64,000 nt of DNA from an uncultured Microbacterium sp. (lineage in GTDB: Bacteria; Actinomycetota; Actinomycetes; Actinomycetales; Microbacteriaceae). The notes below the pieces were generated by a model that ran no database searches, had not been told where the DNA came from, and saw only the letters and a program-made list of their open reading frames with translations. The stretch covers positions 186,001 through 250,000 of the forward strand of contig CAJYHN010000012.1 in assembly GCA_913774665.1 (NCBI GenBank), read 5' to 3'. Position numbers and translations under genes: made by a program. Shown one piece after another: positions 1-64,000 of the stretch. Positions within the stretch are counted from its first letter, which is position 1; each line of letters starts with the position of its first letter.

Positions 1-250
1 CGCGCGAGCGCAGATCGTCGACGGCCGCCTCGACGTCGGCCACCGGGAAGTTGAGCACGGTGAACGACGCGGGCTCGTGGTGCGGCTTGCCGTAGACGAG
101 GACGCGCCCCCCGGAACCCAGATGGAGCGTGAGAAACCCCGACCCCTCGAGCACCTCCACCCGCAGTCCGAGGGTGTCCGCATAGAAGCGGTGAGCGGCC
201 TCGAGGTCGTCGACCGCGAAACCCGGGAAAGCGCCGTCGGCACGGAACAC
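1..250 (-). CDS. VOC (glyoxalase/bleomycin-resistance fold) protein, C-terminus beyond the left edge
   Basis: The minus strand reads as a partial VOC-superfamily protein starting at a GTG at 250, with AAGGAG six bases upstream. The visible 83 residues have the usual first beta-alpha-beta-beta-beta module: FPGFAVDDLEAAHRFYADTLGL, then a strand with LEGSGFLTLHLG and the segment VLNFPVADVEAAVDDL. This is the typical layout of small actinobacterial glyoxalase-like proteins. Substrate cannot be told from the fragment. It lies 14 bp downstream of the membrane-protein gene ending at 265 on the same strand, so it is probably the last visible gene of an operon led by the GH15 glycosidase. Confidence 0.8.
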   Translation of the reverse strand, partial: MFRADGAFPGFAVDDLEAAHRFYADTLGLRVEVLEGSGFLTLHLGSGGRVLVYGKPHHEPASFTVLNFPVADVEAAVDDLRSR

Positions 251-264
251 GATGTTCTCCTTCG

Positions 265-1062
265 CTACTGCGCCACGTAGGCCGTGACGCTCGGTGACAG
301 ACGGATCGGGATGCCGGTCACGTCGGAATCGTCGGGGTCGCCGATCGCGACGGTCAGAGTATCGTCGACGCCGAAGATCGCGGCTCCCTCCTGCGCTCCG
401 CTCGCGCACCCGGCCGACCACGGACGGTTGTCGGTGGACGTGAAGGTCACGATGCATCGCCCGTCGCCGTCGTCGGGTTGAGCGAGGTAGATGCGGAAGT
501 CGCTGACCGTGGCGATGTAGCGCGTGCTTCCGGCGTCGATCCCGCTGTCGCGCAGGATCTCGGCCGAGATGACGTCCTCGACCGTCTGCGGGAACGTCAG
601 TTCGGGAAAGGCCGCCGCCGCGGGGTCGGGGGTCGTCTCCACGGTCGGTGCCGTGCTCGCCCCGATCGCGATGCCGATCCCGAGCACGACGAGGGCGCCG
701 ACGGCGGTCGCGATGATGCGGAGGAGCCGGCGCGGCGGGGAGGAGGCGGCATCCGGGATCGTGGCGGGGGGACGGTTCGCGTCACCGTCGGGTGTCGACG
801 CGCCGGGCGCCTCGCCGGATGCGGAGGAGGCGAAGGCGCCCGAGGCCGTCGGAGCATCGGCCCGAGCGCCGTCGGGGGACGGGGTCCGATGGGAATCGGG
901 CGCTTCGACGGAGGCGGGCGCCGCGACGGTGACAGGGACGGCAGAGCGACGCGCGCGTTCCTCGAGCTCGGCGAGGCGCTCGATCATCTCGGGCGTCGCC
1001 GTGGCTCCCCCGGCCCCGTACACGCGCTCGCGCAGGCGGTGCAGCTCGACGTCGTCGTCCAT
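265..1062 (-). CDS. Hypothetical single-pass membrane protein with Ala/Pro-rich cytoplasmic linker
   Basis: A 265-residue protein of unknown function. An acidic N-terminal helix of about 40 residues (MDDDVELHRLRERVYGAGG, ending in LAELEERARR) is followed by a low-complexity Ala/Ser/Pro/Asp region to about residue 110. One hydrophobic segment, LLRIIATAVGALVVLGIGIAIG, lies near 112-135, and a roughly 125-residue globular domain outside the membrane contains a CIVTF...AGCASG cysteine pair. The same layout is common for Microbacteriaceae envelope proteins of unknown role. It starts 41 bp after the GH15 gene and is followed 14 bp later by the VOC gene, suggesting co-transcription. No catalytic motif was recognised. 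Confidence 0.75.
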   Translation of the reverse strand: MDDDVELHRLRERVYGAGGATATPEMIERLAELEERARRSAVPVTVAAPASVEAPDSHRTPSPDGARADAPTASGAFASSASGEAPGASTPDGDANRPPATIPDAASSPPRRLLRIIATAVGALVVLGIGIAIGASTAPTVETTPDPAAAAFPELTFPQTVEDVISAEILRDSGIDAGSTRYIATVSDFRIYLAQPDDGDGRCIVTFTSTDNRPWSAGCASGAQEGAAIFGVDDTLTVAIGDPDDSDVTGIPIRLSPSVTAYVAQ

Positions 1063-1102
1063 GCGTTGACTCTAGGCCCGGGCCGGCGCGACCGGGCGCG
1101 AC

Positions 1103-2884
<1,782 letters not shown>

Positions 2885-2997
2885 CCTCGGATTGTGGCAG
2901 GTGCCGCCGACATCCTGGCCGAACATCGCGCTAGTGGCATCCATGCGCCCGCTGCAAGCGGCGTGGCGATGTCGGAACCGAGCGCTACGGTGGCCCC

Positions 2998-4359
2998 ATG
3001 GCGGCGGACACCACCCTGATCATCCTGGGCGCTTCGGGCGACCTCACCTCTCGACTGCTCCTCCCGGCCCTCGGTCAGCTGCTCTCGCGCGAGCCGAAGC
3101 GATCGGTGCGCCTCCACGGAGCGGGCATGGAGGACTGGACCGACGAGCACTGGCGCGAGGTCGTGCGCACGGCCTTCCAGACGATGGATGCCGACTCCGC
3201 GTTCGCCGCGATCTCCGACACGACGTACTCGCAGGCCGACATCACGAAGGCCGACGATCTGCAGAAGCTCCTCGACGACGCCGAGGGCCGCCCCGCGCTG
3301 TACTTCGCGGTGCCCCCGGCCGTCACCGAGAAGGCCTGCCTCGCGCTGAGCGATGTGACCATCCCCGAGGGCACGGTCCTGGCCCTCGAGAAGCCGTTCG
3401 GCACCGACGAGGCGAGCGCTCACACGCTCAACAAGCAGCTGGCGACCCTCGTGCCCGAGGACCAGGTCTTCCGCATCGACCACTTCCTCGGCCGCTCGAC
3501 CGTGCTGAACCTGCTCGGAACGCGCTTCGCGAACCGCATCATCGAGAGCGTCTGGTCGGCGGACGACATCGCGTCCATCCGCATCGACTTCCCCGAGGCC
3601 CTCGGCCTCGAGGGCCGGGCCGGGTACTACGACGCCGCCGGCGCCCTGGTCGACATGATCCAGAGCCACCTGCTGCAGGTCATGGCGTTCGTCACGATGG
3701 AGCCCCCGGCATCCCTCGATCAACTCGACCTCCGCGACGCGACCTCGGCGGTCCTGCGTGCGACGCACGTCAAAGACGACGATCCCGTCGCGAACTCCCG
3801 CCGCGCACGCTACACGGCGGGCGACGTGGGCGACCGCCACTTCCCCTCGTACACCGACGAGCCGGGCGTCGACGCGTCGCGCGGCACCGAGACGTTGGCC
3901 GAGATGACCGTCGAGGTGCGGACTGCCCGGTGGCAGGGGGTTCCGATCCTGCTGCGATCGGGCAAGGCGCTCGGCGCGGGAGACCCGGCCGTCACGGTCG
4001 CGTTCAAGCCCGTGCGGCACCTCCCCGTCGGCTTCGCCGGCGAGAGCGAGCCTTCCGAGATGGTGTTCTCCCTCGGCCCCGACACGATCAGCCTCGGCCT
4101 GAACATCAACGGCGCCGACGACCCGCTCGATCTCGAGCGGGTGAACCTGTCGACCCACCTCGGCGAGGGCGCCCTCAAGGCCTACGGCGAGGTGCTCTCG
4201 GGCATTCTCGACGGAGACGCCATGCTCGCCGTCCGCGGCGACGCGGCCGAGCAGTGCTGGCGCATCGTGCAGCCCGTCATCGACGCGTGGCGCGCCAACC
4301 AGGTGCCTCTCGACGAGTACCCCGCGGGGACCGCAGGACCGTCGTCCTGGAACGACTGA
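2998..4359 (+). CDS. zwf: Glucose-6-phosphate 1-dehydrogenase family protein, short variant
   Basis: Catalyses, if canonical, NAD(P)-dependent oxidation of glucose 6-phosphate to 6-phosphogluconolactone in the cytosol. The Rossmann fingerprint GASGDLT is at residues 11-17. The substrate motif appears as RIDHFLGRSTVLN at about 159, where most family members have RIDHYLGKE, so the phosphate-contacting Lys is Arg. At 453 residues it is shorter than the usual 490-515. The C-terminal half keeps the family features, including VDMIQSHLLQVMAF and LRSGKAL. Many Microbacteriaceae carry a second, shorter G6PDH-like paralogue, so this may not be the main Zwf. It is monocistronic and divergent from the GH15 operon. 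The symbol follows the family, not proven activity. Confidence 0.75.
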   Translation: MAADTTLIILGASGDLTSRLLLPALGQLLSREPKRSVRLHGAGMEDWTDEHWREVVRTAFQTMDADSAFAAISDTTYSQADITKADDLQKLLDDAEGRPALYFAVPPAVTEKACLALSDVTIPEGTVLALEKPFGTDEASAHTLNKQLATLVPEDQVFRIDHFLGRSTVLNLLGTRFANRIIESVWSADDIASIRIDFPEALGLEGRAGYYDAAGALVDMIQSHLLQVMAFVTMEPPASLDQLDLRDATSAVLRATHVKDDDPVANSRRARYTAGDVGDRHFPSYTDEPGVDASRGTETLAEMTVEVRTARWQGVPILLRSGKALGAGDPAVTVAFKPVRHLPVGFAGESEPSEMVFSLGPDTISLGLNINGADDPLDLERVNLSTHLGEGALKAYGEVLSGILDGDAMLAVRGDAAEQCWRIVQPVIDAWRANQVPLDEYPAGTAGPSSWND

Positions 4360-4516
4360 CCGATCCCGCGGCAGGCCCCGGTCACCCGGTGTCGCGGGCT
4401 GAGAGTCGCCTCAAACAGGACGCATGTGGTCACACGGGAACACGTCGCCCGGCGACGGCGTTCAATGGTTCGGGTCAACGGCGTCCCGCATCAGCCCCCC
4501 GTTCTCAGGAGAACCC

Positions 4517-5101
4517 ATGTCTCTCACGCTCGACCGCACCGCCCCCACCGACGCTCCCATCCTCGACGTCCTCGCCGAGCGCTGGAGCACCCGCGTCTTC
4601 GACCCCGAAACGCCGATCGACGAAGCCGCTCTGCGCTCCGCCCTCGAGGCTGCCCGCTGGGCCCCCTCGGGCATGAACTTCCAGCCGTGGCGCGTCATCG
4701 TCGCGCGCCGCGGCACCGCCGCCCATGACAAGGTCGTCTCGGCTCTCATGGGCTTTAATCAGGCGTGGGCGCCCGATGCCGGCGCCCTCCTCGTGGTCCT
4801 CGCCGAAACTGAGACCGAGAACGGCGAGGCGCGCACCTGGGCGCTCTACGACAGCGGCCAGGCCGCCGCGCACTTCACCGTGCAGGCGCACGCCGGGGGC
4901 CTCTCGACCCACCAGATGGGCGGCTTCGTGGCCGACGACCTGCGCGCCGCCTTCGACATCGAGGCGCGCTTCACCCCGGTCACCGTGATCGCCGTCGGCG
5001 CGCTCGGCGACATCGACGCGGCAGAAGAGGGCCTGCGTCAGCGTGAGCTCGCTCCGCGCCAGCGCCGCACGGTCGAGGAGTCGCTGCTCGTCGACGACTG
5101 A
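4517..5101 (+). CDS. Nitroreductase family FMN-dependent oxidoreductase
   Basis: A 194-residue flavoprotein of the nitroreductase family, which uses FMN and NAD(P)H to reduce nitro compounds, quinones or enones in the cytosol. The N-terminal FMN-binding signature RWSTRVFDPETPI is followed by ARWAPSGMNFQPWRVIVARR, where the Ser-Gly-x-Asn-Phe-Gln-Pro-Trp loop contacts the phosphate and isoalloxazine. GGLSTHQMGGF occupies the later helix typical of the family. The ATG at 4517 follows TCAGGAG by six bases; the frame is open upstream to 4424 but that part looks non-coding. It is single, with a long hairpin directly downstream at 5118. Physiological substrate unknown. Confidence 0.88.
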   Translation: MSLTLDRTAPTDAPILDVLAERWSTRVFDPETPIDEAALRSALEAARWAPSGMNFQPWRVIVARRGTAAHDKVVSALMGFNQAWAPDAGALLVVLAETETENGEARTWALYDSGQAAAHFTVQAHAGGLSTHQMGGFVADDLRAAFDIEARFTPVTVIAVGALGDIDAAEEGLRQRELAPRQRRTVEESLLVDD

Positions 5102-5117
5102 GCCCCGGCATCCCGCT

Positions 5118-5184
5118 CGAGAAACGCCGCCTCGAGTGAGACACACACGGTCGCGTCGTGTCTCGCTCGGGGCGGCGTTTCTCG
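5118..5184. repeat. Long intergenic palindrome, copy 1 of the AAACGCC...GAGTGAGACAC family
   Basis: Two 27-base arms (5118-5144 and 5158-5184) pair with only two G.U-type wobbles around a 13-base loop. It lies just after the nitroreductase stop and before the convergent clpB/rraA side, as a bidirectional terminator would. A related palindrome with different but still self-complementary arm bases is at 50810-50870. There is no T tract. Confidence 0.85.
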
Positions 5185-5241
5185 TGGGTGCGTGCCTGAC
5201 CCGGTGGGCGGAGGAGACGCGTCGGCGCTCGGAAGTTGCGC

Positions 5242-5428
5242 TCAGCGCTCCACGAGCACCCCGTCGGCGTCCGCCCACACGTGGCGTCCCGGCGCGAAGA
5301 CGACCCGCGCGATGGTCGCTCTCGCCCGTGCCGTCCTCCGCGCTCGTGCGGGGGTTCGAGCCGAGCGCCTGGACCCCCAGGGGCAGCTCGGCCATCGCTG
5401 CGCGGTCGCGGATCGCGGCGCCAGGCGG
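5242..5428 (-). pseudogene. Remnant of an RraA-family protein, truncated and frameshifted
   Basis: One frame on the minus strand reads GAAIRDRAAMAELPLGVQALGSNPR, the core of RraA/HMG-CHA aldolase-like proteins (compare the family pattern RDxxxLxxLPLPVxAxGxxPR). About 35 residues later the homology continues in another frame as VVFAPGRHVWADADGVLVER followed by a stop at 5242, matching the family ending PGDxxxADxDGVxVV. The N-terminal half is missing and a frameshift near 5300 separates the two parts, so this is a decayed copy. It sits between the clpB terminator and the palindrome at 5118. The assignment rests on recognising both fragments in order; the exact shift site is not fixed. Confidence 0.65.
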
Positions 5429-5442
5429 ACGGGGCCGGTACC

Positions 5443-5481
5443 GCAGAGGAGGGGATGCCGTGGTGGCATCCCCTCCTCTGC
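5443..5481 (-). terminator. Perfect hairpin downstream of clpB
   Basis: A perfect 17-bp stem (5443-5459 with 5465-5481) and a 5-base loop lie 13 bases past the clpB stop. The arms carry GGATGCC and GGCATCC. No clear T tract, as is common in high-GC actinobacteria. Confidence 0.8.
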
Positions 5482-5494
5482 TCTGGCCGGGGTT

Positions 5495-7693
5495 CTACTC
5501 GACGATCTCGGCCTCGATCACGTCGTCGTCCCCGGGTTCTTCGGTGGCGGGGCCGGTGCTCACGAGCACGAGCGAGTCACCGTCGCTGGCCACGTCGACC
5601 CGCACGACGTCTCCGTCGCGCACCGAGCCGGCCAGGATCGCCATCGCGAGGCGGTTCTGGATCTCGGTCTGGATGAGGCGCCGGAGCGGACGGGCACCGT
5701 ACACCGGGTCGTAGCCGCGCTCGGACAGCCAGGACCGGGCATCGGGGGTGACCGCCAGGCTCAGCCGGCGCTCGCGAAGTCGCTTGTGCAGCGCGTCGAC
5801 GGCGAGTTCGACGATCTGCGCGAGATCGTCCTGACTCAGGGCCTGGAAGATCACGATGTCGTCGAGACGGTTCACGAACTCGGGCTTGAACGCCTGACGG
5901 ACGAGCGCCTGCACCTGCTCGCGCTTGGTGTCCGTGGACAGGGTCGGGTCGATGAGGATGGGCGATCCGAGGTTCGAGGTGAGCACCAGGATGACGTTGG
6001 TGAAGTCCACGGTGCGGCCCTGGCCGTCGGTCAGTCGGCCGTCGTCCATGACCTGCAGCAGCACGTCGAAGACCTCGGGGTGCGCCTTCTCGACCTCGTC
6101 GAGCAGTACCACCGAGTAGGGCCGGCGGCGCACGGCCTCGGTCAGCTGGCCCCCCTGCTCGTAGCCGATGTAGCCCGGAGGCGCACCGACCAGGCGCGAG
6201 ACGGAGTGCTTCTCGCCGTACTCCGACATGTCGATGCGCACCATGGCGTGCTCGTCGTCGAAGAGGAAGTCGGCGAGCGACTTCGCCAGCTCGGTCTTGC
6301 CGACACCGGTCGGGCCGAGGAACAGGAACGAACCGACCGGTCGGTGCGGGTCGCTGATGCCCGCGCGCGAGCGACGGACGGCGTCGGACACCGCCTTCAC
6401 GGCATCCCGCTGTCCGATCAAGCGCCGGCCGAGCTCGCGCTCGAGGTGGAGCAGCTTCTCGGTCTCGCCCTGGAGCAGGCGTCCCACCGGAATGCCCGTC
6501 CACGCCGCGATGACGGCGGCGATGTCTTCGTCGGTGACCTGGTCGTTGACCATGCGGTCGCCCGCGGGCTCTTCGCGCTCGGCGACGACGAGCTCGCGCT
6601 CCAGCGCCGGGATCTCGGCGTACAGCAGCCGCGACGCGCGCTCGAGGTTGCCCTCGCGCTGCGCGCGCTCGGCGTCGACGCGAGCGGCGTCCAGCCGGGT
6701 CTTCAGATCGCCGACGCGGTTGAGCGAGGCGCGCTCGCGCTCCCACCGGGCCTGCAGGTCGTCGAGCTTGGCCTGCTCGGCGGCGAGGGTCTCGCGGAGC
6801 GTGGCGAGGCGTTCCTTCGACGCCTCGTCCTTCTCTTTCTTCAGCGCGAGCTCTTCGAGCTTGAGGCGGTCGACGTGGCGACGCAGCTCGTCGATCTCGA
6901 GCGGCGCCGAGTCGATCTCCATACGCAGGCGCGAAGCGGCTTCATCGATCAGGTCGATGGCCTTGTCGGGCAGCTGTCGAGCCGGGATGTAGCGGTTGGA
7001 CAGGGATGCCGCGGCCACCAGCGCCGCGTCGGCGATCGCGACCTTGTGGTGCGCTTCGTAGCGCTCCTTGAGGCCGCGGAGGATCGCGACGGTGTCCTCC
7101 ACCGTGGGCTCGCCGACGTACACCTGCTGGAAGCGGCGCTCGAGGGCGGCGTCCTTCTCGATGAACTCGCGGTACTCGTCGAGCGTCGTGGCGCCGATGA
7201 GCCGCAGTTCGCCGCGGGCCAGCATGGGCTTGAGCATGTTCGAGGCCGCGACCGAGCCCTCGCCGCCGCCCGCACCCATGAGCACGTGCAGCTCGTCGAT
7301 GAACGTGATGATGCGTCCGTCGGACTCGGTGATCTCTTTGAGGACGCTCTTGAGGCGCTCCTCGAACTGGCCGCGGTACATCGCGCCGGCCACGAGGGCC
7401 GAGATGTCGAGCGAGACGAGCTCTTTGCCCTTGAGGCTCTCGGCGACGTCGCCCGCGACGATGCGCTGCGCGAGCCCCTCGACGACGGCGGTCTTGCCGA
7501 CGCCGGGTTCGCCGATGAGCACGGGGTTGTTCTTGGTGCGCCGGGTGAGCACCTGGCTGACGCGGCGGATCTCGCCGTCACGCCCGATGACGGGGTCGAG
7601 CTTGCCCTGACGGGCCCGGTCGGTGAGGTTGATGCCGAACTGCTCGAGGGCGCTGCGCGCGTCCTCCTGCCCCGGCTGTTGTGTGGCGTTCAT
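5495..7693 (-). CDS. clpB: ClpB-type disaggregase lacking the N-terminal domain
   Basis: AAA+ unfoldase that resolves protein aggregates with DnaK, DnaJ and GrpE. At 732 residues it lacks the roughly 145-residue mobile N domain of full-length ClpB: it opens with a short tail and reaches the first AAA+ module at once ([13 protein letters not shown]). Walker A1 GEPGVGKT is at 61-68 with Walker [11 protein letters not shown] charged coiled-coil M domain rich in Glu, Arg and Leu follows, which marks ClpB rather than ClpA or ClpC. The second module has [24 protein letters not shown] and the ClpB-like [15 protein letters not shown] near the end. ATG at 7693 follows AGGAG. A perfect HAIR operator lies upstream at 7720, so HspR control is expected. 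Confidence 0.95.
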
Positions 7694-7719
7694 GTGGTCT
7701 CCTGAAAGTCCTTCGCAAA

Positions 7720-7740
7720 CTTGAGTTGCGTTGACTCAAG
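7720..7740. promoter_or_regulatory. HAIR operator for HspR upstream of clpB
   Basis: CTTGAGT-N7-ACTCAAG is an exact match to the HspR-associated inverted repeat, 27 bp upstream of the clpB start. HspR itself is encoded at 16766-17203. Confidence 0.93.
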
Positions 7741-7850
7741 TTTAGCAGCGCAGTTGTCGGAGAGCAATGGATGCCGGGCCCTCGCCCCCCCCTCCGCGAC
7801 GGCGCCCGCCATCCCCTCCCGGCGATCGCGCCGCCCACCCCGCAGCTCGG

Positions 7851-7929
7851 CGAGATCACACGTTCGGCGCGAGATCACCCCGTGGTCGCGTGCGAGTGGG
7901 TGTGATCTCGGGACGAGCGTGTGATCTCG
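7851..7929. repeat. Nested palindrome built from GAGATCAC words
   Basis: The left half (7851-7880) has two direct copies of GAGATCAC and the right half (7898-7929) two copies of GTGATCTC, so it can fold as one long or two nested hairpins. The stop codon of the GlxA-type gene (7875-7877) lies inside the left arm. It separates that gene from the clpB promoter and probably acts as its terminator. Confidence 0.8.
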
Positions 7930-8924
7930 GCGGCGGGGCGGCCCCGCGGCGGGGCTGACCCGGATGCCGTCTCCCCCGCGCACGAGAAGCGTGCACGGTA
8001 GGCGGTCGGCGTCAGCCCCATCGTCCGGGCGAAGTTCTGCCGCAGCACCGCCGCCGATCCGAACCCGCACTCCGCCGCGATGCGGTCCAGGCCCAGGTCG
8101 GTCTCTTCGAGTAGCCGCTGAGCGTGCAGCAGACGCTGGCGCGCAAGCCACGCCGCGGGGGTCGCCCCCAGGTCCGCCTTGAACCGCCGGGCGAAGGTGC
8201 GCGGTGACATGTGCGCGCGCGCGGCGAGCCGGTCGACCGAGAGCTCGGCATCCAGGTTCTGGAGCATCCACTCGGTCACCGGAGCGAGCGAGAGCGACGA
8301 GTCGATCGGAATGGGCGAGGCGATGAACTGGGCCTGCCCCCCGTCGCGTTGGGGCGCCACGACCATGCGCCGCGCGATGCGGTTGGCGAGCTCGGAGCCG
8401 AGCTCCTGCCGCAGCAGGTGCAGGCAGGCGTCGAGACCGGCCGCCGTCCCGGCGCTGGTGATGATGCTGTCCGACTGCACGTAGAGCACGTCGGGGTCGA
8501 CCTCGATGCGGGGATACATGCGCGCCATGGTGTCGGCGTAGCGCCAGTGGGTCGTCGCGCGTCTTCCGTCCAGAACTCCGGATGCCGCGAGCACGAACGA
8601 CCCGCTGCACACGCTCAACAGCCAGGCGCCGCGCTCGTGCGCCGCGCGGACGACCTCGATCACGCGGGGGTCGACGGCATCCCACTGGTCCCGCGGAATG
8701 GGCGCGAGCACGAGGATGTCGACGTCGGCAGCCGCCTCGAGACCGTGCTCGACGTTGATCGAGAATCCGATGTTCGAGGGGACCACACCGGGGTCGGGGG
8801 CCACGATGCGGAAGTCGAAGTTGGGGATGCCGTCATCGCTGCGGTCCAGGCCGAAGGCCTCGCAGGCGAGACCGAACTCGAACGGGGCGAACCCCGGCTG
8901 GGTGACGACGGCGACCGATCGCAT
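7875..8924 (-). CDS. GlxA-family AraC-type transcriptional regulator with DJ-1/PfpI domain
   Basis: A 349-residue cytosolic regulator. The N-terminal DJ-1/PfpI-like ligand domain (about 1-180) begins RSVAVVTQPGFAPFEFGLACEAFG and holds the nucleophile-elbow-like segment LLSVCSGSFVLAASG. A two-helix-turn-helix AraC domain follows (about 225-310), with LAARAHMSPRTFARRFK and LDRIAAECGFGSAAVLRQNFAR. I chose the ATG at 8924 because GGAGG lies five bases upstream; the frame stays open to 8969. The last 20 or so residues (GRPAAEITRSSRDHTHSHATTG) are encoded by the palindrome at 7851 and are probably not part of the fold. Ligand and targets unknown. Confidence 0.9.
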   Translation of the reverse strand: MRSVAVVTQPGFAPFEFGLACEAFGLDRSDDGIPNFDFRIVAPDPGVVPSNIGFSINVEHGLEAAADVDILVLAPIPRDQWDAVDPRVIEVVRAAHERGAWLLSVCSGSFVLAASGVLDGRRATTHWRYADTMARMYPRIEVDPDVLYVQSDSIITSAGTAAGLDACLHLLRQELGSELANRIARRMVVAPQRDGGQAQFIASPIPIDSSLSLAPVTEWMLQNLDAELSVDRLAARAHMSPRTFARRFKADLGATPAAWLARQRLLHAQRLLEETDLGLDRIAAECGFGSAAVLRQNFARTMGLTPTAYRARFSCAGETASGSAPPRGRPAAEITRSSRDHTHSHATTG

Positions 8925-9010
8925 GAGAACCTCCGGCGTGGCAGAAATCGGACGGATGCCGTCCATCATGCCACTCGTGGCCGAATGACTCCAGTCGTAG
9001 CTTTTCGGTC

Positions 9011-9316
9011 ATGGCTTACTTCATCGCTCTCGGCATCCTGGCCGTGGCCGGCATCGTCGGCACCGTGTGGCTCGTCCGCACCGACGGGTACGGACGCGTC
9101 CCCACCGACCCCCGTCGCGCTCACCCCCGCCGGTCGTCCACGCCGCGAGCACAACGGCGGACGGAGGAAGAGACACGCCGCCCCGGGATGCCGACACCCC
9201 GGCGCGCCGCCGAAGCTCCCGCCGGTGTGCTCGCGACGTGGGCGAAGCCGAGTCAGCGACCCGCGGCGACCGCACGCGCGTACACGTCGACCATCGCCGC
9301 CGTCCGAGAGGACTGA
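9011..9316 (+). CDS. Small putative membrane protein, C-terminal part uncertain
   Basis: The first 33 residues, MAYFIALGILAVAGIVGTVWLV followed by RTDGYGRVPTDP, form one membrane helix and a short tail of the type seen in small Microbacteriaceae proteins ending near a DGYGRxPT motif. After that the frame becomes Arg/Pro-rich and runs 64 bases into the opposing glycosyltransferase gene, which suggests the true protein is shorter or has been extended by mutation of an earlier stop. It is divergent from the GlxA-type regulator, 86 bp apart. No function can be given. Confidence 0.45.
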   Translation: MAYFIALGILAVAGIVGTVWLVRTDGYGRVPTDPRRAHPRRSSTPRAQRRTEEETRRPGMPTPRRAAEAPAGVLATWAKPSQRPAATARAYTSTIAAVRED

Positions 9317-10521
9317 CGGAACCGTTCCGCGATCGACGGGTCCGGCACGGCCGGAATGCCCGCGACGATGTCGGCCGCCGCGGTACGGAGCGCCTCGGCG
9401 AGCGCGGGCACCGTGGCATCCGCCACCGCCCACACCCCCGAGCCCAGCTCCGCCGCGATGTCGGGATCGCTCACCACGGCGGGGGTTCCGAGCGAGGCCG
9501 CTTCGAACACGGTCATGCCCTGCGTCTCGAAGCCGATCGAGGTCTGCACCACCGCGTCGGCGTCGGCGAGACGCCGGAGCGTCTCGGTGTAGGGCAGCCG
9601 TCCCGCGAAGATGATGGACGCCGCGGGCGACGACCGTTCGACGAGACGACGCGCCGCGCGAAGCTGAGCCCCGCCGCCGACGATCTCGACCTCGGCCTCG
9701 ATGCCCGAGGCGATGACCGCTTCCAGGAACGGCAGCAGACGCTTCTCGGGACTCATCCGCCCGAGCCAGATGAAACGCGGTCGGCCCGGTCGGCGTTCCG
9801 ACGCCTCGGCGCTCAGGGCGGCGTCGAGCACGTCGTCGTCGATGCCGTTCCAGATCACGTCGACGACCTCGGCGACGCCGTGGGCCTCGAGGCGGCGGGC
9901 GAAGTGGCTCGAGGGCGCCGTGACCGCGCGCGAGAGTCGGGCCAGCTGACGCAGGAACGTCCACCCGTCGGCTGGTCCGCGCGGCGGCCCCGGGCTTTCG
10001 CGGGCACCCCGAGGCGCCGTGCCCGACTCGGCCCCTCCCCCGCGAGCTCCGGTGCGCGCGGCGGCGACCCCCGGCAGCACCCGCCAGGCCCAGGCGTTGA
10101 GGGCGCGCAGCACGAGCCGCGGGAACGGGGCGGTCGCCTCGATTCCCACGTCGACGCGGTTGTGCATCGTGTGCACGACGGGCAGTCCATGGCGCGCGGC
10201 GTACCGGTGGCCGATGAAGGCACCCCAGAAGTCCGCCTGTACGTGCACGACGTCGACGGGGAGTCGCGCAGCCATCTCGGCATCCAGGAATCGATCCGTC
10301 CGCGCACCCGGCCAGGCGAGAGCGTACTCGCGGTCGGGGGTGATCGCGATCGACGGGAGGTCGAGGTAGGCCGCGTCGCCGCCGCTCTCGCGGTGCGGTC
10401 GCGGCGCGACGACCGTGACCACGTGTCCCGCGCGCTCGAGGAAGCGTTTCTGCAAGCGCATCGACACCTGCGCGCCGCCGAGTGACTCGAGGTGCTGGTC
10501 GGCGAACATCACGACGTGCAC
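9253..10521 (-). CDS. Glycosyltransferase family 4 (GT-B fold)
   Basis: A 422-residue GT4-type retaining glycosyltransferase, probably acting on envelope glycolipids at the inner membrane face. The N-terminal Rossmann part has FADQHLESLGGAQVSMRLQKRFLERAGHVVTVVAP, with the acceptor-side GGA loop. The C-terminal part has RPRFIWLGRMSPEKRLLPFLEAV and a degenerate EX7E region, SIGFETQGMTVFEAASLGTPAVV. An Arg/Gly/Pro-rich insertion of about 40 residues near 160-200 is unusual for the family. It follows the second GT4 gene by three bases and is probably co-transcribed and functionally paired with it. Donor and acceptor are not predictable. Confidence 0.88.
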   Translation of the reverse strand: MHVVMFADQHLESLGGAQVSMRLQKRFLERAGHVVTVVAPRPHRESGGDAAYLDLPSIAITPDREYALAWPGARTDRFLDAEMAARLPVDVVHVQADFWGAFIGHRYAARHGLPVVHTMHNRVDVGIEATAPFPRLVLRALNAWAWRVLPGVAAARTGARGGGAESGTAPRGARESPGPPRGPADGWTFLRQLARLSRAVTAPSSHFARRLEAHGVAEVVDVIWNGIDDDVLDAALSAEASERRPGRPRFIWLGRMSPEKRLLPFLEAVIASGIEAEVEIVGGGAQLRAARRLVERSSPAASIIFAGRLPYTETLRRLADADAVVQTSIGFETQGMTVFEAASLGTPAVVSDPDIAAELGSGVWAVADATVPALAEALRTAAADIVAGIPAVPDPSIAERFRQSSRTAAMVDVYARAVAAGR

Positions 10522-10524
10522 GGG

Positions 10525-11781
10525 CTACTCCGGCAGAGGTCGACCGCGGTACAGCGCCTCGAAGGTGTCGAGCGTCCGGTTGATGTCGTGCACGGCGACC
10601 GCATCGAGCGACGCCTGCTGCATGCGCACGCGCTCCTCGGGTGCGGCCGTGAGCACATCGGTCAGGCGCGCGGCGAGCTCGTCGGCGTTGCCCGGCTCGA
10701 AGAGGTAGCCGTTCTCGCCGTCGTGAACGAGGTGCGGGAGCGCGACGGCGTTCGCCGCGACGATCGGCAGACCGGATGCCATGGCCTCCATCGTCGCGAT
10801 CGACTGCAGCTCGGCGATCGAGGCGATGGCGAAGACGCTGGCCCGCGAATAGAGCGTGCGCAGGTCCTCCTCCGACGCGTGACCGTGGAACGTCACCCGC
10901 GAGGCGACACCGAGCTGCTGCGCGAGGGTCTCGAGCTTGGCACGCTGGTCGCCACCGCCGACGACGTCGAACGTGACGTCGAGGGCGGGGTCGAGCTGCG
11001 AGAGGGCTTTCAGCACGACGTCGATGTGCTTCTCGGTCGTCAGACGCCCCACGAACAGGATCCGGTTGGCGTCGCGCGGGGTCAGGTCGGGGCGGTAGTT
11101 CGACCGGTCGATACCGCACGAGATCGGGATGACCCCCGAGATGTCGATCGTCGACTCGAGGAAGTCCGCGGCCTTGCGCGTGGGCGTCGTGACCGCGCGC
11201 GTCATCTTGAACGTGCGCTCGGCGTCGGCCCACGCGAGCTCGACGAAGATGCGGTCGAGGAAGTCGGGAAGCGTGGTGAAGTCGAGGATGTTCTCGGCCA
11301 TCACGTGGTTGGTCGCGATGACGGGGATGCCGCGCTTGCGCGCCTCGCGAGCCAGTCCTCGACCGATGACGATGTGCGACTGGATGTGCACCACGTCGGG
11401 CTTGATCTCGTCGAGCAGGATGCGGGCGTAGTGCTTCGAACGCCACGGCAGCACGAAGGTCAGCCAGTCGTGCGGGAGGAAGCGGTACGCCGGGAGCCGG
11501 TGCATGGTCATCGGCTGGTCCTCGATGACCTCGGTCGCCGTGCCGGCGTTGCCATGGCCCACGCTGGGGGCGGCGACGTGCACGTCGTGGCCGCGAGCGA
11601 CGAGGCCGGCCGCGAGGCGTTCGGCGAAACGCGCGGCGCCGTTCACGTGCGGGAGGAAGGTGTCGGCGCCGATGAGGATCCGCAGGGGGCGGTCGGGGGT
11701 GGGCGTCGCTTCGAGGGCAGCCGAAGAGGCGGTCGACGCGGCGGGCTCGGACGGATCGGAGGGCGTCGCAGGAGTGGTCAC
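10525..11781 (-). CDS. Glycosyltransferase family 4 (GT-B fold), MgtA/PimB-like
   Basis: A 418-residue GT4 enzyme. After a 28-residue Ser/Thr/Ala/Pro leader comes LRILIGADTFLPHVNGAARFAERLAAGLVARGHDVHVAAP, the N-terminal loop of GT4 mannosyl- and glucosyltransferases. The donor-binding half holds DANRILFVGRLTTEKHIDVVLKAL and the EX7E motif within IAELQSIATMEAMASGLPIVA. The layout resembles actinobacterial diacylglycerol- or phosphatidylinositol-linked mannosyltransferases, although the exact reaction is unknown. A GTG at 11781 is the start; no strong ribosome site was seen. It is the first gene of the two-gene glycosyltransferase operon. Confidence 0.88.
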   Translation of the reverse strand: MTTPATPSDPSEPAASTASSAALEATPTPDRPLRILIGADTFLPHVNGAARFAERLAAGLVARGHDVHVAAPSVGHGNAGTATEVIEDQPMTMHRLPAYRFLPHDWLTFVLPWRSKHYARILLDEIKPDVVHIQSHIVIGRGLAREARKRGIPVIATNHVMAENILDFTTLPDFLDRIFVELAWADAERTFKMTRAVTTPTRKAADFLESTIDISGVIPISCGIDRSNYRPDLTPRDANRILFVGRLTTEKHIDVVLKALSQLDPALDVTFDVVGGGDQRAKLETLAQQLGVASRVTFHGHASEEDLRTLYSRASVFAIASIAELQSIATMEAMASGLPIVAANAVALPHLVHDGENGYLFEPGNADELAARLTDVLTAAPEERVRMQQASLDAVAVHDINRTLDTFEALYRGRPLPE

Positions 11782-11925
11782 GAGGGGTGAGGCCTATCTA
11801 TGCGGCGGTCGGTTCGCAGTGGCAGGAGCATGCGCCCGTCCACTGTACCCGAGCGGGTTTTGGGGCTCTGAAGCGCTCCACAGGTGTCGCACTGCCGGCC
11901 CCGCGCCTCGCTGGCCCCCACACGA

Positions 11926-11960
11926 CGAAGCCCGCTCGGCGGGAGACCGAGCGGGCTTCG
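11926..11960 (-). terminator. Terminator of the ABC exporter operon
   Basis: A 14-bp perfect stem (11926-11939 with 11947-11960) and a 7-base loop, about 20 bases beyond the stop of the ABC gene ending at 11982. Confidence 0.8.
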
Positions 11961-11981
11961 AGGCGGGGCGGGCGGGCAGCG

Positions 11982-14159
11982 TCAGGACTCTCCGTCGAGG
12001 CGCGCGTCGGGGGCGGGCACGCCCTGCGCCGGGCGCGGCGGACCGTCGGTACCGGCCGCAGCGGGGACCTCGGATGCCGCGGCCGCCAGCGCCGACACCA
12101 CCACGACGTCGTCGGCGGCCGGGGTGCGCTGCCGGTTGCCCGTCGACGACACCTCGGCCTCGATCGCGCCGAGGTCGGCGGTGGCCTGCTCGAACTGCGA
12201 GCGATACAGGCGGTAGTACGCGCCCTCGACCGCGATGAGCTCGTCGTGAGTTCCCTTCTCGACGATGTCTCCGTGCTCCATCACGAGGATGAGGTCGGCG
12301 TCGCGGATCGTCGACAGGCGGTGGGCGATCACGAACGAGGTGCGCCCCTCGCGCAGCGCCGCCATCGCCTGCTGCAGCAGCAGTTCGGTGCGGGTGTCGA
12401 CCGACGAGGTGGCCTCGTCGAGGATCAGCACCGAGGGGCGGGCGACGAACGCCCGCGCGATCGTGATCAGCTGCTTCTCTCCCGCCGAGACGTTCGCGGC
12501 GTCTTCGTCGAGCACGGTGTCATAGCCCTCGGGCAGAGAGTGCACGAACTGATCCACGCGCGTGGCGACGGCGGCCTCGACGATCTCTGCATCGGTGGCG
12601 CTCTCGCGTCCGTAGCGGATGTTGTCGCGGATGGATCCGGCGAACAGCCACGGGTCCTGCAGCACCATGCCGGTGCGCGAGCGCACGTCATCGCGACGCA
12701 GCTCGGCGATGTCCTGCCCGTCGAGCAGGATGCGCCCGCCGTCGAGCTCGTAGAACCTCATGATCAGGTTGACCAGCGTGGTCTTGCCCGCACCGGTCGG
12801 ACCCACGATGGCGACCGTCTGGCCGGGTTCGACGCGGAACGACAGGTCGGTGATCAGGGGGCGATCGGGCGTGTACGAGAACCGGACGTTCTGGAACTCG
12901 ATGACGCCGCGTCCCTCGGAGTGGGTCGGCGCGTCATCGGCATCGGGCTCCTGCTCGTCGGCGTCGAGCAGGGCGAAGACGCGCTCGGCGGAGGCGGTGC
13001 CCGACTGCACGACCGCAGCCATGCCGCCCAGCTGCGACAGCGGCTGCGTGAACTGCTGCGAGTACTGGATGAAGGCCTGCACGTCGCCGAGGCGGATCTG
13101 TCCGCCGGCGACCATGAGACCGCCGAGCACGGCGATGCCGACGTAGGTGAGGTTTCCGACGAACATCATGCCCGGCATGATCATGCCCGAGAGGAACTGC
13201 GCCTTGAAGCTCGCCTGGTAGAGCTCTTCGTTCTCGGCCTCGAACTTCTCGCGGGCGTCCTTCTCGCGGCCGTAGACCTTGACCAGGGCGTGACCCGAGA
13301 ACGACTCCTCGACGCGGGCGTTGAGGCGGCCGACCTTCTTCCACTGCTCACCGAAGGCCTTCTGGGACTTGGGGCCGATGACGCCAAAGATCACTGCCAT
13401 GAGGGGCAGCGAGACGAGGGCGACGAGGGCGAGCTGCCACGAGATCGAGAACATCATGACGAGCACGCCGACCACCGTGAGCACCGACGTCAGTGCGCTG
13501 GAGAGCGACTGCTGCATCGTCTGCGTGATGTTGTCGATGTCGTTGGTGACGCGGGAGATCAGCTCACCGCGCTGCACCCGGTCGAAGTACGACAGGGGCA
13601 GGCGGTTGATCTTGGCCTCGACGTCTTCGCGCAGGCGCCACATGGTGCGGACCATGATGACGTTGATGACGTATCCCTGGATCCACGACAGCAGCGACGA
13701 GCCGACGTAGATCGCGAGCACCGTCACGATCACGATGCGCAGGGCGTCGAAGTCGACCCCCGCACCGACGGAGAAATTGCTCATCGCTCCGACGATGTTC
13801 GCGATGTCGTTCTGCCCCGCGGCCCGCAGGGCGTCGACCACCTCTGCCTGCGAGGTGCCGGCGGGGAACTGCTGCGCGAGTCCCTTCGAGACCACGCCTT
13901 CGAAGATGATGTTGGTCGCGTCTCCGAGGACGCGCGGAGCCAGCACGGCGAGCACGACGCCGAGAGCGCCGAGGACCGACACGAACACGAAGGCGGCGGC
14001 ATATGGCCGGAGCAGGCCGATCAGGCGACGGAAGCTCGGGCCGAAGTTCGACGCCTTGCCGGGCGCGACGCTGTCCCAGCTGCCGGAGTTCACCCGCGCC
14101 TGCTCGGCGAGCTCGAGCTCTGCGCGTTCTTCTTCGGTGGGGGCGTCCACGGTGCTCAT
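11982..14159 (-). CDS. ABC exporter half-transporter, catalytic subunit
   Basis: A 725-residue fused permease-ATPase, second gene of a heterodimeric type IV exporter. After an acidic N-terminus (TVDAPTEEERAELELAEQ) there are six membrane segments. An extended loop between TM1 and TM2 (about residues 70-140) makes it longer than its partner. The ATPase has Walker A GPTGAGKTTLVN, Walker B VLILDEATSSVD with the catalytic Glu, and the variant signature VSAGEKQ in place of LSGGQ. A Glu-, Ala- and Pro-rich tail of about 50 residues closes it. The ATG at 14159 overlaps the stop of the upstream gene (ATGA), so the two are translationally coupled. Substrate unknown; lipid or drug export is typical. 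Confidence 0.92.
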   Translation of the reverse strand: MSTVDAPTEEERAELELAEQARVNSGSWDSVAPGKASNFGPSFRRLIGLLRPYAAAFVFVSVLGALGVVLAVLAPRVLGDATNIIFEGVVSKGLAQQFPAGTSQAEVVDALRAAGQNDIANIVGAMSNFSVGAGVDFDALRIVIVTVLAIYVGSSLLSWIQGYVINVIMVRTMWRLREDVEAKINRLPLSYFDRVQRGELISRVTNDIDNITQTMQQSLSSALTSVLTVVGVLVMMFSISWQLALVALVSLPLMAVIFGVIGPKSQKAFGEQWKKVGRLNARVEESFSGHALVKVYGREKDAREKFEAENEELYQASFKAQFLSGMIMPGMMFVGNLTYVGIAVLGGLMVAGGQIRLGDVQAFIQYSQQFTQPLSQLGGMAAVVQSGTASAERVFALLDADEQEPDADDAPTHSEGRGVIEFQNVRFSYTPDRPLITDLSFRVEPGQTVAIVGPTGAGKTTLVNLIMRFYELDGGRILLDGQDIAELRRDDVRSRTGMVLQDPWLFAGSIRDNIRYGRESATDAEIVEAAVATRVDQFVHSLPEGYDTVLDEDAANVSAGEKQLITIARAFVARPSVLILDEATSSVDTRTELLLQQAMAALREGRTSFVIAHRLSTIRDADLILVMEHGDIVEKGTHDELIAVEGAYYRLYRSQFEQATADLGAIEAEVSSTGNRQRTPAADDVVVVSALAAAASEVPAAAGTDGPPRPAQGVPAPDARLDGES

Positions 14160-15883
14160 ACCTCGACCCCCAGCTGCGACTCGACGATCTCGCGATAGGT
14201 GGCGCTCGTAGCCAGGAGCTCGTCGTGCGTCCCCAGGCCCGCCATGCGGCCGTCTTCGAGCACCACGATGCGGTCGGCGCCCGTGATCGTCGACACGCGC
14301 TGAGCCACGACGATCTTGGTCACCTCGGGGAGCTCGCGCCACAGGGCTTGTCGCAATCGAGCATCGGTACTCAGGTCGAGCGCCGAGAACGAGTCGTCGA
14401 AGACCAGCACGGCCGGGCGATGGACGATCGCCCGCGCGATCGCGAGGCGTTGGCGCTGGCCACCCGAGACGTTCGTTCCGCCCTGGGCGATGCGCCCCTC
14501 GAGCTGTCCGTCCATCGCTTCGACGAAGTCGCGACCCTGCGCGATCTCGAGGGCCTGCCATAGCTCGTCGTCGGTGGCCTCTTCGCGACCGAAACGCAGG
14601 TTGGATGCCACCGTGCCACTGAACAGGAAGGGTCGCTGCGGCACGAGACCGATGCTCTTCCACAGCACGTCGAGGTCGGCCTCGCGAACGTCGACTCCCC
14701 CGACGCGCACGGCACCGGAGGTCACGTCGAAGAGCCGCGGCAGCAGCGAGACGAGCGTCGTCTTGCCGGCTCCGGTCGACCCCACGATCGCGACGGTCTC
14801 GCCCGGACGCGCGGCGAAGCTGATCCCGGAGACGACGGGCGACTCGGCGCCCGGGTAGGCGAAGGAGACGTCGTCGAACTGCACCGCGCCGGGCTCGGGC
14901 AGACGCACGACCGGGTTCGCCGGGCGTTCGAGCGTCGAACGGCTGTCGAGGACCTCGCCGATGCGCTCGGCCGAGACGGCGGCGCGCGGAATCATCACCG
15001 TCATGAAGCTGGCCATGAGCACGCCGCCGAGGATCTGCGCCACGTACTGGATGAAGGCGAACAGTGTGCCGATCTCGACCCCGCCGGCGTCGACCTGGAT
15101 ACCCCCGAACCAGATGACGCCCACCACCGTGACGTTCAGGACGAGCATCGCGAGGGGGAACAGCAGCACGAAGAGCGAACCGACCTTGCGACCGACCACG
15201 AGGATGTCGGTGTTCGCCTCGCGGAAGCGCTCTTCTTCGATGCGCTCACGGACGAAGGCGCGCACGACGCGCACACCGGTGAGCTGCTCGCGCATGACCC
15301 GGTTCACGCCGTCGAGCTTGGTCTGGTAGCTGCGGAACAGGGGGACCATCCGCGCGATGATGAGCCCGGCGACGATCACCAGGACGGGCACGGCCACCGC
15401 GATGAGCCAGCTGAGCCCGACGTCCTGCTGCAGGGCCATGACGATGCCGCCGATGGCGAGCAGAGGGGCGCTGACCAGCATGGTGGCGCCCATCATCGCG
15501 AGCATCTGCACCTGCTGCACGTCGTTGGTGTTGCGCGTGATCAACGACCCCGCGCCGAACTGCGACAACTCGCGCTCGGAGAAGCCGCTCACCCGCTCGA
15601 ACACGTCGAGCCGGATGTCGCGGCCCGCGGCCATCGCGGCCCGGGCGGCGAAGTACGTGGCGATGATCGACGCCGTGATCTGGCCCAGTGAGATGACGAG
15701 CATGAGCCCGCCGCGCGACCAAATGAACCCGGTGTCGCCCCGAGCGACGCCGAGGTTGATGATGTCGGCGTTCAGGCGCGGCAAGTACAGCGTCGCGACC
15801 GCCGACGCGGCCTGGAAGACGAGGATGGCGACCAGCAGCCAGCGATAGCGCGACAGATAGCGGATGAGGAGTTTGCCGAGCAC
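14156..15883 (-). CDS. ABC exporter half-transporter, degenerate-site subunit
   Basis: A 575-residue permease-ATPase, first gene of the exporter pair. Six membrane segments span about 1-320, starting LLIRYLSRYRWLLVAILVFQ. The ATPase has Walker A GSTGAGKTTLVSL and a canonical VSGGQRQRLAIARA signature. Walker B reads VLVFDDSFSALD, with Asp where the catalytic Glu should be. Together with the variant signature of its partner this gives one degenerate and one competent nucleotide site, as known for heterodimeric exporters such as TM287/288. The 159-bp region upstream separates it from the divergent gene at 16043. Confidence 0.92.
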   Translation of the reverse strand: MLGKLLIRYLSRYRWLLVAILVFQAASAVATLYLPRLNADIINLGVARGDTGFIWSRGGLMLVISLGQITASIIATYFAARAAMAAGRDIRLDVFERVSGFSERELSQFGAGSLITRNTNDVQQVQMLAMMGATMLVSAPLLAIGGIVMALQQDVGLSWLIAVAVPVLVIVAGLIIARMVPLFRSYQTKLDGVNRVMREQLTGVRVVRAFVRERIEEERFREANTDILVVGRKVGSLFVLLFPLAMLVLNVTVVGVIWFGGIQVDAGGVEIGTLFAFIQYVAQILGGVLMASFMTVMIPRAAVSAERIGEVLDSRSTLERPANPVVRLPEPGAVQFDDVSFAYPGAESPVVSGISFAARPGETVAIVGSTGAGKTTLVSLLPRLFDVTSGAVRVGGVDVREADLDVLWKSIGLVPQRPFLFSGTVASNLRFGREEATDDELWQALEIAQGRDFVEAMDGQLEGRIAQGGTNVSGGQRQRLAIARAIVHRPAVLVFDDSFSALDLSTDARLRQALWRELPEVTKIVVAQRVSTITGADRIVVLEDGRMAGLGTHDELLATSATYREIVESQLGVEV

Positions 15884-16042
15884 GAGGCCCTCCGAGAGAT
15901 CGACGCGGTCGCGATGACCGCGGAATACAGCCTGGCACTGACCTCCGACATCGGCGACCCCTCCGCGCGTGGGAGCGTTCTCCCGTCGCGAACGCGGGTG
16001 ATCGGCATCCCCCTCTCAGGAGCCGGATCGTAGGCTGAGCGC

Positions 16043-16636
16043 ATGTCTCGACTGCAGGCCGACGCTCCCGCCGACCTCTGGGTGCCCGTCACGGGCTCCC
16101 TCGGACTCCGCGGCCGACGCCACCGCAAGGCGGCGATCGGCATGCTGCTGAGCCAGGCCAATCAGGCCGCTGGCGCCGCTCCCCGCCCCGGCGGTGGAGC
16201 CTTCGCGTGGGTCCTCAGCCAGGCGGCGCCCCTGCTCATGCGGCGCGCGGGCGGGCGCGTGCTCGTGTGGGTCTGGAAGAGCGATCCCGAACTGCTCGTC
16301 GTCATGGCGCAGCTGCAGGAAGCCACGCCGCACCTGCGAACGGCCCGGGCGATGATGCCCATGGAGTACGACGACACCGAGTCGTTCCGCAATCCGCACC
16401 TCGGGGTCGGCGAGAAACTCGCGATGCCCCTGCCGAACGACCCCAAGACCCCGCCGTTCGCCACGTACACGTGGGACACGGGTTCGCACTTCGTCACCGT
16501 CACGGCGGTGTGCTCCGACCGCCAGCGTTTCGGCACGGTCATCGACGAGGTGGATGCCGTAGCGCGCACGATCCGAGTGGTCGACGACCTGCGGGTCGGC
16601 GAGTCGCCGACCGTGTTGCGGATCGACCCGGCCTGA
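16043..16636 (+). CDS. Hypothetical protein, actinobacterial
   Basis: A 197-residue protein with no recognised domain. It begins MSRLQADAPADLWVPVTGSLGLRGR. The middle is rich in hydrophobics without a clear membrane span (AFAWVLSQAAPLLM, VLVWVWKSDPELLVVMAQLQ). The C-terminal half looks like a small alpha/beta domain with YTWDTGSHFVTVTAVCSDRQRFG and EVDAVARTIRVV. Composition and codon use match its neighbours. It is divergent from the ABC exporter and convergent with hspR. No function is proposed. Confidence 0.7.
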   Translation: MSRLQADAPADLWVPVTGSLGLRGRRHRKAAIGMLLSQANQAAGAAPRPGGGAFAWVLSQAAPLLMRRAGGRVLVWVWKSDPELLVVMAQLQEATPHLRTARAMMPMEYDDTESFRNPHLGVGEKLAMPLPNDPKTPPFATYTWDTGSHFVTVTAVCSDRQRFGTVIDEVDAVARTIRVVDDLRVGESPTVLRIDPA

Positions 16637-16765
16637 GCCGGTCGAGGTGGCGACAGCCCGGCGGAGGTGACTGAGCTCGTCCGTGCCACCGGGCGAGGAC
16701 GGCATCCCGGCCCCATCGACGAGCTCGGCGACCTCGCCGAGAGCACAGGCCTCGGTCGAGTCCGC

Positions 16766-17203
16766 TCAGTCGTCGTGCATGTCGCGCGGACGCCACAGCA
16801 CGATGTCGGTGGCCCGGCGTACGCGTGCTCCGTGGCGCAGAGTGACGACCGAACCGGTGGCCCCGGCGGCGAAGACGCGCGCACCGGGGCGCGACTGCCG
16901 CTCGATCGTGAGCTGACGCTCGAGGTCGTTCACACGACGCGCGAGCTCGTGGACGCGCTCTTCGAGCGCGAGCAGACGCGCGATGGCGGGCAGGCTCATG
17001 CCCTCGCCCGAGAGGCGCGCGACCTCGCGCAGCTGCTGGACGTGCCGGCTCGAATACCGCCGCGAACCACCCTGGGTCCGCGCGGGCACGACGAGGCCGA
17101 GCCGGTCGTACTGCCGGAGGGTCTGCGGGTGCATGTTCGACAGCTCGGCGGCTGCGGCGATGGCGAAGATCGGGGCGTCTTCGTCGATCTCTCTTTCGGA
17201 CAC
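16766..17203 (-). CDS. hspR: HspR, MerR-type heat-shock repressor
   Basis: A 145-residue repressor of the chaperone regulon, acting with DnaK as co-repressor on HAIR operators. The MerR-type winged helix is clear: IFAIAAAAELSNMHPQTLRQYDRLGLVVPARTQGGSRRYS at about 12-50, then HVQQLREVARLSGEGMSLPAIARLLALE and a coiled-coil dimerisation helix (VHELARRVNDLERQLTIE). I prefer the GTG at 17203 because it begins the conserved part; the frame is open to 17251, but there it runs into the terminator hairpin after dnaJ. It is the last gene after dnaK-grpE-dnaJ, and three HAIR-like sites in this window (7720, 20853, 20906) are likely targets. Confidence 0.93.
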   Translation of the reverse strand: MSEREIDEDAPIFAIAAAAELSNMHPQTLRQYDRLGLVVPARTQGGSRRYSSRHVQQLREVARLSGEGMSLPAIARLLALEERVHELARRVNDLERQLTIERQSRPGARVFAAGATGSVVTLRHGARVRRATDIVLWRPRDMHDD

Positions 17204-17239
17204 GTCTTCACCTCTTCCGTCATGCCGTGTGCGGGGCCG

Positions 17240-17276
17240 GGTTCTCGGCATCCTTTCGTATCGGATGCCGAGAACC
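17240..17276 (-). terminator. Hairpin between dnaJ and hspR
   Basis: A 14-bp stem (17240-17253 with 17263-17276) and a 9-base loop containing TTTCG. It may lower hspR expression relative to dnaK-grpE-dnaJ. The arms contain GGCATCC and GGATGCC. Confidence 0.75.
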
Positions 17277-17294
17277 TCGGCGACGCGCGTGTGT

Positions 17295-18275
17295 TTATCG
17301 CGCCTTCGACATCAGGTCGGCGCGGGGGTTCTCTTTCGGTTCGAGCTCGTGGAAGCGCTCGAGGGCTTCGCGGGCTGCGTCGTCGAGGTGCGCGGGAACG
17401 GCGACCTGGACCTCGGCGAGCAGGTCGCCGGTGCCCTTCGTGGTCGAGATCCCCCGGCCCTTGACGCGCAGCACGCGGCCGGACGGGGTGCCGGGGGCCA
17501 CGCGCAGGCGAACGGGGTCGCCGCCGAGCGTCGGAACCTCGATCGTCGCACCGAGAGCGGCCTCGGTGAAGGTGATCGGCACGGTGATGCGCAGGTTGAG
17601 TCCGTCTCGCGTGAAGACCGGGTGGGGGCGCACGGCGACGGTCACGACGATGTCACCGCTCTCGCCACCGTCGGGGGACTTGCGTCCCCGGCCGCGCAGC
17701 CGGATCTTCTGTCCGTCGGACACGCCGGCGGGGATCTTCACCTTGAAGGGCACGTTGTCCTCGCCCGCGAGGGTGATGGTCTCGCCCTTGGCCGCGGTGA
17801 CGAAGTCGAGGGTCGTGCGGGCCGTGACGTCAGCGCCCTTCTGCGGACCACCGAAACCGCGGAACCCTCCGGTCGTCTGACCGAACCGGCCGGAGCCGAA
17901 GCCGCCGCCCTGCTGGTCGAACATCGTGAAGAAGTCGTCGAAGCCTCCCGACGACGCCTGCCGCCCCTGACCGAACCGGCTGAAGACGTCGTCGAAGCCG
18001 CCGCCCGCTCCGGCCCCGGGAGCCGAGAAGCGCGCCCCCGAGCCCATGGCCCGGATCTGGTCGTACTCCTCGCGCTGCTCGGGGTCGTTGAGCACCGAGT
18101 AGGCCTCGCTGATCTCTTTGAAGGTTGCTTCGGCCTTCGCGTCTCCCGGGTTCGAGTCGGGGTGGTACTGGCGCGCGAGCTTGCGGTACGTCTTCTTCAG
18201 ATCGGCAGCGCTGACGCTCTTGTCGACACCGAGGACTTTGTAGAAGTCCTTGTCGAACCAGTCCTGACTCGCCAT
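17295..18275 (-). CDS. dnaJ: DnaJ-family co-chaperone without zinc-finger domain
   Basis: A 326-residue J-domain protein that stimulates DnaK ATPase and hands over substrates. The J domain covers about 8-75 with the HPD tripeptide at 38-40. A Gly/Phe-rich linker follows (FDDVFSRFGQG, GGFRGFGG), then the two C-terminal beta domains (FVTAAKGETITLAG ... VFTRDGLNLRITVPITFTEAALG). The CxxCxGxG zinc repeats are absent, so it is the CbpA/DnaJ1-like type that actinobacteria keep in the dnaK operon. It lies nine bases after grpE and before hspR. Confidence 0.93.
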   Translation of the reverse strand: MASQDWFDKDFYKVLGVDKSVSAADLKKTYRKLARQYHPDSNPGDAKAEATFKEISEAYSVLNDPEQREEYDQIRAMGSGARFSAPGAGAGGGFDDVFSRFGQGRQASSGGFDDFFTMFDQQGGGFGSGRFGQTTGGFRGFGGPQKGADVTARTTLDFVTAAKGETITLAGEDNVPFKVKIPAGVSDGQKIRLRGRGRKSPDGGESGDIVVTVAVRPHPVFTRDGLNLRITVPITFTEAALGATIEVPTLGGDPVRLRVAPGTPSGRVLRVKGRGISTTKGTGDLLAEVQVAVPAHLDDAAREALERFHELEPKENPRADLMSKAR

Positions 18276-18283
18276 GGGTCCTC

Positions 18284-18901
18284 CTATTCGGCCGGCACGG
18301 CGACGACGACCTTGGCCGGTCGCAGTTCGACCGATCCGAGGCGATAGCCGACCTCGACGACCTCGAGGATCGTGGTCTCGGTCACGCCGGGGGTGGGGGC
18401 CTGGAAGATCGCCTCGTGCTGCTGCGGGTCGAAGGCGTCGCCCACGGCGCCGTACGACACCACACCGAGGCGCTCGGCCACGGCGCGCACCTTGTCGCCG
18501 ATCGCCGAGAGCGGGCTGCCCTCGACGAGGTCGCCGTGCTTGGCGGCGCGGTCGAGGTCGTCCATGACGGGCAGCAGGCCCTTCACGGCTTCGCCCTTGG
18601 CACGCTCGATCTCGCGCTCGCGCTGTTCTTCGGTCCGCCGACGGTAGTTCGCGTACTCGGCCTGGAGTCGCTTGAGATCGATCAGCAGCGAGGCCTCCTT
18701 GTCGGAGGATGCTCCCTCTGCGGCCGCCTCGGGCGTCTGCTCGGCGCCGAGGATGTCGTCGATGGTCAGGCCAGCGGCATCCGTCCCCTCGGTCTGAGGC
18801 TGGTCGCCCGACGGCGCGGGGCCGGAGGTGTTCTCCTCCGGCCCCGTCTCGTCAGGACCGGCGCCCGAGCCCGTGGGCTGTTCGTCGTCCTTGTGTGCCA
18901 T
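18284..18901 (-). CDS. grpE: GrpE nucleotide exchange factor
   Basis: A 205-residue homodimeric exchange factor for DnaK. A long acidic, disordered N-terminus (to about 65) precedes the coiled coil LLIDLKRLQAEYANYRRRTEEQRE and the helical bundle VKGLLPVMDDLDRAAKHGD. The C-terminal beta domain has FDPQQHEAIFQAP and VVEVGYRLGSVELRPAKVVVA, a near-consensus GrpE ending. It lies nine bases after dnaK and nine before dnaJ. Confidence 0.95.
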   Translation of the reverse strand: MAHKDDEQPTGSGAGPDETGPEENTSGPAPSGDQPQTEGTDAAGLTIDDILGAEQTPEAAAEGASSDKEASLLIDLKRLQAEYANYRRRTEEQREREIERAKGEAVKGLLPVMDDLDRAAKHGDLVEGSPLSAIGDKVRAVAERLGVVSYGAVGDAFDPQQHEAIFQAPTPGVTETTILEVVEVGYRLGSVELRPAKVVVAVPAE

Positions 18902-18910
18902 GTTCTCTGC

Positions 18911-20896
<1,986 letters not shown>

Positions 20897-20905
20897 TCAA
20901 GGCGA

Positions 20906-20926
20906 CTTGATATGAATTGGCTCAAC
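20906..20926. promoter_or_regulatory. HAIR-like HspR operator, distal site of dnaK
   Basis: CTTGATA-N7-GCTCAAC is a weaker match, centred 53 bp from the proximal site, about five helical turns, which suits cooperative HspR binding. The pair is embedded in the only AT-richer stretch of the region. Confidence 0.65.
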
Positions 20927-21010
20927 TTCCGGATGCCACGGTCGAGAGGTTTCTGCAGCGCGGACCGCCGCGCGGGGGTGAGGTCGCGGTATGCGTGCCC
21001 GCGGCGCGGG

Positions 21011-21560
21011 GTCGTTCGTGGCCCCGGGGCCACGTGCAACGCCCCGGGGCCACGGGCCACGCCCCAAATCCCGGCCACCTCCCGGCTGCTGGGCCGCCTC
21101 GCGGGGTCGAGGCCGCGCCCCGCGCCGCGTCGAGGCCGCAGCATCCCCCGCGGCGCGTCGTTCGTGGCCCCGGGGCCACGTGCAACGCCCCGGGGCCACG
21201 GGCCACGCCCCAAATCCCGGCCACCTCCCGGCTGCTGGGCCACCTCCCGGCTCCTGGGCCACCTCGCGGGGTCGAGGCCGCCCGCCGCGCGGGGTCGGGG
21301 TCGCGGCATCAGCCCCCGCGGCGCGTCGTTCGTGGCCCCGGGGCCAGGTGCAACGCCCCGGGGCCACGGGCCACGCCCCAAATCCCGGCCGCCTCCCGGC
21401 TGCTGGGCCGCATCGCGGGGTCGAGGCCGCCCGCCGCGCGGGGCCGAGGCCGCGGCATCCTCGCCTACGGCGTGTCGTTCATGGCCCCGGGGCCACGAAC
21501 AACGCCCCGGGGCCACGGGCCACGCCCCGAATCCCGGCCGCCTCCCGGCTGCTGGGCCGC
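21011..21560. repeat. 148-bp tandem repeat, four copies, extreme GC
   Basis: Copies begin with GTCGTTC[GA]TGGCC at 21011, 21158, 21325 and 21474, so the periods are 147, 167 and 149 bp. The 167-bp period comes from an internal duplication of about 20 bp near 21231-21250. Each unit opens with the palindrome CGTGGCCCCGGGGCCACG or a near copy, then a second GCCCCGGGGCCAC word, then CCC[CA]AATCCCGGCC and a cassette with CTCCCGGCTGCTGGGCC. The copies differ by scattered substitutions. Confidence 0.88.
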
Positions 21561-21677
21561 ATCGCGGCGTTCGGGGCGGAAAACCACCGCCCCGAACGCA
21601 CGAACACGCCCCGAACCCCGCCCGCCGACGTCCCGCCCCGACAACACGTCCTGCCACCTCATCCCCGCCGGACACGA

Positions 21678-21715
21678 CGACGCCCCCGCGCCCTCGACGG
21701 GGCACGGGGGCGTCG
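21678..21715 (-). terminator. Terminator of the DEAD-box helicase gene
   Basis: A 15-bp stem with one mismatch (21678-21692 with 21701-21715) and an 8-base loop, 41 bases past the helicase stop. Confidence 0.75.
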
Positions 21716-21755
21716 AACGGATGCCGCGAACCCGGCGCGACGGCCGGGTGGGGGC

Positions 21756-23510
21756 TCAGTCGCGGTCGCGGTCGAAGGAGCGTCGCTGCGGACGGTCGCT
21801 GCGCTTGGCCGAACGCCCGCCCTGGTCGAGGCGCAGGTCGATGAGCTGGCCCGAGATGCGGGTGTCGGCGAGGCGGTCGATCGTGTCGCGCGAGAGGTCG
21901 GCGGGCAGCTCGACGAGCGAGAAGTCCTGGCGGATCTGGATCGCGCCGAAATCGTTGCGGCGCAGGCCGCCCTCGTTCGCGAGCGCACCGACGATCTGGC
22001 GCGGCTCGACGCGCTGACGGCGCCCCACCGCGATGCGGTACGTGGCGAAGCGACCCCCGCTGCTGCGACGATCGCCGCGGTCGCCGCCCTCGCGCGGCTC
22101 ACGGGCGGAGCCGTCGCGGTCGCGGTCGAAGCGCGGCTGCCGGATCGTCTCCTCTTCGAGCAGTAGCGGCGTGTCGCCCTGGGCCACCACGGCGAGCGCG
22201 GCGGCCACGTCGGCCTCGGGCACGTCGTGGTGCGCGACGTAGTGGGCGACGACGTCGCGGAACGTCGCGATCGCGGCGGTGTCCTCGAGGGCGGTGGTGA
22301 TCGCGTCGTCGAAGCGGGTGAGGCGCGTGGCGTTGACGTCGTCGACGCTCGGCAACGACATCTCGGTGAGCGGCTGCCGCGTGGCCTTCTCGATCGCGGT
22401 GAGCATGCGGCGCTCGCGCGGGGTCACGAAGCTGATGGCATCCCCGGTGCGGCCGGCGCGGCCCGTGCGACCGATGCGGTGCACGTACGACTCGGTGTCG
22501 ATCGGCAGGTCGTAGTTGACGACGTGGCTGATGCGCTCGACGTCGAGACCGCGCGCCGCGACGTCGGTCGCGACCAGGATGTCGAGCTTGCCCGACTTGA
22601 GCTGGTTGACCGTGCGCTCGCGCTGCACCTGGGCGATATCGCCGTTGATCGCGGCTGCGGTGTAGCCGCGGGCGCGCAGCTTCTCGGCGACGGTCTCGGT
22701 CTCGTTCTTCGTGCGGGTGAAGACGATCATTCCCTCGAAGTTCTCGACCTCGAGGATGCGCGTGAGCGCGTCGATCTTCTGCTGGTACGACACCACGAGG
22801 TAGCGCTGGGTGATGTTCGCCGAGGTCGTGGTCTTGGTCTTGACCGTGATCTCTTCGGGGTCGTTGAGGTACTGCGCCGAGATGCGGCGGATCTGCGCTG
22901 GCATGGTGGCCGAGAACAGGGCGACCTGCTTGGTCGAGGGCGTGTCGGCGAGGATCGTCTCGACGTCTTCGGCGAAGCCCATCTTGAGCATCTCGTCGGC
23001 CTCGTCGAGCACGAGGAATTTCAGCTCGCTGAGGTCGAGGGTGCCCTTGTCGAGGTGGTCCATGATGCGACCGGGCGTTCCGACGATCACGTCGACGCCG
23101 CGGCGCAGGGCCGACAGCTGCTGGCCGTATCCCTGGCCGCCGTAGACGGGCAGCACCGAGACGCCCTTGATGTGGGCGGCGTACTTCTCGAACGCCTCGC
23201 ACACCTGCAGCGCGAGCTCGCGGGTGGGGGCGAGCACGAGCGCCTGCGGGTTCTTGTGCCCGGTCTCCATCTGCGACAGCACGGGCAGCGCGAAGGCGGC
23301 GGTCTTGCCGGTTCCGGTCTGGGCGAGGCCGACGACGTCGCGGCCCTGCAGCAGGACGGGGATGGTGGCCGCCTGGATGGCGGACGGGGTCTCGTAGCCC
23401 ACGTCCTTCAGGGCCTTGAGCACGGCGGCATCCAGTCCCAGGTCGGCGAAGGTGAGCTTCTCGGGGGTGGTCTCAGCCTCAGCGGAGTCGACGGGGGTTT
23501 CGGATGCCAT
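21756..23510 (-). CDS. DEAD-box ATP-dependent RNA helicase (DeaD/CsdA-like)
   Basis: A 584-residue RNA helicase, probably acting in ribosome assembly or cold adaptation. The Q motif (LTFADLGLDAAVLKALKDVGYETPSAIQ) precedes motif I AQTGTGKT, motif II VLDEADEML, motif III SAT and motif VI HRIGRTGRAGRTG, all within about 25-390. After an Arg/Asp/Glu/Gly-rich linker a DbpA-type RNA-binding domain appears (YRIAVGRRQRVEPRQIVGALANEGGL ... FSLVELPADLSRDTIDRLAD), then a basic tail. ATG at 23510 starts the conserved part; the frame is open to 23615 but that region is the divergent promoter. Single gene with its own terminator. Confidence 0.93.
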   Translation of the reverse strand: MASETPVDSAEAETTPEKLTFADLGLDAAVLKALKDVGYETPSAIQAATIPVLLQGRDVVGLAQTGTGKTAAFALPVLSQMETGHKNPQALVLAPTRELALQVCEAFEKYAAHIKGVSVLPVYGGQGYGQQLSALRRGVDVIVGTPGRIMDHLDKGTLDLSELKFLVLDEADEMLKMGFAEDVETILADTPSTKQVALFSATMPAQIRRISAQYLNDPEEITVKTKTTTSANITQRYLVVSYQQKIDALTRILEVENFEGMIVFTRTKNETETVAEKLRARGYTAAAINGDIAQVQRERTVNQLKSGKLDILVATDVAARGLDVERISHVVNYDLPIDTESYVHRIGRTGRAGRTGDAISFVTPRERRMLTAIEKATRQPLTEMSLPSVDDVNATRLTRFDDAITTALEDTAAIATFRDVVAHYVAHHDVPEADVAAALAVVAQGDTPLLLEEETIRQPRFDRDRDGSAREPREGGDRGDRRSSGGRFATYRIAVGRRQRVEPRQIVGALANEGGLRRNDFGAIQIRQDFSLVELPADLSRDTIDRLADTRISGQLIDLRLDQGGRSAKRSDRPQRRSFDRDRD

Positions 23511-23629
23511 GACTCCACGGTAGTCTCCTCCGCGCTCCGCCGTGGGCCGGGGTCTAACCTGAACCCGCGCGCCGACGATGACGCGACTGCCTCCCCGACC
23601 GAACCGGGCGTTCACCGAAGGACCTTAGC

Positions 23630-25009
23630 GTGGCCGACATGTTCTCCCCCGGAACCACCGCAGCCCCCGCCCTGGACCGCCGACCGGTGATCGCGTGGGC
23701 CCTCTGGGACTGGGGTTCGGCGGCATTCAATGCGGTCGTCACGACCTTCGTCTTCAGCACCTACCTCGCCAGCCAGCTCTTCGTCGATCCGAGGATCGTG
23801 GCCGCCGCGAACGGGAACGACAAGGACCCGGCCCTCGTTCGCGCCCTCGCCGACAACGCAACCCTCGTCGGTGTCGCGCTGATGATCGCGGGCATCGTGG
23901 TGGCCCTCGTCGCCCCGGTACTCGGTCAGCGCTCCGATGGAACCGGTCGCCGCAAGCTCTGGCTCGGCATCAACACCGGTCTCGTCGTGCTCGCCATGGC
24001 GGCGATGGTGTTCGTCGAGGGCACCCCCGGATTTCTCGTGCTGGGCGCGACCCTGATCGCGGTCGGAAACGTCTTCTTCGAGTTCGCGAGCGTCAACTAC
24101 TACGCGATGCTCACCCAGGTCTCCACTCGCGAGAACATCGGCCGCGTCTCGGGCTTCGGCTGGGGGATGGGCTACGTCGGCGGCATCGTGCTGCTCCTGC
24201 TGCTGCTGGTGCTGTTCATCCAGAGCTTCGGAGATCCGGATGCCGGTGGGTTCCTCGCCGTGACCAAAGAGGGCGGGTGGAACATCCGCCTCGCGGTCTT
24301 GGCATCCGCCCTCTGGTTCGCCGCGTTCGCGATCCCGGTGCTGCTGCGGGTTCCGGAGATCCCCGCCCGCCGTCGCCAGGTGCGCGTCGGTTTCTTCCGC
24401 TCCTACGCGGTGCTGTGGGGGACGCTGCGTTCGCTGTGGCGCGACAGCCGCCAGGTGCTGCTCTTCCTCGTCGCCAGCGCCGTCTTCCGCGACGGACTCG
24501 CGGGCGTCTTCACCTTCGGCGCGATCATCGCCGGGCAGGTGTTCGGCTTCAGCCCGACGCAGGTCCTGTACTTCGCGGTGGCGGCGAACGTGGTCGCGGG
24601 GGTGAGCACGTTCGTCGCGGGCCGCTTCGACGACCGGTTCGGTCCGAAGCGTGTCATCGTCATCTCGCTGATCGGACTCATCGTGCTCGGCGGGGCCGTC
24701 CTCTTCATCGGGACCTCGCAGGCCGCCTTCTGGATCACCGGCCTCGGACTGTGCGCCTTCGTCGGCCCCGTGCAGTCGGCGAGCCGGTCCTTCCTCGCCC
24801 GCGTCGCCCCCGAGGGGCGCGAGGGCGAGATCTTCGGCCTCTACGCCACGACGGGTCGCGCCGTGTCGTTCCTCGCTCCAGGGTTGTTCGCTCTGTTCGT
24901 GGGCATCACGGGCGACACGCGGCTCGGCATCCTGGGCATCGTGCTGATTCTCGGCGCGGGGTTGTTGCTGCTGCTGCCGGTGAAGGCGAAGCCGGCCGTC
25001 ATCGGCTGA
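23630..25009 (+). CDS. UMF1/Atg22-type MFS transporter
   Basis: A 459-residue membrane protein with about 12 hydrophobic segments. The opening VIAWALWDWGSAAFNAVVTTFVFSTYLA is the hallmark of the UMF1 (Atg22-like) branch of the major facilitator superfamily, whose bacterial substrates are mostly unknown; yeast Atg22 exports amino acids from the vacuole. Other signs are GTGRRKLWLGINTGLVVL after TM2 and SRSFLARVAPEGREGEIFGLYATTGRAVSFLAP near TM10. The GTG at 23630 has AAGGA upstream. It is divergent from the helicase and ends 18 bp from the convergent MarR gene. Confidence 0.88.
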   Translation: MADMFSPGTTAAPALDRRPVIAWALWDWGSAAFNAVVTTFVFSTYLASQLFVDPRIVAAANGNDKDPALVRALADNATLVGVALMIAGIVVALVAPVLGQRSDGTGRRKLWLGINTGLVVLAMAAMVFVEGTPGFLVLGATLIAVGNVFFEFASVNYYAMLTQVSTRENIGRVSGFGWGMGYVGGIVLLLLLLVLFIQSFGDPDAGGFLAVTKEGGWNIRLAVLASALWFAAFAIPVLLRVPEIPARRRQVRVGFFRSYAVLWGTLRSLWRDSRQVLLFLVASAVFRDGLAGVFTFGAIIAGQVFGFSPTQVLYFAVAANVVAGVSTFVAGRFDDRFGPKRVIVISLIGLIVLGGAVLFIGTSQAAFWITGLGLCAFVGPVQSASRSFLARVAPEGREGEIFGLYATTGRAVSFLAPGLFALFVGITGDTRLGILGIVLILGAGLLLLLPVKAKPAVIG

Positions 25010-25027
25010 TCCGCCGGGAGGACGACG

Positions 25028-25549
25028 TCAGTCGCGCGGCCAGGAGTCGGCGAATTTCGACAGGAGACGCGCGAACTCCACCCGCTCGGTGTCGCTGAAC
25101 GATTCGAGCGCGGAGCGCACGGCATCCCGTCGACGTCCTCGGAATCCCGATACGAGCCCCTCGCCCTCGGGGGTGAGGCGCACACGCGTGCGGCGGGCGT
25201 CGTCGGGGTCGGGCTCGCGCACGACCAGTCCCATCTGCGCCGCCTGCTGCACGAGCCGCGATGCGCGAGGCTGATCGACGCCGACGGCTTCGCCGATCTC
25301 GCTGACGGAGAGCGACCCGGACGCCGCGATCAGCGCGTCGAGCATGCGGAGCCGCGCGGGGCCGCCGAAGCGCCCGTGCGCGGGATCGGCGACCCAGGGC
25401 GGAGTACCACGTCCCCACGGTCCCCCGTGAACGCCGCCGCGTTCACCGTGCGGGTGGTGGTGACCGTCGTCCGCGAAAGGCGGCCGCGGTCGTCGTCCGC
25501 GCAGGCGCCCGAGGGCGGCGGCGATCTCGTCGGCGGGGTCGATGGACAT
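25028..25549 (-). CDS. MarR-family transcriptional regulator with His/Gly-rich N-terminal segment
   Basis: A 173-residue winged-helix regulator. Residues 20-60 are low-complexity, rich in Pro, Gly and His (DDGHHHPHGERGGVHGGPWGRG), which may bind metal. The MarR fold follows: LRMLDALIAASGSLSVSEIGEAVGVDQPRASRLVQQAAQMGLVVREPDPDDARRTRVRLTPEGE. It faces a second winged-helix gene across a 108-bp region with two perfect TGTC-N4-GACA sites, so autoregulation and cross-regulation are likely. The ligand is unknown; redox, drug or metal sensing are all possible. Confidence 0.88.
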   Translation of the reverse strand: MSIDPADEIAAALGRLRGRRPRPPFADDGHHHPHGERGGVHGGPWGRGTPPWVADPAHGRFGGPARLRMLDALIAASGSLSVSEIGEAVGVDQPRASRLVQQAAQMGLVVREPDPDDARRTRVRLTPEGEGLVSGFRGRRRDAVRSALESFSDTERVEFARLLSKFADSWPRD

Positions 25550-25563
25550 GGGGAGATTTTACA

Positions 25564-25575
25564 TGTCGCTTGACA
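25564..25575. promoter_or_regulatory. TGTC-N4-GACA operator, site 1
   Basis: TGTCGCTTGACA, directly upstream of the MarR gene at 25549. It matches the half-sites of site 2; the intermediate word TGTCACAGTACA at 25591 looks like a third, weaker site. Confidence 0.7.
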
Positions 25576-25607
25576 AGCATCTGGAATACATGTCACAGTA
25601 CATTCGT

Positions 25608-25619
25608 TGTCATATGACA
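25608..25619. promoter_or_regulatory. TGTC-N4-GACA operator, site 2
   Basis: The perfect palindrome TGTCATATGACA lies 39 bp before the start of the divergent gene at 25658 and 44 bp from site 1. Confidence 0.72.
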
Positions 25620-25657
25620 TGCAATGGCGGATCGACCGCCGACGAAAGGACCCCTCC

Positions 25658-26464
25658 ATGAACACCCCGACACCTTCAGATCCCCGCAGCCTCGCCCACC
25701 GCCTCACGACGGTCGGCCACGCGCTGCACCACCGCCTGTTCGCGCAGCTGCGCGACAGCGACCTGCACCCGAAGACCGTGATGGTCCTCTCTGTGATCGA
25801 CGGGCGCCTCGACGCCCCGTGGATCAGCGACCGCATCGCCCGCGGCGGAAAACGCATCAGCGCCCTCGCCGACCGGGGATGGATCGCCCCCGCCGGCGAC
25901 GGCTGGACACTCACCGACGAGGGTCGTCAGGTCCTCGATCGAGTGGATGCCGACCGCCAGGCGCTTCTGTCCGAGGTCCCGGCCGACGAGATCGAGCGTC
26001 TCACCGCCGCTCTCGACGCCATCTCCACCGCCCTCGGGCTCGACGAGGACGCCGAGACGGCAGGCCCCCGCGGGTTCGGCTTCGGCCCCGGCCCGTTCGG
26101 CCCCGGCTCGGGCCGCGGTTTCGGCCCCGGCATGCGCGGCGGCCCCCGCTTCGGCGGCGGCGAGCGCGATCACCGACGTGGAGACGGCGGCAACGCCCAC
26201 CACGGCTTCGGACCCCGCCACGGCGGGCACACCGACGGGCACCGGCCCGACGCCGGGCACACCGACGGGCACCGGCCCGACGCCGGGAACGCCGACGGGC
26301 ACCGGCCCGACGGTGACCACACAGCCGCGGACGGTCACGGCGAGCACCACCACGGCCGCCAGGGCCACCGGCACCAGCGCGGACACCGCGCGGCGGAGCG
26401 CGCCTACGAGCGCGGCTTCGACGCCGGATTCATCCGTGGGCGCGAGTCCGTGGCATCCGAGTGA
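25658..26464 (+). CDS. Winged-helix (MarR/PadR-like) protein with His-rich repeat tail
   Basis: A 268-residue protein. The N-terminal 125 residues look like a winged-helix regulator (SLAHRLTTVGHALHHRLFAQLRDSDLHPKTVMVLSVI ... GWTLTDEGRQVLDRVDADRQALLSEVPADEIERL). A Gly/Phe/Pro segment follows (GFGFGPGPFGPG), then about 90 residues rich in His, Gly and Asp, with three tandem copies of a ten-residue unit like HTDGHRPDAG encoded by 30-bp DNA repeats. Such tails often bind divalent metals. I chose the ATG at 25658, with GAAAGGA upstream; the frame is open to 25607 across operator site 2. Divergent partner of the MarR gene. Confidence 0.82.
   Translation: MNTPTPSDPRSLAHRLTTVGHALHHRLFAQLRDSDLHPKTVMVLSVIDGRLDAPWISDRIARGGKRISALADRGWIAPAGDGWTLTDEGRQVLDRVDADRQALLSEVPADEIERLTAALDAISTALGLDEDAETAGPRGFGFGPGPFGPGSGRGFGPGMRGGPRFGGGERDHRRGDGGNAHHGFGPRHGGHTDGHRPDAGHTDGHRPDAGNADGHRPDGDHTAADGHGEHHHGRQGHRHQRGHRAAERAYERGFDAGFIRGRESVASE
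26228..26317 (+). repeat. Three in-frame 30-bp tandem repeats
   Basis: Units at 26228, 26258 and 26288 encode the HTDGHRPDAG-type motif of the winged-helix protein. The first two are identical; the third has several changes. Confidence 0.9.
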
Positions 26465-26476
26465 TCCTTCAGAAGG

Positions 26477-26514
26477 CGACGCGGCGGGACCTCCCTCGGG
26501 AGCCCGCCGCGTCG
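26477..26514. terminator. Bidirectional terminator between the winged-helix gene and dcd
   Basis: A 12-bp stem (26477-26488 with 26503-26514) between convergent genes, followed on the plus strand by TCGTTT. Confidence 0.82.
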
Positions 26515-26522
26515 TCGTTTCG

Positions 26523-27128
26523 TCAGCGCCCCGCGGAACCCGCGTCGGTGGAACCGACGTCGGTGCGGTGGAAGTTCAGCGCCGATCGCGAGGCCGTCGG
26601 TCCGCGCTGACCCTGGTAGCGGTTGCCGTAGGGGCCGGAGCCGTAGGGGTTCTCGGCCGGCGACGTGAGCCGGAAGTAGCAGACCTGCCCGATCTTCATG
26701 CCGGGCCACAGCTTGATGGGCAGCGTCGCGACGTTCGACAGTTCCAGCGTGACGTGACCCGAGAAGCCCGGGTCGATGAAGCCCGCGGTGGAGTGCGTCA
26801 GCAGTCCCAGGCGCCCGAGCGACGACTTGCCCTCGAGGCGCGCGGCGACGTCGTCGGGCAGGCTCACGCGTTCGAACGTCGATCCGAGCGCGAACTCTCC
26901 CGGGTGAAGGATGAACGGCTCGTCGGGCTCGACCTCGATGAGGCGGGTGAGCTCGGGCTGATCCTCCGCCGGATCGATGAAGGGGTATTTGTGGTTGTCG
27001 AACAACCGGAAGTACCGGTCCAGGCGCACGTCCACGCTCGAGGGCTGGACCATGGCGGGGTCGAAGGGCTCGAGGCCGAGGCGCTTCGCGTCGAGTTCGG
27101 CCCGGATGTCGCGATCGGAGAGCAGCAC
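26523..27128 (-). CDS. dcd: dCTP deaminase (probably bifunctional, dUMP-forming)
   Basis: A 201-residue trimeric enzyme for thymidylate precursor supply. [12 protein letters not shown] is the standard start. [51 protein letters not shown] (with the catalytic Glu in the final TLEL) and [10 protein letters not shown] are family signatures. The ending ([18 protein letters not shown]) is the lid over the active site. Actinobacterial enzymes of this type usually make dUMP directly, combining deaminase and dUTPase, but that distinction rests on family knowledge. It is followed on the other strand by tRNA-Gly. Confidence 0.95.
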
Positions 27129-27303
27129 GGCCCCAGCCTAGGGGTGGGCCCGCGCCGGTGCCGCGTGTTTCACCCCGGTCGCCCGGGGGCCGCGTCGAGG
27201 TGACCGGCGTTCGCCGAGAGTCATCTCGCGTCTGACGCGCGAGCGAATGCCGAGGGATGCGGCGCGGACGCTGTTATGCTGGCCGGGTCGCCGCGAGGCG
27301 CAC

Positions 27304-27374
27304 GGGGCTGTAGTTCAATGGCAGAACATCTGCTTCCCAAGCAGATAGCGCGGGTTCGATTCCCGTCAGCCCCT
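27304..27374 (+). tRNA. tRNA-Gly (anticodon CCC)
   Basis: A 71-base cloverleaf. The acceptor GGGGCTG pairs with CAGCCCC, the D stem GTTC with GAAC, and the anticodon stem TCTGC/GCAGA encloses TTCCCAA, giving anticodon CCC. The T arm has GGTTCGATTCC. CCA is not encoded. Confidence 0.96.
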
Positions 27375-27375
27375 C

Positions 27376-27415
27376 AAAGGTCCGGTTCATCGCCTCGGCG
27401 GTGGAACGGACCTTT
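27376..27415 (+). terminator. tRNA-Gly terminator hairpin
   Basis: An almost perfect 19-base arm pair (27376-27394 with 27397-27415) with a 2-base gap, starting two bases after the tRNA. Confidence 0.8.
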
Positions 27416-27567
27416 CGTGTCGGTGCCGCAGGACCCGAACCCGCAGCGAGTGAACCGACGCGGCCAGAGGCACCGCACGTGGCCGAGCCGTCGCGCCGCC
27501 GCGCGTCAACCCCTCCCCGCCCCGTCGCCGCGACCCGCCAGGGTGGGGATCGACGGAGGGGGACGTC

Positions 27568-27978
27568 ATGGCAGAGATCTCGGAAGATCGAACGGATGCC
27601 GCGGGGGTCGAAAGACCGGGTCTGCCGTTCTGGGTCAAGGCGCTCGGGTGGCTGCAGCTCGTCGCGATCGCGCTCATCGTGGTGGCCATCGTCGCCCTGC
27701 AGGTCGTGCAGGCACAGTCCTCCGGCGTGAACTACAGCGCTGCGGCGCTGGCGATCATCTTCGCCCTCCCCCTGCTGGTCGTGTGGCAGCAGCCCGTCGT
27801 CGCGGCAGCAGTCGCGATCGTGCTCGTCGTCGGAGCGGCGCTCGGTGTCCGCTTCGGCCGCGGTCGGATGAGCGTGGGTGAGGGGATCTGGGGTTACGCC
27901 CTGCTGGCGTGGACGCTGTTCTGGGTGGCGATGTGCGTCGTGGGCGCCGCCAGGATCTTCGGCAGCCTGATGGGTTGA
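27568..27978 (+). CDS. Hypothetical membrane protein with three transmembrane segments
   Basis: A 136-residue protein. A 22-residue charged N-terminus is followed by hydrophobic stretches at about 27-48 (LGWLQLVAIALIVVAIVALQ), 57-93 (AALAIIFALPLLVVWQQPVVAAAVAIVLVVGAALG, probably two short passes) and 106-130 (GYALLAWTLFWVAMCVVGAARI). No conserved motif was recognised. It is a single gene between the tRNA and the DnaA-box-like cluster. Confidence 0.65.
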   Translation: MAEISEDRTDAAGVERPGLPFWVKALGWLQLVAIALIVVAIVALQVVQAQSSGVNYSAAALAIIFALPLLVVWQQPVVAAAVAIVLVVGAALGVRFGRGRMSVGEGIWGYALLAWTLFWVAMCVVGAARIFGSLMG

Positions 27979-28007
27979 ATCCCGGGGGCGTGGCATCCGG
28001 TCGAGTC

Positions 28008-28159
28008 TTTTCCACAGGGCTGTGCACCCGAACGAAGCCGCCGCTCCGCGGAATTACGCGCGTGTAGTTTCGAACACGTTAGCGAATTCGGGGCTTATCC
28101 ACACTTGTTTGCACAGGCCGCGCCGGTTTCCACACACGCTTTCCACAAAGTTATCCACA
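28008..28159. other. Cluster of DnaA-box-like sequences
   Basis: Two perfect TTATCCACA boxes (28095-28103, 28151-28159) and three one- or two-base variants, TTTTCCACA (28008), GTTTCCACA (28126) and CTTTCCACA (28139), all in the same orientation and within an AT-richer stretch. The last perfect box continues into the palindrome TCCACATCTGTGGA. No dnaA or dnaN gene is in the window, so a full oriC is not supported. Confidence 0.6.
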
Positions 28160-28269
28160 TCTGTGGAGACGGCTGTTCGCCGGTGTGCACGACGCGGACG
28201 CGCCGCGCCCGCCGCATGGGTATCGTGAGGATCCTCGCGGAGCGGATCCGGTGAGCGCACGATCGTTCC

Positions 28270-28800
28270 GTGCGATCGAACAGCGGCTCCCCCTCTCACG
28301 TCAGCGGCGCCTGGGGCTCCTACGAACGTCGGCTGAGCGGACACGGACTGGTCGTCGAGCACCTGCGGGTTCTCCCCCCGAACGGCACCCCCGAGGAACG
28401 CCTCGCCTGGAACGCCGCCGTCATCTGGCCCACCATCGGCTTCTTCTGCGGGGTCGCCGCAGCCGTCGTCGTGCACCACGCCGCCCCCGTCTCGTGGAGC
28501 GTGGCGTTCGGCGCGGCCGTCTGGCTCGGACCGTGGGCGTGGCTGGCGTGGAGGAGCCGACCGTTCGCGCGTCGCGTGCGCGAGTCCTGGCAGATCAGCG
28601 GCGCGGGCGCATGGATGACGGACTGCTCACCGCTGCGCGACCACGCGGCACGACTGGACGAGGCCGGGCGGTGGGCTGCCGTCACGGGAAGCCGCGCGCA
28701 CCTGATGCTCACGTGGCGCGACGTCTACGCGGCGCTGTCGAACGACACCGAACACGCTTCGACAACCCTCATCGCCCACGCCCCGCGGCGCGCCGCCTGA
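28270..28800 (+). CDS. Hypothetical membrane protein (WGSYERxL N-terminus)
   Basis: A 176-residue protein of unknown function, seemingly of an actinobacteria-specific family that opens with a WGxYERxL motif (residues 15-22). Two hydrophobic segments lie at about 49-68 (AVIWPTIGFFCGVAAAVVVHH) and 73-92 (VSWSVAFGAAVWLGPWAWLAW). The soluble C-terminal half begins RSRPFARRVRESWQISG and includes MLTWRDVYAALS. A GTG at 28270 was taken as start but no clear ribosome site is seen, so it may begin a few codons later. It follows the DnaA-box-like cluster. Confidence 0.65.
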   Translation: MRSNSGSPSHVSGAWGSYERRLSGHGLVVEHLRVLPPNGTPEERLAWNAAVIWPTIGFFCGVAAAVVVHHAAPVSWSVAFGAAVWLGPWAWLAWRSRPFARRVRESWQISGAGAWMTDCSPLRDHAARLDEAGRWAAVTGSRAHLMLTWRDVYAALSNDTEHASTTLIAHAPRRAA

Positions 28801-28965
28801 GCGATCAGGGGCGTCGCCCGGCGTTCCGATCCCACTCGAGCGAGCGGAACTGCAGGTAGGTGCACCACCTCGACGCGTCGAGCACGACCGCGGCGAGACC
28901 GCCGAGCGGTTCGAGGGGTTCCTCGAGTCGCTCCCCGACCGGTCATCCGGGAGCAGTCGCGGCCG
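28801..28965 (-). other. Short intergenic region with a start-less coding-like fragment
   Basis: The minus strand holds about 45 codons reading PVGERLEEPLEPLGGLAAVVLDASRWCTYLQFRSLEWDRN before a stop near 28805. It has protein-like composition, but an in-frame stop directly precedes it and there is no start. It could be a gene remnant; nothing more can be said. Confidence 0.35.
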
Positions 28966-29727
28966 TCACGTGCGAAGGTGCGACGCCCCGTTCAGATCGA
29001 GGATCGTCCCCGACGCCCACTGCGAGCCGGGCGCGCTGAGGTACACCACGGCATCCGCCACCTCTTCGGGCGTGGCCACGCGACCGAAGGGACTCTGATC
29101 CCGGATGCCGTCACCCTCCGCCCCGGACAGCTTCTGCTGCTGCCGGTCGGTGCCGACGAAGCCCGGGGCGACGCTCGTGACCGCGATGCCGTGGGGCGCG
29201 AGCGCGACGGCGAGGGACTGGCCCATCGCGTGCAGACCGGCCTTCGCCGCGCCGTAGGCCGGGAACTCCGGCTCGCCGCGGAAGGCGCCTCGCGAGCCGA
29301 CGTTGACGATCGACCCCGGCAGTCCTCGCTCGATCAGCGATCGCGCGACGAGGAAGGCCACGTTCGCGGGGGCGTTCAGGTCGACGTCGACCATCCGCTC
29401 CCACGTGCGGTGCCAGGTCGCGTAGTCCACGGTCGCGATCGGGTGCGAGGTCTCGGGGCTCGGGGCGATCGCCGCGTTGTTGACCAGGACGTCGATGCGC
29501 CCGAACACCGAGAGGACGTCGCCGACGACTCGCTCCGCCGTGGCGGGGTCGGACAGGTCGCCGCCGACGAGGACATGTCCGTCCCCGGCGAGCAGGGCGA
29601 GTGTCCCCTCGGCGGCGGAACGGTCGTGGCCGTAATGGACGGCGACGCGGTCGCCGCGTGCGGCGAGGGCGACGGCGATGGCCCGGCCGATCCCTCGCGA
29701 GGCACCGGTGACGAGGGAATGCAGCAT
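28966..29727 (-). CDS. Short-chain dehydrogenase/reductase
   Basis: A 253-residue classical SDR, probably NADP-dependent. The dinucleotide motif is TGASRGIGRA (residues 6-15), then VNNAAIAPSPE. The catalytic Ser lies in IVNVGSRGAF and Tyr/Lys in YGAAKAG. The C-terminal GTILDLNGASHLRT is typical. The HYGHDRSAAE stretch after strand 2 suggests NADPH rather than NADH (inference). ATG at 29727 has GGGAGG eight bases upstream; the frame is open to 29805. Substrate unknown. The 219 bases beyond its start hold no clear gene. Confidence 0.9.
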   Translation of the reverse strand: MLHSLVTGASRGIGRAIAVALAARGDRVAVHYGHDRSAAEGTLALLAGDGHVLVGGDLSDPATAERVVGDVLSVFGRIDVLVNNAAIAPSPETSHPIATVDYATWHRTWERMVDVDLNAPANVAFLVARSLIERGLPGSIVNVGSRGAFRGEPEFPAYGAAKAGLHAMGQSLAVALAPHGIAVTSVAPGFVGTDRQQQKLSGAEGDGIRDQSPFGRVATPEEVADAVVYLSAPGSQWASGTILDLNGASHLRT

Positions 29728-29946
29728 GCACCCATCCTCCCGGCACGAGCGTCCGGGCGGCACCGCGAAACGGCGGGCCGCCCGAACTGTCCGGGGCTCA
29801 CGCACCGGGGCGATGAACCGGTCGCGTCCGATGCGGAGGACCCACGCTACGTCCGAGCACGGAAGCGAGGGTGGGCTTGACGAGCTCCCCCGCGGGGTGC
29901 GGGGGTCGGTGGCCGTGAAGACACGGCCCGGCGGGGGGCGGGCCGC

Positions 29947-30303
29947 TCAGGCGCGGGTGAACCCGTCGAGGTCGGGGTCCCAGAACGCGTCGGGGTTGGC
30001 GTCTTCGCTCGGCTGCTCGACGGCGATGGCCGGCGCCTGCGGGAAGCGCTTGTGCTGACGCAGCTCTTCCGCCGCCCACGAGAAGTCGGGCTCCTCCCCC
30101 GTCCAGTCGGCCGGAGCGCTGAGGACGTCGTTGCCGACCCCGATGACGAGCTCGGCCTCCTCCTCACCCCCGTCGGTGACGATCGGGATGCTCACGGCCT
30201 CCGCCTGCCCCTCGGCGGCGATCGACGCCGTCAGTTGGACCAGCGCCTCCGCCACGTCGTCCGTCGTGGTCACGGTCTCACCGGCATAGGTCACACTGCG
30301 CAT
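29947..30303 (-). CDS. Hypothetical acidic protein
   Basis: A 118-residue soluble protein beginning MRSVTYAGETVTTTDDVAEALVQLTASIAAEGQAEAVSIPIV, with a strand-rich middle (AELVIGVGNDVLSAP) and an acidic C-terminus containing DAFWDPDLDGFTRA. I know it only as an uncharacterised actinobacterial type; no domain is assigned. It is divergent from the YdeI-like gene. Confidence 0.7.
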   Translation of the reverse strand: MRSVTYAGETVTTTDDVAEALVQLTASIAAEGQAEAVSIPIVTDGGEEEAELVIGVGNDVLSAPADWTGEEPDFSWAAEELRQHKRFPQAPAIAVEQPSEDANPDAFWDPDLDGFTRA

Positions 30304-30429
30304 TCGGCGATGATCTCCTCTCGGGCGCGCCGATGGGGGGCCGGTTGCCCCCGGGCGCCCACTCCGATAGGGCGGGCATGTCGGGAGTCCGCGCTAAGGT
30401 CCGGGTGAGCGTCGGAAAGGACCGCGATC

Positions 30430-31014
30430 ATGCCCGAAGCCCCCGAACTGATCGTCGACGACGCCGCGCGGTGGCGCTCGTGGCTCGACACCCACGAAGA
30501 CACCAGCGACGGCGTGTGGCTGGTGCTCGCCAAGAAGGGCACGACCTCGCCCACGTCGCTCACCTACGCCCAGGCCCTCGACGAGGCCCTCTGCAGCGGG
30601 TGGATCGACGGGCGGAAGCAGTCTCGGGATGCCACCACCTTCCGGCAGCATTTCACTCCGCGCCGCGCCCGCTCGATGTGGTCGAAACGCAACGTGGATC
30701 ACGTGGCGCGCCTCACGGACGAAGACCGCATACGCCCGCGCGGGGCCGAGGAGATCGCCCGCGCCCACGCCGACGGCCGTTGGGAGCGCGCGTACGAGGG
30801 CTCCGCGGCGATCGAGGTACCGGCCGATCTGCGCGCGGCGCTGGACACCGTCCCTGCGGCCGCGCGCGCTTTCGACGCCCTGACGAAGACCGAGCGCTAC
30901 TCCGTCCTGCACCCCGTGGTCACGGCCGCGACGCCGGCCACCCGAGCGGCGCGGATCGCTCGCCACGTCGAACGCCTCTCCGCAGAATCGGCTCCCCCGG
31001 CCCCCGAGCACTGA
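30430..31014 (+). CDS. YdeI/OmpD-associated family protein
   Basis: A 194-residue cytosolic protein of the YdeI family, linked in other bacteria to resistance to antimicrobial peptides, though the biochemistry is unclear. Diagnostic stretches are RWRSWLDTHEDTSDGVWLVLAKKGT, LTYAQALDEALCSGWIDGRKQSRD, FTPRRARSMWSKRNVDHVARL and the late AARAFDALTKTERYSVLHPVVTAATPATRAARI. It is followed 20 bases later by the SGNH lipoprotein gene, possibly in one transcript. Confidence 0.88.
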   Translation: MPEAPELIVDDAARWRSWLDTHEDTSDGVWLVLAKKGTTSPTSLTYAQALDEALCSGWIDGRKQSRDATTFRQHFTPRRARSMWSKRNVDHVARLTDEDRIRPRGAEEIARAHADGRWERAYEGSAAIEVPADLRAALDTVPAAARAFDALTKTERYSVLHPVVTAATPATRAARIARHVERLSAESAPPAPEH

Positions 31015-31034
31015 GGGCCGCCGAGAATGGGCTC

Positions 31035-31754
31035 ATGCGCGCGCGACGATTCCTCAGCCTGATCACCGCGGCATCCCTCCTCCTCCTCATCTCGGGGTGC
31101 GCGGCTCCGGCCGAGGCACCGGCCCCCGCCACACCGGCCCCCGCCACACCGGCCCCCGCGGCGACCGGCCCGGTCGTGTCGTTCTACGGAGACTCCTATA
31201 CGCGCGGCACGGGCGCGAGCGCCACCGACAAGCGCTGGTCGACGATCATCTCGGCCGAGCGCGGGTGGCAGGAGATCAACCGGAGCGAGAACGGCCTGGG
31301 GTTCGTCAACCGCCGCGCCTCGATGGGGCCGGGCCTCGACGACATCCCCGCCCAGGTCATCGCCGACGATCCCGATCTCGTCTTCGTCACGATGGGCCTG
31401 AACGACAACTTCAGCTACGACCGCGCGGCCGACCGCATCCGCGAGACGATCGACAGCGACCTGGAGCGCCTCCGCGAGGGCGTGCCCGACGCCCGCATCG
31501 TCGTCGTCGAGCCCTTCTGGTACACCGCCGACCGCCCGGCATCGGTCGACGTCATCGCGGGCTGGGTCGAAGACGCCGCCGCGCGGATCGGCGCCGACCA
31601 CATCGCGGGGGCCAGCCACTGGCTCGACGGCCACTACGCCGATTCGCCCGACAGTTGGATGGCCGGCGACGGCTTGCACCCGAACGACACCGGGTACGCG
31701 TACATGGCGGAGCGGATGGATGCCGCGCTCCGCGCCCTCGACCCGCCGCTATGA
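31035..31754 (+). CDS. SGNH/GDSL hydrolase lipoprotein
   Basis: A 239-residue secreted esterase-type enzyme anchored by a lipid. The signal peptide LSLITAASLLLLISGC has a lipobox with Cys22. A Pro/Ala/Thr linker with an 11-residue repeat (PATPAPATPAPA) reaches the domain at about 45. Catalytic blocks are FYGDSYTRGTG (Ser), GFVNRRASMGPG, VTMGLNDN (the block III Asn) and GDGLHPNDTGY (Asp and His). The substrate is unknown; cell-wall or plant-polymer acyl groups are plausible. It overlaps the convergent Pr6Pr gene by six bases. Confidence 0.88.
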   Translation: MRARRFLSLITAASLLLLISGCAAPAEAPAPATPAPATPAPAATGPVVSFYGDSYTRGTGASATDKRWSTIISAERGWQEINRSENGLGFVNRRASMGPGLDDIPAQVIADDPDLVFVTMGLNDNFSYDRAADRIRETIDSDLERLREGVPDARIVVVEPFWYTADRPASVDVIAGWVEDAAARIGADHIAGASHWLDGHYADSPDSWMAGDGLHPNDTGYAYMAERMDAALRALDPPL

Positions 31755-32381
31755 CGACGGGGCGCGTCGGGGTCGACGACCGAGCGCCCAGACCGCCGCG
31801 GCCGCGAGCAGGAGCAGGGCCAGGATGCCGACCACGTGCAGAACGAGAGAGGCGAGACCCCGCTCGGGGAGAAGGAAGCCGTACGGCACCCAGCCGTCGG
31901 TCGCACCGCGCACGAGGACGACCGCGACCCACACCACGGGGTACGGCAGCACCCACCACAGCTGACGCCACGCGAGTCGGGGACGATCGGGAGCCGTGGC
32001 GAAGTCGACGACGGCGAGCAGCGGGAAGACCACGTGCAGTACCGCGCTCACCCACGGCGGGGCCGACCCCGTCCCCGGGACGAGACCGTTGTAGACGATG
32101 GCGACCACGATGAGGCACGATGCCCCGATCGCCCACGCGAGGGCGAGGCCGACGGGGACGACCCGATTCGCCGCGCCCCGGGCACCCACGGCGATCAGCA
32201 CGAGCGCCGTCAGGCTGCTCGTCTGATTGGTGAAGTACCCGAAGAAGTCGAAGAAGCCGGGGTCGCCCGCGGCGATGCGCAGCGCGTACGCGAACAGCAC
32301 GACCCCGAGCACAGCCGCGCCGGCGACGATGCGGGCGACCGAGCGGGCGCGTCGACGAGAGCCTGCGGGGTGGGAGGTCAC
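31749..32381 (-). CDS. Pr6Pr family six-TM membrane protein
   Basis: A 210-residue membrane protein with about six hydrophobic spans. The FFGYFTNQTSSLTALVLIAVGA segment after TM1 and the LLAVVDFATAPDRPRLAWRQLWWVLPYPVVWVAVVLVRGAT block are hallmarks of the Pr6Pr (FAR-17a/AIG1-like) group of unknown function. It ends in an Arg-rich tail. Single gene, 40 bp downstream of the BLUF operon on the same strand. Confidence 0.85.
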   Translation of the reverse strand: MTSHPAGSRRRARSVARIVAGAAVLGVVLFAYALRIAAGDPGFFDFFGYFTNQTSSLTALVLIAVGARGAANRVVPVGLALAWAIGASCLIVVAIVYNGLVPGTGSAPPWVSAVLHVVFPLLAVVDFATAPDRPRLAWRQLWWVLPYPVVWVAVVLVRGATDGWVPYGFLLPERGLASLVLHVVGILALLLLAAAAVWALGRRPRRAPSS

Positions 32382-32420
32382 TCCGCGACGCTACCGCGCC
32401 CGACCCGTGCGGCGTCTGGG

Positions 32421-32858
32421 TCAGCCGTCGCTCGAGGTGCGCGCGCGGAACCACACGGTGAGTTCTCGCACGGCGCGGATGCTCGCATCCTCGTCGTCGG
32501 CCTCGAGATCGTCGAAGGTGTCACGGAAACCCTCGGGCGCGGGGGAGGTGGGCACGCCGATGGGTTCGTACCCCATCGTCCACTCGGTGAACCGACGCTC
32601 CTCGATGTGCTCCGTCAGCAGCACGCGGACATCGGTGTGGCGCGGGTCGCGGCGGATCTTCGTCATGAGTTCGTCGACGGCGTCCTGCGGCCCCTCCAGC
32701 ACCTGGAAGAAGCGCCCGCGACGGTACAGCAGCATGCCGGTGAGGTCGTGCGCATGATTGGAGCGGCGGCTCTGCGCGAGCAGATCGTGCAGCCGATCGT
32801 GGTCGAACGGTTCTGCGGCCCCGCTGACGTACGAGATGGAGACGAGGTCGGAGCTCAT
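32421..32858 (-). CDS. BLUF-domain blue-light photoreceptor
   Basis: A 145-residue protein that should bind FAD and sense blue light. Relative to the AppA reference, key residues fall at the same spacing: Tyr10 (SISYVSGA), Asn34 (RRSNHAHDLTG), Gln52 (FFQVLEG), Trp93 and Met95 (WTMGYEPIG). RRDPRHTDVRVLL is also canonical. After the domain (about 100) come 45 residues with an acidic helix and WFRARTSS; there is no EAL, GGDEF or cyclase output domain, so it signals through a partner. The ATG overlaps the stop of the upstream 94-residue gene by ATGA, suggesting that protein as partner. Confidence 0.93.
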   Translation of the reverse strand: MSSDLVSISYVSGAAEPFDHDRLHDLLAQSRRSNHAHDLTGMLLYRRGRFFQVLEGPQDAVDELMTKIRRDPRHTDVRVLLTEHIEERRFTEWTMGYEPIGVPTSPAPEGFRDTFDDLEADDEDASIRAVRELTVWFRARTSSDG

Positions 32859-33139
32859 GAGGCCTTCCCGCCGTCGATCGAGCGGGGGGCGGGGACCCGC
32901 ACCTCGCGAAGGGTGATCTCGGCATCGTGCGAGGGTTGATCGTTGGTCACGGCGGCCATGGCGGCGGTGAGCGCCTCGAAGCGACCGACGAGGCGCGACC
33001 GACCGTCGTACGCGAGGAACGCGCCGCCGGGCTGGCGGTCGATGTACCCCAGGAACACACCGCTCCTGCTGCCGACGTGGAAGCCGTCTTCGACGCGAGC
33101 CCAGACGACTCCGGCGCCGGGGCGGTCGTGAGACACCAT
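32855..33139 (-). CDS. Small protein encoded with the BLUF photoreceptor
   Basis: A 94-residue protein of unknown function. It has a compact, probably beta-rich core: VVWARVEDGFHVGSRSGVFLGYIDRQPGGAFLAYDGRSRLVGRFEALTAAMAAV. A C-terminal strand includes ITLREVRVPAP. I start at the ATG at 33139; the frame is open to 33220 in apparent intergenic sequence. Its stop overlaps the BLUF start codon, so the two are translationally coupled. That coupling is the only clue to its role; it may be the output or adaptor of the light sensor. Confidence 0.75.
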   Translation of the reverse strand: MVSHDRPGAGVVWARVEDGFHVGSRSGVFLGYIDRQPGGAFLAYDGRSRLVGRFEALTAAMAAVTNDQPSHDAEITLREVRVPAPRSIDGGKAS

Positions 33140-33257
33140 GGTCGCCCTCTCTCTACCCGGGATGGAAACGGGCGAGAGCGACCGTACCCGGACCCACCGA
33201 CATCGAAGCGCCCTTGACACATCCGCCCGGGACGCACAGCGCGACCGAGCCGATCGC

Positions 33258-33647
33258 TCAGGAGAGGGCCGCCCGCAGCTGCTCGGCGTCGTCGGTGCCG
33301 GTCGCCTCGACGATGAGCCCCCGCTCGATGCGGTAGAGCGCGAACGAGGCGATGTTCACCCGCCGCCGGGTCGCGGGAAGGTGGGCGAAGGTGCCCGTGT
33401 GCGTGCCGCTGGCGCGCAGGTGCACGGCGAGGCGATCGTCTTCGACGATCAGCTGGATGCGCTTGGCCTGCCAGTCGGGAAAGCCGTGCAGCAGTTCGGC
33501 GTAGTCGGCGATCCAGGCCTCGGCCCCGGCCGGCAGATGCGCGCGACGCACGGCCGGGTGGAGGAAGCCGCGCACCGCCTCGAGGTCGTGACGGTTGAGC
33601 GCCTCGAGGAAGTCGGCGAACCATTCGCGCGTCTCCCAGGCCTCCAT
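33258..33647 (-). CDS. NTF2-like/SnoaL-type protein
   Basis: A 129-residue single-domain cone-shaped fold protein. Typical features are WFADFLEALNRHDLEAVRGFLHPAVRRAHLPAG at the N-terminus, YAELLHGFPDWQAKRIQLIVEDDRLAVHLRASGTHTG in the middle and a final strand pair. Such proteins bind small hydrophobic ligands, or act as ester cyclases or dehydratases. It is short of catalytic clues. ATG at 33647 begins the domain. Single gene at the border between the core-like and catabolic parts of the window. Confidence 0.78.
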   Translation of the reverse strand: MEAWETREWFADFLEALNRHDLEAVRGFLHPAVRRAHLPAGAEAWIADYAELLHGFPDWQAKRIQLIVEDDRLAVHLRASGTHTGTFAHLPATRRRVNIASFALYRIERGLIVEATGTDDAEQLRAALS

Positions 33648-33661
33648 CCCCCCATTATCGA

Positions 33662-33728
33662 GTGGATGCCGCGGTGCCGGCGCGCGCTGCCCCGGAGCCG
33701 ATCGCGGCGTCGGGCCGGCGGCATCCAC
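33662..33728. repeat. Inverted repeat between the NTF2-like and GMC oxidase genes
   Basis: An 11-bp perfect arm pair (33662-33672, 33718-33728) containing GGATGCC/GGCATCC, with a further CTCGAGTG-type pairing outside and a loop of about 45 bases. Probable terminator of the GMC gene ending at 33759. Confidence 0.6.
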
Positions 33729-33758
33729 GGCACTCGAGCGGGCGTGCGGCGGAAGAGG

Positions 33759-35354
33759 TCAGCCCATCCGCGCGTCTTCGCGGCGCGCGGCCCGCAGCTC
33801 CTCGGCCAAGTGCCGCGCCCCCCGCACGGCGATCGCGACGCTGGTGAGCGTCGGATTCATCGTGTTCGCGGTGGGGATGAGCGCGTTGCCGCCGACGACG
33901 AGGTTCTCGAAGCCCCACACGCGCGAGTACGGATCGGCGACCGAGGTCGCGGGGTCGGTCCCCGCGCGCATCGTCCCCATGAAGTGCAGGCTCGACCCGT
34001 TGGGCAGCAGACGCGGCTCGGCGATGAAGGTGCCGAGCGCCCCGCCCGCGCGACGCAGGCGCGTCGTGGCCTCGGCGATCTCGGCCTCCTCGCGCTCGGT
34101 CAGGGCGTACTCGATCGTGAAGTTCGGCATGCCGCGGTAGTCGAGCTCGTCGTCGCTGAAGACGGCACCGTCTTCGACGCGAGGGAACTTGCGCGTGCCG
34201 AAGCCCATGTTCACGTATCCCCACCGGTTCGCGGCCGCGGGGTGATCCACGGGGAGCGGGAACGGCGGAGTCTCGGCGTACATGATCTGCGCCGAGTAGG
34301 GGTGACCGGGCTCCGAGAACGGGATGCGGTTGACCGCGGCCACGGGGTCGGCGGGGTTGGTGGCGCGACGGGCGAGCTCGGCCTCCAGCTCGTCGTCGGA
34401 CACCAGCGCGCTCATGCGGTCGGCGTCGAGTGCGACCGTGCTGATCACGACGTGATGTTCGGTGAGGTAGCGCCCGAGGGGAGCGGGACGGATGCCGGAG
34501 GCCCACAGCAACTGCGGAGAGCGGAACGCGTCGGCGGCCACCACCACGGCATCCGCCTCGACGAACGACTCCTCGCGGGTGCGGAGGTCTTCGACGACCA
34601 GACCGCGCACGCGCGCGCCGTCGTGCTCGACGCGGCGGACCAGGGTGAGATCGCGCAGTTCGAAGCGAGACGCGGTGTCGGTCCCGGGCTCGATGAGCGG
34701 TCCGAGCACGGTGTCGGCTCCGGCCCAGCGCATGGAGCCGTCGGGCTGCGGATCGCCCGCGACCGGCAGGGTGCTCACGCCGTAGCCCTCGGGGAGCTCG
34801 GCCCCGAACTCGCGGTCGAGCAGGGTGCGGATCGCCGCCCCGACGGGTGAGTCCGAGAACGCCGCGCTCTGCTTGTGCAGCAGGCCCTCGGCGGTGGAGA
34901 CGAGGTCTTCCCACTCGTCGTCGGCGATGAAGTCGAGCTTCTCGCTGAACGCCGGGCGCGGGATGGCGCAGGTCCAGTGCGCGCCCTGCCCGCCCACGTT
35001 GGTCGCGGCGGCGGCGGCCGGGAAGTCCGACGCGTGCGCGGAGCCCTCGCCACCGAAGTCGAGCAGGTGCGTGCCCTGGCGTGCGGTGAACATGCCCTCG
35101 ACGACCGCCCCCGCGAGGATGCCGAGGGAGTCGCGGTACTGCCCCGCCTGCGGGCCCTGCGACCTCTCGCGGGCGCGCGCCTTCTCGTCGGGATCGACGA
35201 TGTTGCGAACGCTCTCACCCGGTCGCGGGGTCACCTGGGGTCCGGCTTCGAACATGATGACGCGCGCCTCGGGCAACGCCTCGAGCAGGAGTCTGGCGTA
35301 CGTCGACCCGATGGGCCCGCTGCCGACGACGGCGATGGTGGGGGTGGCGGTCAT
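33759..35354 (-). CDS. GMC-family FAD oxidoreductase (pyranose/C-glycoside 3-oxidase-like)
   Basis: A 531-residue flavoenzyme of the glucose-methanol-choline family, closest in pattern to pyranose 2-oxidases and the C-glycoside 3-oxidase CarA described from Microbacterium. The FAD motif VVGSGPIGSTYARLL starts at residue 10. NVGGQGAHWTCAIPRP (about 125) is the flavin loop also seen in the second GMC protein. The active-site His lies in SSLHFMGTMR (about 457) and the Asn in NTMNPTLTSVAIAVRGAR (about 500). It would oxidise a sugar secondary hydroxyl, the first step of C-glycoside cleavage. It is followed upstream by an MFS gene on the same strand. Confidence 0.85.
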   Translation of the reverse strand: MTATPTIAVVGSGPIGSTYARLLLEALPEARVIMFEAGPQVTPRPGESVRNIVDPDEKARARERSQGPQAGQYRDSLGILAGAVVEGMFTARQGTHLLDFGGEGSAHASDFPAAAAATNVGGQGAHWTCAIPRPAFSEKLDFIADDEWEDLVSTAEGLLHKQSAAFSDSPVGAAIRTLLDREFGAELPEGYGVSTLPVAGDPQPDGSMRWAGADTVLGPLIEPGTDTASRFELRDLTLVRRVEHDGARVRGLVVEDLRTREESFVEADAVVVAADAFRSPQLLWASGIRPAPLGRYLTEHHVVISTVALDADRMSALVSDDELEAELARRATNPADPVAAVNRIPFSEPGHPYSAQIMYAETPPFPLPVDHPAAANRWGYVNMGFGTRKFPRVEDGAVFSDDELDYRGMPNFTIEYALTEREEAEIAEATTRLRRAGGALGTFIAEPRLLPNGSSLHFMGTMRAGTDPATSVADPYSRVWGFENLVVGGNALIPTANTMNPTLTSVAIAVRGARHLAEELRAARREDARMG

Positions 35355-35375
35355 GATCTCTCCTTCGAGAACCGA

Positions 35376-36869
35376 TCAGGCGGGTTGACGGGCGGGGGCG
35401 GATGCCGCGGGCGCGGGCGTCTCGTCCGAGAGGCGTCCCGCGGGCAGCAGCAGGGCGATGACCACTCCGCAGACGTAGACCGCGGCGAGGCCCAGGAAGA
35501 CCGGGGCGAAGACGTCGTGGTAGATCAGGCCGACCTGGTCCTGCACCGCGACGGGCGCCGAGCGGACCGCCCCGGGGGTGAGGGTCGCGGCATCCAGCCC
35601 CGCGGGCAGAGCGGCGGCCACGGCGAATCCGACCAGCCCGCCCACCACCGCGGTCCCCACCGCGGCGCCGATCTGGCGCACGAGATTCGTCGTCGCGGTG
35701 ACAGCTCCGAGGTCGTCGCGAGAGGCCGCGCTCTGCACGACCGCGAAGATGAGGTTCGTGAAGGCGCCGGTGCCGATACCGACCGCGGCCATGACGACCA
35801 TCGGCACCCACAGCGGCATCCCCGCCGGCAGCAGACCCATCGCGGTCAGCCCCACGGCGGCAAGAGCGGTCCCCGCGACGGGGTACAGCCGGTAGCGACC
35901 CGAGCGGCTCACGATCCAGCCGGTGAGAAGGCTGCTCACCAGCATGCCGAGCACGGTCGCGATGGGCACCAGCCCCGAGACCGTGGCGGTCGTGCGGTAG
36001 GCCATCTGCACGTAGGTCGGCACGTAGGCGACCACCGAGAACAGGCCCGCGCCGACGACCAGGGAGAGCCCCAGGCAGACGAGGATCGTGCGATCGCGAA
36101 GGATGCGCGGGGGGAGGATCGGGGCGACGGCCCGCCGCTCGATGACGACGAGGGCCGCGACGCCGACGACCGCGGCCACCGCGCACGCGATCGCCACCGG
36201 GCGAAGAGCGTCGTCGCCGATCCAGGTCACGGCGAGGATGAGGGACAGCAGCGACGCGGTGAAGACGATCGAACCCGGCACGTCGAAGCGCGGGTGCGCC
36301 CCGCCCGGGAGCCGCGGCACCGCCGCAAGGGTGAGCACGAGGGCGATGATCCCGACCGGGAGGTTGATCCAGAACACCCAGGGCCAGCTCCAGTAGTCGG
36401 TGATCAGACCGCCCACCACCGGTCCGACGACGATCGCCACCGGGAAGGCGGCACCGATGACCGCCATGTAGCGAGGGCGCTGGCGGGGACTCGTGACCCG
36501 GGCGACGATGGTCTGCGACATCAGCTGCAGCCCGGCGGAGCCGAGGCCCTGCAGCACGCGCGCGGCGATGAGCCAGCCGAGATCAGGCGCGAACCCGCAC
36601 GCGAGCGAGGCGGCGAGGAACAGCACGAGCGAGACGACGAAGACGCGGCGCGGGCCGATGACGTCGCCGAGCTTGCCGAGCACGGGCAGCATCGCGGTCG
36701 CGGCGAGCGTGTAGCCGACCATGATCCAGCTCATGTGCTCGAGCGCGCCGAGGTCGCCCGCGATCGTGGCGAGCGAGGTCGAGACGACCGTGTGGTCGAG
36801 CGCGCCGAGGAACGAGACGGACAGGAGGGCGGCGACGAGGATCCGCAGCCGCGCGGGAGAGAGAGTCAT
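35376..36869 (-). CDS. DHA2-type MFS transporter (14-TM)
   Basis: A 497-residue membrane protein of the drug:H+ antiporter-2 family. It opens RILVAALLSVSFLGALDHTVVSTSLATIAGDLG (motif D1), with motif A LGKLGDVIGPRRVF after TM2 and motif C around GAAFPVAIVVGPVVGG in TM5. About 14 hydrophobic segments and a 45-residue loop before the last span are visible. Its position next to the GMC oxidase suggests it moves an aromatic glycoside, aglycone or toxic intermediate, rather than acting as a general drug pump; that is inference. The ATG at 36869 lacks a strong ribosome site. Confidence 0.88.
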   Translation of the reverse strand: MTLSPARLRILVAALLSVSFLGALDHTVVSTSLATIAGDLGALEHMSWIMVGYTLAATAMLPVLGKLGDVIGPRRVFVVSLVLFLAASLACGFAPDLGWLIAARVLQGLGSAGLQLMSQTIVARVTSPRQRPRYMAVIGAAFPVAIVVGPVVGGLITDYWSWPWVFWINLPVGIIALVLTLAAVPRLPGGAHPRFDVPGSIVFTASLLSLILAVTWIGDDALRPVAIACAVAAVVGVAALVVIERRAVAPILPPRILRDRTILVCLGLSLVVGAGLFSVVAYVPTYVQMAYRTTATVSGLVPIATVLGMLVSSLLTGWIVSRSGRYRLYPVAGTALAAVGLTAMGLLPAGMPLWVPMVVMAAVGIGTGAFTNLIFAVVQSAASRDDLGAVTATTNLVRQIGAAVGTAVVGGLVGFAVAAALPAGLDAATLTPGAVRSAPVAVQDQVGLIYHDVFAPVFLGLAAVYVCGVVIALLLPAGRLSDETPAPAASAPARQPA

Positions 36870-37064
36870 GCGTGGGGCGCCCGTACGACCGGGCGATCGA
36901 CGCGACCGTGTGTGCCGCTCCGGCTCCCTCACCGGGCGAACGGACCTTTTCAGGCCCCGACGTCCCCCTCAGTATATCGAACTTATGTCGAAATAAAACA
37001 TTAGAGGTTCCCCGGTACGGCGCCGCGGTGTGGGCCTCCGTGCAGTGCCGGAGGCCCACCATCG
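36870..37064. promoter_or_regulatory. AT-richer promoter region of the MFS-GMC unit
   Basis: Holds an AT-rich stretch (36974-37010) with TATATCGAACTTATGTCGAAATAAAA. On the minus strand this contains CATAAG (36982-36987) and CTAATGT, words also found at 57.0 kb and, for CATAAG, at 62.7 kb. Exact promoter elements are not fixed. Confidence 0.45.
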
Positions 37065-37481
37065 TCAGGCGTCGGGCGCGAGGCCCAGCTGCGTGAGGAT
37101 GCCGAGCTCGTCACTGCTCCCCCATCGCTCGACGAGCTTGCCGTCCTCGAAGGAGCTGATCTGCAGGCCGCGGATCTTCACCGGCTTGCCCGTCGGCGCG
37201 TGACCACGGAACTCACCGGTCTGCGTGCCGGTCATGGTGTACGCGAACGCCACGGTGTCGTCGTCCGCGACGAGCTTTTCGACCTCGAGCGCCAGGTCGG
37301 GGAAGGCCGTTCGCAGCTCGCCGAAGAACGCCGCGTACCCCTTCGGACCGGGCACCTGGCCGGGCGCCGGGTCGTGATCGACGGAGTCGGGGGCGACGAG
37401 ATCGTCGAACGCGGCGAGGTTACCAGCGTTCACCGCCTCGCCGAATGCCTGCTGGGATGCGATGTTCTGCTCGCGCGTCAT
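37065..37481 (-). CDS. SnoaL-like ester cyclase family protein
   Basis: A 138-residue NTF2-fold protein of the SnoaL-like ester cyclase branch. Typical stretches are AFGEAVNAGNLAAFDDLVAPDSVDHDPAPGQVPGPKGYAAFFGELRTAFPDLALEVEKLVADDDTVAFAY and TGEFRGHAPTGKPVKIRGLQISSFEDGKLVERW. The conserved His in VDHDP and Asp/His pairs could serve in ring closure or dehydration. Such genes frequently lie near polyketide or aromatic pathways. It stands between the MFS promoter and the aromatic operon, all on the minus strand; 215 bases upstream hold nothing recognisable. Confidence 0.82.
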   Translation of the reverse strand: MTREQNIASQQAFGEAVNAGNLAAFDDLVAPDSVDHDPAPGQVPGPKGYAAFFGELRTAFPDLALEVEKLVADDDTVAFAYTMTGTQTGEFRGHAPTGKPVKIRGLQISSFEDGKLVERWGSSDELGILTQLGLAPDA

Positions 37482-37696
37482 TTCTCTCACCGTTTCCGCA
37501 CCTGCTCGGCGCCTGGGTTCGTGTGGCTGATTGCGAGCGACGGTACGGGGAGGTGGCGATGCGGGGCGGGGGCTTGCGCGGTGGCGTGCGGGGCGGGTGA
37601 AGAGAGCGGTGGGCGGGTGGGAGCCGGTGTCGGCCCGCTTCGTCGAGCAGAACTCGGTTGCTCCGCAGCATGTTCGACGTTCCGTATCCGGTGGTC

Positions 37697-38662
37697 TCAC
37701 CGCGCCCGCGACCGCACCCGGGCCCGCGGCACGGGCGGCGCCGCCACCCGCTCGCCGACCACGTTGACGATCTCGCCCACGCCCTCGATCACCAGGCGCA
37801 CCTCGTCGCCGGGTTCGAGCGGGCGCGGGTCGAGGCCGCCGCGGCGGCCCCACAGCTCGCCGAGGCAGCCGCCGTTTCCGACCGTGCCCGAGCCGAGCAC
37901 GTCGCCCGGCACGACGACGGAGTTCCGCGCGGCGTACATCACCAGCTCGGGGAACGGCCAGCCCATGTTCGACACGAGATCGTGGCCGATCAGCTCGCCG
38001 TTGATGAAGAGCTCCGCGCGCACGGCCAGGAAGCCCTCGTCATCGAGGAAGGGTTCGAGCTCGTCGGCGGTGACGATCCACGGGCCGAGGGTCATCGCGA
38101 AGTCCTTGCCCTTGGCCGGGCCTAACCGCACCTTCATCTCGCGCGACTGCAGATCGCGCGCCGACCAGTCGTTCATCACGGTGTAGCCGAAGATGTGGGT
38201 CGCCGCGGTCTCGGCATCCAGATTCTCTCCGTCCGACCCCGCGACCCCGCCGATGACCGCCGCGAGCTCGAGTTCGACGTCGAGGCGCTGCGTCTCGGGG
38301 ATCGCGACGACCTCACCCGTCGCCCGCACCGTGTGCGGGTTGGTGAAGTAGAAGGTGGGCGCGTCGTACCACTCGGGGACGACCTCGCTCTTGCCGTCGA
38401 CCGAGGCGCTCACACCCTCGACGTGCTCCTCGAAGGCGACGAAGTCACGGATCGAGGCGGGCACGAGCGGGGCGAGCAGACGCACCTGGGAGAGGGGTCG
38501 CGCGAGGGCCGGGTCGCGACGCGCGAACAGCGCGTGCGTCGCCGCGAGACCCTGCGCGAGCACCTCGGCCACCCGCAGCCCGTCGGGGAACGGCACCACC
38601 GTGTCACCGTCGACGAAGCCCTCGCCGACGTCGGCGCCGTCGGCCCACCGCGCGATCCTCAT
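37697..38662 (-). CDS. Fumarylacetoacetate hydrolase family protein (I)
   Basis: A 321-residue FAH-superfamily enzyme, which hydrolyses, hydrates, isomerises or decarboxylates diketo acids produced by aromatic ring cleavage. The N-terminal cap (about 1-75) is followed by IRDFVAFEEHVEGV and the metal site in LDVELELAAVIGGVAG with further acidic residues, FGYTVMNDWSARDLQ and KGKDFAMTLGPWIVT. The LGSGTVGNGGCLGELWGRRG loop is typical. Last gene of the aromatic operon; its start overlaps the stop of the amidohydrolase gene (ATGA). Substrate is inferred to be the ring-fission product or its derivative. Confidence 0.88.
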   Translation of the reverse strand: MRIARWADGADVGEGFVDGDTVVPFPDGLRVAEVLAQGLAATHALFARRDPALARPLSQVRLLAPLVPASIRDFVAFEEHVEGVSASVDGKSEVVPEWYDAPTFYFTNPHTVRATGEVVAIPETQRLDVELELAAVIGGVAGSDGENLDAETAATHIFGYTVMNDWSARDLQSREMKVRLGPAKGKDFAMTLGPWIVTADELEPFLDDEGFLAVRAELFINGELIGHDLVSNMGWPFPELVMYAARNSVVVPGDVLGSGTVGNGGCLGELWGRRGGLDPRPLEPGDEVRLVIEGVGEIVNVVGERVAAPPVPRARVRSRAR

Positions 38663-39684
38663 GCGTGCACCCGCGTGCGCAGCAGCTCGTCGGCGTTGCG
38701 GCCCAGGATGCCGTCGACCTGCGCCTCGGCCAGTCCCGCGCCCCGCACGAAGGCGACGGGGTCGTCGAGGCCCATGTCGAACGGGAAGTCACTGCCCAGC
38801 AGCACCCGGTCGGCGCCGGCGACCTCGACGAGCCAGCGCAGCGCCCGCTCATCGTGCACGACGGTGTCGAACCACAGTCTCGACAGGTATGTCGAGGGGG
38901 CGTGCGCGCAGCCGTGCGCCTCGGGACGCACCTTCCACGCACGGTCCGACCGACCGATCGCGGTCGGCAGGTATCCGCCGCCGTGGGCGGCGATCAGGCG
39001 GAGTCCCGGATGCCGATCGAGCACGCCCGCGAAGATGAGGTGCGACAGCGCGACGGCGTTCTCGGTGGGCTGGCCGACCGTGTTCGAGAGGTAGAACCGG
39101 TCGAGACGCTCGTCGAGCGAGCAGCCGAAGGGGTGCAGGAACACCACCGCCCGCAGCTCGGCCGCCCGCGCCCAGAAGGGCTCGAGCCGCTCGTCGCTGA
39201 GCTCGACGTCCTGCGCGAACGACGAGATCTCCACGCCCGCGAGCCCGCGACCGAGCACGGCGTCGTCGAGGGCGTCGACGACGAGGTGCGGGTGCTGCAG
39301 CGGCACGGTGCCCAGACCCACGAGCCGGTCGGGCGCCTGCGCGACGTGCTCGGCGATGAGGCGGTTGGCCTCCCCGGTCGCCCAGGTGGCCAGGCCCTCG
39401 TTGGCCCAGGGATAGAAGTGGTTCGGCGAGGGGCTCACCCACTGCCGCTCGACCCCCTGGTCGTCCATCGCGGCCAGGCGCGCGCCGACCGAGGTCAGGC
39501 GCGGGAAGCGCTCGCCGATCATGCGCCCCGAGGCCTGGATGCTCGCCAGGCCGTTGCGGCGCAGCTCGAGGTCGGCCGCGGCCTGCACCTCGTCGGGGAC
39601 GCGGCGTTCGACCTCGGCGTGCAGCCCCGGCATGAGCAGGTGCGCGTGGACGTCGGTGACGCCCCGCCCCTCGACCGCGCTCAT
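38659..39684 (-). CDS. Amidohydrolase family protein (ACMSD/gamma-resorcylate decarboxylase-like)
   Basis: A 341-residue metal-dependent TIM-barrel enzyme of the amidohydrolase-2 group, which holds nonoxidative decarboxylases (ACMSD, gamma-resorcylate) and some hydrolases. The metal motif DVHAHLL has His13 and His15. Later ligands are His in FLHPFG and in RLIAAHGGGYLP, and Asp in LLGSDFPFDMG. RWVSPSPNHFYPWANE resembles the substrate loop of ACMSD-type enzymes. It is coupled by ATGA overlaps to the monooxygenase upstream and the FAH gene downstream. A decarboxylation or hydrolysis step in aglycone breakdown is likely. Confidence 0.85.
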   Translation of the reverse strand: MSAVEGRGVTDVHAHLLMPGLHAEVERRVPDEVQAAADLELRRNGLASIQASGRMIGERFPRLTSVGARLAAMDDQGVERQWVSPSPNHFYPWANEGLATWATGEANRLIAEHVAQAPDRLVGLGTVPLQHPHLVVDALDDAVLGRGLAGVEISSFAQDVELSDERLEPFWARAAELRAVVFLHPFGCSLDERLDRFYLSNTVGQPTENAVALSHLIFAGVLDRHPGLRLIAAHGGGYLPTAIGRSDRAWKVRPEAHGCAHAPSTYLSRLWFDTVVHDERALRWLVEVAGADRVLLGSDFPFDMGLDDPVAFVRGAGLAEAQVDGILGRNADELLRTRVHA

Positions 39685-40814
39685 GCGCGGGCCGCCGTCA
39701 GCTGCGCGACGCCGAACATCAGGCCGCCCATGTCGGCGTCCCGGACGCCGTCGAGCTGCCACTGGCCGAGCTGCACCGACGCATCGACGATCGCCTTCGC
39801 CCGCGCCACGCGGCGCTCGTGGAAGGCGTCCCAGAGCGCCTGGTCGACGGCATCCCGCTGCACGAGGAGCTCGCTGAGCACGGCGGCGTCCTCCAGACCC
39901 TGGGCCGCACCCTGCGCGATCGTCGGCGGGCAGCTGTGGGCGGCGTCGCCGATGATCACGACGCGCCCGCGGTTCCACGGCGCGTCGACGAGGTGACGGG
40001 TGAACCACGTGTAGTTGGCGTCGGCGCCGGCCTCGATGTCGGAGCGGATGTGGTTCCACGGCCCGTCGTACGCGCGGGACTGCTCCACCATGATGCGCCG
40101 CGCCTCCTCGGGCGTGGCCTGCGAGCGGTCCTGCGCCGCCTCGACGAGGAAGGCGTACATCGTGTCGTCGCCGGTCGGCGTGTAGCCGGCGATGTACATC
40201 GGGCCGCCGTAGTACAGCTCGCTGCGGTCGACGTCGGGCGGCAGCGACACGAAGGTGCGCCAGATGCCCATGCCCGTCTGCTCGGGGGAGACATGGATGC
40301 CGATCAGCTCGCGCACCGCGGAGTGCAGGCCGTCGGCGCCGACGAGCAGGTCGAACGAACCCGCGGGTTCGCCGTCGACCTCCACGGCGACCGCGTCGTC
40401 GGTCTGCGAGACGCCGGTCACGCGCGTCCCGAAGTGCACGCGCGCACCGTGGCGCTCGGCGGCGGCGAGAAGGATGCGGGCCAGGTCGGGGCGCGACATG
40501 CCCATCGTGGAGGGGTAGTCGGGGCCGCCGGTCTTCAGGTCGGGAAGGGCCGCGACCACGGGCGCGCCGGGTCCGGGGGCGCGGAGGTTGAGTCCCTCGA
40601 AGGCGTTGCCCGCGGCCGAGACCTCGTCCCAGACGCCGAGCTCGTCGAAGACGCGCAGGGCGTTGCCCTGCAGGGTGATGCCCGATCCGCGCGTCGACAG
40701 CGCGGGCTGGGCATCGTAGAGGTCGACCTCGACACCGGCTCTCGCGAGGAAGATGGCGGTGGCCAGGCCCGCGACGCCGGCTCCGGCGATCGCGACTTTC
40801 TGAACGGCTGTCAT
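39681..40814 (-). CDS. FAD-dependent aromatic monooxygenase (group A)
   Basis: A 377-residue flavoprotein hydroxylase of the p-hydroxybenzoate hydroxylase type, which uses NAD(P)H and oxygen to hydroxylate a phenolic ring. The FAD motif VAIAGAGVAGLATAIFLARAG is at 7-27, the DG motif sits within SFDLLVGADGLHSAVRE, and the GD motif is GRVVIIGDAAHSCPPTIAQGAAQGLEDA at about 280. The short C-terminus is typical of the smaller members such as salicylate- or flavonoid-type hydroxylases. It has AGAGG upstream of the ATG at 40814. It probably supplies the dihydroxylated ring for the extradiol dioxygenase of this operon. Confidence 0.9.
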   Translation of the reverse strand: MTAVQKVAIAGAGVAGLATAIFLARAGVEVDLYDAQPALSTRGSGITLQGNALRVFDELGVWDEVSAAGNAFEGLNLRAPGPGAPVVAALPDLKTGGPDYPSTMGMSRPDLARILLAAAERHGARVHFGTRVTGVSQTDDAVAVEVDGEPAGSFDLLVGADGLHSAVRELIGIHVSPEQTGMGIWRTFVSLPPDVDRSELYYGGPMYIAGYTPTGDDTMYAFLVEAAQDRSQATPEEARRIMVEQSRAYDGPWNHIRSDIEAGADANYTWFTRHLVDAPWNRGRVVIIGDAAHSCPPTIAQGAAQGLEDAAVLSELLVQRDAVDQALWDAFHERRVARAKAIVDASVQLGQWQLDGVRDADMGGLMFGVAQLTAARA

Positions 40815-40846
40815 GTCAGAACCTCTCTGTTCTGGGACGGGGGGGA

Positions 40847-41839
40847 TTAGAGGAGAGCCAGCGGGTTCACCGGCGACCCGACGGCCCCGGTGATCGGCAG
40901 CGGGGGAGCTGCCAGCAGGAACTCCCAGCGTGACGCCTCGGCGCACGCCGACGCGAGCTCGTCGAGGTTCCACATCTCGCCGATCGTCAGGCCCAAGTTG
41001 GGGATGACGACCTGGTGCAGCGGTTGGAACGCCGGCACGTCGAACTCGTTCGGACGCACCTCGAACCCCCACGTGTCGGTGGCGATCGCCGCGATCTCGG
41101 TGCGGTGCAACCACCCGGCGGTGGTGAGCGAGAGGCCGGGCGCGGGGCCTCCGGCGTAGTCGCCCCAGCCCTCGCGGCGAGCACGCGTGTACTGGCCGGT
41201 GCGCACGAGCACGATGTCGCCGCGGCGCACCTCGACGCCCTCGGCGGCGGCGCACGCCTCGAGGTCGGCGACGGTGATCGCGTGGCCGTCGGCGAGCTCC
41301 CCCGTCTCGGGCGAGAGGTGCCGGCCCACGTCGAGCAGCACGCCGCGCGAGACGATGACGGATGCCGCGTGCTCGATGCCCGTGACCAGGTCTCCGTCAC
41401 TGGTGACGACGTCGCCCGCCCGGCGGCCGTTCCACGCGAAGCCGTGGTCGAAGATGTGGCCGAGGCCGTCCCACTGCGTCGAGCACTGCAGGGGCATCGC
41501 GATGACGTCGTCGGCGCCGCCGATACCGTGCGGGAAGCCCTGGTTACCGCGCTCGGCGTCGGTGCCCGTGTCGGTCATCGTGTGCACGGGGTTGGTGCGG
41601 CGGCGCCAGCCCTTCTGCGGGCCGTCGGTGTCGAACGGCTGCGACAGCGAGATCGATCGGCCCTCGCGCACGAGGGCCGCGGCCCCCCGACGGATGTCGT
41701 CGTCGATGAAGTTGAGCGTGCCGAGCACGTCGTCCTCGCCCCACCGCCCCCAATTACGGTGAGCCTCGGCGCGCGCAGCGATCTCGGCCTCGGGATTCTG
41801 CCGGTCGAGGTCGGCCGGTTTCTCCGACGGAATGCTCAT
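40847..41839 (-). CDS. Cyclase (kynurenine formamidase-like) family hydrolase
   Basis: A 330-residue metal-dependent hydrolase of the cyclase family. It starts PSEKPADLDRQNPEAEIAARAEAHRNWGRWGEDDVLGTLNFI, with the GRWGxDDxLGTLN signature of a large environmental subfamily. The metal region reads PLQCSTQWDGLGHIFDHGFAWNG (around 118-140), and VSRGVLLDVGRHL plus GDIVLVRTGQYTRARREGWGDYAGGPAPGLSLTTAGWL follow. These enzymes often sit in aromatic catabolic clusters; the substrate here is unknown. It ends 32 bases before the monooxygenase start, and its start overlaps the second FAH gene (ATGA). Confidence 0.88.
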   Translation of the reverse strand: MSIPSEKPADLDRQNPEAEIAARAEAHRNWGRWGEDDVLGTLNFIDDDIRRGAAALVREGRSISLSQPFDTDGPQKGWRRRTNPVHTMTDTGTDAERGNQGFPHGIGGADDVIAMPLQCSTQWDGLGHIFDHGFAWNGRRAGDVVTSDGDLVTGIEHAASVIVSRGVLLDVGRHLSPETGELADGHAITVADLEACAAAEGVEVRRGDIVLVRTGQYTRARREGWGDYAGGPAPGLSLTTAGWLHRTEIAAIATDTWGFEVRPNEFDVPAFQPLHQVVIPNLGLTIGEMWNLDELASACAEASRWEFLLAAPPLPITGAVGSPVNPLALL

Positions 41840-42804
41840 GCGCGCTCCCCCACGCACCGCACGACCTGCGTGCCGAGCGCGCCGATGGTCCCGGTCATGA
41901 CGTCGCCGTCGCGCAGGAACCGCTTCCAGTGCTGCCCGTTGCCGGCGGGGCTGCCCGTCAGCAGCAGGTCGCCGGGCAGCAGCGGGTGGGTCTGCGACGC
42001 CGCCGACACGAGGGCCGGAACGTCGAACAGAAGGTCGGAGGTGTTGGCATCCTGCATCACCTGCCCGTTCAGCTCGAGGCGCACCGCGGTGTCGGCGGGA
42101 TCGACGAAGCGCGCGGGGACGAGGAGGGGTCCGGTCGGCAGGAACCCGGGCGCGTTCTTGGCCCGGTACCAGTCGGTGCCGATCTCCTTCATGTCTTTAC
42201 GGAAGACGAGGTCGCGCGTGGTGATGTCGTTGACCATCGTGTAGCCGGCGACGTGGTCGAGAGCATCCTCGCGAGAGACGCGGAACGCCTCTCTGCCGAT
42301 CACGACGGCGAGCTCGAGCTCCCAGTCGTGCACCTCGCTGTACGACGGCAGCACCAGCGGCACGTCGTCGCCGACGACGCAGGCGGTGAGCCCGATGAAG
42401 AAGTACGGCTCTCCGCTGCGGGCGCGCTCGTCCATCATCTCGGCGGCGAAGGCGTGCGCCTCGTCGGGCGTGCGGTCGGTGTTCTGCGTCAGGCCCGCCG
42501 CCACGAGCTGGATGACGTGCTCGCGGTAGTTGGCTCCGGTCTGCAGCACCTGGCGGGGCTCGACGGGCGCCGTGAGGGTGACATCCGAGAGTGGATGCCA
42601 CTCCCCCGGCGCCTCGTCTCGAGCCGAGGCCAGCGCTTCGAGGCGATCCCAATCGGGGTCAGCGAGGAACGCGTTCAGACCCCCACCCAGTTCGTCATCG
42701 GTGAGCGCGCGGATGCGGTCTCCGGCGACGAGGCCGATGCGCACGGCATCCGCCTCTCGAAAGCGCGCGAGCGCGAAGGGTGCGGTCGTCATGGTGGTGC
42801 TCAC
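41836..42804 (-). CDS. Fumarylacetoacetate hydrolase family protein (II)
   Basis: A 322-residue FAH-superfamily enzyme, distinct from the copy at 37697. Features are LQTGANYREHVIQL at about 85, the metal site EVHDWELELAVVIGREAFRVS (about 155-175), AGYTMVNDITTRDLVFRKDMKEIGTDWYRAKNAPGFLP and DLLLTGSPAGNGQHWKRFLRDGD. The last block is the hydrolase-type loop. Having two FAH proteins suggests two successive steps, for example isomerisation and C-C hydrolysis. The GTG at 42804 and an in-frame ATG at 42792 are both possible starts; neither has a good ribosome site. It follows the dioxygenase by 22 bases. Confidence 0.87.
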   Translation of the reverse strand: MSTTMTTAPFALARFREADAVRIGLVAGDRIRALTDDELGGGLNAFLADPDWDRLEALASARDEAPGEWHPLSDVTLTAPVEPRQVLQTGANYREHVIQLVAAGLTQNTDRTPDEAHAFAAEMMDERARSGEPYFFIGLTACVVGDDVPLVLPSYSEVHDWELELAVVIGREAFRVSREDALDHVAGYTMVNDITTRDLVFRKDMKEIGTDWYRAKNAPGFLPTGPLLVPARFVDPADTAVRLELNGQVMQDANTSDLLFDVPALVSAASQTHPLLPGDLLLTGSPAGNGQHWKRFLRDGDVMTGTIGALGTQVVRCVGERA

Positions 42805-42826
42805 TTTCCCCGATCGGGATCGACGC

Positions 42827-43843
42827 TCAGCCCCGGCCCTGGACGGCGTAGGGGTTGAGAAGGGCGTCCTTGATCTCGTCGGGCACGCCCTCTTCGGTGG
42901 CGCTGGGGCCGTCGGCGGGCGGGAACGACTCGGTCATCGACATCGGCATGGCGCCGTTGCGGTACATGTTGTTCGAGCCGAGCGAGGGCTTCCAGGTGTT
43001 GGCCTCCCAGTCGGGCACGTAGTTGCGGTACCCGCCGGTGTTCAGCTCGATGCGCAGGCTCGAGGGCTCGCGGTAGTAGAGGAACGTCTGCTCCCCGATG
43101 CCGTGGATGTTGGGACCGTACTCGATCGGCACGCCGTTCTCCATGAGGGTGTCGGCGGCGATGAGCAGCTCTTCGCGGGTGTCGACCCAGAAGGCGTAGT
43201 GGTTGATGCGTCCGGCGCGGCTCGAGCCGTCGAGCACGACACCGAGGTCGTGCGACTTCTCGTTCGTCGTGAGCACCGAGAACACCGAGATGGGGGCCTC
43301 ATCGAGCACGGTGCGCGCCATGAAGCGGAAGCCGAGGGTGTCGACGTACCACTGCACGAACGCGTCGACGTCCTTCGCGGCGACCGTGACGTGGTCGAGC
43401 TGGCGCGGGGCGCCGGCGACCGGGCTGCGCTTCTCGGGGCGGTCGGGGTAGATCGAGGCGGTGTGCGGCTCGGCGCGGTGACGCTCGACGTCCCAGTGCA
43501 GGGTCATGTTGTGCCCCTGCGGGCCGGTGAAGCGGAAGGCGCGGCCGATGCCACGGCCCTCGAACCACTCGCCCTCGATGCCGGCGGCCTGCACGCGCTT
43601 CGCGGCCTCCTCCAGCGCCTCGGCCGACGAGGTGCGCCAGGCCATGGTCTCGAGCGAGGGCTCATCGCCGTGCGCCACGACGACGGAGTAGGCGTAGTAG
43701 TCGCCCCAGCAGCGGAGGTACACGCGGCCGTCTTCGCGAGCGACCTCGGTCAGTCCGACCTGGTTGACGTAGAAGTCCACCGACGCCTCGACATCCGGAG
43801 TCGTGATCGCGACGAACGACAGATGAGAGAGAAGCTTGATCAT
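42827..43843 (-). CDS. Extradiol ring-cleavage dioxygenase (VOC superfamily)
   Basis: A 338-residue two-domain type I extradiol dioxygenase that opens a catecholic ring next to the hydroxyls using Fe(II) and oxygen. The N-terminal non-catalytic VOC domain (HLSFVAITTPDVEASVDFYVNQVGL) precedes the catalytic one. Likely metal ligands are His in RQLDHVTVAAKD (about 148), His in RINHYAFWVDT (about 213) and Glu in LRIELNTGGYRNYVPDWE (about 264). The latter is the standard ending of 2,3-dihydroxyphenyl-type enzymes, and a 70-residue tail follows. First gene of the six-gene aromatic operon, with GAAAGGA upstream. Ring substrate inferred to be the aglycone. Confidence 0.92.
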   Translation of the reverse strand: MIKLLSHLSFVAITTPDVEASVDFYVNQVGLTEVAREDGRVYLRCWGDYYAYSVVVAHGDEPSLETMAWRTSSAEALEEAAKRVQAAGIEGEWFEGRGIGRAFRFTGPQGHNMTLHWDVERHRAEPHTASIYPDRPEKRSPVAGAPRQLDHVTVAAKDVDAFVQWYVDTLGFRFMARTVLDEAPISVFSVLTTNEKSHDLGVVLDGSSRAGRINHYAFWVDTREELLIAADTLMENGVPIEYGPNIHGIGEQTFLYYREPSSLRIELNTGGYRNYVPDWEANTWKPSLGSNNMYRNGAMPMSMTESFPPADGPSATEEGVPDEIKDALLNPYAVQGRG

Positions 43844-44067
43844 CTTCGATCCTTTCGGGTGAGACGGGTCGTTCCGACTCTTCTTCCACTATCCGACCGA
43901 AGTATGTATCAGGGAAGCCGATCCTGTGGATGCCGCGTATCGGCGTGAGTGATCCCCCGCGCTCGCGCTGCGCACCTCGTCCCCTTTCTGGCGGTGCATG
44001 TCCCAGAAGTGGTCACCTGGGCGGCATCCGACCCACCACAAGTGGGACATGCATCGCTGGGGCACCG
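43844..44067. other. Intergenic region upstream of the aromatic operon
   Basis: Contains the operon promoter, probably within the AT-richer 43880-43920, and a palindrome at 43993-44054. No gene was seen. Confidence 0.5.
43993..44054. repeat. Intergenic palindrome with GCATGTCCCA arms
   Basis: Arms 43993-44012 and about 44035-44054 share GCATGTCCCA and GTGG with a few mismatches; the loop is 22 bases and includes GGCATCC. It lies 14 bases beyond the stop of the gene at 44068 and probably terminates it. Confidence 0.65.
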
Positions 44068-44790
44068 TCAGGAGAGAGTGGCGGCGGCGTCATCGGCGGC
44101 GAGATCGGAGAGGTCGCTCAGCGGGGCGCCCTCCCGGGCATCCAGGAGGCGGCGCAGGGCCAGACGCTCCGGGGACTCGCGGCGCACGCGGGCCGTGCGG
44201 CGGCCCTCCTCGTCATCGACGGAGACCTCGTGCAGCGGCGAGCCGCTGTCGACGCGCACCTCGACGCGCCGCGGTCCGAGCGCCGTCGCGGTGAGCGCCG
44301 TGCCCACGCCGCCGCCGACCGCGCGGGTGATGCTCGCCCCCACCCCGGTCTCGCTCCGCACGGCGAGGGTCGTCGCGCGTTCGGTGTCGGCTCTCGCGAA
44401 GGCGCGCACGGGGCCGCCGGCGAGCACGCGCGCCCAGCCGACCGCGTCACGCAGCACCGTCGCGGCATCCGTCCGCCCTCCCCACGCGTCCACGACGACG
44501 TGCCGCGGGGTCGCGAACCCGCTGATCGCGTCGGCGACGACGTCGGGGCGCAGACGTCGGCGCACGACGACGACCGGCACGGTGAGTCCGGCGAGCCGCT
44601 CGTGCACCGCAGCGGAGGCGGGGTCGGGCTCGTCGACGATGAAGGCCGCCGCCTCCTCGAGCCGCTCCCACCAGGTGCCCCGCCCCTCGACCACGCGGAT
44701 CGCATCGGCGCCCTCACCCGGCCGCGCGCGCGGGGCGAGCTCGGCCACGGCCGCGCGATAGGCGGCCAGGTCGGTGCGTACGGCGCTCAT
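44068..44790 (-). CDS. Unknown protein coupled to a Gfo/Idh/MocA dehydrogenase
   Basis: A 240-residue protein I do not recognise. It starts MSAVRTDLAAYRAAVAELAPRARPG, has WWERLEEAAAFIVDEPDPASAAVHERLAGLTVPVVVVRRRLRPDVVADAIS (Rossmann-like alternation) and continues to a second half with VRSETGVGASITRAVGGGVGTALTATALGPRRVEVRVDSGSPLHEVSVDDEEGRRT. That half resembles the C-terminal sheet of oxidoreductases without their catalytic motif, so it may be a diverged non-catalytic partner. The start overlaps the dehydrogenase stop (ATGA), pointing to a complex or shared pathway. The function is open. Confidence 0.65.
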   Translation of the reverse strand: MSAVRTDLAAYRAAVAELAPRARPGEGADAIRVVEGRGTWWERLEEAAAFIVDEPDPASAAVHERLAGLTVPVVVVRRRLRPDVVADAISGFATPRHVVVDAWGGRTDAATVLRDAVGWARVLAGGPVRAFARADTERATTLAVRSETGVGASITRAVGGGVGTALTATALGPRRVEVRVDSGSPLHEVSVDDEEGRRTARVRRESPERLALRRLLDAREGAPLSDLSDLAADDAAATLS

Positions 44791-45833
44791 CGTTCCCCGC
44801 CCGCCCGCACGGCCGCCGCCGCCTGGTCGGCGATCGCCATCACGAACGCCGCGTCGGCGCGCAGCTCGTCGTACTCCATGGCCGCCTCCCCGCGCAGCAA
44901 CGCCGCGAGCGCGCGCCACTCGCTCTCATACCCGTCCCTTCGGTCCACCGGATACACCGTCTGCACGCCCCGCGCGTCGCGCACCGTGGTGCGCGCTCCC
45001 CCGACGTGCACGAACGGCGGGGGGAACTCCACGTCGACGCGGGCTCCCGCGGTGGCCACGCTCACCGTCCACAGCGAGTCGGCGCCCTCGGGCAGCATCA
45101 CGGCCGTGAACCGCACGAGGGCCCCGTCGGCGCGGAGGGCGAGGTCGAAGCCGATCGGCGCCACGGGCCGCGCCCACACGAGCTCGGGCGCCGCAGGGAC
45201 GAGATCGCGGACGAGGGGCAGGTCGTGCACGCCCAATCCCGCGATGAGCTGACGCACGATCGCGGCGCTGCGCTCCGGATCGTCGAGGTCGAGCGGCGGG
45301 CGCGCCACCGCGGGCCCCGCCGGCAGAGGCTCTCCCATCGTGAGGAAGTGATACCGGTCGTTCGGCGGGAGGCAGAGCGTCACCGTCACCGACGAGATGC
45401 GCCCGTCGATGGCGTGCAGGTGATGAGTCGCCTTGGCCCAGGCCGGATCGAACAGGTGGTTCGTGCCGACGACGAGCAGAGCCCCCACCGCGGCGCACTC
45501 CTCGACCAGACGGTCGGCCTCGTCGGCGGTGTCGGCCAGGGGTTTCTCGACGAAGATCGCGCGGCGACCCGCGTCCAGGGCGGCGCGCACGTGCTCCGCG
45601 TGCCGCGAGGGCGGGCTGCAGATCGCCACGACGTCGACCTCGGGGTCGGCCAGCAGCTCGCCCACCCCGATCGACGCGCGCGCCCCGAACCGGTCGGCGA
45701 TGACGGCCGCGCGGCCGCTCCCCGCATCGCTGACGTGCACGAGCCGGAAGTCGTCGCCCACGCGGGCGAGGGTCGGCGCGTGCAGCGCCGAGACGCCTGG
45801 GCCCGAACCGATGATCCCCACGCCCCACGTCAT
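44787..45833 (-). CDS. Gfo/Idh/MocA family NAD(P)-dependent sugar dehydrogenase (I)
   Basis: A 348-residue oxidoreductase. The Rossmann domain opens GVGIIGSGPGVSALHAPTLARVGDDF, with the AICSPPSRHAEHVRAALDAG strand-turn and FVEKPLADTADEADRL carrying the family EKP motif with the catalytic Lys. The C-terminal alpha/beta domain follows. In C-glycoside metabolism this family can form or reduce 3-keto-sugars (for example DgpA of the puerarin system). It is divergent from the ROK gene across a 109-bp region with an ACTTCAG-N11-CTGAAGT operator and is coupled to the unknown gene at 44068. Confidence 0.88.
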   Translation of the reverse strand: MTWGVGIIGSGPGVSALHAPTLARVGDDFRLVHVSDAGSGRAAVIADRFGARASIGVGELLADPEVDVVAICSPPSRHAEHVRAALDAGRRAIFVEKPLADTADEADRLVEECAAVGALLVVGTNHLFDPAWAKATHHLHAIDGRISSVTVTLCLPPNDRYHFLTMGEPLPAGPAVARPPLDLDDPERSAAIVRQLIAGLGVHDLPLVRDLVPAAPELVWARPVAPIGFDLALRADGALVRFTAVMLPEGADSLWTVSVATAGARVDVEFPPPFVHVGGARTTVRDARGVQTVYPVDRRDGYESEWRALAALLRGEAAMEYDELRADAAFVMAIADQAAAAVRAGGER

Positions 45834-45848
45834 GTCGGCCCCCTCGCC

Positions 45849-45873
45849 ACTTCAGCCCGAAAAAAACTGAAGT
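45849..45873. promoter_or_regulatory. Candidate ROK-regulator operator
   Basis: The perfect inverted repeat ACTTCAG-N11-CTGAAGT with an A-rich spacer lies between the divergent Gfo/Idh/MocA gene (45833) and ROK gene (45943). It fits an autoregulated divergent operator. Confidence 0.65.
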
Positions 45874-45942
45874 CGGAGACTAATGAACCATAGATGCGCG
45901 AAATTCGGCAGGTTCCGGCCTGTCCTGTGTGAGGATCGACGC

Positions 45943-47211
45943 ATGGCGAACGTGTCCACCCTCCGCTTCGGCGCACAGACCGACGAGGTCACGAGCCTGC
46001 TGCGCATCGTGAACATGGTGCGCCTGGGCGAGGCCGTGACCCGCCCCGAGATCGGCCGCGTGACGGGCCTGGGCCGCGGCGTCGTCGCCCAGCGCGTCGA
46101 CCGCGCCGTCGAGATGGGGTTCCTCGAAGACGCCGAATACGCCCCCTCCTCCGGAGGACGCGCCCCGCGCACCCTGCGTTTCCGCGCCGAGCGCGGACGC
46201 ATCGTCGTCTGCGCGCTCGGCGGCCAGCACATCCACATCGGCGTCACCGACCTCGAGGGCGAGATCCTCGACGAGGACCACCGCGCCTGGGACATCTCGC
46301 GCGGGCCCGAGGAGACCCTGGCCACCGCGACCGGGATGGTCGACGACCTCCTGGCCGCGGGGGACGGCACCCCGGTGTGGGCGATGGTGGTGGGCCTGCC
46401 GGGCCCCGTCGATTTCGAGACGGGGCGCCCCGTCGCCCCGCCGATCATGCCCGGCTGGAACGGCTTCGACGTCCGCGGTGCCTTCGAGACGCGCTATGAC
46501 GCCCCCGTCTGGGTCGACAACGACGTGAACCTCCTCGCCGCCGGCGAGCGCGCGCGACGGCGCGACGAGGGCGTCGACCTCATCTACTGCAAGGTCGGCA
46601 CGGGCATCGGCGCCGGGCTCGTCTCGCACGGGCGTCTGCATCGCGGAGCGAACGGCGCGGCGGGCGATATGGGCCACGTCCGCGTCCCGGGCGCCGAGCA
46701 GGTGTGCCGCTGCGGCAAGGTCGGGTGCCTCGAGGCGGTCGCCGGAGGATGGGCGCTCGTGCGCGACGCGCGCGACGCGATCGAGGGGGGCGCGACCGGA
46801 ACCCTCGCCGACGGCGTCGCCGAGGGCGGCAGCCTGAGCCTCGAGAAGATCACCCTCGCGGCCAGCCGGGGCGACGCTCTCGCCACCTCGCTCGTCCAGG
46901 CGTCGGCCCGGCAGGTCGGCGAGGCCGTCGCCGCGCTCGTGAACATGTTCAATCCGAGCCTCATCGTCATCGGCGGGGCCGTCGCCTCCACGGGCGAACT
47001 GTTCCTCGCCGAGGTGCGCCACCGCGTCTACGAGCTGTCGCTCCCCCTCGCCACGCGCGATCTCCTCATCAAGACGAGCGAGAACGACACGCGCGAACCG
47101 GTGCGCGGCGGCGTCGACCTCGCCCTCGAGCAGCTGTTCGAGGTGAGCCTGCCCCGGTGGTTCGGCGAGGGGCGTCCGACGGTCGCCGCGGTCCACGGGT
47201 TGGGCGGCTGA
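45943..47211 (+). CDS. ROK-family transcriptional regulator
   Basis: A 422-residue sugar-responsive repressor of the NagC/XylR type. The N-terminal winged helix (about 12-75) has TSLLRIVNMVRLGEAVTRPEIGRVTGLGRGVVAQRVDRAVEMGFLED. The ROK domain shows WAMVVGLPGPVDFETGRPV, VWVDNDVNLLAAGE, the phosphate loop KVGTGIGAGLV and the zinc motif CRCGKVGCLEAVAGGWALV (about 255). IVIGGAVASTGE completes it. ATG at 45943 has GAGG upstream; the frame is open to 45883, into the operator region. It leads into the plus-strand deglycosidase-like operon starting at 47298, which it probably controls together with the divergent dehydrogenase. Confidence 0.93.
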   Translation: MANVSTLRFGAQTDEVTSLLRIVNMVRLGEAVTRPEIGRVTGLGRGVVAQRVDRAVEMGFLEDAEYAPSSGGRAPRTLRFRAERGRIVVCALGGQHIHIGVTDLEGEILDEDHRAWDISRGPEETLATATGMVDDLLAAGDGTPVWAMVVGLPGPVDFETGRPVAPPIMPGWNGFDVRGAFETRYDAPVWVDNDVNLLAAGERARRRDEGVDLIYCKVGTGIGAGLVSHGRLHRGANGAAGDMGHVRVPGAEQVCRCGKVGCLEAVAGGWALVRDARDAIEGGATGTLADGVAEGGSLSLEKITLAASRGDALATSLVQASARQVGEAVAALVNMFNPSLIVIGGAVASTGELFLAEVRHRVYELSLPLATRDLLIKTSENDTREPVRGGVDLALEQLFEVSLPRWFGEGRPTVAAVHGLGG

Positions 47212-47297
47212 CCTTCTTCCTCATTCCGACATTAGTTGGTATGTTGTGAGCGGAAGCGCGCCGTGGGGTGCGCTGCGACACGAGGACGTGCCCCGCC

Positions 47298-47711
47298 ATG
47301 ACCCTTTCCGCTCTCCGCGACGACGCCGTGCGCGCCGCCGACGGCGCGACAGAGGTGCGTCTCTCACTGCCCTGGATCCGCTCGCTCCCCCTCGCGAGCC
47401 TTCTCGACGTCGTCGTCGTGATCGACGGACGCCGCTCCGAGCCCACCGTCGCCCTCGGCGAGCGTCGTGTGCCCGTCGCAGCCCTGAGAGACGAGGACGG
47501 TTGGTGGTACCTGCAGGACCGCGTGGTCCTGGAGATTCCGGATGCCGTGGACCCCGGCATCCATGAGGTGTCGGTGTCGTTCCGGCTCGAGATCCCGTAC
47601 CTGCCCGGGGGCCCCGACGCTCCCCTGCGTCTGCCGTTCGCCGTCACGCGGACCCTCGAGACGGGCGCCACCGCAGCGACCGTCTCGCTCGACGTGGGAG
47701 AAGCGGCGTGA
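47298..47711 (+). CDS. C-glycoside deglycosidase beta-subunit-like protein (DUF6379 type), copy 1
   Basis: A 137-residue beta-sandwich protein resembling the small subunit of C-glycoside deglycosidases (CarC/DgpB/DfgB group). Shared marks with the two copies at 53151 and 56534 are EVRLSLPWIRSLPLASLLDV (the LPW[YI]R[SA]L motif), RRVPVAALRDEDGWWYLQDRVVL and VSFRLEIPYLPGG. The copies are diverged, so they are not recent duplicates. I prefer the ATG at 47298; a GTG at 47268 is also in frame. Its stop overlaps the start of the TIM-barrel gene at 47708 (GTGA), as expected for two subunits of one enzyme. Confidence 0.75.
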   Translation: MTLSALRDDAVRAADGATEVRLSLPWIRSLPLASLLDVVVVIDGRRSEPTVALGERRVPVAALRDEDGWWYLQDRVVLEIPDAVDPGIHEVSVSFRLEIPYLPGGPDAPLRLPFAVTRTLETGATAATVSLDVGEAA

Positions 47712-48718
47712 GCGTGCCCGACGGCTGGACCCTGTCCGCCAGCGCCTTCAGCCTCACCCCCGCGGTGATCCGTGCCGAACGCACCGCCCCCGACCTCGCG
47801 CTGACCCTCGTCGACGAGGGCATCGCGTCGAGCATCGAGGTCGAGCTCGGTCAGATGTGGCGCGGGTTCCCCACGCCGCCGACGCGCGAGGTCGAGGCGT
47901 TCCGCGACCGGCTCGCCGCCGCGGGCGGACGCGTCAGCATCGTCGGCGTGAGCATCGACGAGTACGACCGCGGTCGGCGGCGGACGGATGCCGAGCGCCG
48001 AGCGTTCCTCGAACCGCAGCTGCGCGCGGCGGCCGCCGTCGGCGCCACGGGCGTCCGCCTGCCGATCGGTCAGGCCGGGTCGCTTCTCGACGACCTCGTC
48101 CCCGTGCTCGAAGAGCTCGACCTCGTGCTCTTCGAGGAGGCCCAGGGCCACGAGACACCCGGCGCGCGCCCGGCGGACTACGACCGCATCTCCCGGCTCG
48201 ACACCCCGAACGTGCGTCTGCTGCTCGACATCAGCATGCTCATGCCCGCGCTGCCGGTGACCTACCTCGATGAGCTCGAGCGCGGCGGCATCCGCCCCGA
48301 TCTGCACCGACGACTGCGCGACGACTGGCGCGATCCCGAGACCCACGACGCCGTCGTCGACCTCTTGCGCACCGGCGGCGTGCCGGGGCCCGTGCACACG
48401 CTCTACATGAACCTGCTCGTGCGCTTCGGACGCGCGCGGGCTTCCGATCTGGCATCCGTCCTCCCTCTTCTCGGTGCGGTGCACCTGAAGTTCTGGGACC
48501 TCGACGATGCCGACGACCGGATCTCCGACCCCCTTCGCGACGTGGGCGACGCCCTCGCCGCGACGGGCTTCACCGGCACGCTCTGCAGCGAGTGGGGCGG
48601 CCAGGAGTGGCTCGACGACGACCCGTGGGAGATGACCTCGCGTCATCTCTCGTTGGCCGTCGGCGCCCTCTCCGACCGTCACCCATCCGCACCCCTTCAG
48701 AGAGCGAGCACGCAATGA
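47708..48718 (+). CDS. TIM-barrel C-glycoside deglycosidase alpha-subunit-like protein, copy 1
   Basis: A 336-residue xylose-isomerase-like (AP endonuclease 2 superfamily) barrel, probably with one divalent metal bound by Glu in LVLFEEAQGHE, Asp in RLLLDISMLMP, a residue in HLKFWDLDD and Glu in LCSEWGGQEW. The C-terminal SE[WY]xG segment is shared with the other two barrels linked to DUF6379 genes (54389, 55437) and is not evident in the four unlinked barrels. GTG start overlaps the small-subunit stop; the end overlaps the next barrel gene (ATGA). Predicted to cleave 3-keto C- or O-glycosides with the small subunit; biochemistry is inferred. Confidence 0.75.
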   Translation: MSVPDGWTLSASAFSLTPAVIRAERTAPDLALTLVDEGIASSIEVELGQMWRGFPTPPTREVEAFRDRLAAAGGRVSIVGVSIDEYDRGRRRTDAERRAFLEPQLRAAAAVGATGVRLPIGQAGSLLDDLVPVLEELDLVLFEEAQGHETPGARPADYDRISRLDTPNVRLLLDISMLMPALPVTYLDELERGGIRPDLHRRLRDDWRDPETHDAVVDLLRTGGVPGPVHTLYMNLLVRFGRARASDLASVLPLLGAVHLKFWDLDDADDRISDPLRDVGDALAATGFTGTLCSEWGGQEWLDDDPWEMTSRHLSLAVGALSDRHPSAPLQRASTQ

Positions 48719-49674
48719 CCAACCGACCCATCAAGTGGAGCTACATGGACCACTGGCGGGCCCAGGGCCCCGCCGGGCCCTACGACCAGTGGCAGTCCAC
48801 GCTGGCGATGAAGCGCTTCCTCCAGCAGGTCGCCGCCGTCGGCTTCGACGCGATCGACACCTTCGACTTCCGCATCTGGCAGATCTTCGAGCAGTACGGC
48901 TCGGTCGCCAACTACCAGGAGTTCGTGCAGGAGCAGGGCCTCGAGCGGATCGTCAACACGTTCCACGGCGTGTACTACTCCCCCGACCGCTACGCGCCCG
49001 AGGTGCCCGCCACCCACGGCACGATCCTTGAGGACTTTCAGCGGACGCTGGACATGTGGTCGGGCATCCAGCTCGACAACATCATCGTCATGCCCGGTTC
49101 CCGCTACTTCGACGAGGCGGGCGTGCCCGACGACGGCCTCAAGTACGCGGCCGACATCTGGGGGAAGGTCGGCGAGCTCACGCAGCAGTACGGCGTGAAC
49201 CTCACCTGCCACCACGAGTTCTACGCCGGCATCCGCACGCGCGACCAGATCGACCGCTTCTACGCGTACGCCGACCCCCGCTACGTGAAGTTCTTCGTCG
49301 ACACCGCGCAGCACTGCATCGCACACGTCGACCCGGTCGACGTGTACGCGGCGCACCACGAGCGCGTGACGGGCTTCCACTTCAAGGACACCCGGCACAA
49401 GGACGTCAACGACGACTACCGGATGTTCCCGGATGCCGAGGTCTCGGCGAAGACGACCGAGAAATGGTTCTACGAGATGGGCACCGACGAGGGGCTCGTC
49501 GACTTCGAGGCCATGATGCGCTCGGTGCGCGACCACGGGTACACCGGCTGGATCAGCGTCGAGCACGACAAGGCCGACAAGCTCGGCGGCGACTACGCCG
49601 AGAGCACCGCGATCTCGCGGTGGTACGCCAAGAACGTGCTGGACGGCATCTACTCCGAGGAGGTCGCGCGATGA
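48715..49674 (+). CDS. Sugar phosphate isomerase/epimerase-like TIM barrel (II)
   Basis: A 319-residue AP-endonuclease-2-type barrel. Probable metal ligands lie in LTCHHEFYAGIRT, KFFVDTAQHCIAHV, TGFHFKDTRHKDVNDDY and WISVEHDKADKLGGDY. The opening SYMDHWRAQGPAGPYDQWQSTLAMKRFLQQVAAVGFDAIDTFDFRIWQI resembles isomerases found with keto-sugar genes. It is coupled by ATGA overlaps on both sides, so it belongs to the ROK-led operon. Likely role: isomerising the keto-sugar released from the glycoside; not provable from sequence. Confidence 0.85.
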   Translation: MTNRPIKWSYMDHWRAQGPAGPYDQWQSTLAMKRFLQQVAAVGFDAIDTFDFRIWQIFEQYGSVANYQEFVQEQGLERIVNTFHGVYYSPDRYAPEVPATHGTILEDFQRTLDMWSGIQLDNIIVMPGSRYFDEAGVPDDGLKYAADIWGKVGELTQQYGVNLTCHHEFYAGIRTRDQIDRFYAYADPRYVKFFVDTAQHCIAHVDPVDVYAAHHERVTGFHFKDTRHKDVNDDYRMFPDAEVSAKTTEKWFYEMGTDEGLVDFEAMMRSVRDHGYTGWISVEHDKADKLGGDYAESTAISRWYAKNVLDGIYSEEVAR

Positions 49675-50642
49675 CCGACGTGCGCTGGGCCTACGCCATC
49701 AACCAGTGGGACACCAACATCGACTCGTTCGTGCGCAAGCGCGAGCACGAGCGCGCCTTCAAGACGGCATCCATCAGCGGGTTCTCCGGAGTCGAGCTGA
49801 CCGCCGAGAGCTTCGGCGCGTGGGAGCCGCTGGGCACTCCGCAGCAGCTCGCCGACCTGTACGGGTCGGTCGAGGGGTTTCGCGAGGTGCTGAAGGCGTG
49901 CGCGATCGAGGCCGTGAGCAGCTACGTCTACGACCCCTCCGTCGGCTTCGAGGTCGAGATGGGACGCGGGCCCGACCCGCTCGACCCCGCCTCGGTCGAG
50001 CAGATCGTGCGCACCGCGCGATGGTTCGCGGATGCCCTGCGCCGCCTCGGCGGGAGCGTGCTGGTGGTGCGCGCGGCGCCGTCGGCGTGGCAGACCGGTG
50101 CGCTGTCGGCCGAGCGGGTCGAGGTGCTGGCGAACCTGTGGAACAGCGTCGGCGCGGCGATCGCCGAGGACGGCATCGCCCTGGGCCTGCACGTCGACTT
50201 CCTCTCGGCGCTGCGCCTGGGCGATGGCATCCATCGTCTGCTATCGGCGACGGATGCCGACACCGTGGGCCTCGCGATCGACACCGCCGAGCTTGCGATC
50301 GCGGGGATCGACCCCGTCGCGCTGTACCGGCAGTACCCGGACCGCGTCGTGCACGTGCAGCTGAAGGACGCGCGCGAGACGGTAGACGACACCGAGGCGT
50401 CGACGCCGCACGCCGAGCAGTTCATCCGCACCGAGGGCGGGTCGCGCAAGATCCTCCGCTGGTTCTACGAGCCGAGCGACGAGCGCGCTCTCGTCGACTT
50501 CGAAGCCTTCGTCGGCGCCCTGGCCGAGCACGGCTACCGGGGCTGGATCGTCGTCGAGTCCGACCAGAGCCCGCACCCCGCCGAGAGCACGATGGTCGCC
50601 GGCTGGTACGTGCAGAAGGTGCTGCGCCCCCTGCTGGGCTGA
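49671..50642 (+). CDS. Sugar phosphate isomerase/epimerase-like TIM barrel (III)
   Basis: A 323-residue AP-endonuclease-2-type barrel. The N-terminus VRWAYAINQWDTNIDSFVRKREHERAFKTASISGFSGVELTAES has the usual first-strand layout. Metal-site segments are LGLHVDFLSAL, VGLAIDTAELAIAGIDP, RVVHVQLKDARET and WIVVESDQSPHPAES. It overlaps the preceding barrel gene by ATGA and is the last gene of the plus-strand operon; two strong palindromes follow at 50655 and 50810. Substrate unknown. Confidence 0.85.
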   Translation: MTDVRWAYAINQWDTNIDSFVRKREHERAFKTASISGFSGVELTAESFGAWEPLGTPQQLADLYGSVEGFREVLKACAIEAVSSYVYDPSVGFEVEMGRGPDPLDPASVEQIVRTARWFADALRRLGGSVLVVRAAPSAWQTGALSAERVEVLANLWNSVGAAIAEDGIALGLHVDFLSALRLGDGIHRLLSATDADTVGLAIDTAELAIAGIDPVALYRQYPDRVVHVQLKDARETVDDTEASTPHAEQFIRTEGGSRKILRWFYEPSDERALVDFEAFVGALAEHGYRGWIVVESDQSPHPAESTMVAGWYVQKVLRPLLG

Positions 50643-50654
50643 GCCCACCCCGCG

Positions 50655-50716
50655 CGTGAGTGGCCAAGATCTGTCGCCTCGGCATGCCGAGAAGCGACAC
50701 ATCTTGGCCACTCACG
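50655..50716. repeat. Intergenic palindrome with GAGTGGCCAAGAT arms
   Basis: 23-base arms (50655-50677, 50694-50716) match at 22 positions, with a 16-base loop. It lies 13 bases after the operon end and likely acts as terminator. Confidence 0.88.
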
Positions 50717-50809
50717 CCTGACGGCGCGGGGTCGGCGGGGCGGCGCGCTGTGCGATGCCGCCGACCCCGGGGGTCCCGAGGCCGGTCATGCTCGCGTTTC
50801 CGCGATCGT

Positions 50810-50870
50810 TAAACGCCCTCACGAGTGAGACACGGCGCGCTGAGGCGTGTCTCACTCGCGAGGGCGTTTA
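50810..50870. repeat. Long intergenic palindrome, copy 2 of the AAACGCC...GAGTGAGACAC family
   Basis: 25-base arms (50810-50834, 50846-50870) match at 24 positions around an 11-base loop. It is related to the palindrome at 5118 but with compensating changes in both arms. Confidence 0.88.
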
Positions 50871-50926
50871 TCGCACGGCGCCGGCGCCGCCTGGGGGATG
50901 AGGACGTCGGGCACGTCGGTCGTGCG

Positions 50927-51931
50927 TCAGCCCTTCTGCGAGAACGCCGCGTCGAACAGCTGGTGCGGCGGGGTGATCTCGCCGAGCTTGCGAACGAAGG
51001 CGAGGGCCTCGGGGCCGCCGACGAGGCGGTCCATGCCGGCGTCCTCCCACTCCACGCTCGTGGGGCCGTCGTAGCCGATCGCGTTGAGCGCACGGAACAG
51101 CGGCTCCCACGGCACATCGCCGTGGCCGGTCGAGACGAACGTCCACCCGCGACGCGGGTTGTCCCACGACAGGTGCGAGCCGAGCACGCCGTTGCGGCCG
51201 TCGAGGTTCGTCGTCGATTCCTTGCAGTGCACGTGGAAGATGTGCTCGGCGAAGTCGAGCACGAACGCGACCGCGTCCAGCTGCTGCCAGACGAAGTGCG
51301 AGGGGTCGAAGTTGAATCCGAAGCTCCCCCGGTGCCCGATGGCCTCGAGCGTCTTCTTCGCCGTCCAGTAGTCGTACGCGATCTCGGACGGGTGCACCTC
51401 GAGGGCGAATCGCACGGCGACCTCTTCGAAGACGTCGAGGATCGGATGCCACCGCTCGGCGAAGTCCGCGTAGCCTCGCTCGATCATCGCGTCGGAGGCG
51501 GGCGGGAACATCGCGACGTACTTCCAGATGCTCGACCCCGTGAAGCCGGTGACCGTCTTCACCCCGAGCTTCGCGGCGAAGCGCGCCGTGTTCTTGAGGT
51601 CTTCGGCCGCGCGCTGCCGCACGCCCTCGGCATCCCCGTCTCCCCACACCCGGGGCGGCACGATGTCGTGGTGGCGCTCGTCGATCGGGTCGTCGCACAC
51701 GGCCTGGCCGACGAGGTGGTTCGAGATCGTCCACACCTTCAGCCCGTTGCGCTCGAGGATGTCGAGGCGCGACTGCACGTACTCGGCGTCGTCCCAGCGC
51801 GAGACGTCGATGTGGTCGCCCCAGCAGGCGATCTCGAGGCCGTCGTAGCCCCACTCCCCCGCGAGGCGCGCGACCTCTTCGAAGGGCAGGTCGGCCCACT
51901 GGCCGGTGAACAGGGTGATCGGGCGAGCCAT
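50927..51931 (-). CDS. Sugar phosphate isomerase/epimerase-like TIM barrel (IV)
   Basis: A 334-residue AP-endonuclease-2-type barrel. [39 protein letters not shown] is the classical start. Metal-site segments are [42 protein letters not shown] and [17 protein letters not shown] with a long [17 protein letters not shown] insert is characteristic of the subgroup found with sugar dehydrogenases. Last gene of the minus-strand unit; 32 bases separate it from the second Gfo/Idh/MocA gene. Good GAAAGGA ribosome site. Confidence 0.87.
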
Positions 51932-51963
51932 GACGGCGGTCCTTTCCGGGCGAGGAGCGGGAG

Positions 51964-53154
51964 TCAGAGAGCGGGGATGGGTGCGCCGACGCGGGTCCAG
52001 GCGGACTCGGCGGCGCTGCTGCGCTCGACGGCGTCGAGGACGCGCTGCACGCGGAGGCCCTCCTCGAACGAGGAGTGCGGGTCGGAACCGTCGGCGATCG
52101 CGTTGACGAGATCGACGACCTGGTGGCTGAAGCCGTGCTCGTAACCGAGCAGGTGCCCCGCGGGCCACCACGCCGAGACGTAGGGATGCTGCGACTCGGT
52201 GACGAGGATCTGCGTGAACCCCTGCCGGCCCTCGGGCGCCGTGCGGTCGTAGAAGCGCAGGCTGTTGAGGTCTTCGAGGTCGAACGCGAGCGCGCCGCGA
52301 TCGCCCGACACCTCGATGGTCAGAGCGTTCTTGCGCCCGGTCGCGAAGCGGGTGGCTTCGAACGAGGCCAGGGCCCCGTTCGCCAGGCGGCCGGTGAAGA
52401 TCGCGACGTCATCGACGGTCACCGCACCCGTCGCTGCGGCACCGGCACCCTTCGACAGCCCCATCGATCCGTCGGCGGGAAGGGGTCTCTCCTTCACGAT
52501 CGTGTCGATCGTGCCCGAGACCCGCTCCACGCCCAGGCCGGTGACGAACTGGGTCATGTCGATGATGTGCGCCCCGATGTCGCCGAGCGCGCCCGACCCG
52601 GCGTGCTCCTTCTGCAGGCGCCACGCGAGCGGCGTCTCGGGGTCGACGAGCCAGTCCTGCCGGTAAGCCGCGCGCACCTGCTGCACCGTGCCGACCGCCC
52701 CCTCGGCGATCATGTCGCGCAGCAGCGTGACCGCGGGCACCCGACGGTAGGTGAACCCCACCATCGATCGGATGCCGCGGACCCGAGCCCGCGCGGCGGC
52801 TTCGGCCATCGCCTCGGCCTCGGCCACGGTGTTGGCCAGGGGCTTCTCGCACAGGACGTGCTTACCCGCGTCGAGGGCGGCGATCGCGATCTCGGCGTGG
52901 GATTCGCCGGGCGTCACGATGTCGACGATGTCGATGTCGTCACGCCCGACGATCTCGCGCCAATCGGTGGCCGACTCGGCCCAGCCCCATTTCGCGGCGG
53001 CGGCGGCCACGGCATCCGGATTCCGACCGACGACCACCGCCATCTCGATCTCGCGCGGCAGGTCGAACATGCGCGGCGCCTGACGCCAGCCGACGGAGTG
53101 GGCCGCACCCATGAAGCCGTAGCCGATCATGGCGACGCGCAGGGGACGGGTCAT
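51964..53154 (-). CDS. Gfo/Idh/MocA family NAD(P)-dependent sugar dehydrogenase (II)
   Basis: A 396-residue oxidoreductase. [20 protein letters not shown] is the dinucleotide motif; [39 protein letters not shown] carries the EKP motif with the catalytic Lys. [17 protein letters not shown] segment provides the C-terminal Asp/His typical of the dehydrogenase branch. [21 protein letters not shown] lies near the end. Its start overlaps the DUF6379 stop at 53151 (ATGA). In analogy to known 3-keto-glycoside systems it may reduce the released 3-keto-sugar or oxidise the glycoside. Confidence 0.9.
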
Positions 53155-53567
53155 GACAGCACCAGCTCTCGCTCGACCGGAACCCGGTTCGTGACGTACC
53201 GCCCGGGGCCGCCGTCGACCCCCGGCATGATCTGCATGTACAACAGCCGCATGGTCAGCACGACCTCGACGGTCACCGCCTCGCCCGCCGCGAGCGGGGT
53301 CTCGAGGTGGATCAGGACGTCGGGCCGGTCGGCGACGAACCACAGCGTCTCGGACTGCTCGGGCAGTTCCTCGACGCGGTACTCGCGACCCTCGAGCGAG
53401 AACCGCAGGTCGTCCTTCGGCACGGCGACACCGTTCACCGTCGCGGCGACGTCGTCGACGGCAGACAGCCAGAGGCTGCGGTACCAGGGCAGCTGCACCG
53501 AGACGGCGAGGCCGTCGTCGGTGCGACGGACGTCCTTCTCGGCGAAGAGCGAGTTGTGGGTGGCCAT
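53151..53567 (-). CDS. C-glycoside deglycosidase beta-subunit-like protein (DUF6379 type), copy 2
   Basis: A 138-residue beta-sandwich protein. Diagnostic segments are LAVSVQLPWYRSLWLSAVDDVAATVNGV, REYRVEELPEQSETLWFVADRPDVLIHL and VEVVLTMRLLYMQIMPG, aligning with copies 1 and 3. It lies between the Gfo/Idh/MocA gene (overlap) and the NTF2-like gene (12-base gap). Its probable barrel partner is the gene at 54389, beyond the NTF2-like gene. Predicted role: small subunit completing the active site of the sugar-aglycone-cleaving complex. Confidence 0.78.
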   Translation of the reverse strand: MATHNSLFAEKDVRRTDDGLAVSVQLPWYRSLWLSAVDDVAATVNGVAVPKDDLRFSLEGREYRVEELPEQSETLWFVADRPDVLIHLETPLAAGEAVTVEVVLTMRLLYMQIMPGVDGGPGRYVTNRVPVERELVLS

Positions 53568-53579
53568 GGGGCTTGTCTC

Positions 53580-54362
53580 TCAGGCGTAGTTGTCGGAGAA
53601 GGTCTGGTGCGCGACGGGAGGCGCGGGCTCGAGCTTCTGCGTGGTCTCGGGGCTATAGGGGTGGTTCGTGGACGGCACCGGCTCGTCGGCCTTCGGCATG
53701 AAGACGGGCTTGCCGTCGTCGCCGAAGTACATGAGGTCGAGGTCGAACGCGCCCTGGTTCTTCAGGCCGAACGCGACCCAGTTCTCCTCGAAGGGCGCCC
53801 GGGCGAGCTCGTAGCAGCGGAACTTCCAGAACTTCCACTCGCCGTCCTGCTTGAGGAAGTCGATCGCGTACTTGCACCACACCCAGTGGGCCCAGACCTT
53901 CTTGCCGAGCACTTCCTCGGGCGAGTACATGTCGGGGAACTCCTCCGCGACCTTCGGGTCGGTCAGCCCCGATTCGGTGCCCGCCATCATCCACACGCCA
54001 GTGGCGGTCTTGCCGTCGCCGGCGACCTCGATCACCGGGGTGTTGGTGGCGTGCAGGATGAGCTTGCCCTCGGGGTGAGGACGACCGCGGTGGTAGTCGG
54101 TGACGCTCTGCCAGGTCGTGTACTGACCGGCGTTGGTGTAGCGCGCCCGGATGCCCTCGGTGCCCTCCTTCACCCACAGCGGGATGATCTGCTCGTCCTC
54201 GAAGGCGTTGTGCAGGTACATGTAGCGGTTGAAGAGGTTCTCGACCTGCCCGCGGTCCTCGGCGCGCTGCGCGAGGGCGTGGGCGGCCTCGACCTGCTCG
54301 CGCAGGCGGGTGACCTCGGCGACGAGGTCGGAGACGGATGCCTCGGTGGTGGTGTTCGACAT
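53580..54362 (-). CDS. NTF2-like (SnoaL-type) protein within the deglycosidase operon
   Basis: A 260-residue protein. A 40-residue coiled-coil start (SVSDLVAEVTRLREQVEAAHALAQRAEDRGQVENLFNRYMYLHNAF) leads into a SnoaL_4-like NTF2 domain with TEGIRARYTNAGQYTTWQSVTDYH, LILHATNTPVIEVAGDGKTATGVWMMAG and WVWCKYAIDFLKQDGEWKFWKFRCYELAR. A long C-terminal tail rich in Pro and Asn follows (VPSTNHPYSPETTQ). Aromatic residues in the cavity suit a phenolic ligand, so aglycone binding, dehydration or ring closure is plausible. ATG at 54362 follows AAGGA; another ATG at 54368 is in frame. Its place between beta and alpha genes is notable. Confidence 0.8.
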   Translation of the reverse strand: MSNTTTEASVSDLVAEVTRLREQVEAAHALAQRAEDRGQVENLFNRYMYLHNAFEDEQIIPLWVKEGTEGIRARYTNAGQYTTWQSVTDYHRGRPHPEGKLILHATNTPVIEVAGDGKTATGVWMMAGTESGLTDPKVAEEFPDMYSPEEVLGKKVWAHWVWCKYAIDFLKQDGEWKFWKFRCYELARAPFEENWVAFGLKNQGAFDLDLMYFGDDGKPVFMPKADEPVPSTNHPYSPETTQKLEPAPPVAHQTFSDNYA

Positions 54363-54388
54363 GGTCATTCCTTCGTTGTGGTGGTGGA

Positions 54389-55423
54389 TCACGCGGGCTG
54401 GCGCGCCGCGACGGTGTTCTCGATGGCTGTGCGCATGAGCGCGTGCTGCTTCTTCACGAGATCGACGGGGTCGCTCTCGCCGAGGTCGCTGAAGGCGTGG
54501 CCCTCCCACTCGCTGGAGAGGTAGCCCTCGAATCCCCCGTCGACGAACTGCGTGACGATGCGGGGGATGTCCATGGCCGGTTCTTCGCCGTCGGCGCCGA
54601 TGTCGTAGAACTTCGCGTGCACGTGGAAGATCTTCGGCATGATGTCGAGCCACTCCTCCGGCGGCACGAGACCGTGCATGTTGAACGCCAGACGCGTGAA
54701 CGGCCCGAAGCGCAGGGGGTCGACGCCCTCGCCCGTGAGGTAGTCCTCGAATCTCTGGTTGCGCACGTGCATGGGCGCGGGCTCGCGCCAGATCTCGTCC
54801 ATGACCGGGAAGTGCTTCTCGTCCATGCCCATCTGACCGAGCGTGCGCAGCAGGGTCGGGGAGAGCGCGTGCATGGTCGACGAGAAGTCGGCGGTGAAGC
54901 CGAGGCGGTCGCTCCCGAGTTCGTCGTAGACCTCGCGGATCTCGAGGACCTTGGGGTCGTTCGGCCCCGAGGGCGCGTGGATCTCGTACGCGAGTCTCTG
55001 GTCGTACTTCTCGGCGAGGGGCAGCAGACGGCGCAGCAGCTCCTTGCCGGCCGAGCGGATGACGACCGTCGCGAAGCCGAGGGTGTGCGCCGACTTCAGC
55101 TGACGGGCGAAGAAGTCGTGCTCCTCGTCGGGGGTCATATCGCGGTCTGCGCGGCGGCCCATGTCGAGGTTGGTCCCCACGGCGCTCGCCTCGAGGCCGT
55201 ACTTCTCGAGCGAGTCGAACCAGAGCTTCGTGAACTCGGCGTCGACGTCGGGGTACGAGCGCAGGAGCTGCGCGAGATTGAACTCCACGCCCGGACCGAT
55301 GCCCTGGTCATGCACCTCGCGGATCAGCGTCTCGGGGGTGTAGAGCCCCGCGGCGAACTCGCTCGTCATCGAGTAGAGGGTGGTACCGAGGCGGATGCCG
55401 GTTCCGGCGATGCCGTTGTTCAT
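54389..55423 (-). CDS. TIM-barrel C-glycoside deglycosidase alpha-subunit-like protein, copy 2
   Basis: A 344-residue AP-endonuclease-2-type barrel. It opens GIRLGTTLYSMTSEFAAGLYTPETLIREVHDQGIGPGVEFNLAQLLRSYPD, very similar in layout to the barrel at 55437. Metal ligands are likely Glu in LAYEIHAPSGP, Asp in LGFTADFSSTMHAL, His in IFHVHAKFYDIG and Glu in YLSSEWEGHAFSD. The SSEWEG segment matches the other two DUF6379-linked barrels. It has GAAAGGA upstream and follows the barrel gene at 55437 by 13 bases. Predicted large subunit working with the DUF6379 protein at 53151. Confidence 0.78.
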   Translation of the reverse strand: MNNGIAGTGIRLGTTLYSMTSEFAAGLYTPETLIREVHDQGIGPGVEFNLAQLLRSYPDVDAEFTKLWFDSLEKYGLEASAVGTNLDMGRRADRDMTPDEEHDFFARQLKSAHTLGFATVVIRSAGKELLRRLLPLAEKYDQRLAYEIHAPSGPNDPKVLEIREVYDELGSDRLGFTADFSSTMHALSPTLLRTLGQMGMDEKHFPVMDEIWREPAPMHVRNQRFEDYLTGEGVDPLRFGPFTRLAFNMHGLVPPEEWLDIMPKIFHVHAKFYDIGADGEEPAMDIPRIVTQFVDGGFEGYLSSEWEGHAFSDLGESDPVDLVKKQHALMRTAIENTVAARQPA

Positions 55424-55436
55424 GACGGAGGTCCTT

Positions 55437-56537
55437 TCAGGCCCGCACGGCGTGCGACAGGTGGGCATCGAGGGCGCGGCGGGCTTCGACGGCATCCGTG
55501 ATCATCCGGGAGCCGGCGGCCTCGGCGGCGGTGCGCTGGATGGCCTGCTCGCCGCGGATGATCTCGAAGGGGTTCTGCCAGTGGTTCCAGTGCCAGCCCT
55601 CGTACTCGCTCGACACCGCACCGCTGTAACCGTTCTCGACCAGCAGGGTGATGAGCTCGGCGACGGGAACCGACGGCTCGTTCCCGTTCTCGTCGATGCC
55701 GAAGAACTTGCCGTGCACGTGCTTCACCCACGGCATGATCTCGAGCCAGTCGTCGACGCGCGCGGGGCCGAACAGGCCGGTGCCGTTGATGCCGAAGTCG
55801 ATGCCGAGGTCGGGGCGGCCGTGCTGATGAGCGAGGCCGATGAACCGACCGAAGCGCTGGCCGTGGTCGGTCTGGTCGGCGGGCGGGCCCTGCTCGTAGT
55901 ACTCGTCCCACAGGGCGACGACGGCGGACAGCAGCTCCTCCGAGGCTCCGCGGCGGCGATACGCCTCGATGAGCGAGGGGGCGAAGCCGGTGACGGTGGC
56001 GCCCCAGTCCATCGTGAACCCGAGGAAGGGGGACCCGACCTGCTCATACCTGTCGCGCAGCGCGAGGATGCGCGGGTGGGAGGCGTACTGGTCGGCGTGC
56101 ACCTCGAGGGCGAGCGTGACGCCGTACTCCTCGGCGATCGGGGCGAGAGCCTCCATCGAGTCGGGCGTGAGCGAGATCTGCACCCGCGCGATGGGGAAGC
56201 CGAGCTTCGCGGCCGCTGCGATCTGCTTGCGCATGTAGGCGATCAGCTCGTCCTGGTCCATCAGCCGGTCGGGGCGCAGACCGATGTCTGCGTTCACCGC
56301 GAGAGAGGTGCGCACCAGGCCCACCTCGTCGATCAGATCGGAGAATCGCCCGGCGAAGTGGTCGTCGATCTCGGGGAATCCGCGGAAGCTCGAGAAACCG
56401 ATGATCTCGAGCCCCGGACCGAAGCCCTCGGCCGCGGTCTTGCGGATCAGCTGGTCGAGGTCGTACTCGCGGCCGTGGAACGCGCGGGGGAAGCTGTAGA
56501 GCGTGACGCCCTGGAGGGGCGTGCCGAGCTCGGTCAT
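55437..56537 (-). CDS. TIM-barrel C-glycoside deglycosidase alpha-subunit-like protein, copy 3
   Basis: A 366-residue AP-endonuclease-2-type barrel. It begins TPLQGVTLYSFPRAFHGREYDLDQLIRKTAAEGFGPGLEIIGFSSFRGFPE. Likely metal ligands are Glu in LALEVHADQYASHP, Asp in LGFTMDWGATVTGF, His in VKHVHGKFFGID and Glu in AVSSEYEGWHWNHW. An insertion around 200-245 (YYEQGPPADQTDHGQRFGRFIG) would cover the active site. Its start overlaps the stop of the DUF6379 gene at 56534 (ATGA), the clearest alpha/beta pair in the window and the best candidate for a CarBC-type enzyme. Confidence 0.8.
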   Translation of the reverse strand: MTELGTPLQGVTLYSFPRAFHGREYDLDQLIRKTAAEGFGPGLEIIGFSSFRGFPEIDDHFAGRFSDLIDEVGLVRTSLAVNADIGLRPDRLMDQDELIAYMRKQIAAAAKLGFPIARVQISLTPDSMEALAPIAEEYGVTLALEVHADQYASHPRILALRDRYEQVGSPFLGFTMDWGATVTGFAPSLIEAYRRRGASEELLSAVVALWDEYYEQGPPADQTDHGQRFGRFIGLAHQHGRPDLGIDFGINGTGLFGPARVDDWLEIMPWVKHVHGKFFGIDENGNEPSVPVAELITLLVENGYSGAVSSEYEGWHWNHWQNPFEIIRGEQAIQRTAAEAAGSRMITDAVEARRALDAHLSHAVRA

Positions 56538-56941
56538 GCGCGGGCCTCCTCGACCTGGCGGACGGTCATGGTCTTGGTGTCGTGCTCCTCGATGTGGAGC
56601 ACCTGGTCGTCGGCGATGATGATGTAGGGGATGAAGAGCTCGAGGTCGACGCGCACCTCGTGCTCCCCGGCATCCGCCCCGATTTCTCCCGACAGCACGG
56701 CCGAGTCGGTGGGGAACCACCACTGCTCGGTGTTCGTCTTCATGTCGGCGAACGTGAACTCCTCGCCGTTCATCTGCCAGCGCAGCGAGGCAGCGGGAGC
56801 CTCGACGCCGTCGATGGTGAGCCTCGCGCCCGAGATGCACGATGCCGGCAGAGCGCGGTACCAGGGCAGCCGCACGTCCACCGATGTCCGCCCGTCGTGG
56901 GCGCTGAGGGTGCCCTGCTCGATGATGCGATCCGGGATCAC
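56534..56941 (-). CDS. C-glycoside deglycosidase beta-subunit-like protein (DUF6379 type), copy 3
   Basis: A 135-residue beta-sandwich protein. IPDRIIEQGTLSAHDGRTSVDVRLPWYRALPASCISGARLTIDG, EFTFADMKTNTEQWWFPTDSAVL and VRVDLELFIPYIIIADDQVLHIEEHDTKTM align with copies 1 and 2. I chose the GTG at 56941 because GAGGAGG lies five bases upstream; the open frame to 57097 crosses the promoter region and the stop of the GMC gene. It overlaps the alpha-subunit gene at 56537. The roughly 90 bases upstream are AT-richer with CTAATGT and CATAAG words, so an internal promoter is likely. Confidence 0.82.
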   Translation of the reverse strand: MIPDRIIEQGTLSAHDGRTSVDVRLPWYRALPASCISGARLTIDGVEAPAASLRWQMNGEEFTFADMKTNTEQWWFPTDSAVLSGEIGADAGEHEVRVDLELFIPYIIIADDQVLHIEEHDTKTMTVRQVEEARA

Positions 56942-57032
56942 GATGACCTCCTCGTCGGCGCGACCGGAGTCGCGGACCACTTTGTCATGATTTCTACACT
57001 CTAATGTCTGTTTCCTGCATAAGCAAGAGAAC

Positions 57033-58580
57033 TCAGGCGGATGCCGACTCCGTCGCGACCTGCTCGCGAGCGAGAACGGCAGCGATCTTGCGCGCACCCC
57101 GCACGGCGAGCGCCACCGACGTCAACGTCGGATTGCACGCCGTCGCGGTCGGGATCACGCCGTTGCCCGCGACGAAGAGATCGGGCACGCCCCACACCTC
57201 GCTGTCGATGTCGCACACGCTCGTGCCGTCGTCGGCGACGCCCATGCGCGTCGAGCCCTGGTAGTGCAGAGACGACCCGAGCGGAAGGGTGAAGGGGCGA
57301 TCGCCGACCGGGTCGCCGACGGCCTCGGCCAGACGCACGATCTCCTGACGAGCCCGTTCCACCACCTCGCGATCGTGATCGGTGAGGCGGTAGTGGATGC
57401 GGGGAGCCGGCATCCCGTAGCCGTCGGCGTGCTCCGCATCGAAGGCGACGCGGTCGTCCGCCCGCAGGTCTTTCGCGCAGAACAACCCGAGTCCCACGAT
57501 CGAGCCCGGAACCACCGGGTCGTCGTCGGCCAGGGGGATCGGCGAGGCGTCGAGCTGCATGATCTGCCCGTGGAACGGCATGTCGTCGGTGAACGGGACC
57601 CAGCTCACCCCGCTGTACTCCGCCAGCCCCGCGGTGGGGTCGTCGGCGTCGAGCAGGGGCATGTTCCGCAGCCGCGAGGCGAACACCACCTGCGCCTGGT
57701 CGTTCAGGTACCGCCCGAGAGCCTCCGGGCGCACGCCCGACGCCCACAGCAGCTGCGGGGTGCGCAGCGCGTCGGCCGCGACCACCACGAAGCGCGCCGC
57801 GATGGTGTGCTCGTCGCCCGAACGCAGGTCGCGCGCGACGACGCCCGATGCGCGGCCGCCCTCCACGAGCACCCGCACAGCCAGGGTCTCGTCGAAGAGC
57901 GCGAAGCGCGGGTTCTCGCGCGTGACTTCTCCCAGCACGACGTCCGACCCCGACCAGACCAGGCGACCGTCGTCGCGCCGGTGGGCGGCCAGCGGCATCC
58001 GCTGCACCTTCGTCGCATCGACGCGGCCTTCGTCGACCGCGGCCGAGAGGCGCTCGCGCACGATCGCCCCGAAGGGCGCGGAGTCGAAGGCGTTCGTCGT
58101 GACGCCCAGCAGACGATCGGCCTCGTCGAGGAGCTCGTCGAGGTCGGGAACGAAGGCGATGCGCTCGCTGTCGTTCGGACGCGGGCACGCGCCCGTCCAG
58201 TGCGCGGCCATGCCGCCCACGTTGCTCGACATCGCGACGACCGGGAGACCGTCCTCCCCCTCGAACGCGTACCCCTCCTCGAGCAGGAACGTGCCGGGGC
58301 GCGCCCCGCGCACGCCGGCCTTGGCGGCGCCGGGGCTGGCGACCTTCTCGCCGCGCTCGCCCGGGCCCTCCGAGGCCACCTGCGCGCGGGCCCGCTCGGC
58401 CGGGTCGGCGATGTTCTTCACGTGCGCACCGGGAGGATTCGACACCGTCGGGCCGACCTCGAGCATCGCGATCGTCGCCTCCGGCGCTCGCTCCGACAGG
58501 ATGCGCGCGTAGGCCGAGCCGGTCGGCCCGCTCCCGACGATGACGACGTCGACCGAGGTGGGGTACTGCCGGGCGCTCAT
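57033..58580 (-). CDS. GMC-family FAD oxidoreductase (C-glycoside 3-oxidase, CarA-like)
   Basis: A 515-residue flavoenzyme. The FAD motif VVIVGSGPTGSAYARIL is at 12-28. NVGGMAAHWTGACPRPND (about 125-145) is the flavin loop, and FVVVAADALRTPQLLWASG is a family hallmark. The catalytic His lies in SSLHYQGSTRMG (about 435) and Asn in ACNPTLTSVALAVRGAR (about 482). It shares the pattern of pyranose oxidase and of Microbacterium CarA, which oxidise C3 (or C2) of sugars and pass electrons to oxygen or a quinone. It lies upstream of an alpha/beta deglycosidase pair and overlaps the barrel gene at 58577 (ATGA), so it is the best candidate for the first catabolic step. Confidence 0.87.
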   Translation of the reverse strand: MSARQYPTSVDVVIVGSGPTGSAYARILSERAPEATIAMLEVGPTVSNPPGAHVKNIADPAERARAQVASEGPGERGEKVASPGAAKAGVRGARPGTFLLEEGYAFEGEDGLPVVAMSSNVGGMAAHWTGACPRPNDSERIAFVPDLDELLDEADRLLGVTTNAFDSAPFGAIVRERLSAAVDEGRVDATKVQRMPLAAHRRDDGRLVWSGSDVVLGEVTRENPRFALFDETLAVRVLVEGGRASGVVARDLRSGDEHTIAARFVVVAADALRTPQLLWASGVRPEALGRYLNDQAQVVFASRLRNMPLLDADDPTAGLAEYSGVSWVPFTDDMPFHGQIMQLDASPIPLADDDPVVPGSIVGLGLFCAKDLRADDRVAFDAEHADGYGMPAPRIHYRLTDHDREVVERARQEIVRLAEAVGDPVGDRPFTLPLGSSLHYQGSTRMGVADDGTSVCDIDSEVWGVPDLFVAGNGVIPTATACNPTLTSVALAVRGARKIAAVLAREQVATESASA

Positions 58581-59371
58581 GCGGCGCGCGCGATCTCGAC
58601 GACGTGGGCGACGGATGCCGCCGACGCGGTGGTCGGGTAGTACTCGAGGCCCACGGGGCCGTCGTAGCCGCTGTCGCGCAGCAGTCGGAAGCGCTCGTTC
58701 CAGTCGAGCTCTCCCGTGCCGGGCTCGCCGCGACCGGGGGCGTCGGCGAGCTGCACATAGTGGATGAGGTCGCCGGCGTTCGCCAGCTCGGCCTCCATGT
58801 CCTCACCCTCGACGGCCGAGTGATAGATGTCGTAGAGCACGCCGAACTGCGGCGAGGCGACGCCACGGGCGACGTAGACCCCCTCGGCCGTGCGATCCAG
58901 CAGAGAACCGGGGTGGTCGACCCGGACGTTCACGGGCTCGAGCACGAGACCGACGGCCGACCCCTCGATCTGGGCGACCGCCGTGGTGTAGATCTCGATG
59001 AGCTTGTCGAGCTGCACCTGCCGCTTCCACCCGCCGAAGCCGGTGCCGCTGCCCACGACGATGCGGGGGCATCCGAGGTCGTAGGCGATCGCCACGCCCT
59101 CGTCGAGCTTGCGGAAGAACTCGCTGTGGTCCCACGGCGGGATCATGAACTGCGTGCGGGGCTCGGCCAGCTGCGCCGTGAGCTGCACGCCGGTCTCTTC
59201 GAGCGCCGCCTTCAGCGCCGGCAGGTCCTTGGGCGTCGCCGGAGCGTCGACCCCCGTGGGACCCCACATCTCGACGGCGTCGAAGCCCGCGGCCGCCGCC
59301 GCGCGCACGCGGTCGTGATAGTCACCGGCCTCGGTGAAGAGGAGTTCGATGTTGGGAGCGAGTCGGTACAT
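58577..59371 (-). CDS. Hydroxypyruvate isomerase-like TIM barrel
   Basis: A 264-residue compact AP-endonuclease-2-type barrel of the hydroxypyruvate isomerase (Hyi)-like branch. It starts YRLAPNIELLFTEAGDYHDRVRAAAAAGFDAVEMWGPTGVD. Metal-site segments are LVLEPVNVRVDHPGSLL, GVLYDIYHSAVEGED, IHYVQLADAPGRGEPGTGELDW and VGLEYYPTTAS. The LADAPGRxEPGTGExxW stretch is diagnostic of Hyi-like enzymes, here perhaps acting on a sugar-derived keto-acid or ketose. It is downstream of the ABC permeases (94-base gap) and overlaps the GMC gene. GAAAGGA precedes the ATG at 59371. Confidence 0.88.
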   Translation of the reverse strand: MYRLAPNIELLFTEAGDYHDRVRAAAAAGFDAVEMWGPTGVDAPATPKDLPALKAALEETGVQLTAQLAEPRTQFMIPPWDHSEFFRKLDEGVAIAYDLGCPRIVVGSGTGFGGWKRQVQLDKLIEIYTTAVAQIEGSAVGLVLEPVNVRVDHPGSLLDRTAEGVYVARGVASPQFGVLYDIYHSAVEGEDMEAELANAGDLIHYVQLADAPGRGEPGTGELDWNERFRLLRDSGYDGPVGLEYYPTTASAASVAHVVEIARAA

Positions 59372-59465
59372 GGGGTGTGTCCTTTCGACTGCGGGGCGCG
59401 ACGATCGACGGATGCCGCGCTTCGCGGCATCCATCTGGGCAGGCTCAGCCCGGGATAAGAGGGGC

Positions 59466-60302
59466 TCAGCCCTTCAGGCCGCCGGCGAAGCCCTGGATGA
59501 AGCGCTTCTGGGCGAAGAGGTAGAAGGCGAGGATCGGGACCATCGAGACGATGACGATCGCGAAGATCTGGTTCCACGCCGAGACCAGCGAGCCGATGTA
59601 GTAGTACATGGCGACCGGGAGGGTCTGGTTCGCGGAGCCGCCGAGGAAGATGAGCGACGTGAAGAAGTCGTTCCACACGATGAGTCCGGCGAGGATCGCG
59701 ACGGTTCCGGTCGCGGGCGACATCAGCGGGAGCACGATCCGGAAGAAGATCTGGGTGCGGCTGGCGCCGTCGATCGTCGCCGCTTCTTCGTACTCGGTCC
59801 CGAGCCCGCGGAAGAACCCCGCGTAGAGGAAGATCGCGAGCGGCAGGAGCATGCCGGTGTAGAGGACGATCATGCCCCAGGCCGAGCCGGTGAGCCCGAG
59901 CGAGCGCGCCCCGATGTACAGCGGCACGGTGCCCAGCTGCGTGGGCAGAACGATCGCCACGAGGAAGAGGTAGTAGACCACGCGGCTCCACCGACGCGTG
60001 CTGCGGGCGATCACGTAGCCGGTGAGCGAGCCGAGCAGAACCAGGAGCACGATGCTGCCGGCGGTGATGATGATGCTGTTGATCAGCCCCACCACGACGT
60101 TCGAGTTGCCGGTGGCGGTGAGCACCTTGAGGAAGTTGCCGAAATCGGGTGCGGTCGGCGGCGCCAGGGTCGACGAGGTGATGACCTCGCGGTCCGACTT
60201 CAGCGAGGTCGTGACCAAGAAGTAGAACGGCAGCAGGAACACGAGCGCGGCGATCCAGAACAGGAACTCGCGGAGCCCCGTGAGCTTGGTGTAGCGGAAC
60301 AT
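59466..60302 (-). CDS. Carbohydrate ABC transporter permease (MalG type)
   Basis: A 278-residue inner-membrane permease with six hydrophobic spans. It starts YTKLTGLREFLFWIAALVFLLPFYFLVTTSLKSDREV. The coupling loop has the EAA motif as YEEAATIDGASRTQIFFRIVLPLMSP, and the end QKRFIQGFAGGLKG is the standard MalG-type C-terminus. It lies one base after the MalF-type permease gene. No ATPase gene is present in the window, so a shared MsmX/MalK-type ATPase from elsewhere is required. Confidence 0.93.
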   Translation of the reverse strand: MFRYTKLTGLREFLFWIAALVFLLPFYFLVTTSLKSDREVITSSTLAPPTAPDFGNFLKVLTATGNSNVVVGLINSIIITAGSIVLLVLLGSLTGYVIARSTRRWSRVVYYLFLVAIVLPTQLGTVPLYIGARSLGLTGSAWGMIVLYTGMLLPLAIFLYAGFFRGLGTEYEEAATIDGASRTQIFFRIVLPLMSPATGTVAILAGLIVWNDFFTSLIFLGGSANQTLPVAMYYYIGSLVSAWNQIFAIVIVSMVPILAFYLFAQKRFIQGFAGGLKG

Positions 60303-60303
60303 G

Positions 60304-61278
60304 TCAGTTCTCCTCCGAACGATCGGCGGTGACGCGCTGCTGGATGACCGCGAAGACCAGGATGATGAGGGTCAGCAGCAGCGCCAGGGCGGCGCCGTAG
60401 CCGAAGTTGCCGAGAGCGAACGACTGCTTGTAGACCTGCGTCGCGAGCGTCTCGGTCGCCGCGGCCGGGCCGCCGCCGGTCAGCGCCATGATCTGATCGA
60501 ACACGCGCAGCCCGTTCACGAGCCCGAGGGTGGTCGCGATCGCGACGGCGGGGCGGATCGACGGCAACGTCACGTGCCAGAAGCGCTGCCACAGGTTGGC
60601 GCCGTCGATGGCCGCGGCCTCTTCGATCTCGACCGGGACGGCGGCGAGGCCCGCCATGTAGATCACCATCGAGAAGCCGATGTTCTGCCAGACCAGCACG
60701 ATGAGGATCGTCCAGATCGCCCACGTCGGGTCGGCGATCCAGGCGCGGGCCATCGAGTCCAGGCCGATCCCGCGCAGCACGAGGTTGAGCGGTCCGTTGA
60801 AGTCGAAGATGAACTTCCAGATGTACGACGTCGCCAGCGGGCTGAGCACGACAGGCATGAAGAAGAGCGTGCGCAGGATGTACCGGCTCTTCAGCCCGCG
60901 ATTGAGGCCGAGAGCGATCCCCAGCCCCAGGATGTTGCTGAGGATCACCGACCCGAAGGCGAGGAACAGCGTGTTCCACAGCGCCCCGATCTTCGTGGGG
61001 TCCTGGAAGATCCGCGTGAAGTTGTCGAGACCGATGAGCTGGAAGGCCCCGATGCCGGTCCAGTTCGTGAAGGCGAAGAAGCCACCGACGCTCGTGGCGA
61101 CGTAGTGGATGCCGAGGACGAAGAGGGTGCCGGGCAACGCCCACCACCAGTATCCGAATTTCAGCAGGCCCTTGCGGCGCGGGGCGGGGGCCGGACGGCG
61201 GCGCCCTCTGCGCGGGGGCAGGACGACTCGTTCGGTCTCGGTGGCGGCGACCTCGCCGGCTCGGAAGGTGGTGCTCAT
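60304..61278 (-). CDS. Carbohydrate ABC transporter permease (MalF type)
   Basis: A 324-residue permease. A 40-residue Arg/Pro-rich cytoplasmic start is followed by LLKFGYWWWALPGTLFVLGIHYVATSVGGFFAFTNWTG and five more spans. The EAA loop reads IEEAAAIDGANLWQRFWHVTLPSIRPA, and LTGGGPAAATETLATQVYKQSF is the conserved periplasmic-side loop. With the MalG-type partner it forms the membrane channel of a CUT1 sugar importer. It follows the binding-protein gene by 70 bases and is followed one base later by the second permease. Confidence 0.93.
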   Translation of the reverse strand: MSTTFRAGEVAATETERVVLPPRRGRRRPAPAPRRKGLLKFGYWWWALPGTLFVLGIHYVATSVGGFFAFTNWTGIGAFQLIGLDNFTRIFQDPTKIGALWNTLFLAFGSVILSNILGLGIALGLNRGLKSRYILRTLFFMPVVLSPLATSYIWKFIFDFNGPLNLVLRGIGLDSMARAWIADPTWAIWTILIVLVWQNIGFSMVIYMAGLAAVPVEIEEAAAIDGANLWQRFWHVTLPSIRPAVAIATTLGLVNGLRVFDQIMALTGGGPAAATETLATQVYKQSFALGNFGYGAALALLLTLIILVFAVIQQRVTADRSEEN

Positions 61279-61348
61279 GGCGTCCTCGTCATCCTCGAAG
61301 GGGTGCGGCTCCGCCGCCCGGGTCCAGGGGCCCGGGCGGCGGATTCAC

Positions 61349-62638
61349 TCAGTTGCCCCAGGCCGCATCCATGTTCTTCAGCACCTGGTCGATGCTGCTC
61401 TGGCCCGTCAGCAGGCCCTGGACACCCGTCGACAGCGCGTCGTACACGGCCGGGTTCGGCCAGACGTTCGAGGGCAGGGTGGTGTACGAGCCGTTCGAGA
61501 TGTCATCGACGACCTCGGAGTAGATCGTCTTGCTCAGGTCGAGGTTCTTGTACTCCGAGATGGGGAGCAGGCCCGAGGCCTCGTAGAACTTCTCCTGGGC
61601 GTCCGGGGTGGCGAGCCACTCGAGGAACTTCTTCGCCGCGTCCTTCTTCTGGGACTTCGCGTTGATGGATGCCGCGTAGTTCGAGCTGGCGAGCACGAAG
61701 GGCTTGCCGCCGGTTGCGGGCGGGAAGGGCTGCACCTTGAAGTCGGCCTCCGCGGGAGCGGCCGCGGCGATCTCGACCGCCGAGCCCGAGGGGATGAAGC
61801 TTCCGACCGAGGTGCCCTGCGCGAGTCCGTTGGTGATGGCGTCGAAGCCGCCGCCCTCGGCGCCGGCCTGGAAGCAGCCCTTGTCCTTGAGGTCGATGAT
61901 GGTCTGCAGCGTGTCGGCCCAGCCCTTGCTCTGGGCGAAGGTGGTCTTGCCCTCGGCGCGCTCGGTGTTGAAGTTCGGGTCCGTTGCGTAGACGCGGGTC
62001 GCCGCGATGCCCTGAGCGGTGAGACCGGCGTTCGGGGCGGCGGCGCCGGCGATGGCGATCATCGACTTGCCGTCGCCCGCGAGCTTCGCGCACTCGGCGT
62101 AGAAGTCGTTCATGGTGGTGGGCCAGCTCGTGATCCCGTTCATGCCGGCTGTGCCCATGCTGGCGACGACGGCACCGATGGTGAAGTCCAACGGCTGGCC
62201 GTACGTCTTGCCGTCGAGCTCGAAGAGCGTGTCGCTCCCGGTCGGCACGAGCGAGGTCGCCGTGTCGCCGAGCGGTTCGAAGAACCCGGCCTGGGCGAGG
62301 GGGATCAGACCGCGCGAGTCACCGGCACCGGGTGCGGTGATGATGACGTCGGAAGCATTGCCCGCCTGCAGCTGCGTGCGGATGGTCTCCCCGTACTTGT
62401 CGTTCGGGGTCGGGTTCGAGGTGATGGTGACGCCGGGATTCGCCGCCATGTACTCCTTGGCGAGCGTCTCGTACGGGCTCTCGAGGTTGTTGGAGGTGGC
62501 GAAGGTGAAGGTGAAGGAGTTCGAATCGCCCCCGGCGTCTCCCGAGCCGGAGCCGGAGCAGCCGGCGAGGACGAGAGCGGCGGTGACGGGAAGAGCGAGA
62601 AGACCTGCGATCCGTGTGACACGGCGATGCTGAGTCAT
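61349..62638 (-). CDS. Extracellular solute-binding lipoprotein of a CUT1 ABC importer
   Basis: A 429-residue family 1 binding protein. The signal peptide RIAGLLALPVTAALVLAGC has the lipobox Cys27, and a Gly/Ser linker follows. FTFTFATSNNLESPYETLAKEYMAANPGVTITSNPTPNDKYGETIRTQLQAGNASDVIITAPG is the typical ligand-pocket N-lobe, and KKDAAKKFLEWLATPDAQEKFYEASGLLPI the late helix. It determines specificity of the importer; the ligand may be the glycoside or an oligosaccharide (inference). It is the first gene of the minus-strand block running to 50927 and is divergent from the LysR gene, with paired CATAAG words between them. Confidence 0.93.
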   Translation of the reverse strand: MTQHRRVTRIAGLLALPVTAALVLAGCSGSGSGDAGGDSNSFTFTFATSNNLESPYETLAKEYMAANPGVTITSNPTPNDKYGETIRTQLQAGNASDVIITAPGAGDSRGLIPLAQAGFFEPLGDTATSLVPTGSDTLFELDGKTYGQPLDFTIGAVVASMGTAGMNGITSWPTTMNDFYAECAKLAGDGKSMIAIAGAAAPNAGLTAQGIAATRVYATDPNFNTERAEGKTTFAQSKGWADTLQTIIDLKDKGCFQAGAEGGGFDAITNGLAQGTSVGSFIPSGSAVEIAAAAPAEADFKVQPFPPATGGKPFVLASSNYAASINAKSQKKDAAKKFLEWLATPDAQEKFYEASGLLPISEYKNLDLSKTIYSEVVDDISNGSYTTLPSNVWPNPAVYDALSTGVQGLLTGQSSIDQVLKNMDAAWGN

Positions 62639-62725
62639 GGCCAGCCTTTCTGACGACGTTGTCGGCGACCCCTTCGGTGGAGCGCCTGTGCTGTGTGACT
62701 CAGTATCCGTGCGATCAGTAGAAAA

Positions 62726-62757
62726 CGCACATAAGTCTTCGCGATGCAGCGCATAAG
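62726..62757. promoter_or_regulatory. Candidate LysR-type binding region
   Basis: The words GCACATAAG and GCGCATAAG repeat directly, with CATAAG at 62730 and 62752, 22 bp apart, between the divergent binding-protein and LysR genes. CATAAG also occurs at 57018 upstream of the DUF6379 gene and, inverted, at 36982. Confidence 0.45.
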
Positions 62758-62861
62758 GCGTGACCGGTGGACCCGCATCGCCCCGAGAGATGCGCCCTAG
62801 CCCGGACATAGACCGCATTGATACGATCGCCGCACAGCTTTCCCGAGCGGAGGATCACGCC

Positions 62862-63803
62862 GTGGTGACCGATCATTCGGCGCTCTCGCGCCTCGACCTC
62901 AACCTCCTGGTGGCGCTCGACGCGTTGCTCACCGAGCGCAGCGTGACGCGCGCCGCCGAGAGTCTGCACCTGAGCCAGCCCGCCCTCAGCGCCTCTCTCG
63001 CGCGCCTGCGCACGCACTTCAACGACCAGATCCTCGCGCGTCGTGGCAACACCTACGAGCTCACGCCGTTCGCCGTCCGCCTGACCGATCACACGACAAC
63101 GGCCCTCGAAGCAGCCCGACGCGTGTTCGACAGCCAGGCGTCGTGGTCGCCCGCCGAGTCGACGCGGGAATTCTCGATCTACGGCTCCGACTACGGTTTC
63201 GTCACCGTCGGCACGGTCGTCTCGCAGCTGGCGGCCGAGCAGGCGCCCGGCGTGCGGTTCCGCTACATGCTGCACAACCCCGGCATCGTAGAAGACGCCG
63301 CGAACCGCCTGCGCTCGGCCGACGCCATGGTCATCCCGCACGGCCCCGTGTCGGAGCTGCCCTACCTCGACCTCTGGCAGGACGACTGGCTCGCGGTCGT
63401 GGCCGACGACAACGACGAGGTGGGCGAGTCGCTCACGATGCAGAACCTCGCCGACCTGCCGTGGGTGCTCACCTTCCAGTCGCGTTCGGCCTTCACCTCG
63501 GCCGCCCGACAGATCCAGCAACTCGGTGTCGAACCGCACATCGAGGTGGTGCTGGAGAGCTTCCTCTCGGTGGGGCACTTCGTCAGTGGAACGCGGCGCG
63601 TGGGACTCGTGCAGTCCGCCCTCGCCCCCCACCTGCTGCGCATCGGCGGCATCCGCGTGGTCCCCCTGCCGTTCGCGGCGACGCCGATCGTCAGCGCCCT
63701 GTGGTGGCACCCTTCGCACAACCGCGATCCCGAGCACGAGTGGATGCGCGGCCTCTTCGCCGAGGCCGGTCGCGTGATCGCCGCGGGTCACGCCCCGCAG
63801 TAA
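62862..63803 (+). CDS. LysR-family transcriptional regulator (NodD-like)
   Basis: A 313-residue regulator. The N-terminal winged helix LDLNLLVALDALLTERSVTRAAESLHLSQPALSASLARLRTHFNDQILARRG (about 10-60) is closest in style to the NodD/aromatic-responsive branch. The effector domain starts near 95 (EFSIYGSDYGFVTVGTVVSQL). I chose the first of two GTGs at 62862 because GGAGG is eight bases upstream; the frame is open to 62760. It is divergent from the importer operon and is the likely activator of the catabolic genes, perhaps responding to an aromatic aglycone. That response is inference. Confidence 0.9.
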   Translation: MVTDHSALSRLDLNLLVALDALLTERSVTRAAESLHLSQPALSASLARLRTHFNDQILARRGNTYELTPFAVRLTDHTTTALEAARRVFDSQASWSPAESTREFSIYGSDYGFVTVGTVVSQLAAEQAPGVRFRYMLHNPGIVEDAANRLRSADAMVIPHGPVSELPYLDLWQDDWLAVVADDNDEVGESLTMQNLADLPWVLTFQSRSAFTSAARQIQQLGVEPHIEVVLESFLSVGHFVSGTRRVGLVQSALAPHLLRIGGIRVVPLPFAATPIVSALWWHPSHNRDPEHEWMRGLFAEAGRVIAAGHAPQ

Positions 63804-63805
63804 GA

Positions 63806-63822
63806 CGGGCGGATGCCGCCCG
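63806..63822 (+). terminator. Short hairpin after the LysR gene
   Basis: CGGGCG and CGCCCG (63806-63811, 63817-63822) with a 5-base loop, two bases beyond the stop; a second small stem (CATCAC/GTGATG) follows at 63823-63839. Confidence 0.55.
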
Positions 63823-63902
63823 CATCACCGATCGTGATGGACGGCATCCACGGCGGTCGGGGTGCGATCGTTGTGCGCGCGCCCGGCCCGTCCGTAGCCT
63901 GA

Positions 63903-63924
63903 AATCAGAATCAACGTTCTGATT
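63903..63924. promoter_or_regulatory. Inverted-repeat operator upstream of the gene at the right edge
   Basis: AATCAGAA-N6-TTCTGATT, perfect 8-bp arms, 52 bp before the ATG at 63977. It looks like a repressor site for the following gene. The regulator is unknown. Confidence 0.6.
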
Positions 63925-63976
63925 CGGTGAGGCACGCACCCCGCGGGCCCGGCCGTCCGCTCGAGGAGGAGCACCC

Positions 63977-64000
63977 ATGTCGACCCCGTTGAGAATCCTG
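63977..64000 (+). CDS. Start of a gene running off the right edge
   Basis: The ATG at 63977 has GGAGGAG six bases upstream and encodes MSTPLRIL before the window ends. The start resembles that of Rossmann-fold or glycosyl enzymes, but eight residues do not allow a call. Confidence 0.6.

Follow-up and report, generated by a model that had tools for sequence, protein, structure and literature searches.

C-Glycosides resist ordinary glycosidases, and it is still little known which organisms in soil and on plants degrade them and how the released aglycone is used. According to the parts of the publications consulted, CarA/CarBC of Microbacterium and PurA/PurBC of Paenarthrobacter, both C-glycoside pathways of soil bacteria, have in common with the locus described here an FAD-dependent GMC-type oxidase, an alpha/beta metal-dependent C-C lyase and their occurrence in Actinomycetota. 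For CarA/CarBC and PurA/PurBC these parts describe one oxidase and one pair, and for Microbacterium sp. 5-2b the consulted part of the report states that no other PuCGD-like product was found (PMC8563793). In contrast, this locus, which lies in a 64-kb window (the whole stretch of DNA that was analysed) and continues beyond it, has two oxidases, a linked ring-cleavage operon and five units resembling C-glycoside deglycosidases (CGDs), three in the window and two fusions outside.

The same arrangement of b4 and b5 adjoining GMC_B (Table 1) is shown by two further known systems, AgCGD1/AgCGD2 of Arthrobacter globiformis and, in Pseudarthrobacter siccitolerans, the PsG3Ox cluster. The consulted parts of their descriptions deal with two pairs and do not mention s1/b1; genomes of these species carry s1/b1 too (loci L102 and L134). 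A CGD pair from the C-glucosyl deglycosidase cluster of Deinococcus aerius has been solved (8QVC), and a plasmid cluster of D. aetherius related to it shares the GMC oxidase, the importer and the dioxygenase with our locus. One CGD pair, with the canonical His and Glu present, is annotated in the D. aetherius stretch. A literature search on flavonoid catabolism in Microbacterium found no paper.

Gene content and distribution of the locus

The gene content was read from Pfam and NCBIfam scans together with an ORF and GC3 analysis (Table 1). All items listed in the original prediction (two GMC oxidases, three DUF6379-type small proteins, seven barrels, two Gfo/Idh/MocA proteins, a CUT1 importer, ROK and LysR regulators and a ring-cleavage operon) were found where they had been placed. 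The seven xylose-isomerase-like barrels are b1, b2, b2b, b3, b4, b5 and b6, and the importer is encoded by three genes, two for permeases and one for the binding protein (59466-62638). The LysR gene falls just beyond the end of the region 33759..62638 for which the inventory had been drawn up.

Table 1. Predicted features of the locus, with window coordinates and supporting matches
Feature	Coordinates	Strand	Evidence
GMC_A, glycoside/pyranose oxidase of POx/CGOx group	33759..35354	-	Pfam GMC_oxred; 8qve 363 bits
MFS transporter	35376..36932	-	PF07690, 189 bits
Ring-cleavage operon	37065-43843
SnoaL-like protein	37065..37481, start approximate	-	PF07366, 123 bits
FAA-hydrolase family protein 1	37697..38662	-	PF01557, 155 bits
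Amidohydrolase 2 family protein	38659..39684, start approximate	-	PF04909, 138 bits
FAD_binding_3 aromatic monooxygenase, candidate aglycone ring hydroxylase	39681..40814, start approximate	-	PF01494, 149 bits
Cyclase family protein	40847..41857	-	PF04199, 85 bits
FAA-hydrolase family protein 2	41836..42804	-	PF01557, 188 bits
Type I extradiol dioxygenase (VOC fold), candidate aglycone ring-cleavage enzyme	42827..43843	-	PF00903
Gfo1, Gfo/Idh/MocA oxidoreductase	44787..45833	-	PF01408, 84 bits
ROK-family regulator	45883..47211	+	PF00480, 182 bits
s1, CGD-beta-like small subunit of remodelled pair	47298..47711	+	8qvc_B E 3.8e-10; AlphaFold and Foldseek
b1, CGD-alpha-like barrel	47708..48718	+	7dnm_A E 8.2e-18; Foldseek
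b2, barrel without beta partner, candidate keto-sugar enzyme	48715..49674	+	PF01261, 64 bits
b2b, barrel without beta partner, candidate keto-sugar enzyme	49671..50642	+	PF01261, 65 bits
b3, barrel without beta partner, adjoins Gfo2	50927..51931, start approximate	-	PF01261, 132 bits
Gfo2, Gfo/Idh/MocA enzyme, levoglucosan dehydrogenase relative	51964..53154, start approximate	-	NF052479, 358 bits
s2, CGD beta subunit, AgCarC2 type	53151..53567	-	PF19906, 59 bits; 7dnm_B, 183 bits
SnoaL_4 protein between s2 and b4	53580..54368, start approximate	-	PF13577, 61 bits
b4, CGD alpha subunit, AgCGD2 type	54389..55423, start approximate	-	PF01261
b5, CGD alpha subunit, Gly at position 249	55437..56537, start approximate	-	PF01261
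s3, CGD beta subunit paired with b5	56534..56947, start approximate	-	PF19906, 62.8 bits; 7dnm_B E 1.5e-12
GMC_B, glycoside 3-oxidase, PsG3Ox relative	57033..58580	-	7qf8 814 bits; 7dve 785 bits
b6, barrel without beta partner	58577..59434	-	PF01261, 133 bits
Sugar ABC permease	59466..60302	-	PF00528
Sugar ABC permease	60304..61278	-	PF00528
Extracellular solute-binding protein of importer	61349..62638	-	PF01547, 98 bits
LysR-family regulator	62760..63803	+	PF00126 and PF03466

The CGDB family (PF19906, cut-off 27.6 bits; solved members listed as DUF6379) was detected in 44 of 198 genomes of the genus, always in three to six copies, and with no copy in the other 154. The cluster is more than a chance assembly, as dozens of named genomes from many named genera show the arrangement again, and an expansion to three pairs specific to this strain was rejected given the presence of the module in these 44 genomes and many genera. 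Relatives of GMC_A with about 70% identity or more occur in all 44 CGDB-positive genomes, some of them in pieces. The dioxygenase was found in 44/44 CGDB-positive genomes versus 21/154 of the others (Fisher p 2.5e-28); due to its presence in 21 genomes without CGDB it is not specific to C-glycosides. A smaller version of the cluster is located on the D. aetherius plasmid, where genes for the importer, a CGD pair, a GMC oxidase, the dioxygenase, a cyclase and an FAA hydrolase stand in a row, with flavoproteins two genes past it. Both this gene row and the co-occurrence in the genus support the original prediction that uptake, deglycosidases and aromatic breakdown are joined in the locus. Between the monooxygenase and the most similar protein of the Deinococcus cluster the identity is only 32%, and Cyc found no match in that cluster at 1e-8. 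Plasmid searches returned 48 records with the dioxygenase, most of the 12 matches listed carrying no annotation beyond catechol 2,3-dioxygenase or VOC protein, and 16 records with b5, 15 of them listed.

The ring-cleavage enzymes match broad families, which at the sequence level leave the aglycone unfixed. The dioxygenase scored 249 bits against TIGR03211 (cut-off of 320 not reached), and the monooxygenase scored 390 bits against NF005313, a hypothetical protein subfamily, above the cut-off of 372. In the fde (Herbaspirillum) and ifc (Variovorax) systems a flavin monooxygenase and a glyoxalase-fold dioxygenase act on the A ring of the aglycone, a likeness to our operon by enzyme class only. 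The ifc system uses cupin enzymes, whereas no cupin was present among the operon proteins scanned against Pfam.

Predicted canonical deglycosidases, fusions and sugar oxidases

By family and residues s2/b4 and s3/b5 are canonical CGD pairs whose cleavage activity is predicted. Both small proteins exceeded the PF19906 cut-off (Table 1). The metal ligands E147, D179, H269, K271 and E305 and the catalytic H149 and E307 were present in 61/61 homologues of b4 and 58/58 of b5, counts that leave out matches shorter than 80% of the query length (two for b4, three for b5). None of the CGD proteins matched a named NCBIfam family at 1e-3.

The b4 region of A. globiformis contains two stretches of the AgCGD2 chain exactly, and judged by this agreement AgCGD2 is the orthologue of b4, i.e. 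the b4 of A. globiformis. According to the consulted part of its description AgCGD2 cleaves 3-keto C-glycosides and took only a C8-glycoside among the compounds tested (PMC8563793). A small residue at position 249 was reported for C6-acting enzymes, and Gly249 is found in 57/58 b5 homologues. The pair s2/b4 may be of the C8 type like AgCGD2, a label based on one residue and a relative, and s3/b5 is probably of the C6 type, a label based on one residue. The resemblance of s2/b4 to AgCGD2 and the small residue of b5 suggest more than one type of substrate, in line with the earlier proposal that several C-glycosides may be degraded at once.

The cluster extends at least 12 kb past the window, and two natural beta-alpha CGD fusions are encoded just outside it. 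Fusion 2 matched the solved single-chain C-glucosyl deglycosidase of M. testaceum (8QRZ, 8UN2) over its full length (965 bits against 8QRZ), and single-chain fusions were therefore rejected as a novelty; a literature search for the paper on this enzyme returned none, only an oxidase paper. Fusion 1 is distinct from fusion 2 and shows a relationship to the s2/b4 type. Together with the fusions there are five CGD-like units, against the three parallel deglycosidases originally counted. Among the neighbouring genes of the protocatechuate branch pcaC, pcaG and pcaH scored above equivalog cut-offs and pobA above a subfamily cut-off; pcaD, pcaB and a pca regulator remained under their equivalog or subfamily cut-offs.

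GMC_B shows full-length similarity (residues 1-512) to the characterised glycoside 3-oxidase PsG3Ox (7qf8). The best PDB match of GMC_A was 8qve, listed as pyranose oxidase, followed by 7dve (337 bits) and 7qf8 (314 bits). GMC_A, by these scores of the same oxidase group and more distant, is a putative glycoside 3-oxidase. By analogy, Gfo2 is a candidate 3-keto-glucose reductase, and the barrels other than the CGD alpha subunits are candidate hydratases or keto-sugar enzymes.

The remodelled pair s1/b1

The small protein s1 remained beneath the PF19906 cut-off (16.3 bits, E 0.0087) and matched a solved CGD beta subunit (8qvc_B, Table 1). With its AlphaFold model (mean pLDDT 86) all 16 PDB matches at E <= 0.001 were CGD beta chains or a CGD fusion. 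Based on these matches a lack of relationship between s1 and CGDB was rejected. The original prediction, for which a position of the small proteins outside the DUF6379 family had been named as refutation, was not refuted by the comparison by HMM and structure: s2 and s3 exceeded the cut-off, and s1 is a putative member by its fold. Likewise, b1 scored 19.8 bits against the Pfam barrel family (cut-off 31.1), and the alpha subunit of AgCGD2 (7dnm_A) was the first-ranked Foldseek match of its model (TM 0.83). The two genes overlap by 4 bases, and s1 was located within 400 bp of b1 in 80/80 loci.

In b1 the five metal ligands are kept in 80/80 loci down to about 50% identity, a count that is partly selected for H269 and K271 because one of the two patterns used for the search includes them; the ligands also agree in 30/30 loci of the genus recovered by whole-protein search. 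At the catalytic positions, neither of which lies within the search patterns, His149 is replaced by Gln and Glu307 by Gly in 80/80 loci. Other positions have changed in a conserved manner as well: at the sugar site Ser124 is replaced by Gln, position 49 has acquired a Glu, and the loop near the aglycone has gained two Arg.

Evolution is faster in s1/b1 than in the canonical pairs. Six loci were compared, and in five of them dN/dS was 0.21-0.35 for b1 and 0.23-0.38 for s1 versus 0.08-0.18 for s2, b4, b5 and s3; in the sixth, L061, dS of the canonical genes was 0.01-0.04 and dN/dS 0.11-1.07. A recent pseudogene was rejected for b1, as all 14 b1 rows formed one fully supported group and dN/dS was below 1 in 6/6 loci. 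The order of clades was not used because the tree program warned that the long branches of b1 and fusion 2 may attract each other. Of 39 full-length b1 matches in the genus six were flagged with one stop; among the five of these that were retrieved, four had no stop in the aligned part and one had a stop near the C-terminal end.

Thus, s1/b1 is related to the CGDs by fold and sequence and forms a remodelled subfamily of putative function. This subfamily is the new part of the locus, the kind of cluster being already known. Of the three parallel deglycosidases originally proposed two stand as canonical pairs, but for s1/b1, without His149 and Glu307 in all 80 loci, the CGD label is unsafe. Having lost these residues and yet being conserved in many genera, the pair may do a different job. 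To judge from its sequence, it is a paralogue of the alpha/beta metalloenzymes whose active site has been rebuilt, and it most likely acts on another keto-glycoside or with another acid/base arrangement than the known deglycosidases. We tentatively consider a new type of heterodimeric keto-glycoside enzyme which, given the exchanges at the catalytic positions, the sugar site and the loop, would catalyse a reaction other than the canonical C-C elimination. Such an enzyme could, for example, interconvert 2-keto and 3-keto glycosides and rescue dead-end 2-keto products, the roles of acid and base falling to carboxylates bound to the metal, as is the case in ketose epimerases. Elimination on an acidic or non-glucose glycoside is an alternative example.

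It is rather doubtful that all three pairs are ordinary CGDs differing in substrate, with s1/b1 using another base or a metal-bound water, although the fold, the metal ligands, the constant beta partner and the common locus would agree with this. The consulted parts of the mutant studies report that Ala mutants at both catalytic positions leave known enzymes with 2-50% of wild-type activity: the PuCGD mutants are not fully dead (10.4% for the base, 49.8% for the Glu), but those of MiCGD at the matching positions retain 1.8 and 1.9% (PMC8563793), and in the eliminase AtOGE mutation of the corresponding His abolishes activity. Moreover, both residues are kept in all eight distinct solved CGD alpha sequences among the alignments listed, and the further conserved changes at the sugar site and near the aglycone argue against a mere difference in substrate. 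A non-catalytic role of s1/b1, as a degenerate or regulatory relative binding keto-glycosides or the other subunits, seems unlikely. Its faster evolution would fit, as would the lack of b1 in 3/44 and its occurrence in pieces in 2/44 CGDB-positive genomes, among them three drafts in fragments (G044, G166 and G019) and one genome with a completeness rating of 68% (G090). However, the invariant metal ligands, dN/dS well under 1 and the spread of b1 over Microbacteriaceae and Micrococcaceae speak against this reading. In s1/b1 both residues to which C-C cleavage is attributed have been exchanged by nature, consistently in two bacterial families and side by side with canonical paralogues. The pair is thereby well suited for examining the proposed mechanism by comparison and may have a new activity.

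A predicted route from import to ring cleavage

The locus probably serves Microbacterium as a module for the catabolism of plant C-glycosides, with C-glucosyl flavonoids as the most likely substrates. From the observed gene content, homology, residue states, co-occurrence and linkage we infer the substrate class and the following reactions and their order. The glycosides would be taken up by the CUT1 importer and perhaps the MFS carrier, and their sugar oxidised by the GMC oxidases, by GMC_B at C3. The heterodimeric metal-dependent deglycosidases would then eliminate the aglycone and yield 2-hydroxy-3-keto-glucal, with s2/b4 serving as C8-type and s3/b5 as C6-type enzyme next to the two single-chain versions. 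This product may be hydrated by the other barrels and the resulting 3-keto-glucose reduced to glucose by a Gfo/Idh/MocA enzyme. The same chemistry of oxidation, elimination, hydration and reduction is described for similar operons in the consulted part of a published study (PMC10628242). The flavin monooxygenase and the extradiol dioxygenase presumably open an aglycone ring, and the FAA-hydrolase, cyclase and amidohydrolase enzymes could deliver 4-hydroxybenzoate or protocatechuate to the neighbouring pca/pobA genes. With a possible whole route linked in one conserved module, the pathway becomes testable in vivo in a genus with many cultured strains.

That the module mainly serves O-glycosides or anhydrosugars, with C-glycoside cleavage as a secondary activity, appears improbable. 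Gfo2 resembles levoglucosan dehydrogenase, but its score remains far below the NF052479 cut-off of 650 bits. According to the consulted part of a further report (PMC12724307) PurA acts on O-glycosides and 3-keto O-glycosides break apart without an enzyme; compounds that decay spontaneously in this way would not require a set of two fusions on top of two canonical CGD pairs.

Regarding the importer, the ATG at 62638 precedes a lipoprotein-like signal of the binding protein, the longest ORF of which extends to 62818, and position 62638 is likely its true start.

Gene content and canonical deglycosidase pairs

The window (C12:186001-250000) is part of a Microbacterium genome of 3.58 Mb in 14 contigs. 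The original prediction had described a glycoside-to-aglycone catabolic supercluster combining GMC oxidases, small DUF6379-type proteins, AP-endonuclease-2-type barrels, Gfo/Idh/MocA oxidoreductases, an importer, regulators and ring-cleavage genes, and all elements it named were found by ORF and GC3 analysis together with Pfam and NCBIfam scans. The right end it gave, 62638, is likely the start of the binding-protein gene.

Features of the cluster and its surroundings (window numbering; L005, flank to the right of the window)
Feature	Position or order	Strand	Remarks
tRNA-Gly	27304-27375		some 6 kb to the left of the cluster; might mark an insertion edge
Importer genes, barrel b6, oxidase GMC_B, small protein s3 with barrel b5, barrel b4, SnoaL_4, small protein s2, oxidoreductase Gfo2, barrel b3	from the right, in order	-	
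ROK, small protein s1, barrels b1, b2, b2b	in order	+	s1/b1 at 47298-48718
Oxidoreductase Gfo1, family-less small gene, extradiol dioxygenase, FAA hydrolase 2, cyclase, flavin monooxygenase	then, in order	-	
Amidohydrolase, FAA hydrolase 1, SnoaL, MFS, oxidase GMC_A	after the flavin monooxygenase, in order	-	
Family-less small gene	44068-44793		about 240 aa, between dioxygenase and Gfo1; no hit to a Pfam or NCBIfam family at 1e-3
Second FAD_binding_3 monooxygenase and GH39-like protein	L005:1978-4595		between LysR gene and fusions
Fusion 1, beta-alpha	L005:5340-6815 (67339-68814)		491 aa; PF19906 over cut-off
Fusion 2, beta-alpha	L005:6825-8126 (68824-70125)		433 aa; PF19906 over cut-off

The C-glycoside deglycosidase (CGD) AgCGD2 (PDB 7dnm), for which a C8-glycoside was reported as the sole one accepted among the compounds tested (PMC8563793), agrees exactly, over two stretches of about 100 residues each, with the b4 region in Arthrobacter globiformis NBRC 12137. 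Position 249 is Met in 61/61 b4 homologues; of the 58 b5 homologues, 57 carry Gly there and one carries Ala. Ala or Gly has been reported at this position in C6-acting enzymes. Based on the AgCGD2 match and the states of residue 249, s2/b4 is probably of the C8 type and s3/b5 of the C6 type. The catalytic residues His149 and Glu307 are retained in all 61 b4 and all 58 b5 homologues (same loci as the 80 used for b1 below; two b4 and three b5 short matches left out).

A profile search for PF19906, the family of the CGD beta subunit (CGDB), yielded four matches in the window's own genome, two of which lie beyond the window end in two different, adjoining natural beta-alpha deglycosidase fusions. 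With the barrel model fusion 2 scored over the cut-off and fusion 1 slightly under it (27.9 vs 31.1 bits). The alpha half of fusion 1 is AgCGD2-like (427 bits) with 54% identity to b4, its beta half shares 45% identity with s2, and the fusion is closest to the s2/b4 type. Since its halves resemble b4 and s2, the fusion supports these two proteins as partners despite the SnoaL_4 gene between them. Fusion 2 matches PDB 8qrz, titled as a Microbacterium testaceum C-glucosyl deglycosidase, over its whole length (965 bits); its grouping with a Deinococcus enzyme in the tree is uncertain, the branches being long. Farther right, genes matching pcaC, pcaD, pcaB, pcaG, pcaH, a PcaR/PobR-type regulator and 4-hydroxybenzoate hydroxylase were detected. 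The equivalog cut-offs were passed by pcaC, pcaG and pcaH, pobA passed its subfamily cut-off (504 vs 351 bits) but missed the equivalog one. The matches to pcaD, pcaB and the regulator stayed below their cut-offs.

GMC_B matched PsG3Ox with 814 bits and, as second match, 7dve with 785 bits, listed under another oxidase name, which we take to be CarA of M. trichothecenolyticum. Two CGD pairs have been reported beside PsG3Ox (PMC10646112). For similar operons a sequence of oxidation, elimination, hydration and reduction has been proposed, hydration being backed by preliminary evidence (PMC10628242). In the window, oxidation and elimination would be carried out by the GMC oxidases and the canonical CGD pairs, and by analogy the barrels without a beta partner and Gfo2 may perform hydration and reduction. 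The rings of naringenin and isoflavones are reported to be opened by a monooxygenase and a glyoxalase-fold dioxygenase (PMC11069340; PMC11303751), to which the window's monooxygenase and dioxygenase correspond by kind of enzyme.

The divergent pair s1/b1

The barrel b1 is a distant CGD alpha subunit (7dnm_A at E 8.2e-18), sharing 23-26% identity with the other four CGD alphas of its own genome. Its AlphaFold model (mean pLDDT 89.6) retrieved 7dnm_A as the top Foldseek hit, and the first 16 places were all CGD chains; s1, whose gene overlaps that of b1 by four bases, likewise models as a CGD beta subunit. A scan of genome contigs with the b1 alignment confirmed 85 relatives, of which the best 80 were used, some of these loci being genomes also in the genus survey. 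At each of the 80 loci s1 is found no more than 400 bp from b1; the two genes share a strand at 64 loci and diverge at 16.

All 80 b1 loci have Gln at position 149 and Gly at position 307, and all retain E147, D179, H269, K271 and E305. One of the scan patterns includes H269 and K271, which makes the counts for these two partly a product of selection; the remaining positions fall outside the patterns. The same seven residue states were found in 30/30 b1 loci of the genus from a whole-protein search. The His and Glu are retained in the 8/8 distinct PDB CGD alpha sequences aligned. Alanine mutants of these two residues were reported at 10.4% and 49.8% of wild type for PuCGD and 1.8% and 1.9% for MiCGD (PMC8563793), and the His mutant of AtOGE was reported to be inactive (PMC10628242). 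Further fixed or nearly fixed b1 states that are not the main state in b4 or b5 include Gln for Ser124, a residue reported to contact the sugar in AgCGD2, Glu49, Glu310 (79/81, counting the window's own b1) and two Arg in a loop near the aglycone.

The 14 b1 rows in the tree form a single fully supported group. Among the six of the 80 loci analysed, dN/dS was 0.21-0.35 for b1, 0.23-0.38 for s1 and 0.08-0.18 for the canonical genes, a difference of about two to four times; the exception is L061, whose canonical genes have too low a dS (0.01-0.04) and give ratios from 0.11 to 1.07. The raised values of b1 and s1 speak against a tightly kept function. For a possible alternative chemistry of s1/b1, ketose epimerases would offer a comparison.

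Distribution of the module and its link to ring cleavage

PF19906 was detected in 44 of 198 genus genomes, with three copies in 4, four in 25, five in 14 and six in 1, and never with one or two; these copy numbers are soft, as the model misses s1 of the window's genome and split contigs can add or remove a match. Class-wide the family is rare (5/394 genomes, three to five copies each). Of the 44 CGDB-positive genomes, 39 have a full-length b1, 2 have it split into pieces and 3 lack it; none of the 154 CGDB-negative genomes has it. Relatives of GMC_A (at least about 70% identity) occur in 44/44 CGDB-positive genomes, three or more of these relatives being incomplete or split. One CGDB-negative genome, with a completeness rating of 72%, has a fragment.

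The dioxygenase (E <= 1e-60) is present in 65/198 genus genomes including 44/44 CGDB-positive ones (Fisher p 2.5e-28, a statistic that takes no account of relatedness among the genomes). Twelve CGDB-positive genomes consist of a single contig, and in these no more than 45 kb separates the best dioxygenase match from any of the CGDB matches listed. Three or more ring-cleavage genes flank b1 in 54/80 loci and another CGD alpha lies near it in 69/80, contig ends cutting several of the other 11. The occurrence of the dioxygenase in 21/154 CGDB-negative genomes counts against a link between deglycosylation and ring cleavage. Two contigs labelled Planococcus (L084) and Stenotrophomonas (L112) carry Microbacterium-like copies of the cluster; the label of L084 is probably wrong, as its contig agrees in length and match position with G130, which the genome search puts within the genus.

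The kind of system described here is already known. Our search, with most subscription papers outside its reach, found in print neither an s1/b1 subfamily in which both catalytic residues have been substituted, nor the all-or-none multi-copy CGDB pattern, nor a link between CGD and ring cleavage in two phyla; part of this may already be in print, for example via the 2024 Deinococcus aerius paper.

A Deinococcus aetherius plasmid consecutively encodes a binding protein, two permeases, a CGD alpha and beta, a GMC oxidase, a dioxygenase, a cyclase, an FAA hydrolase, a prolyl oligopeptidase and two flavoproteins. With identities to the window of 65% for the dioxygenase and 41% for the FAA hydrolase, this one record independently supports a connection between deglycosylation and ring cleavage; counting against the link, the monooxygenase match reaches 32% and the window's cyclase has no match at 1e-8 in the plasmid. 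Furthermore, an Arthrobacter sp. NicSoilB11 plasmid typed as conjugative (L137) carries a set of GMC oxidase, DUF6379 protein and barrel adjoining genes for an alpha-L-rhamnosidase and a GH3 enzyme. This arrangement could point to transfer of the trait and to the use of rhamnosylated C-glycosides.
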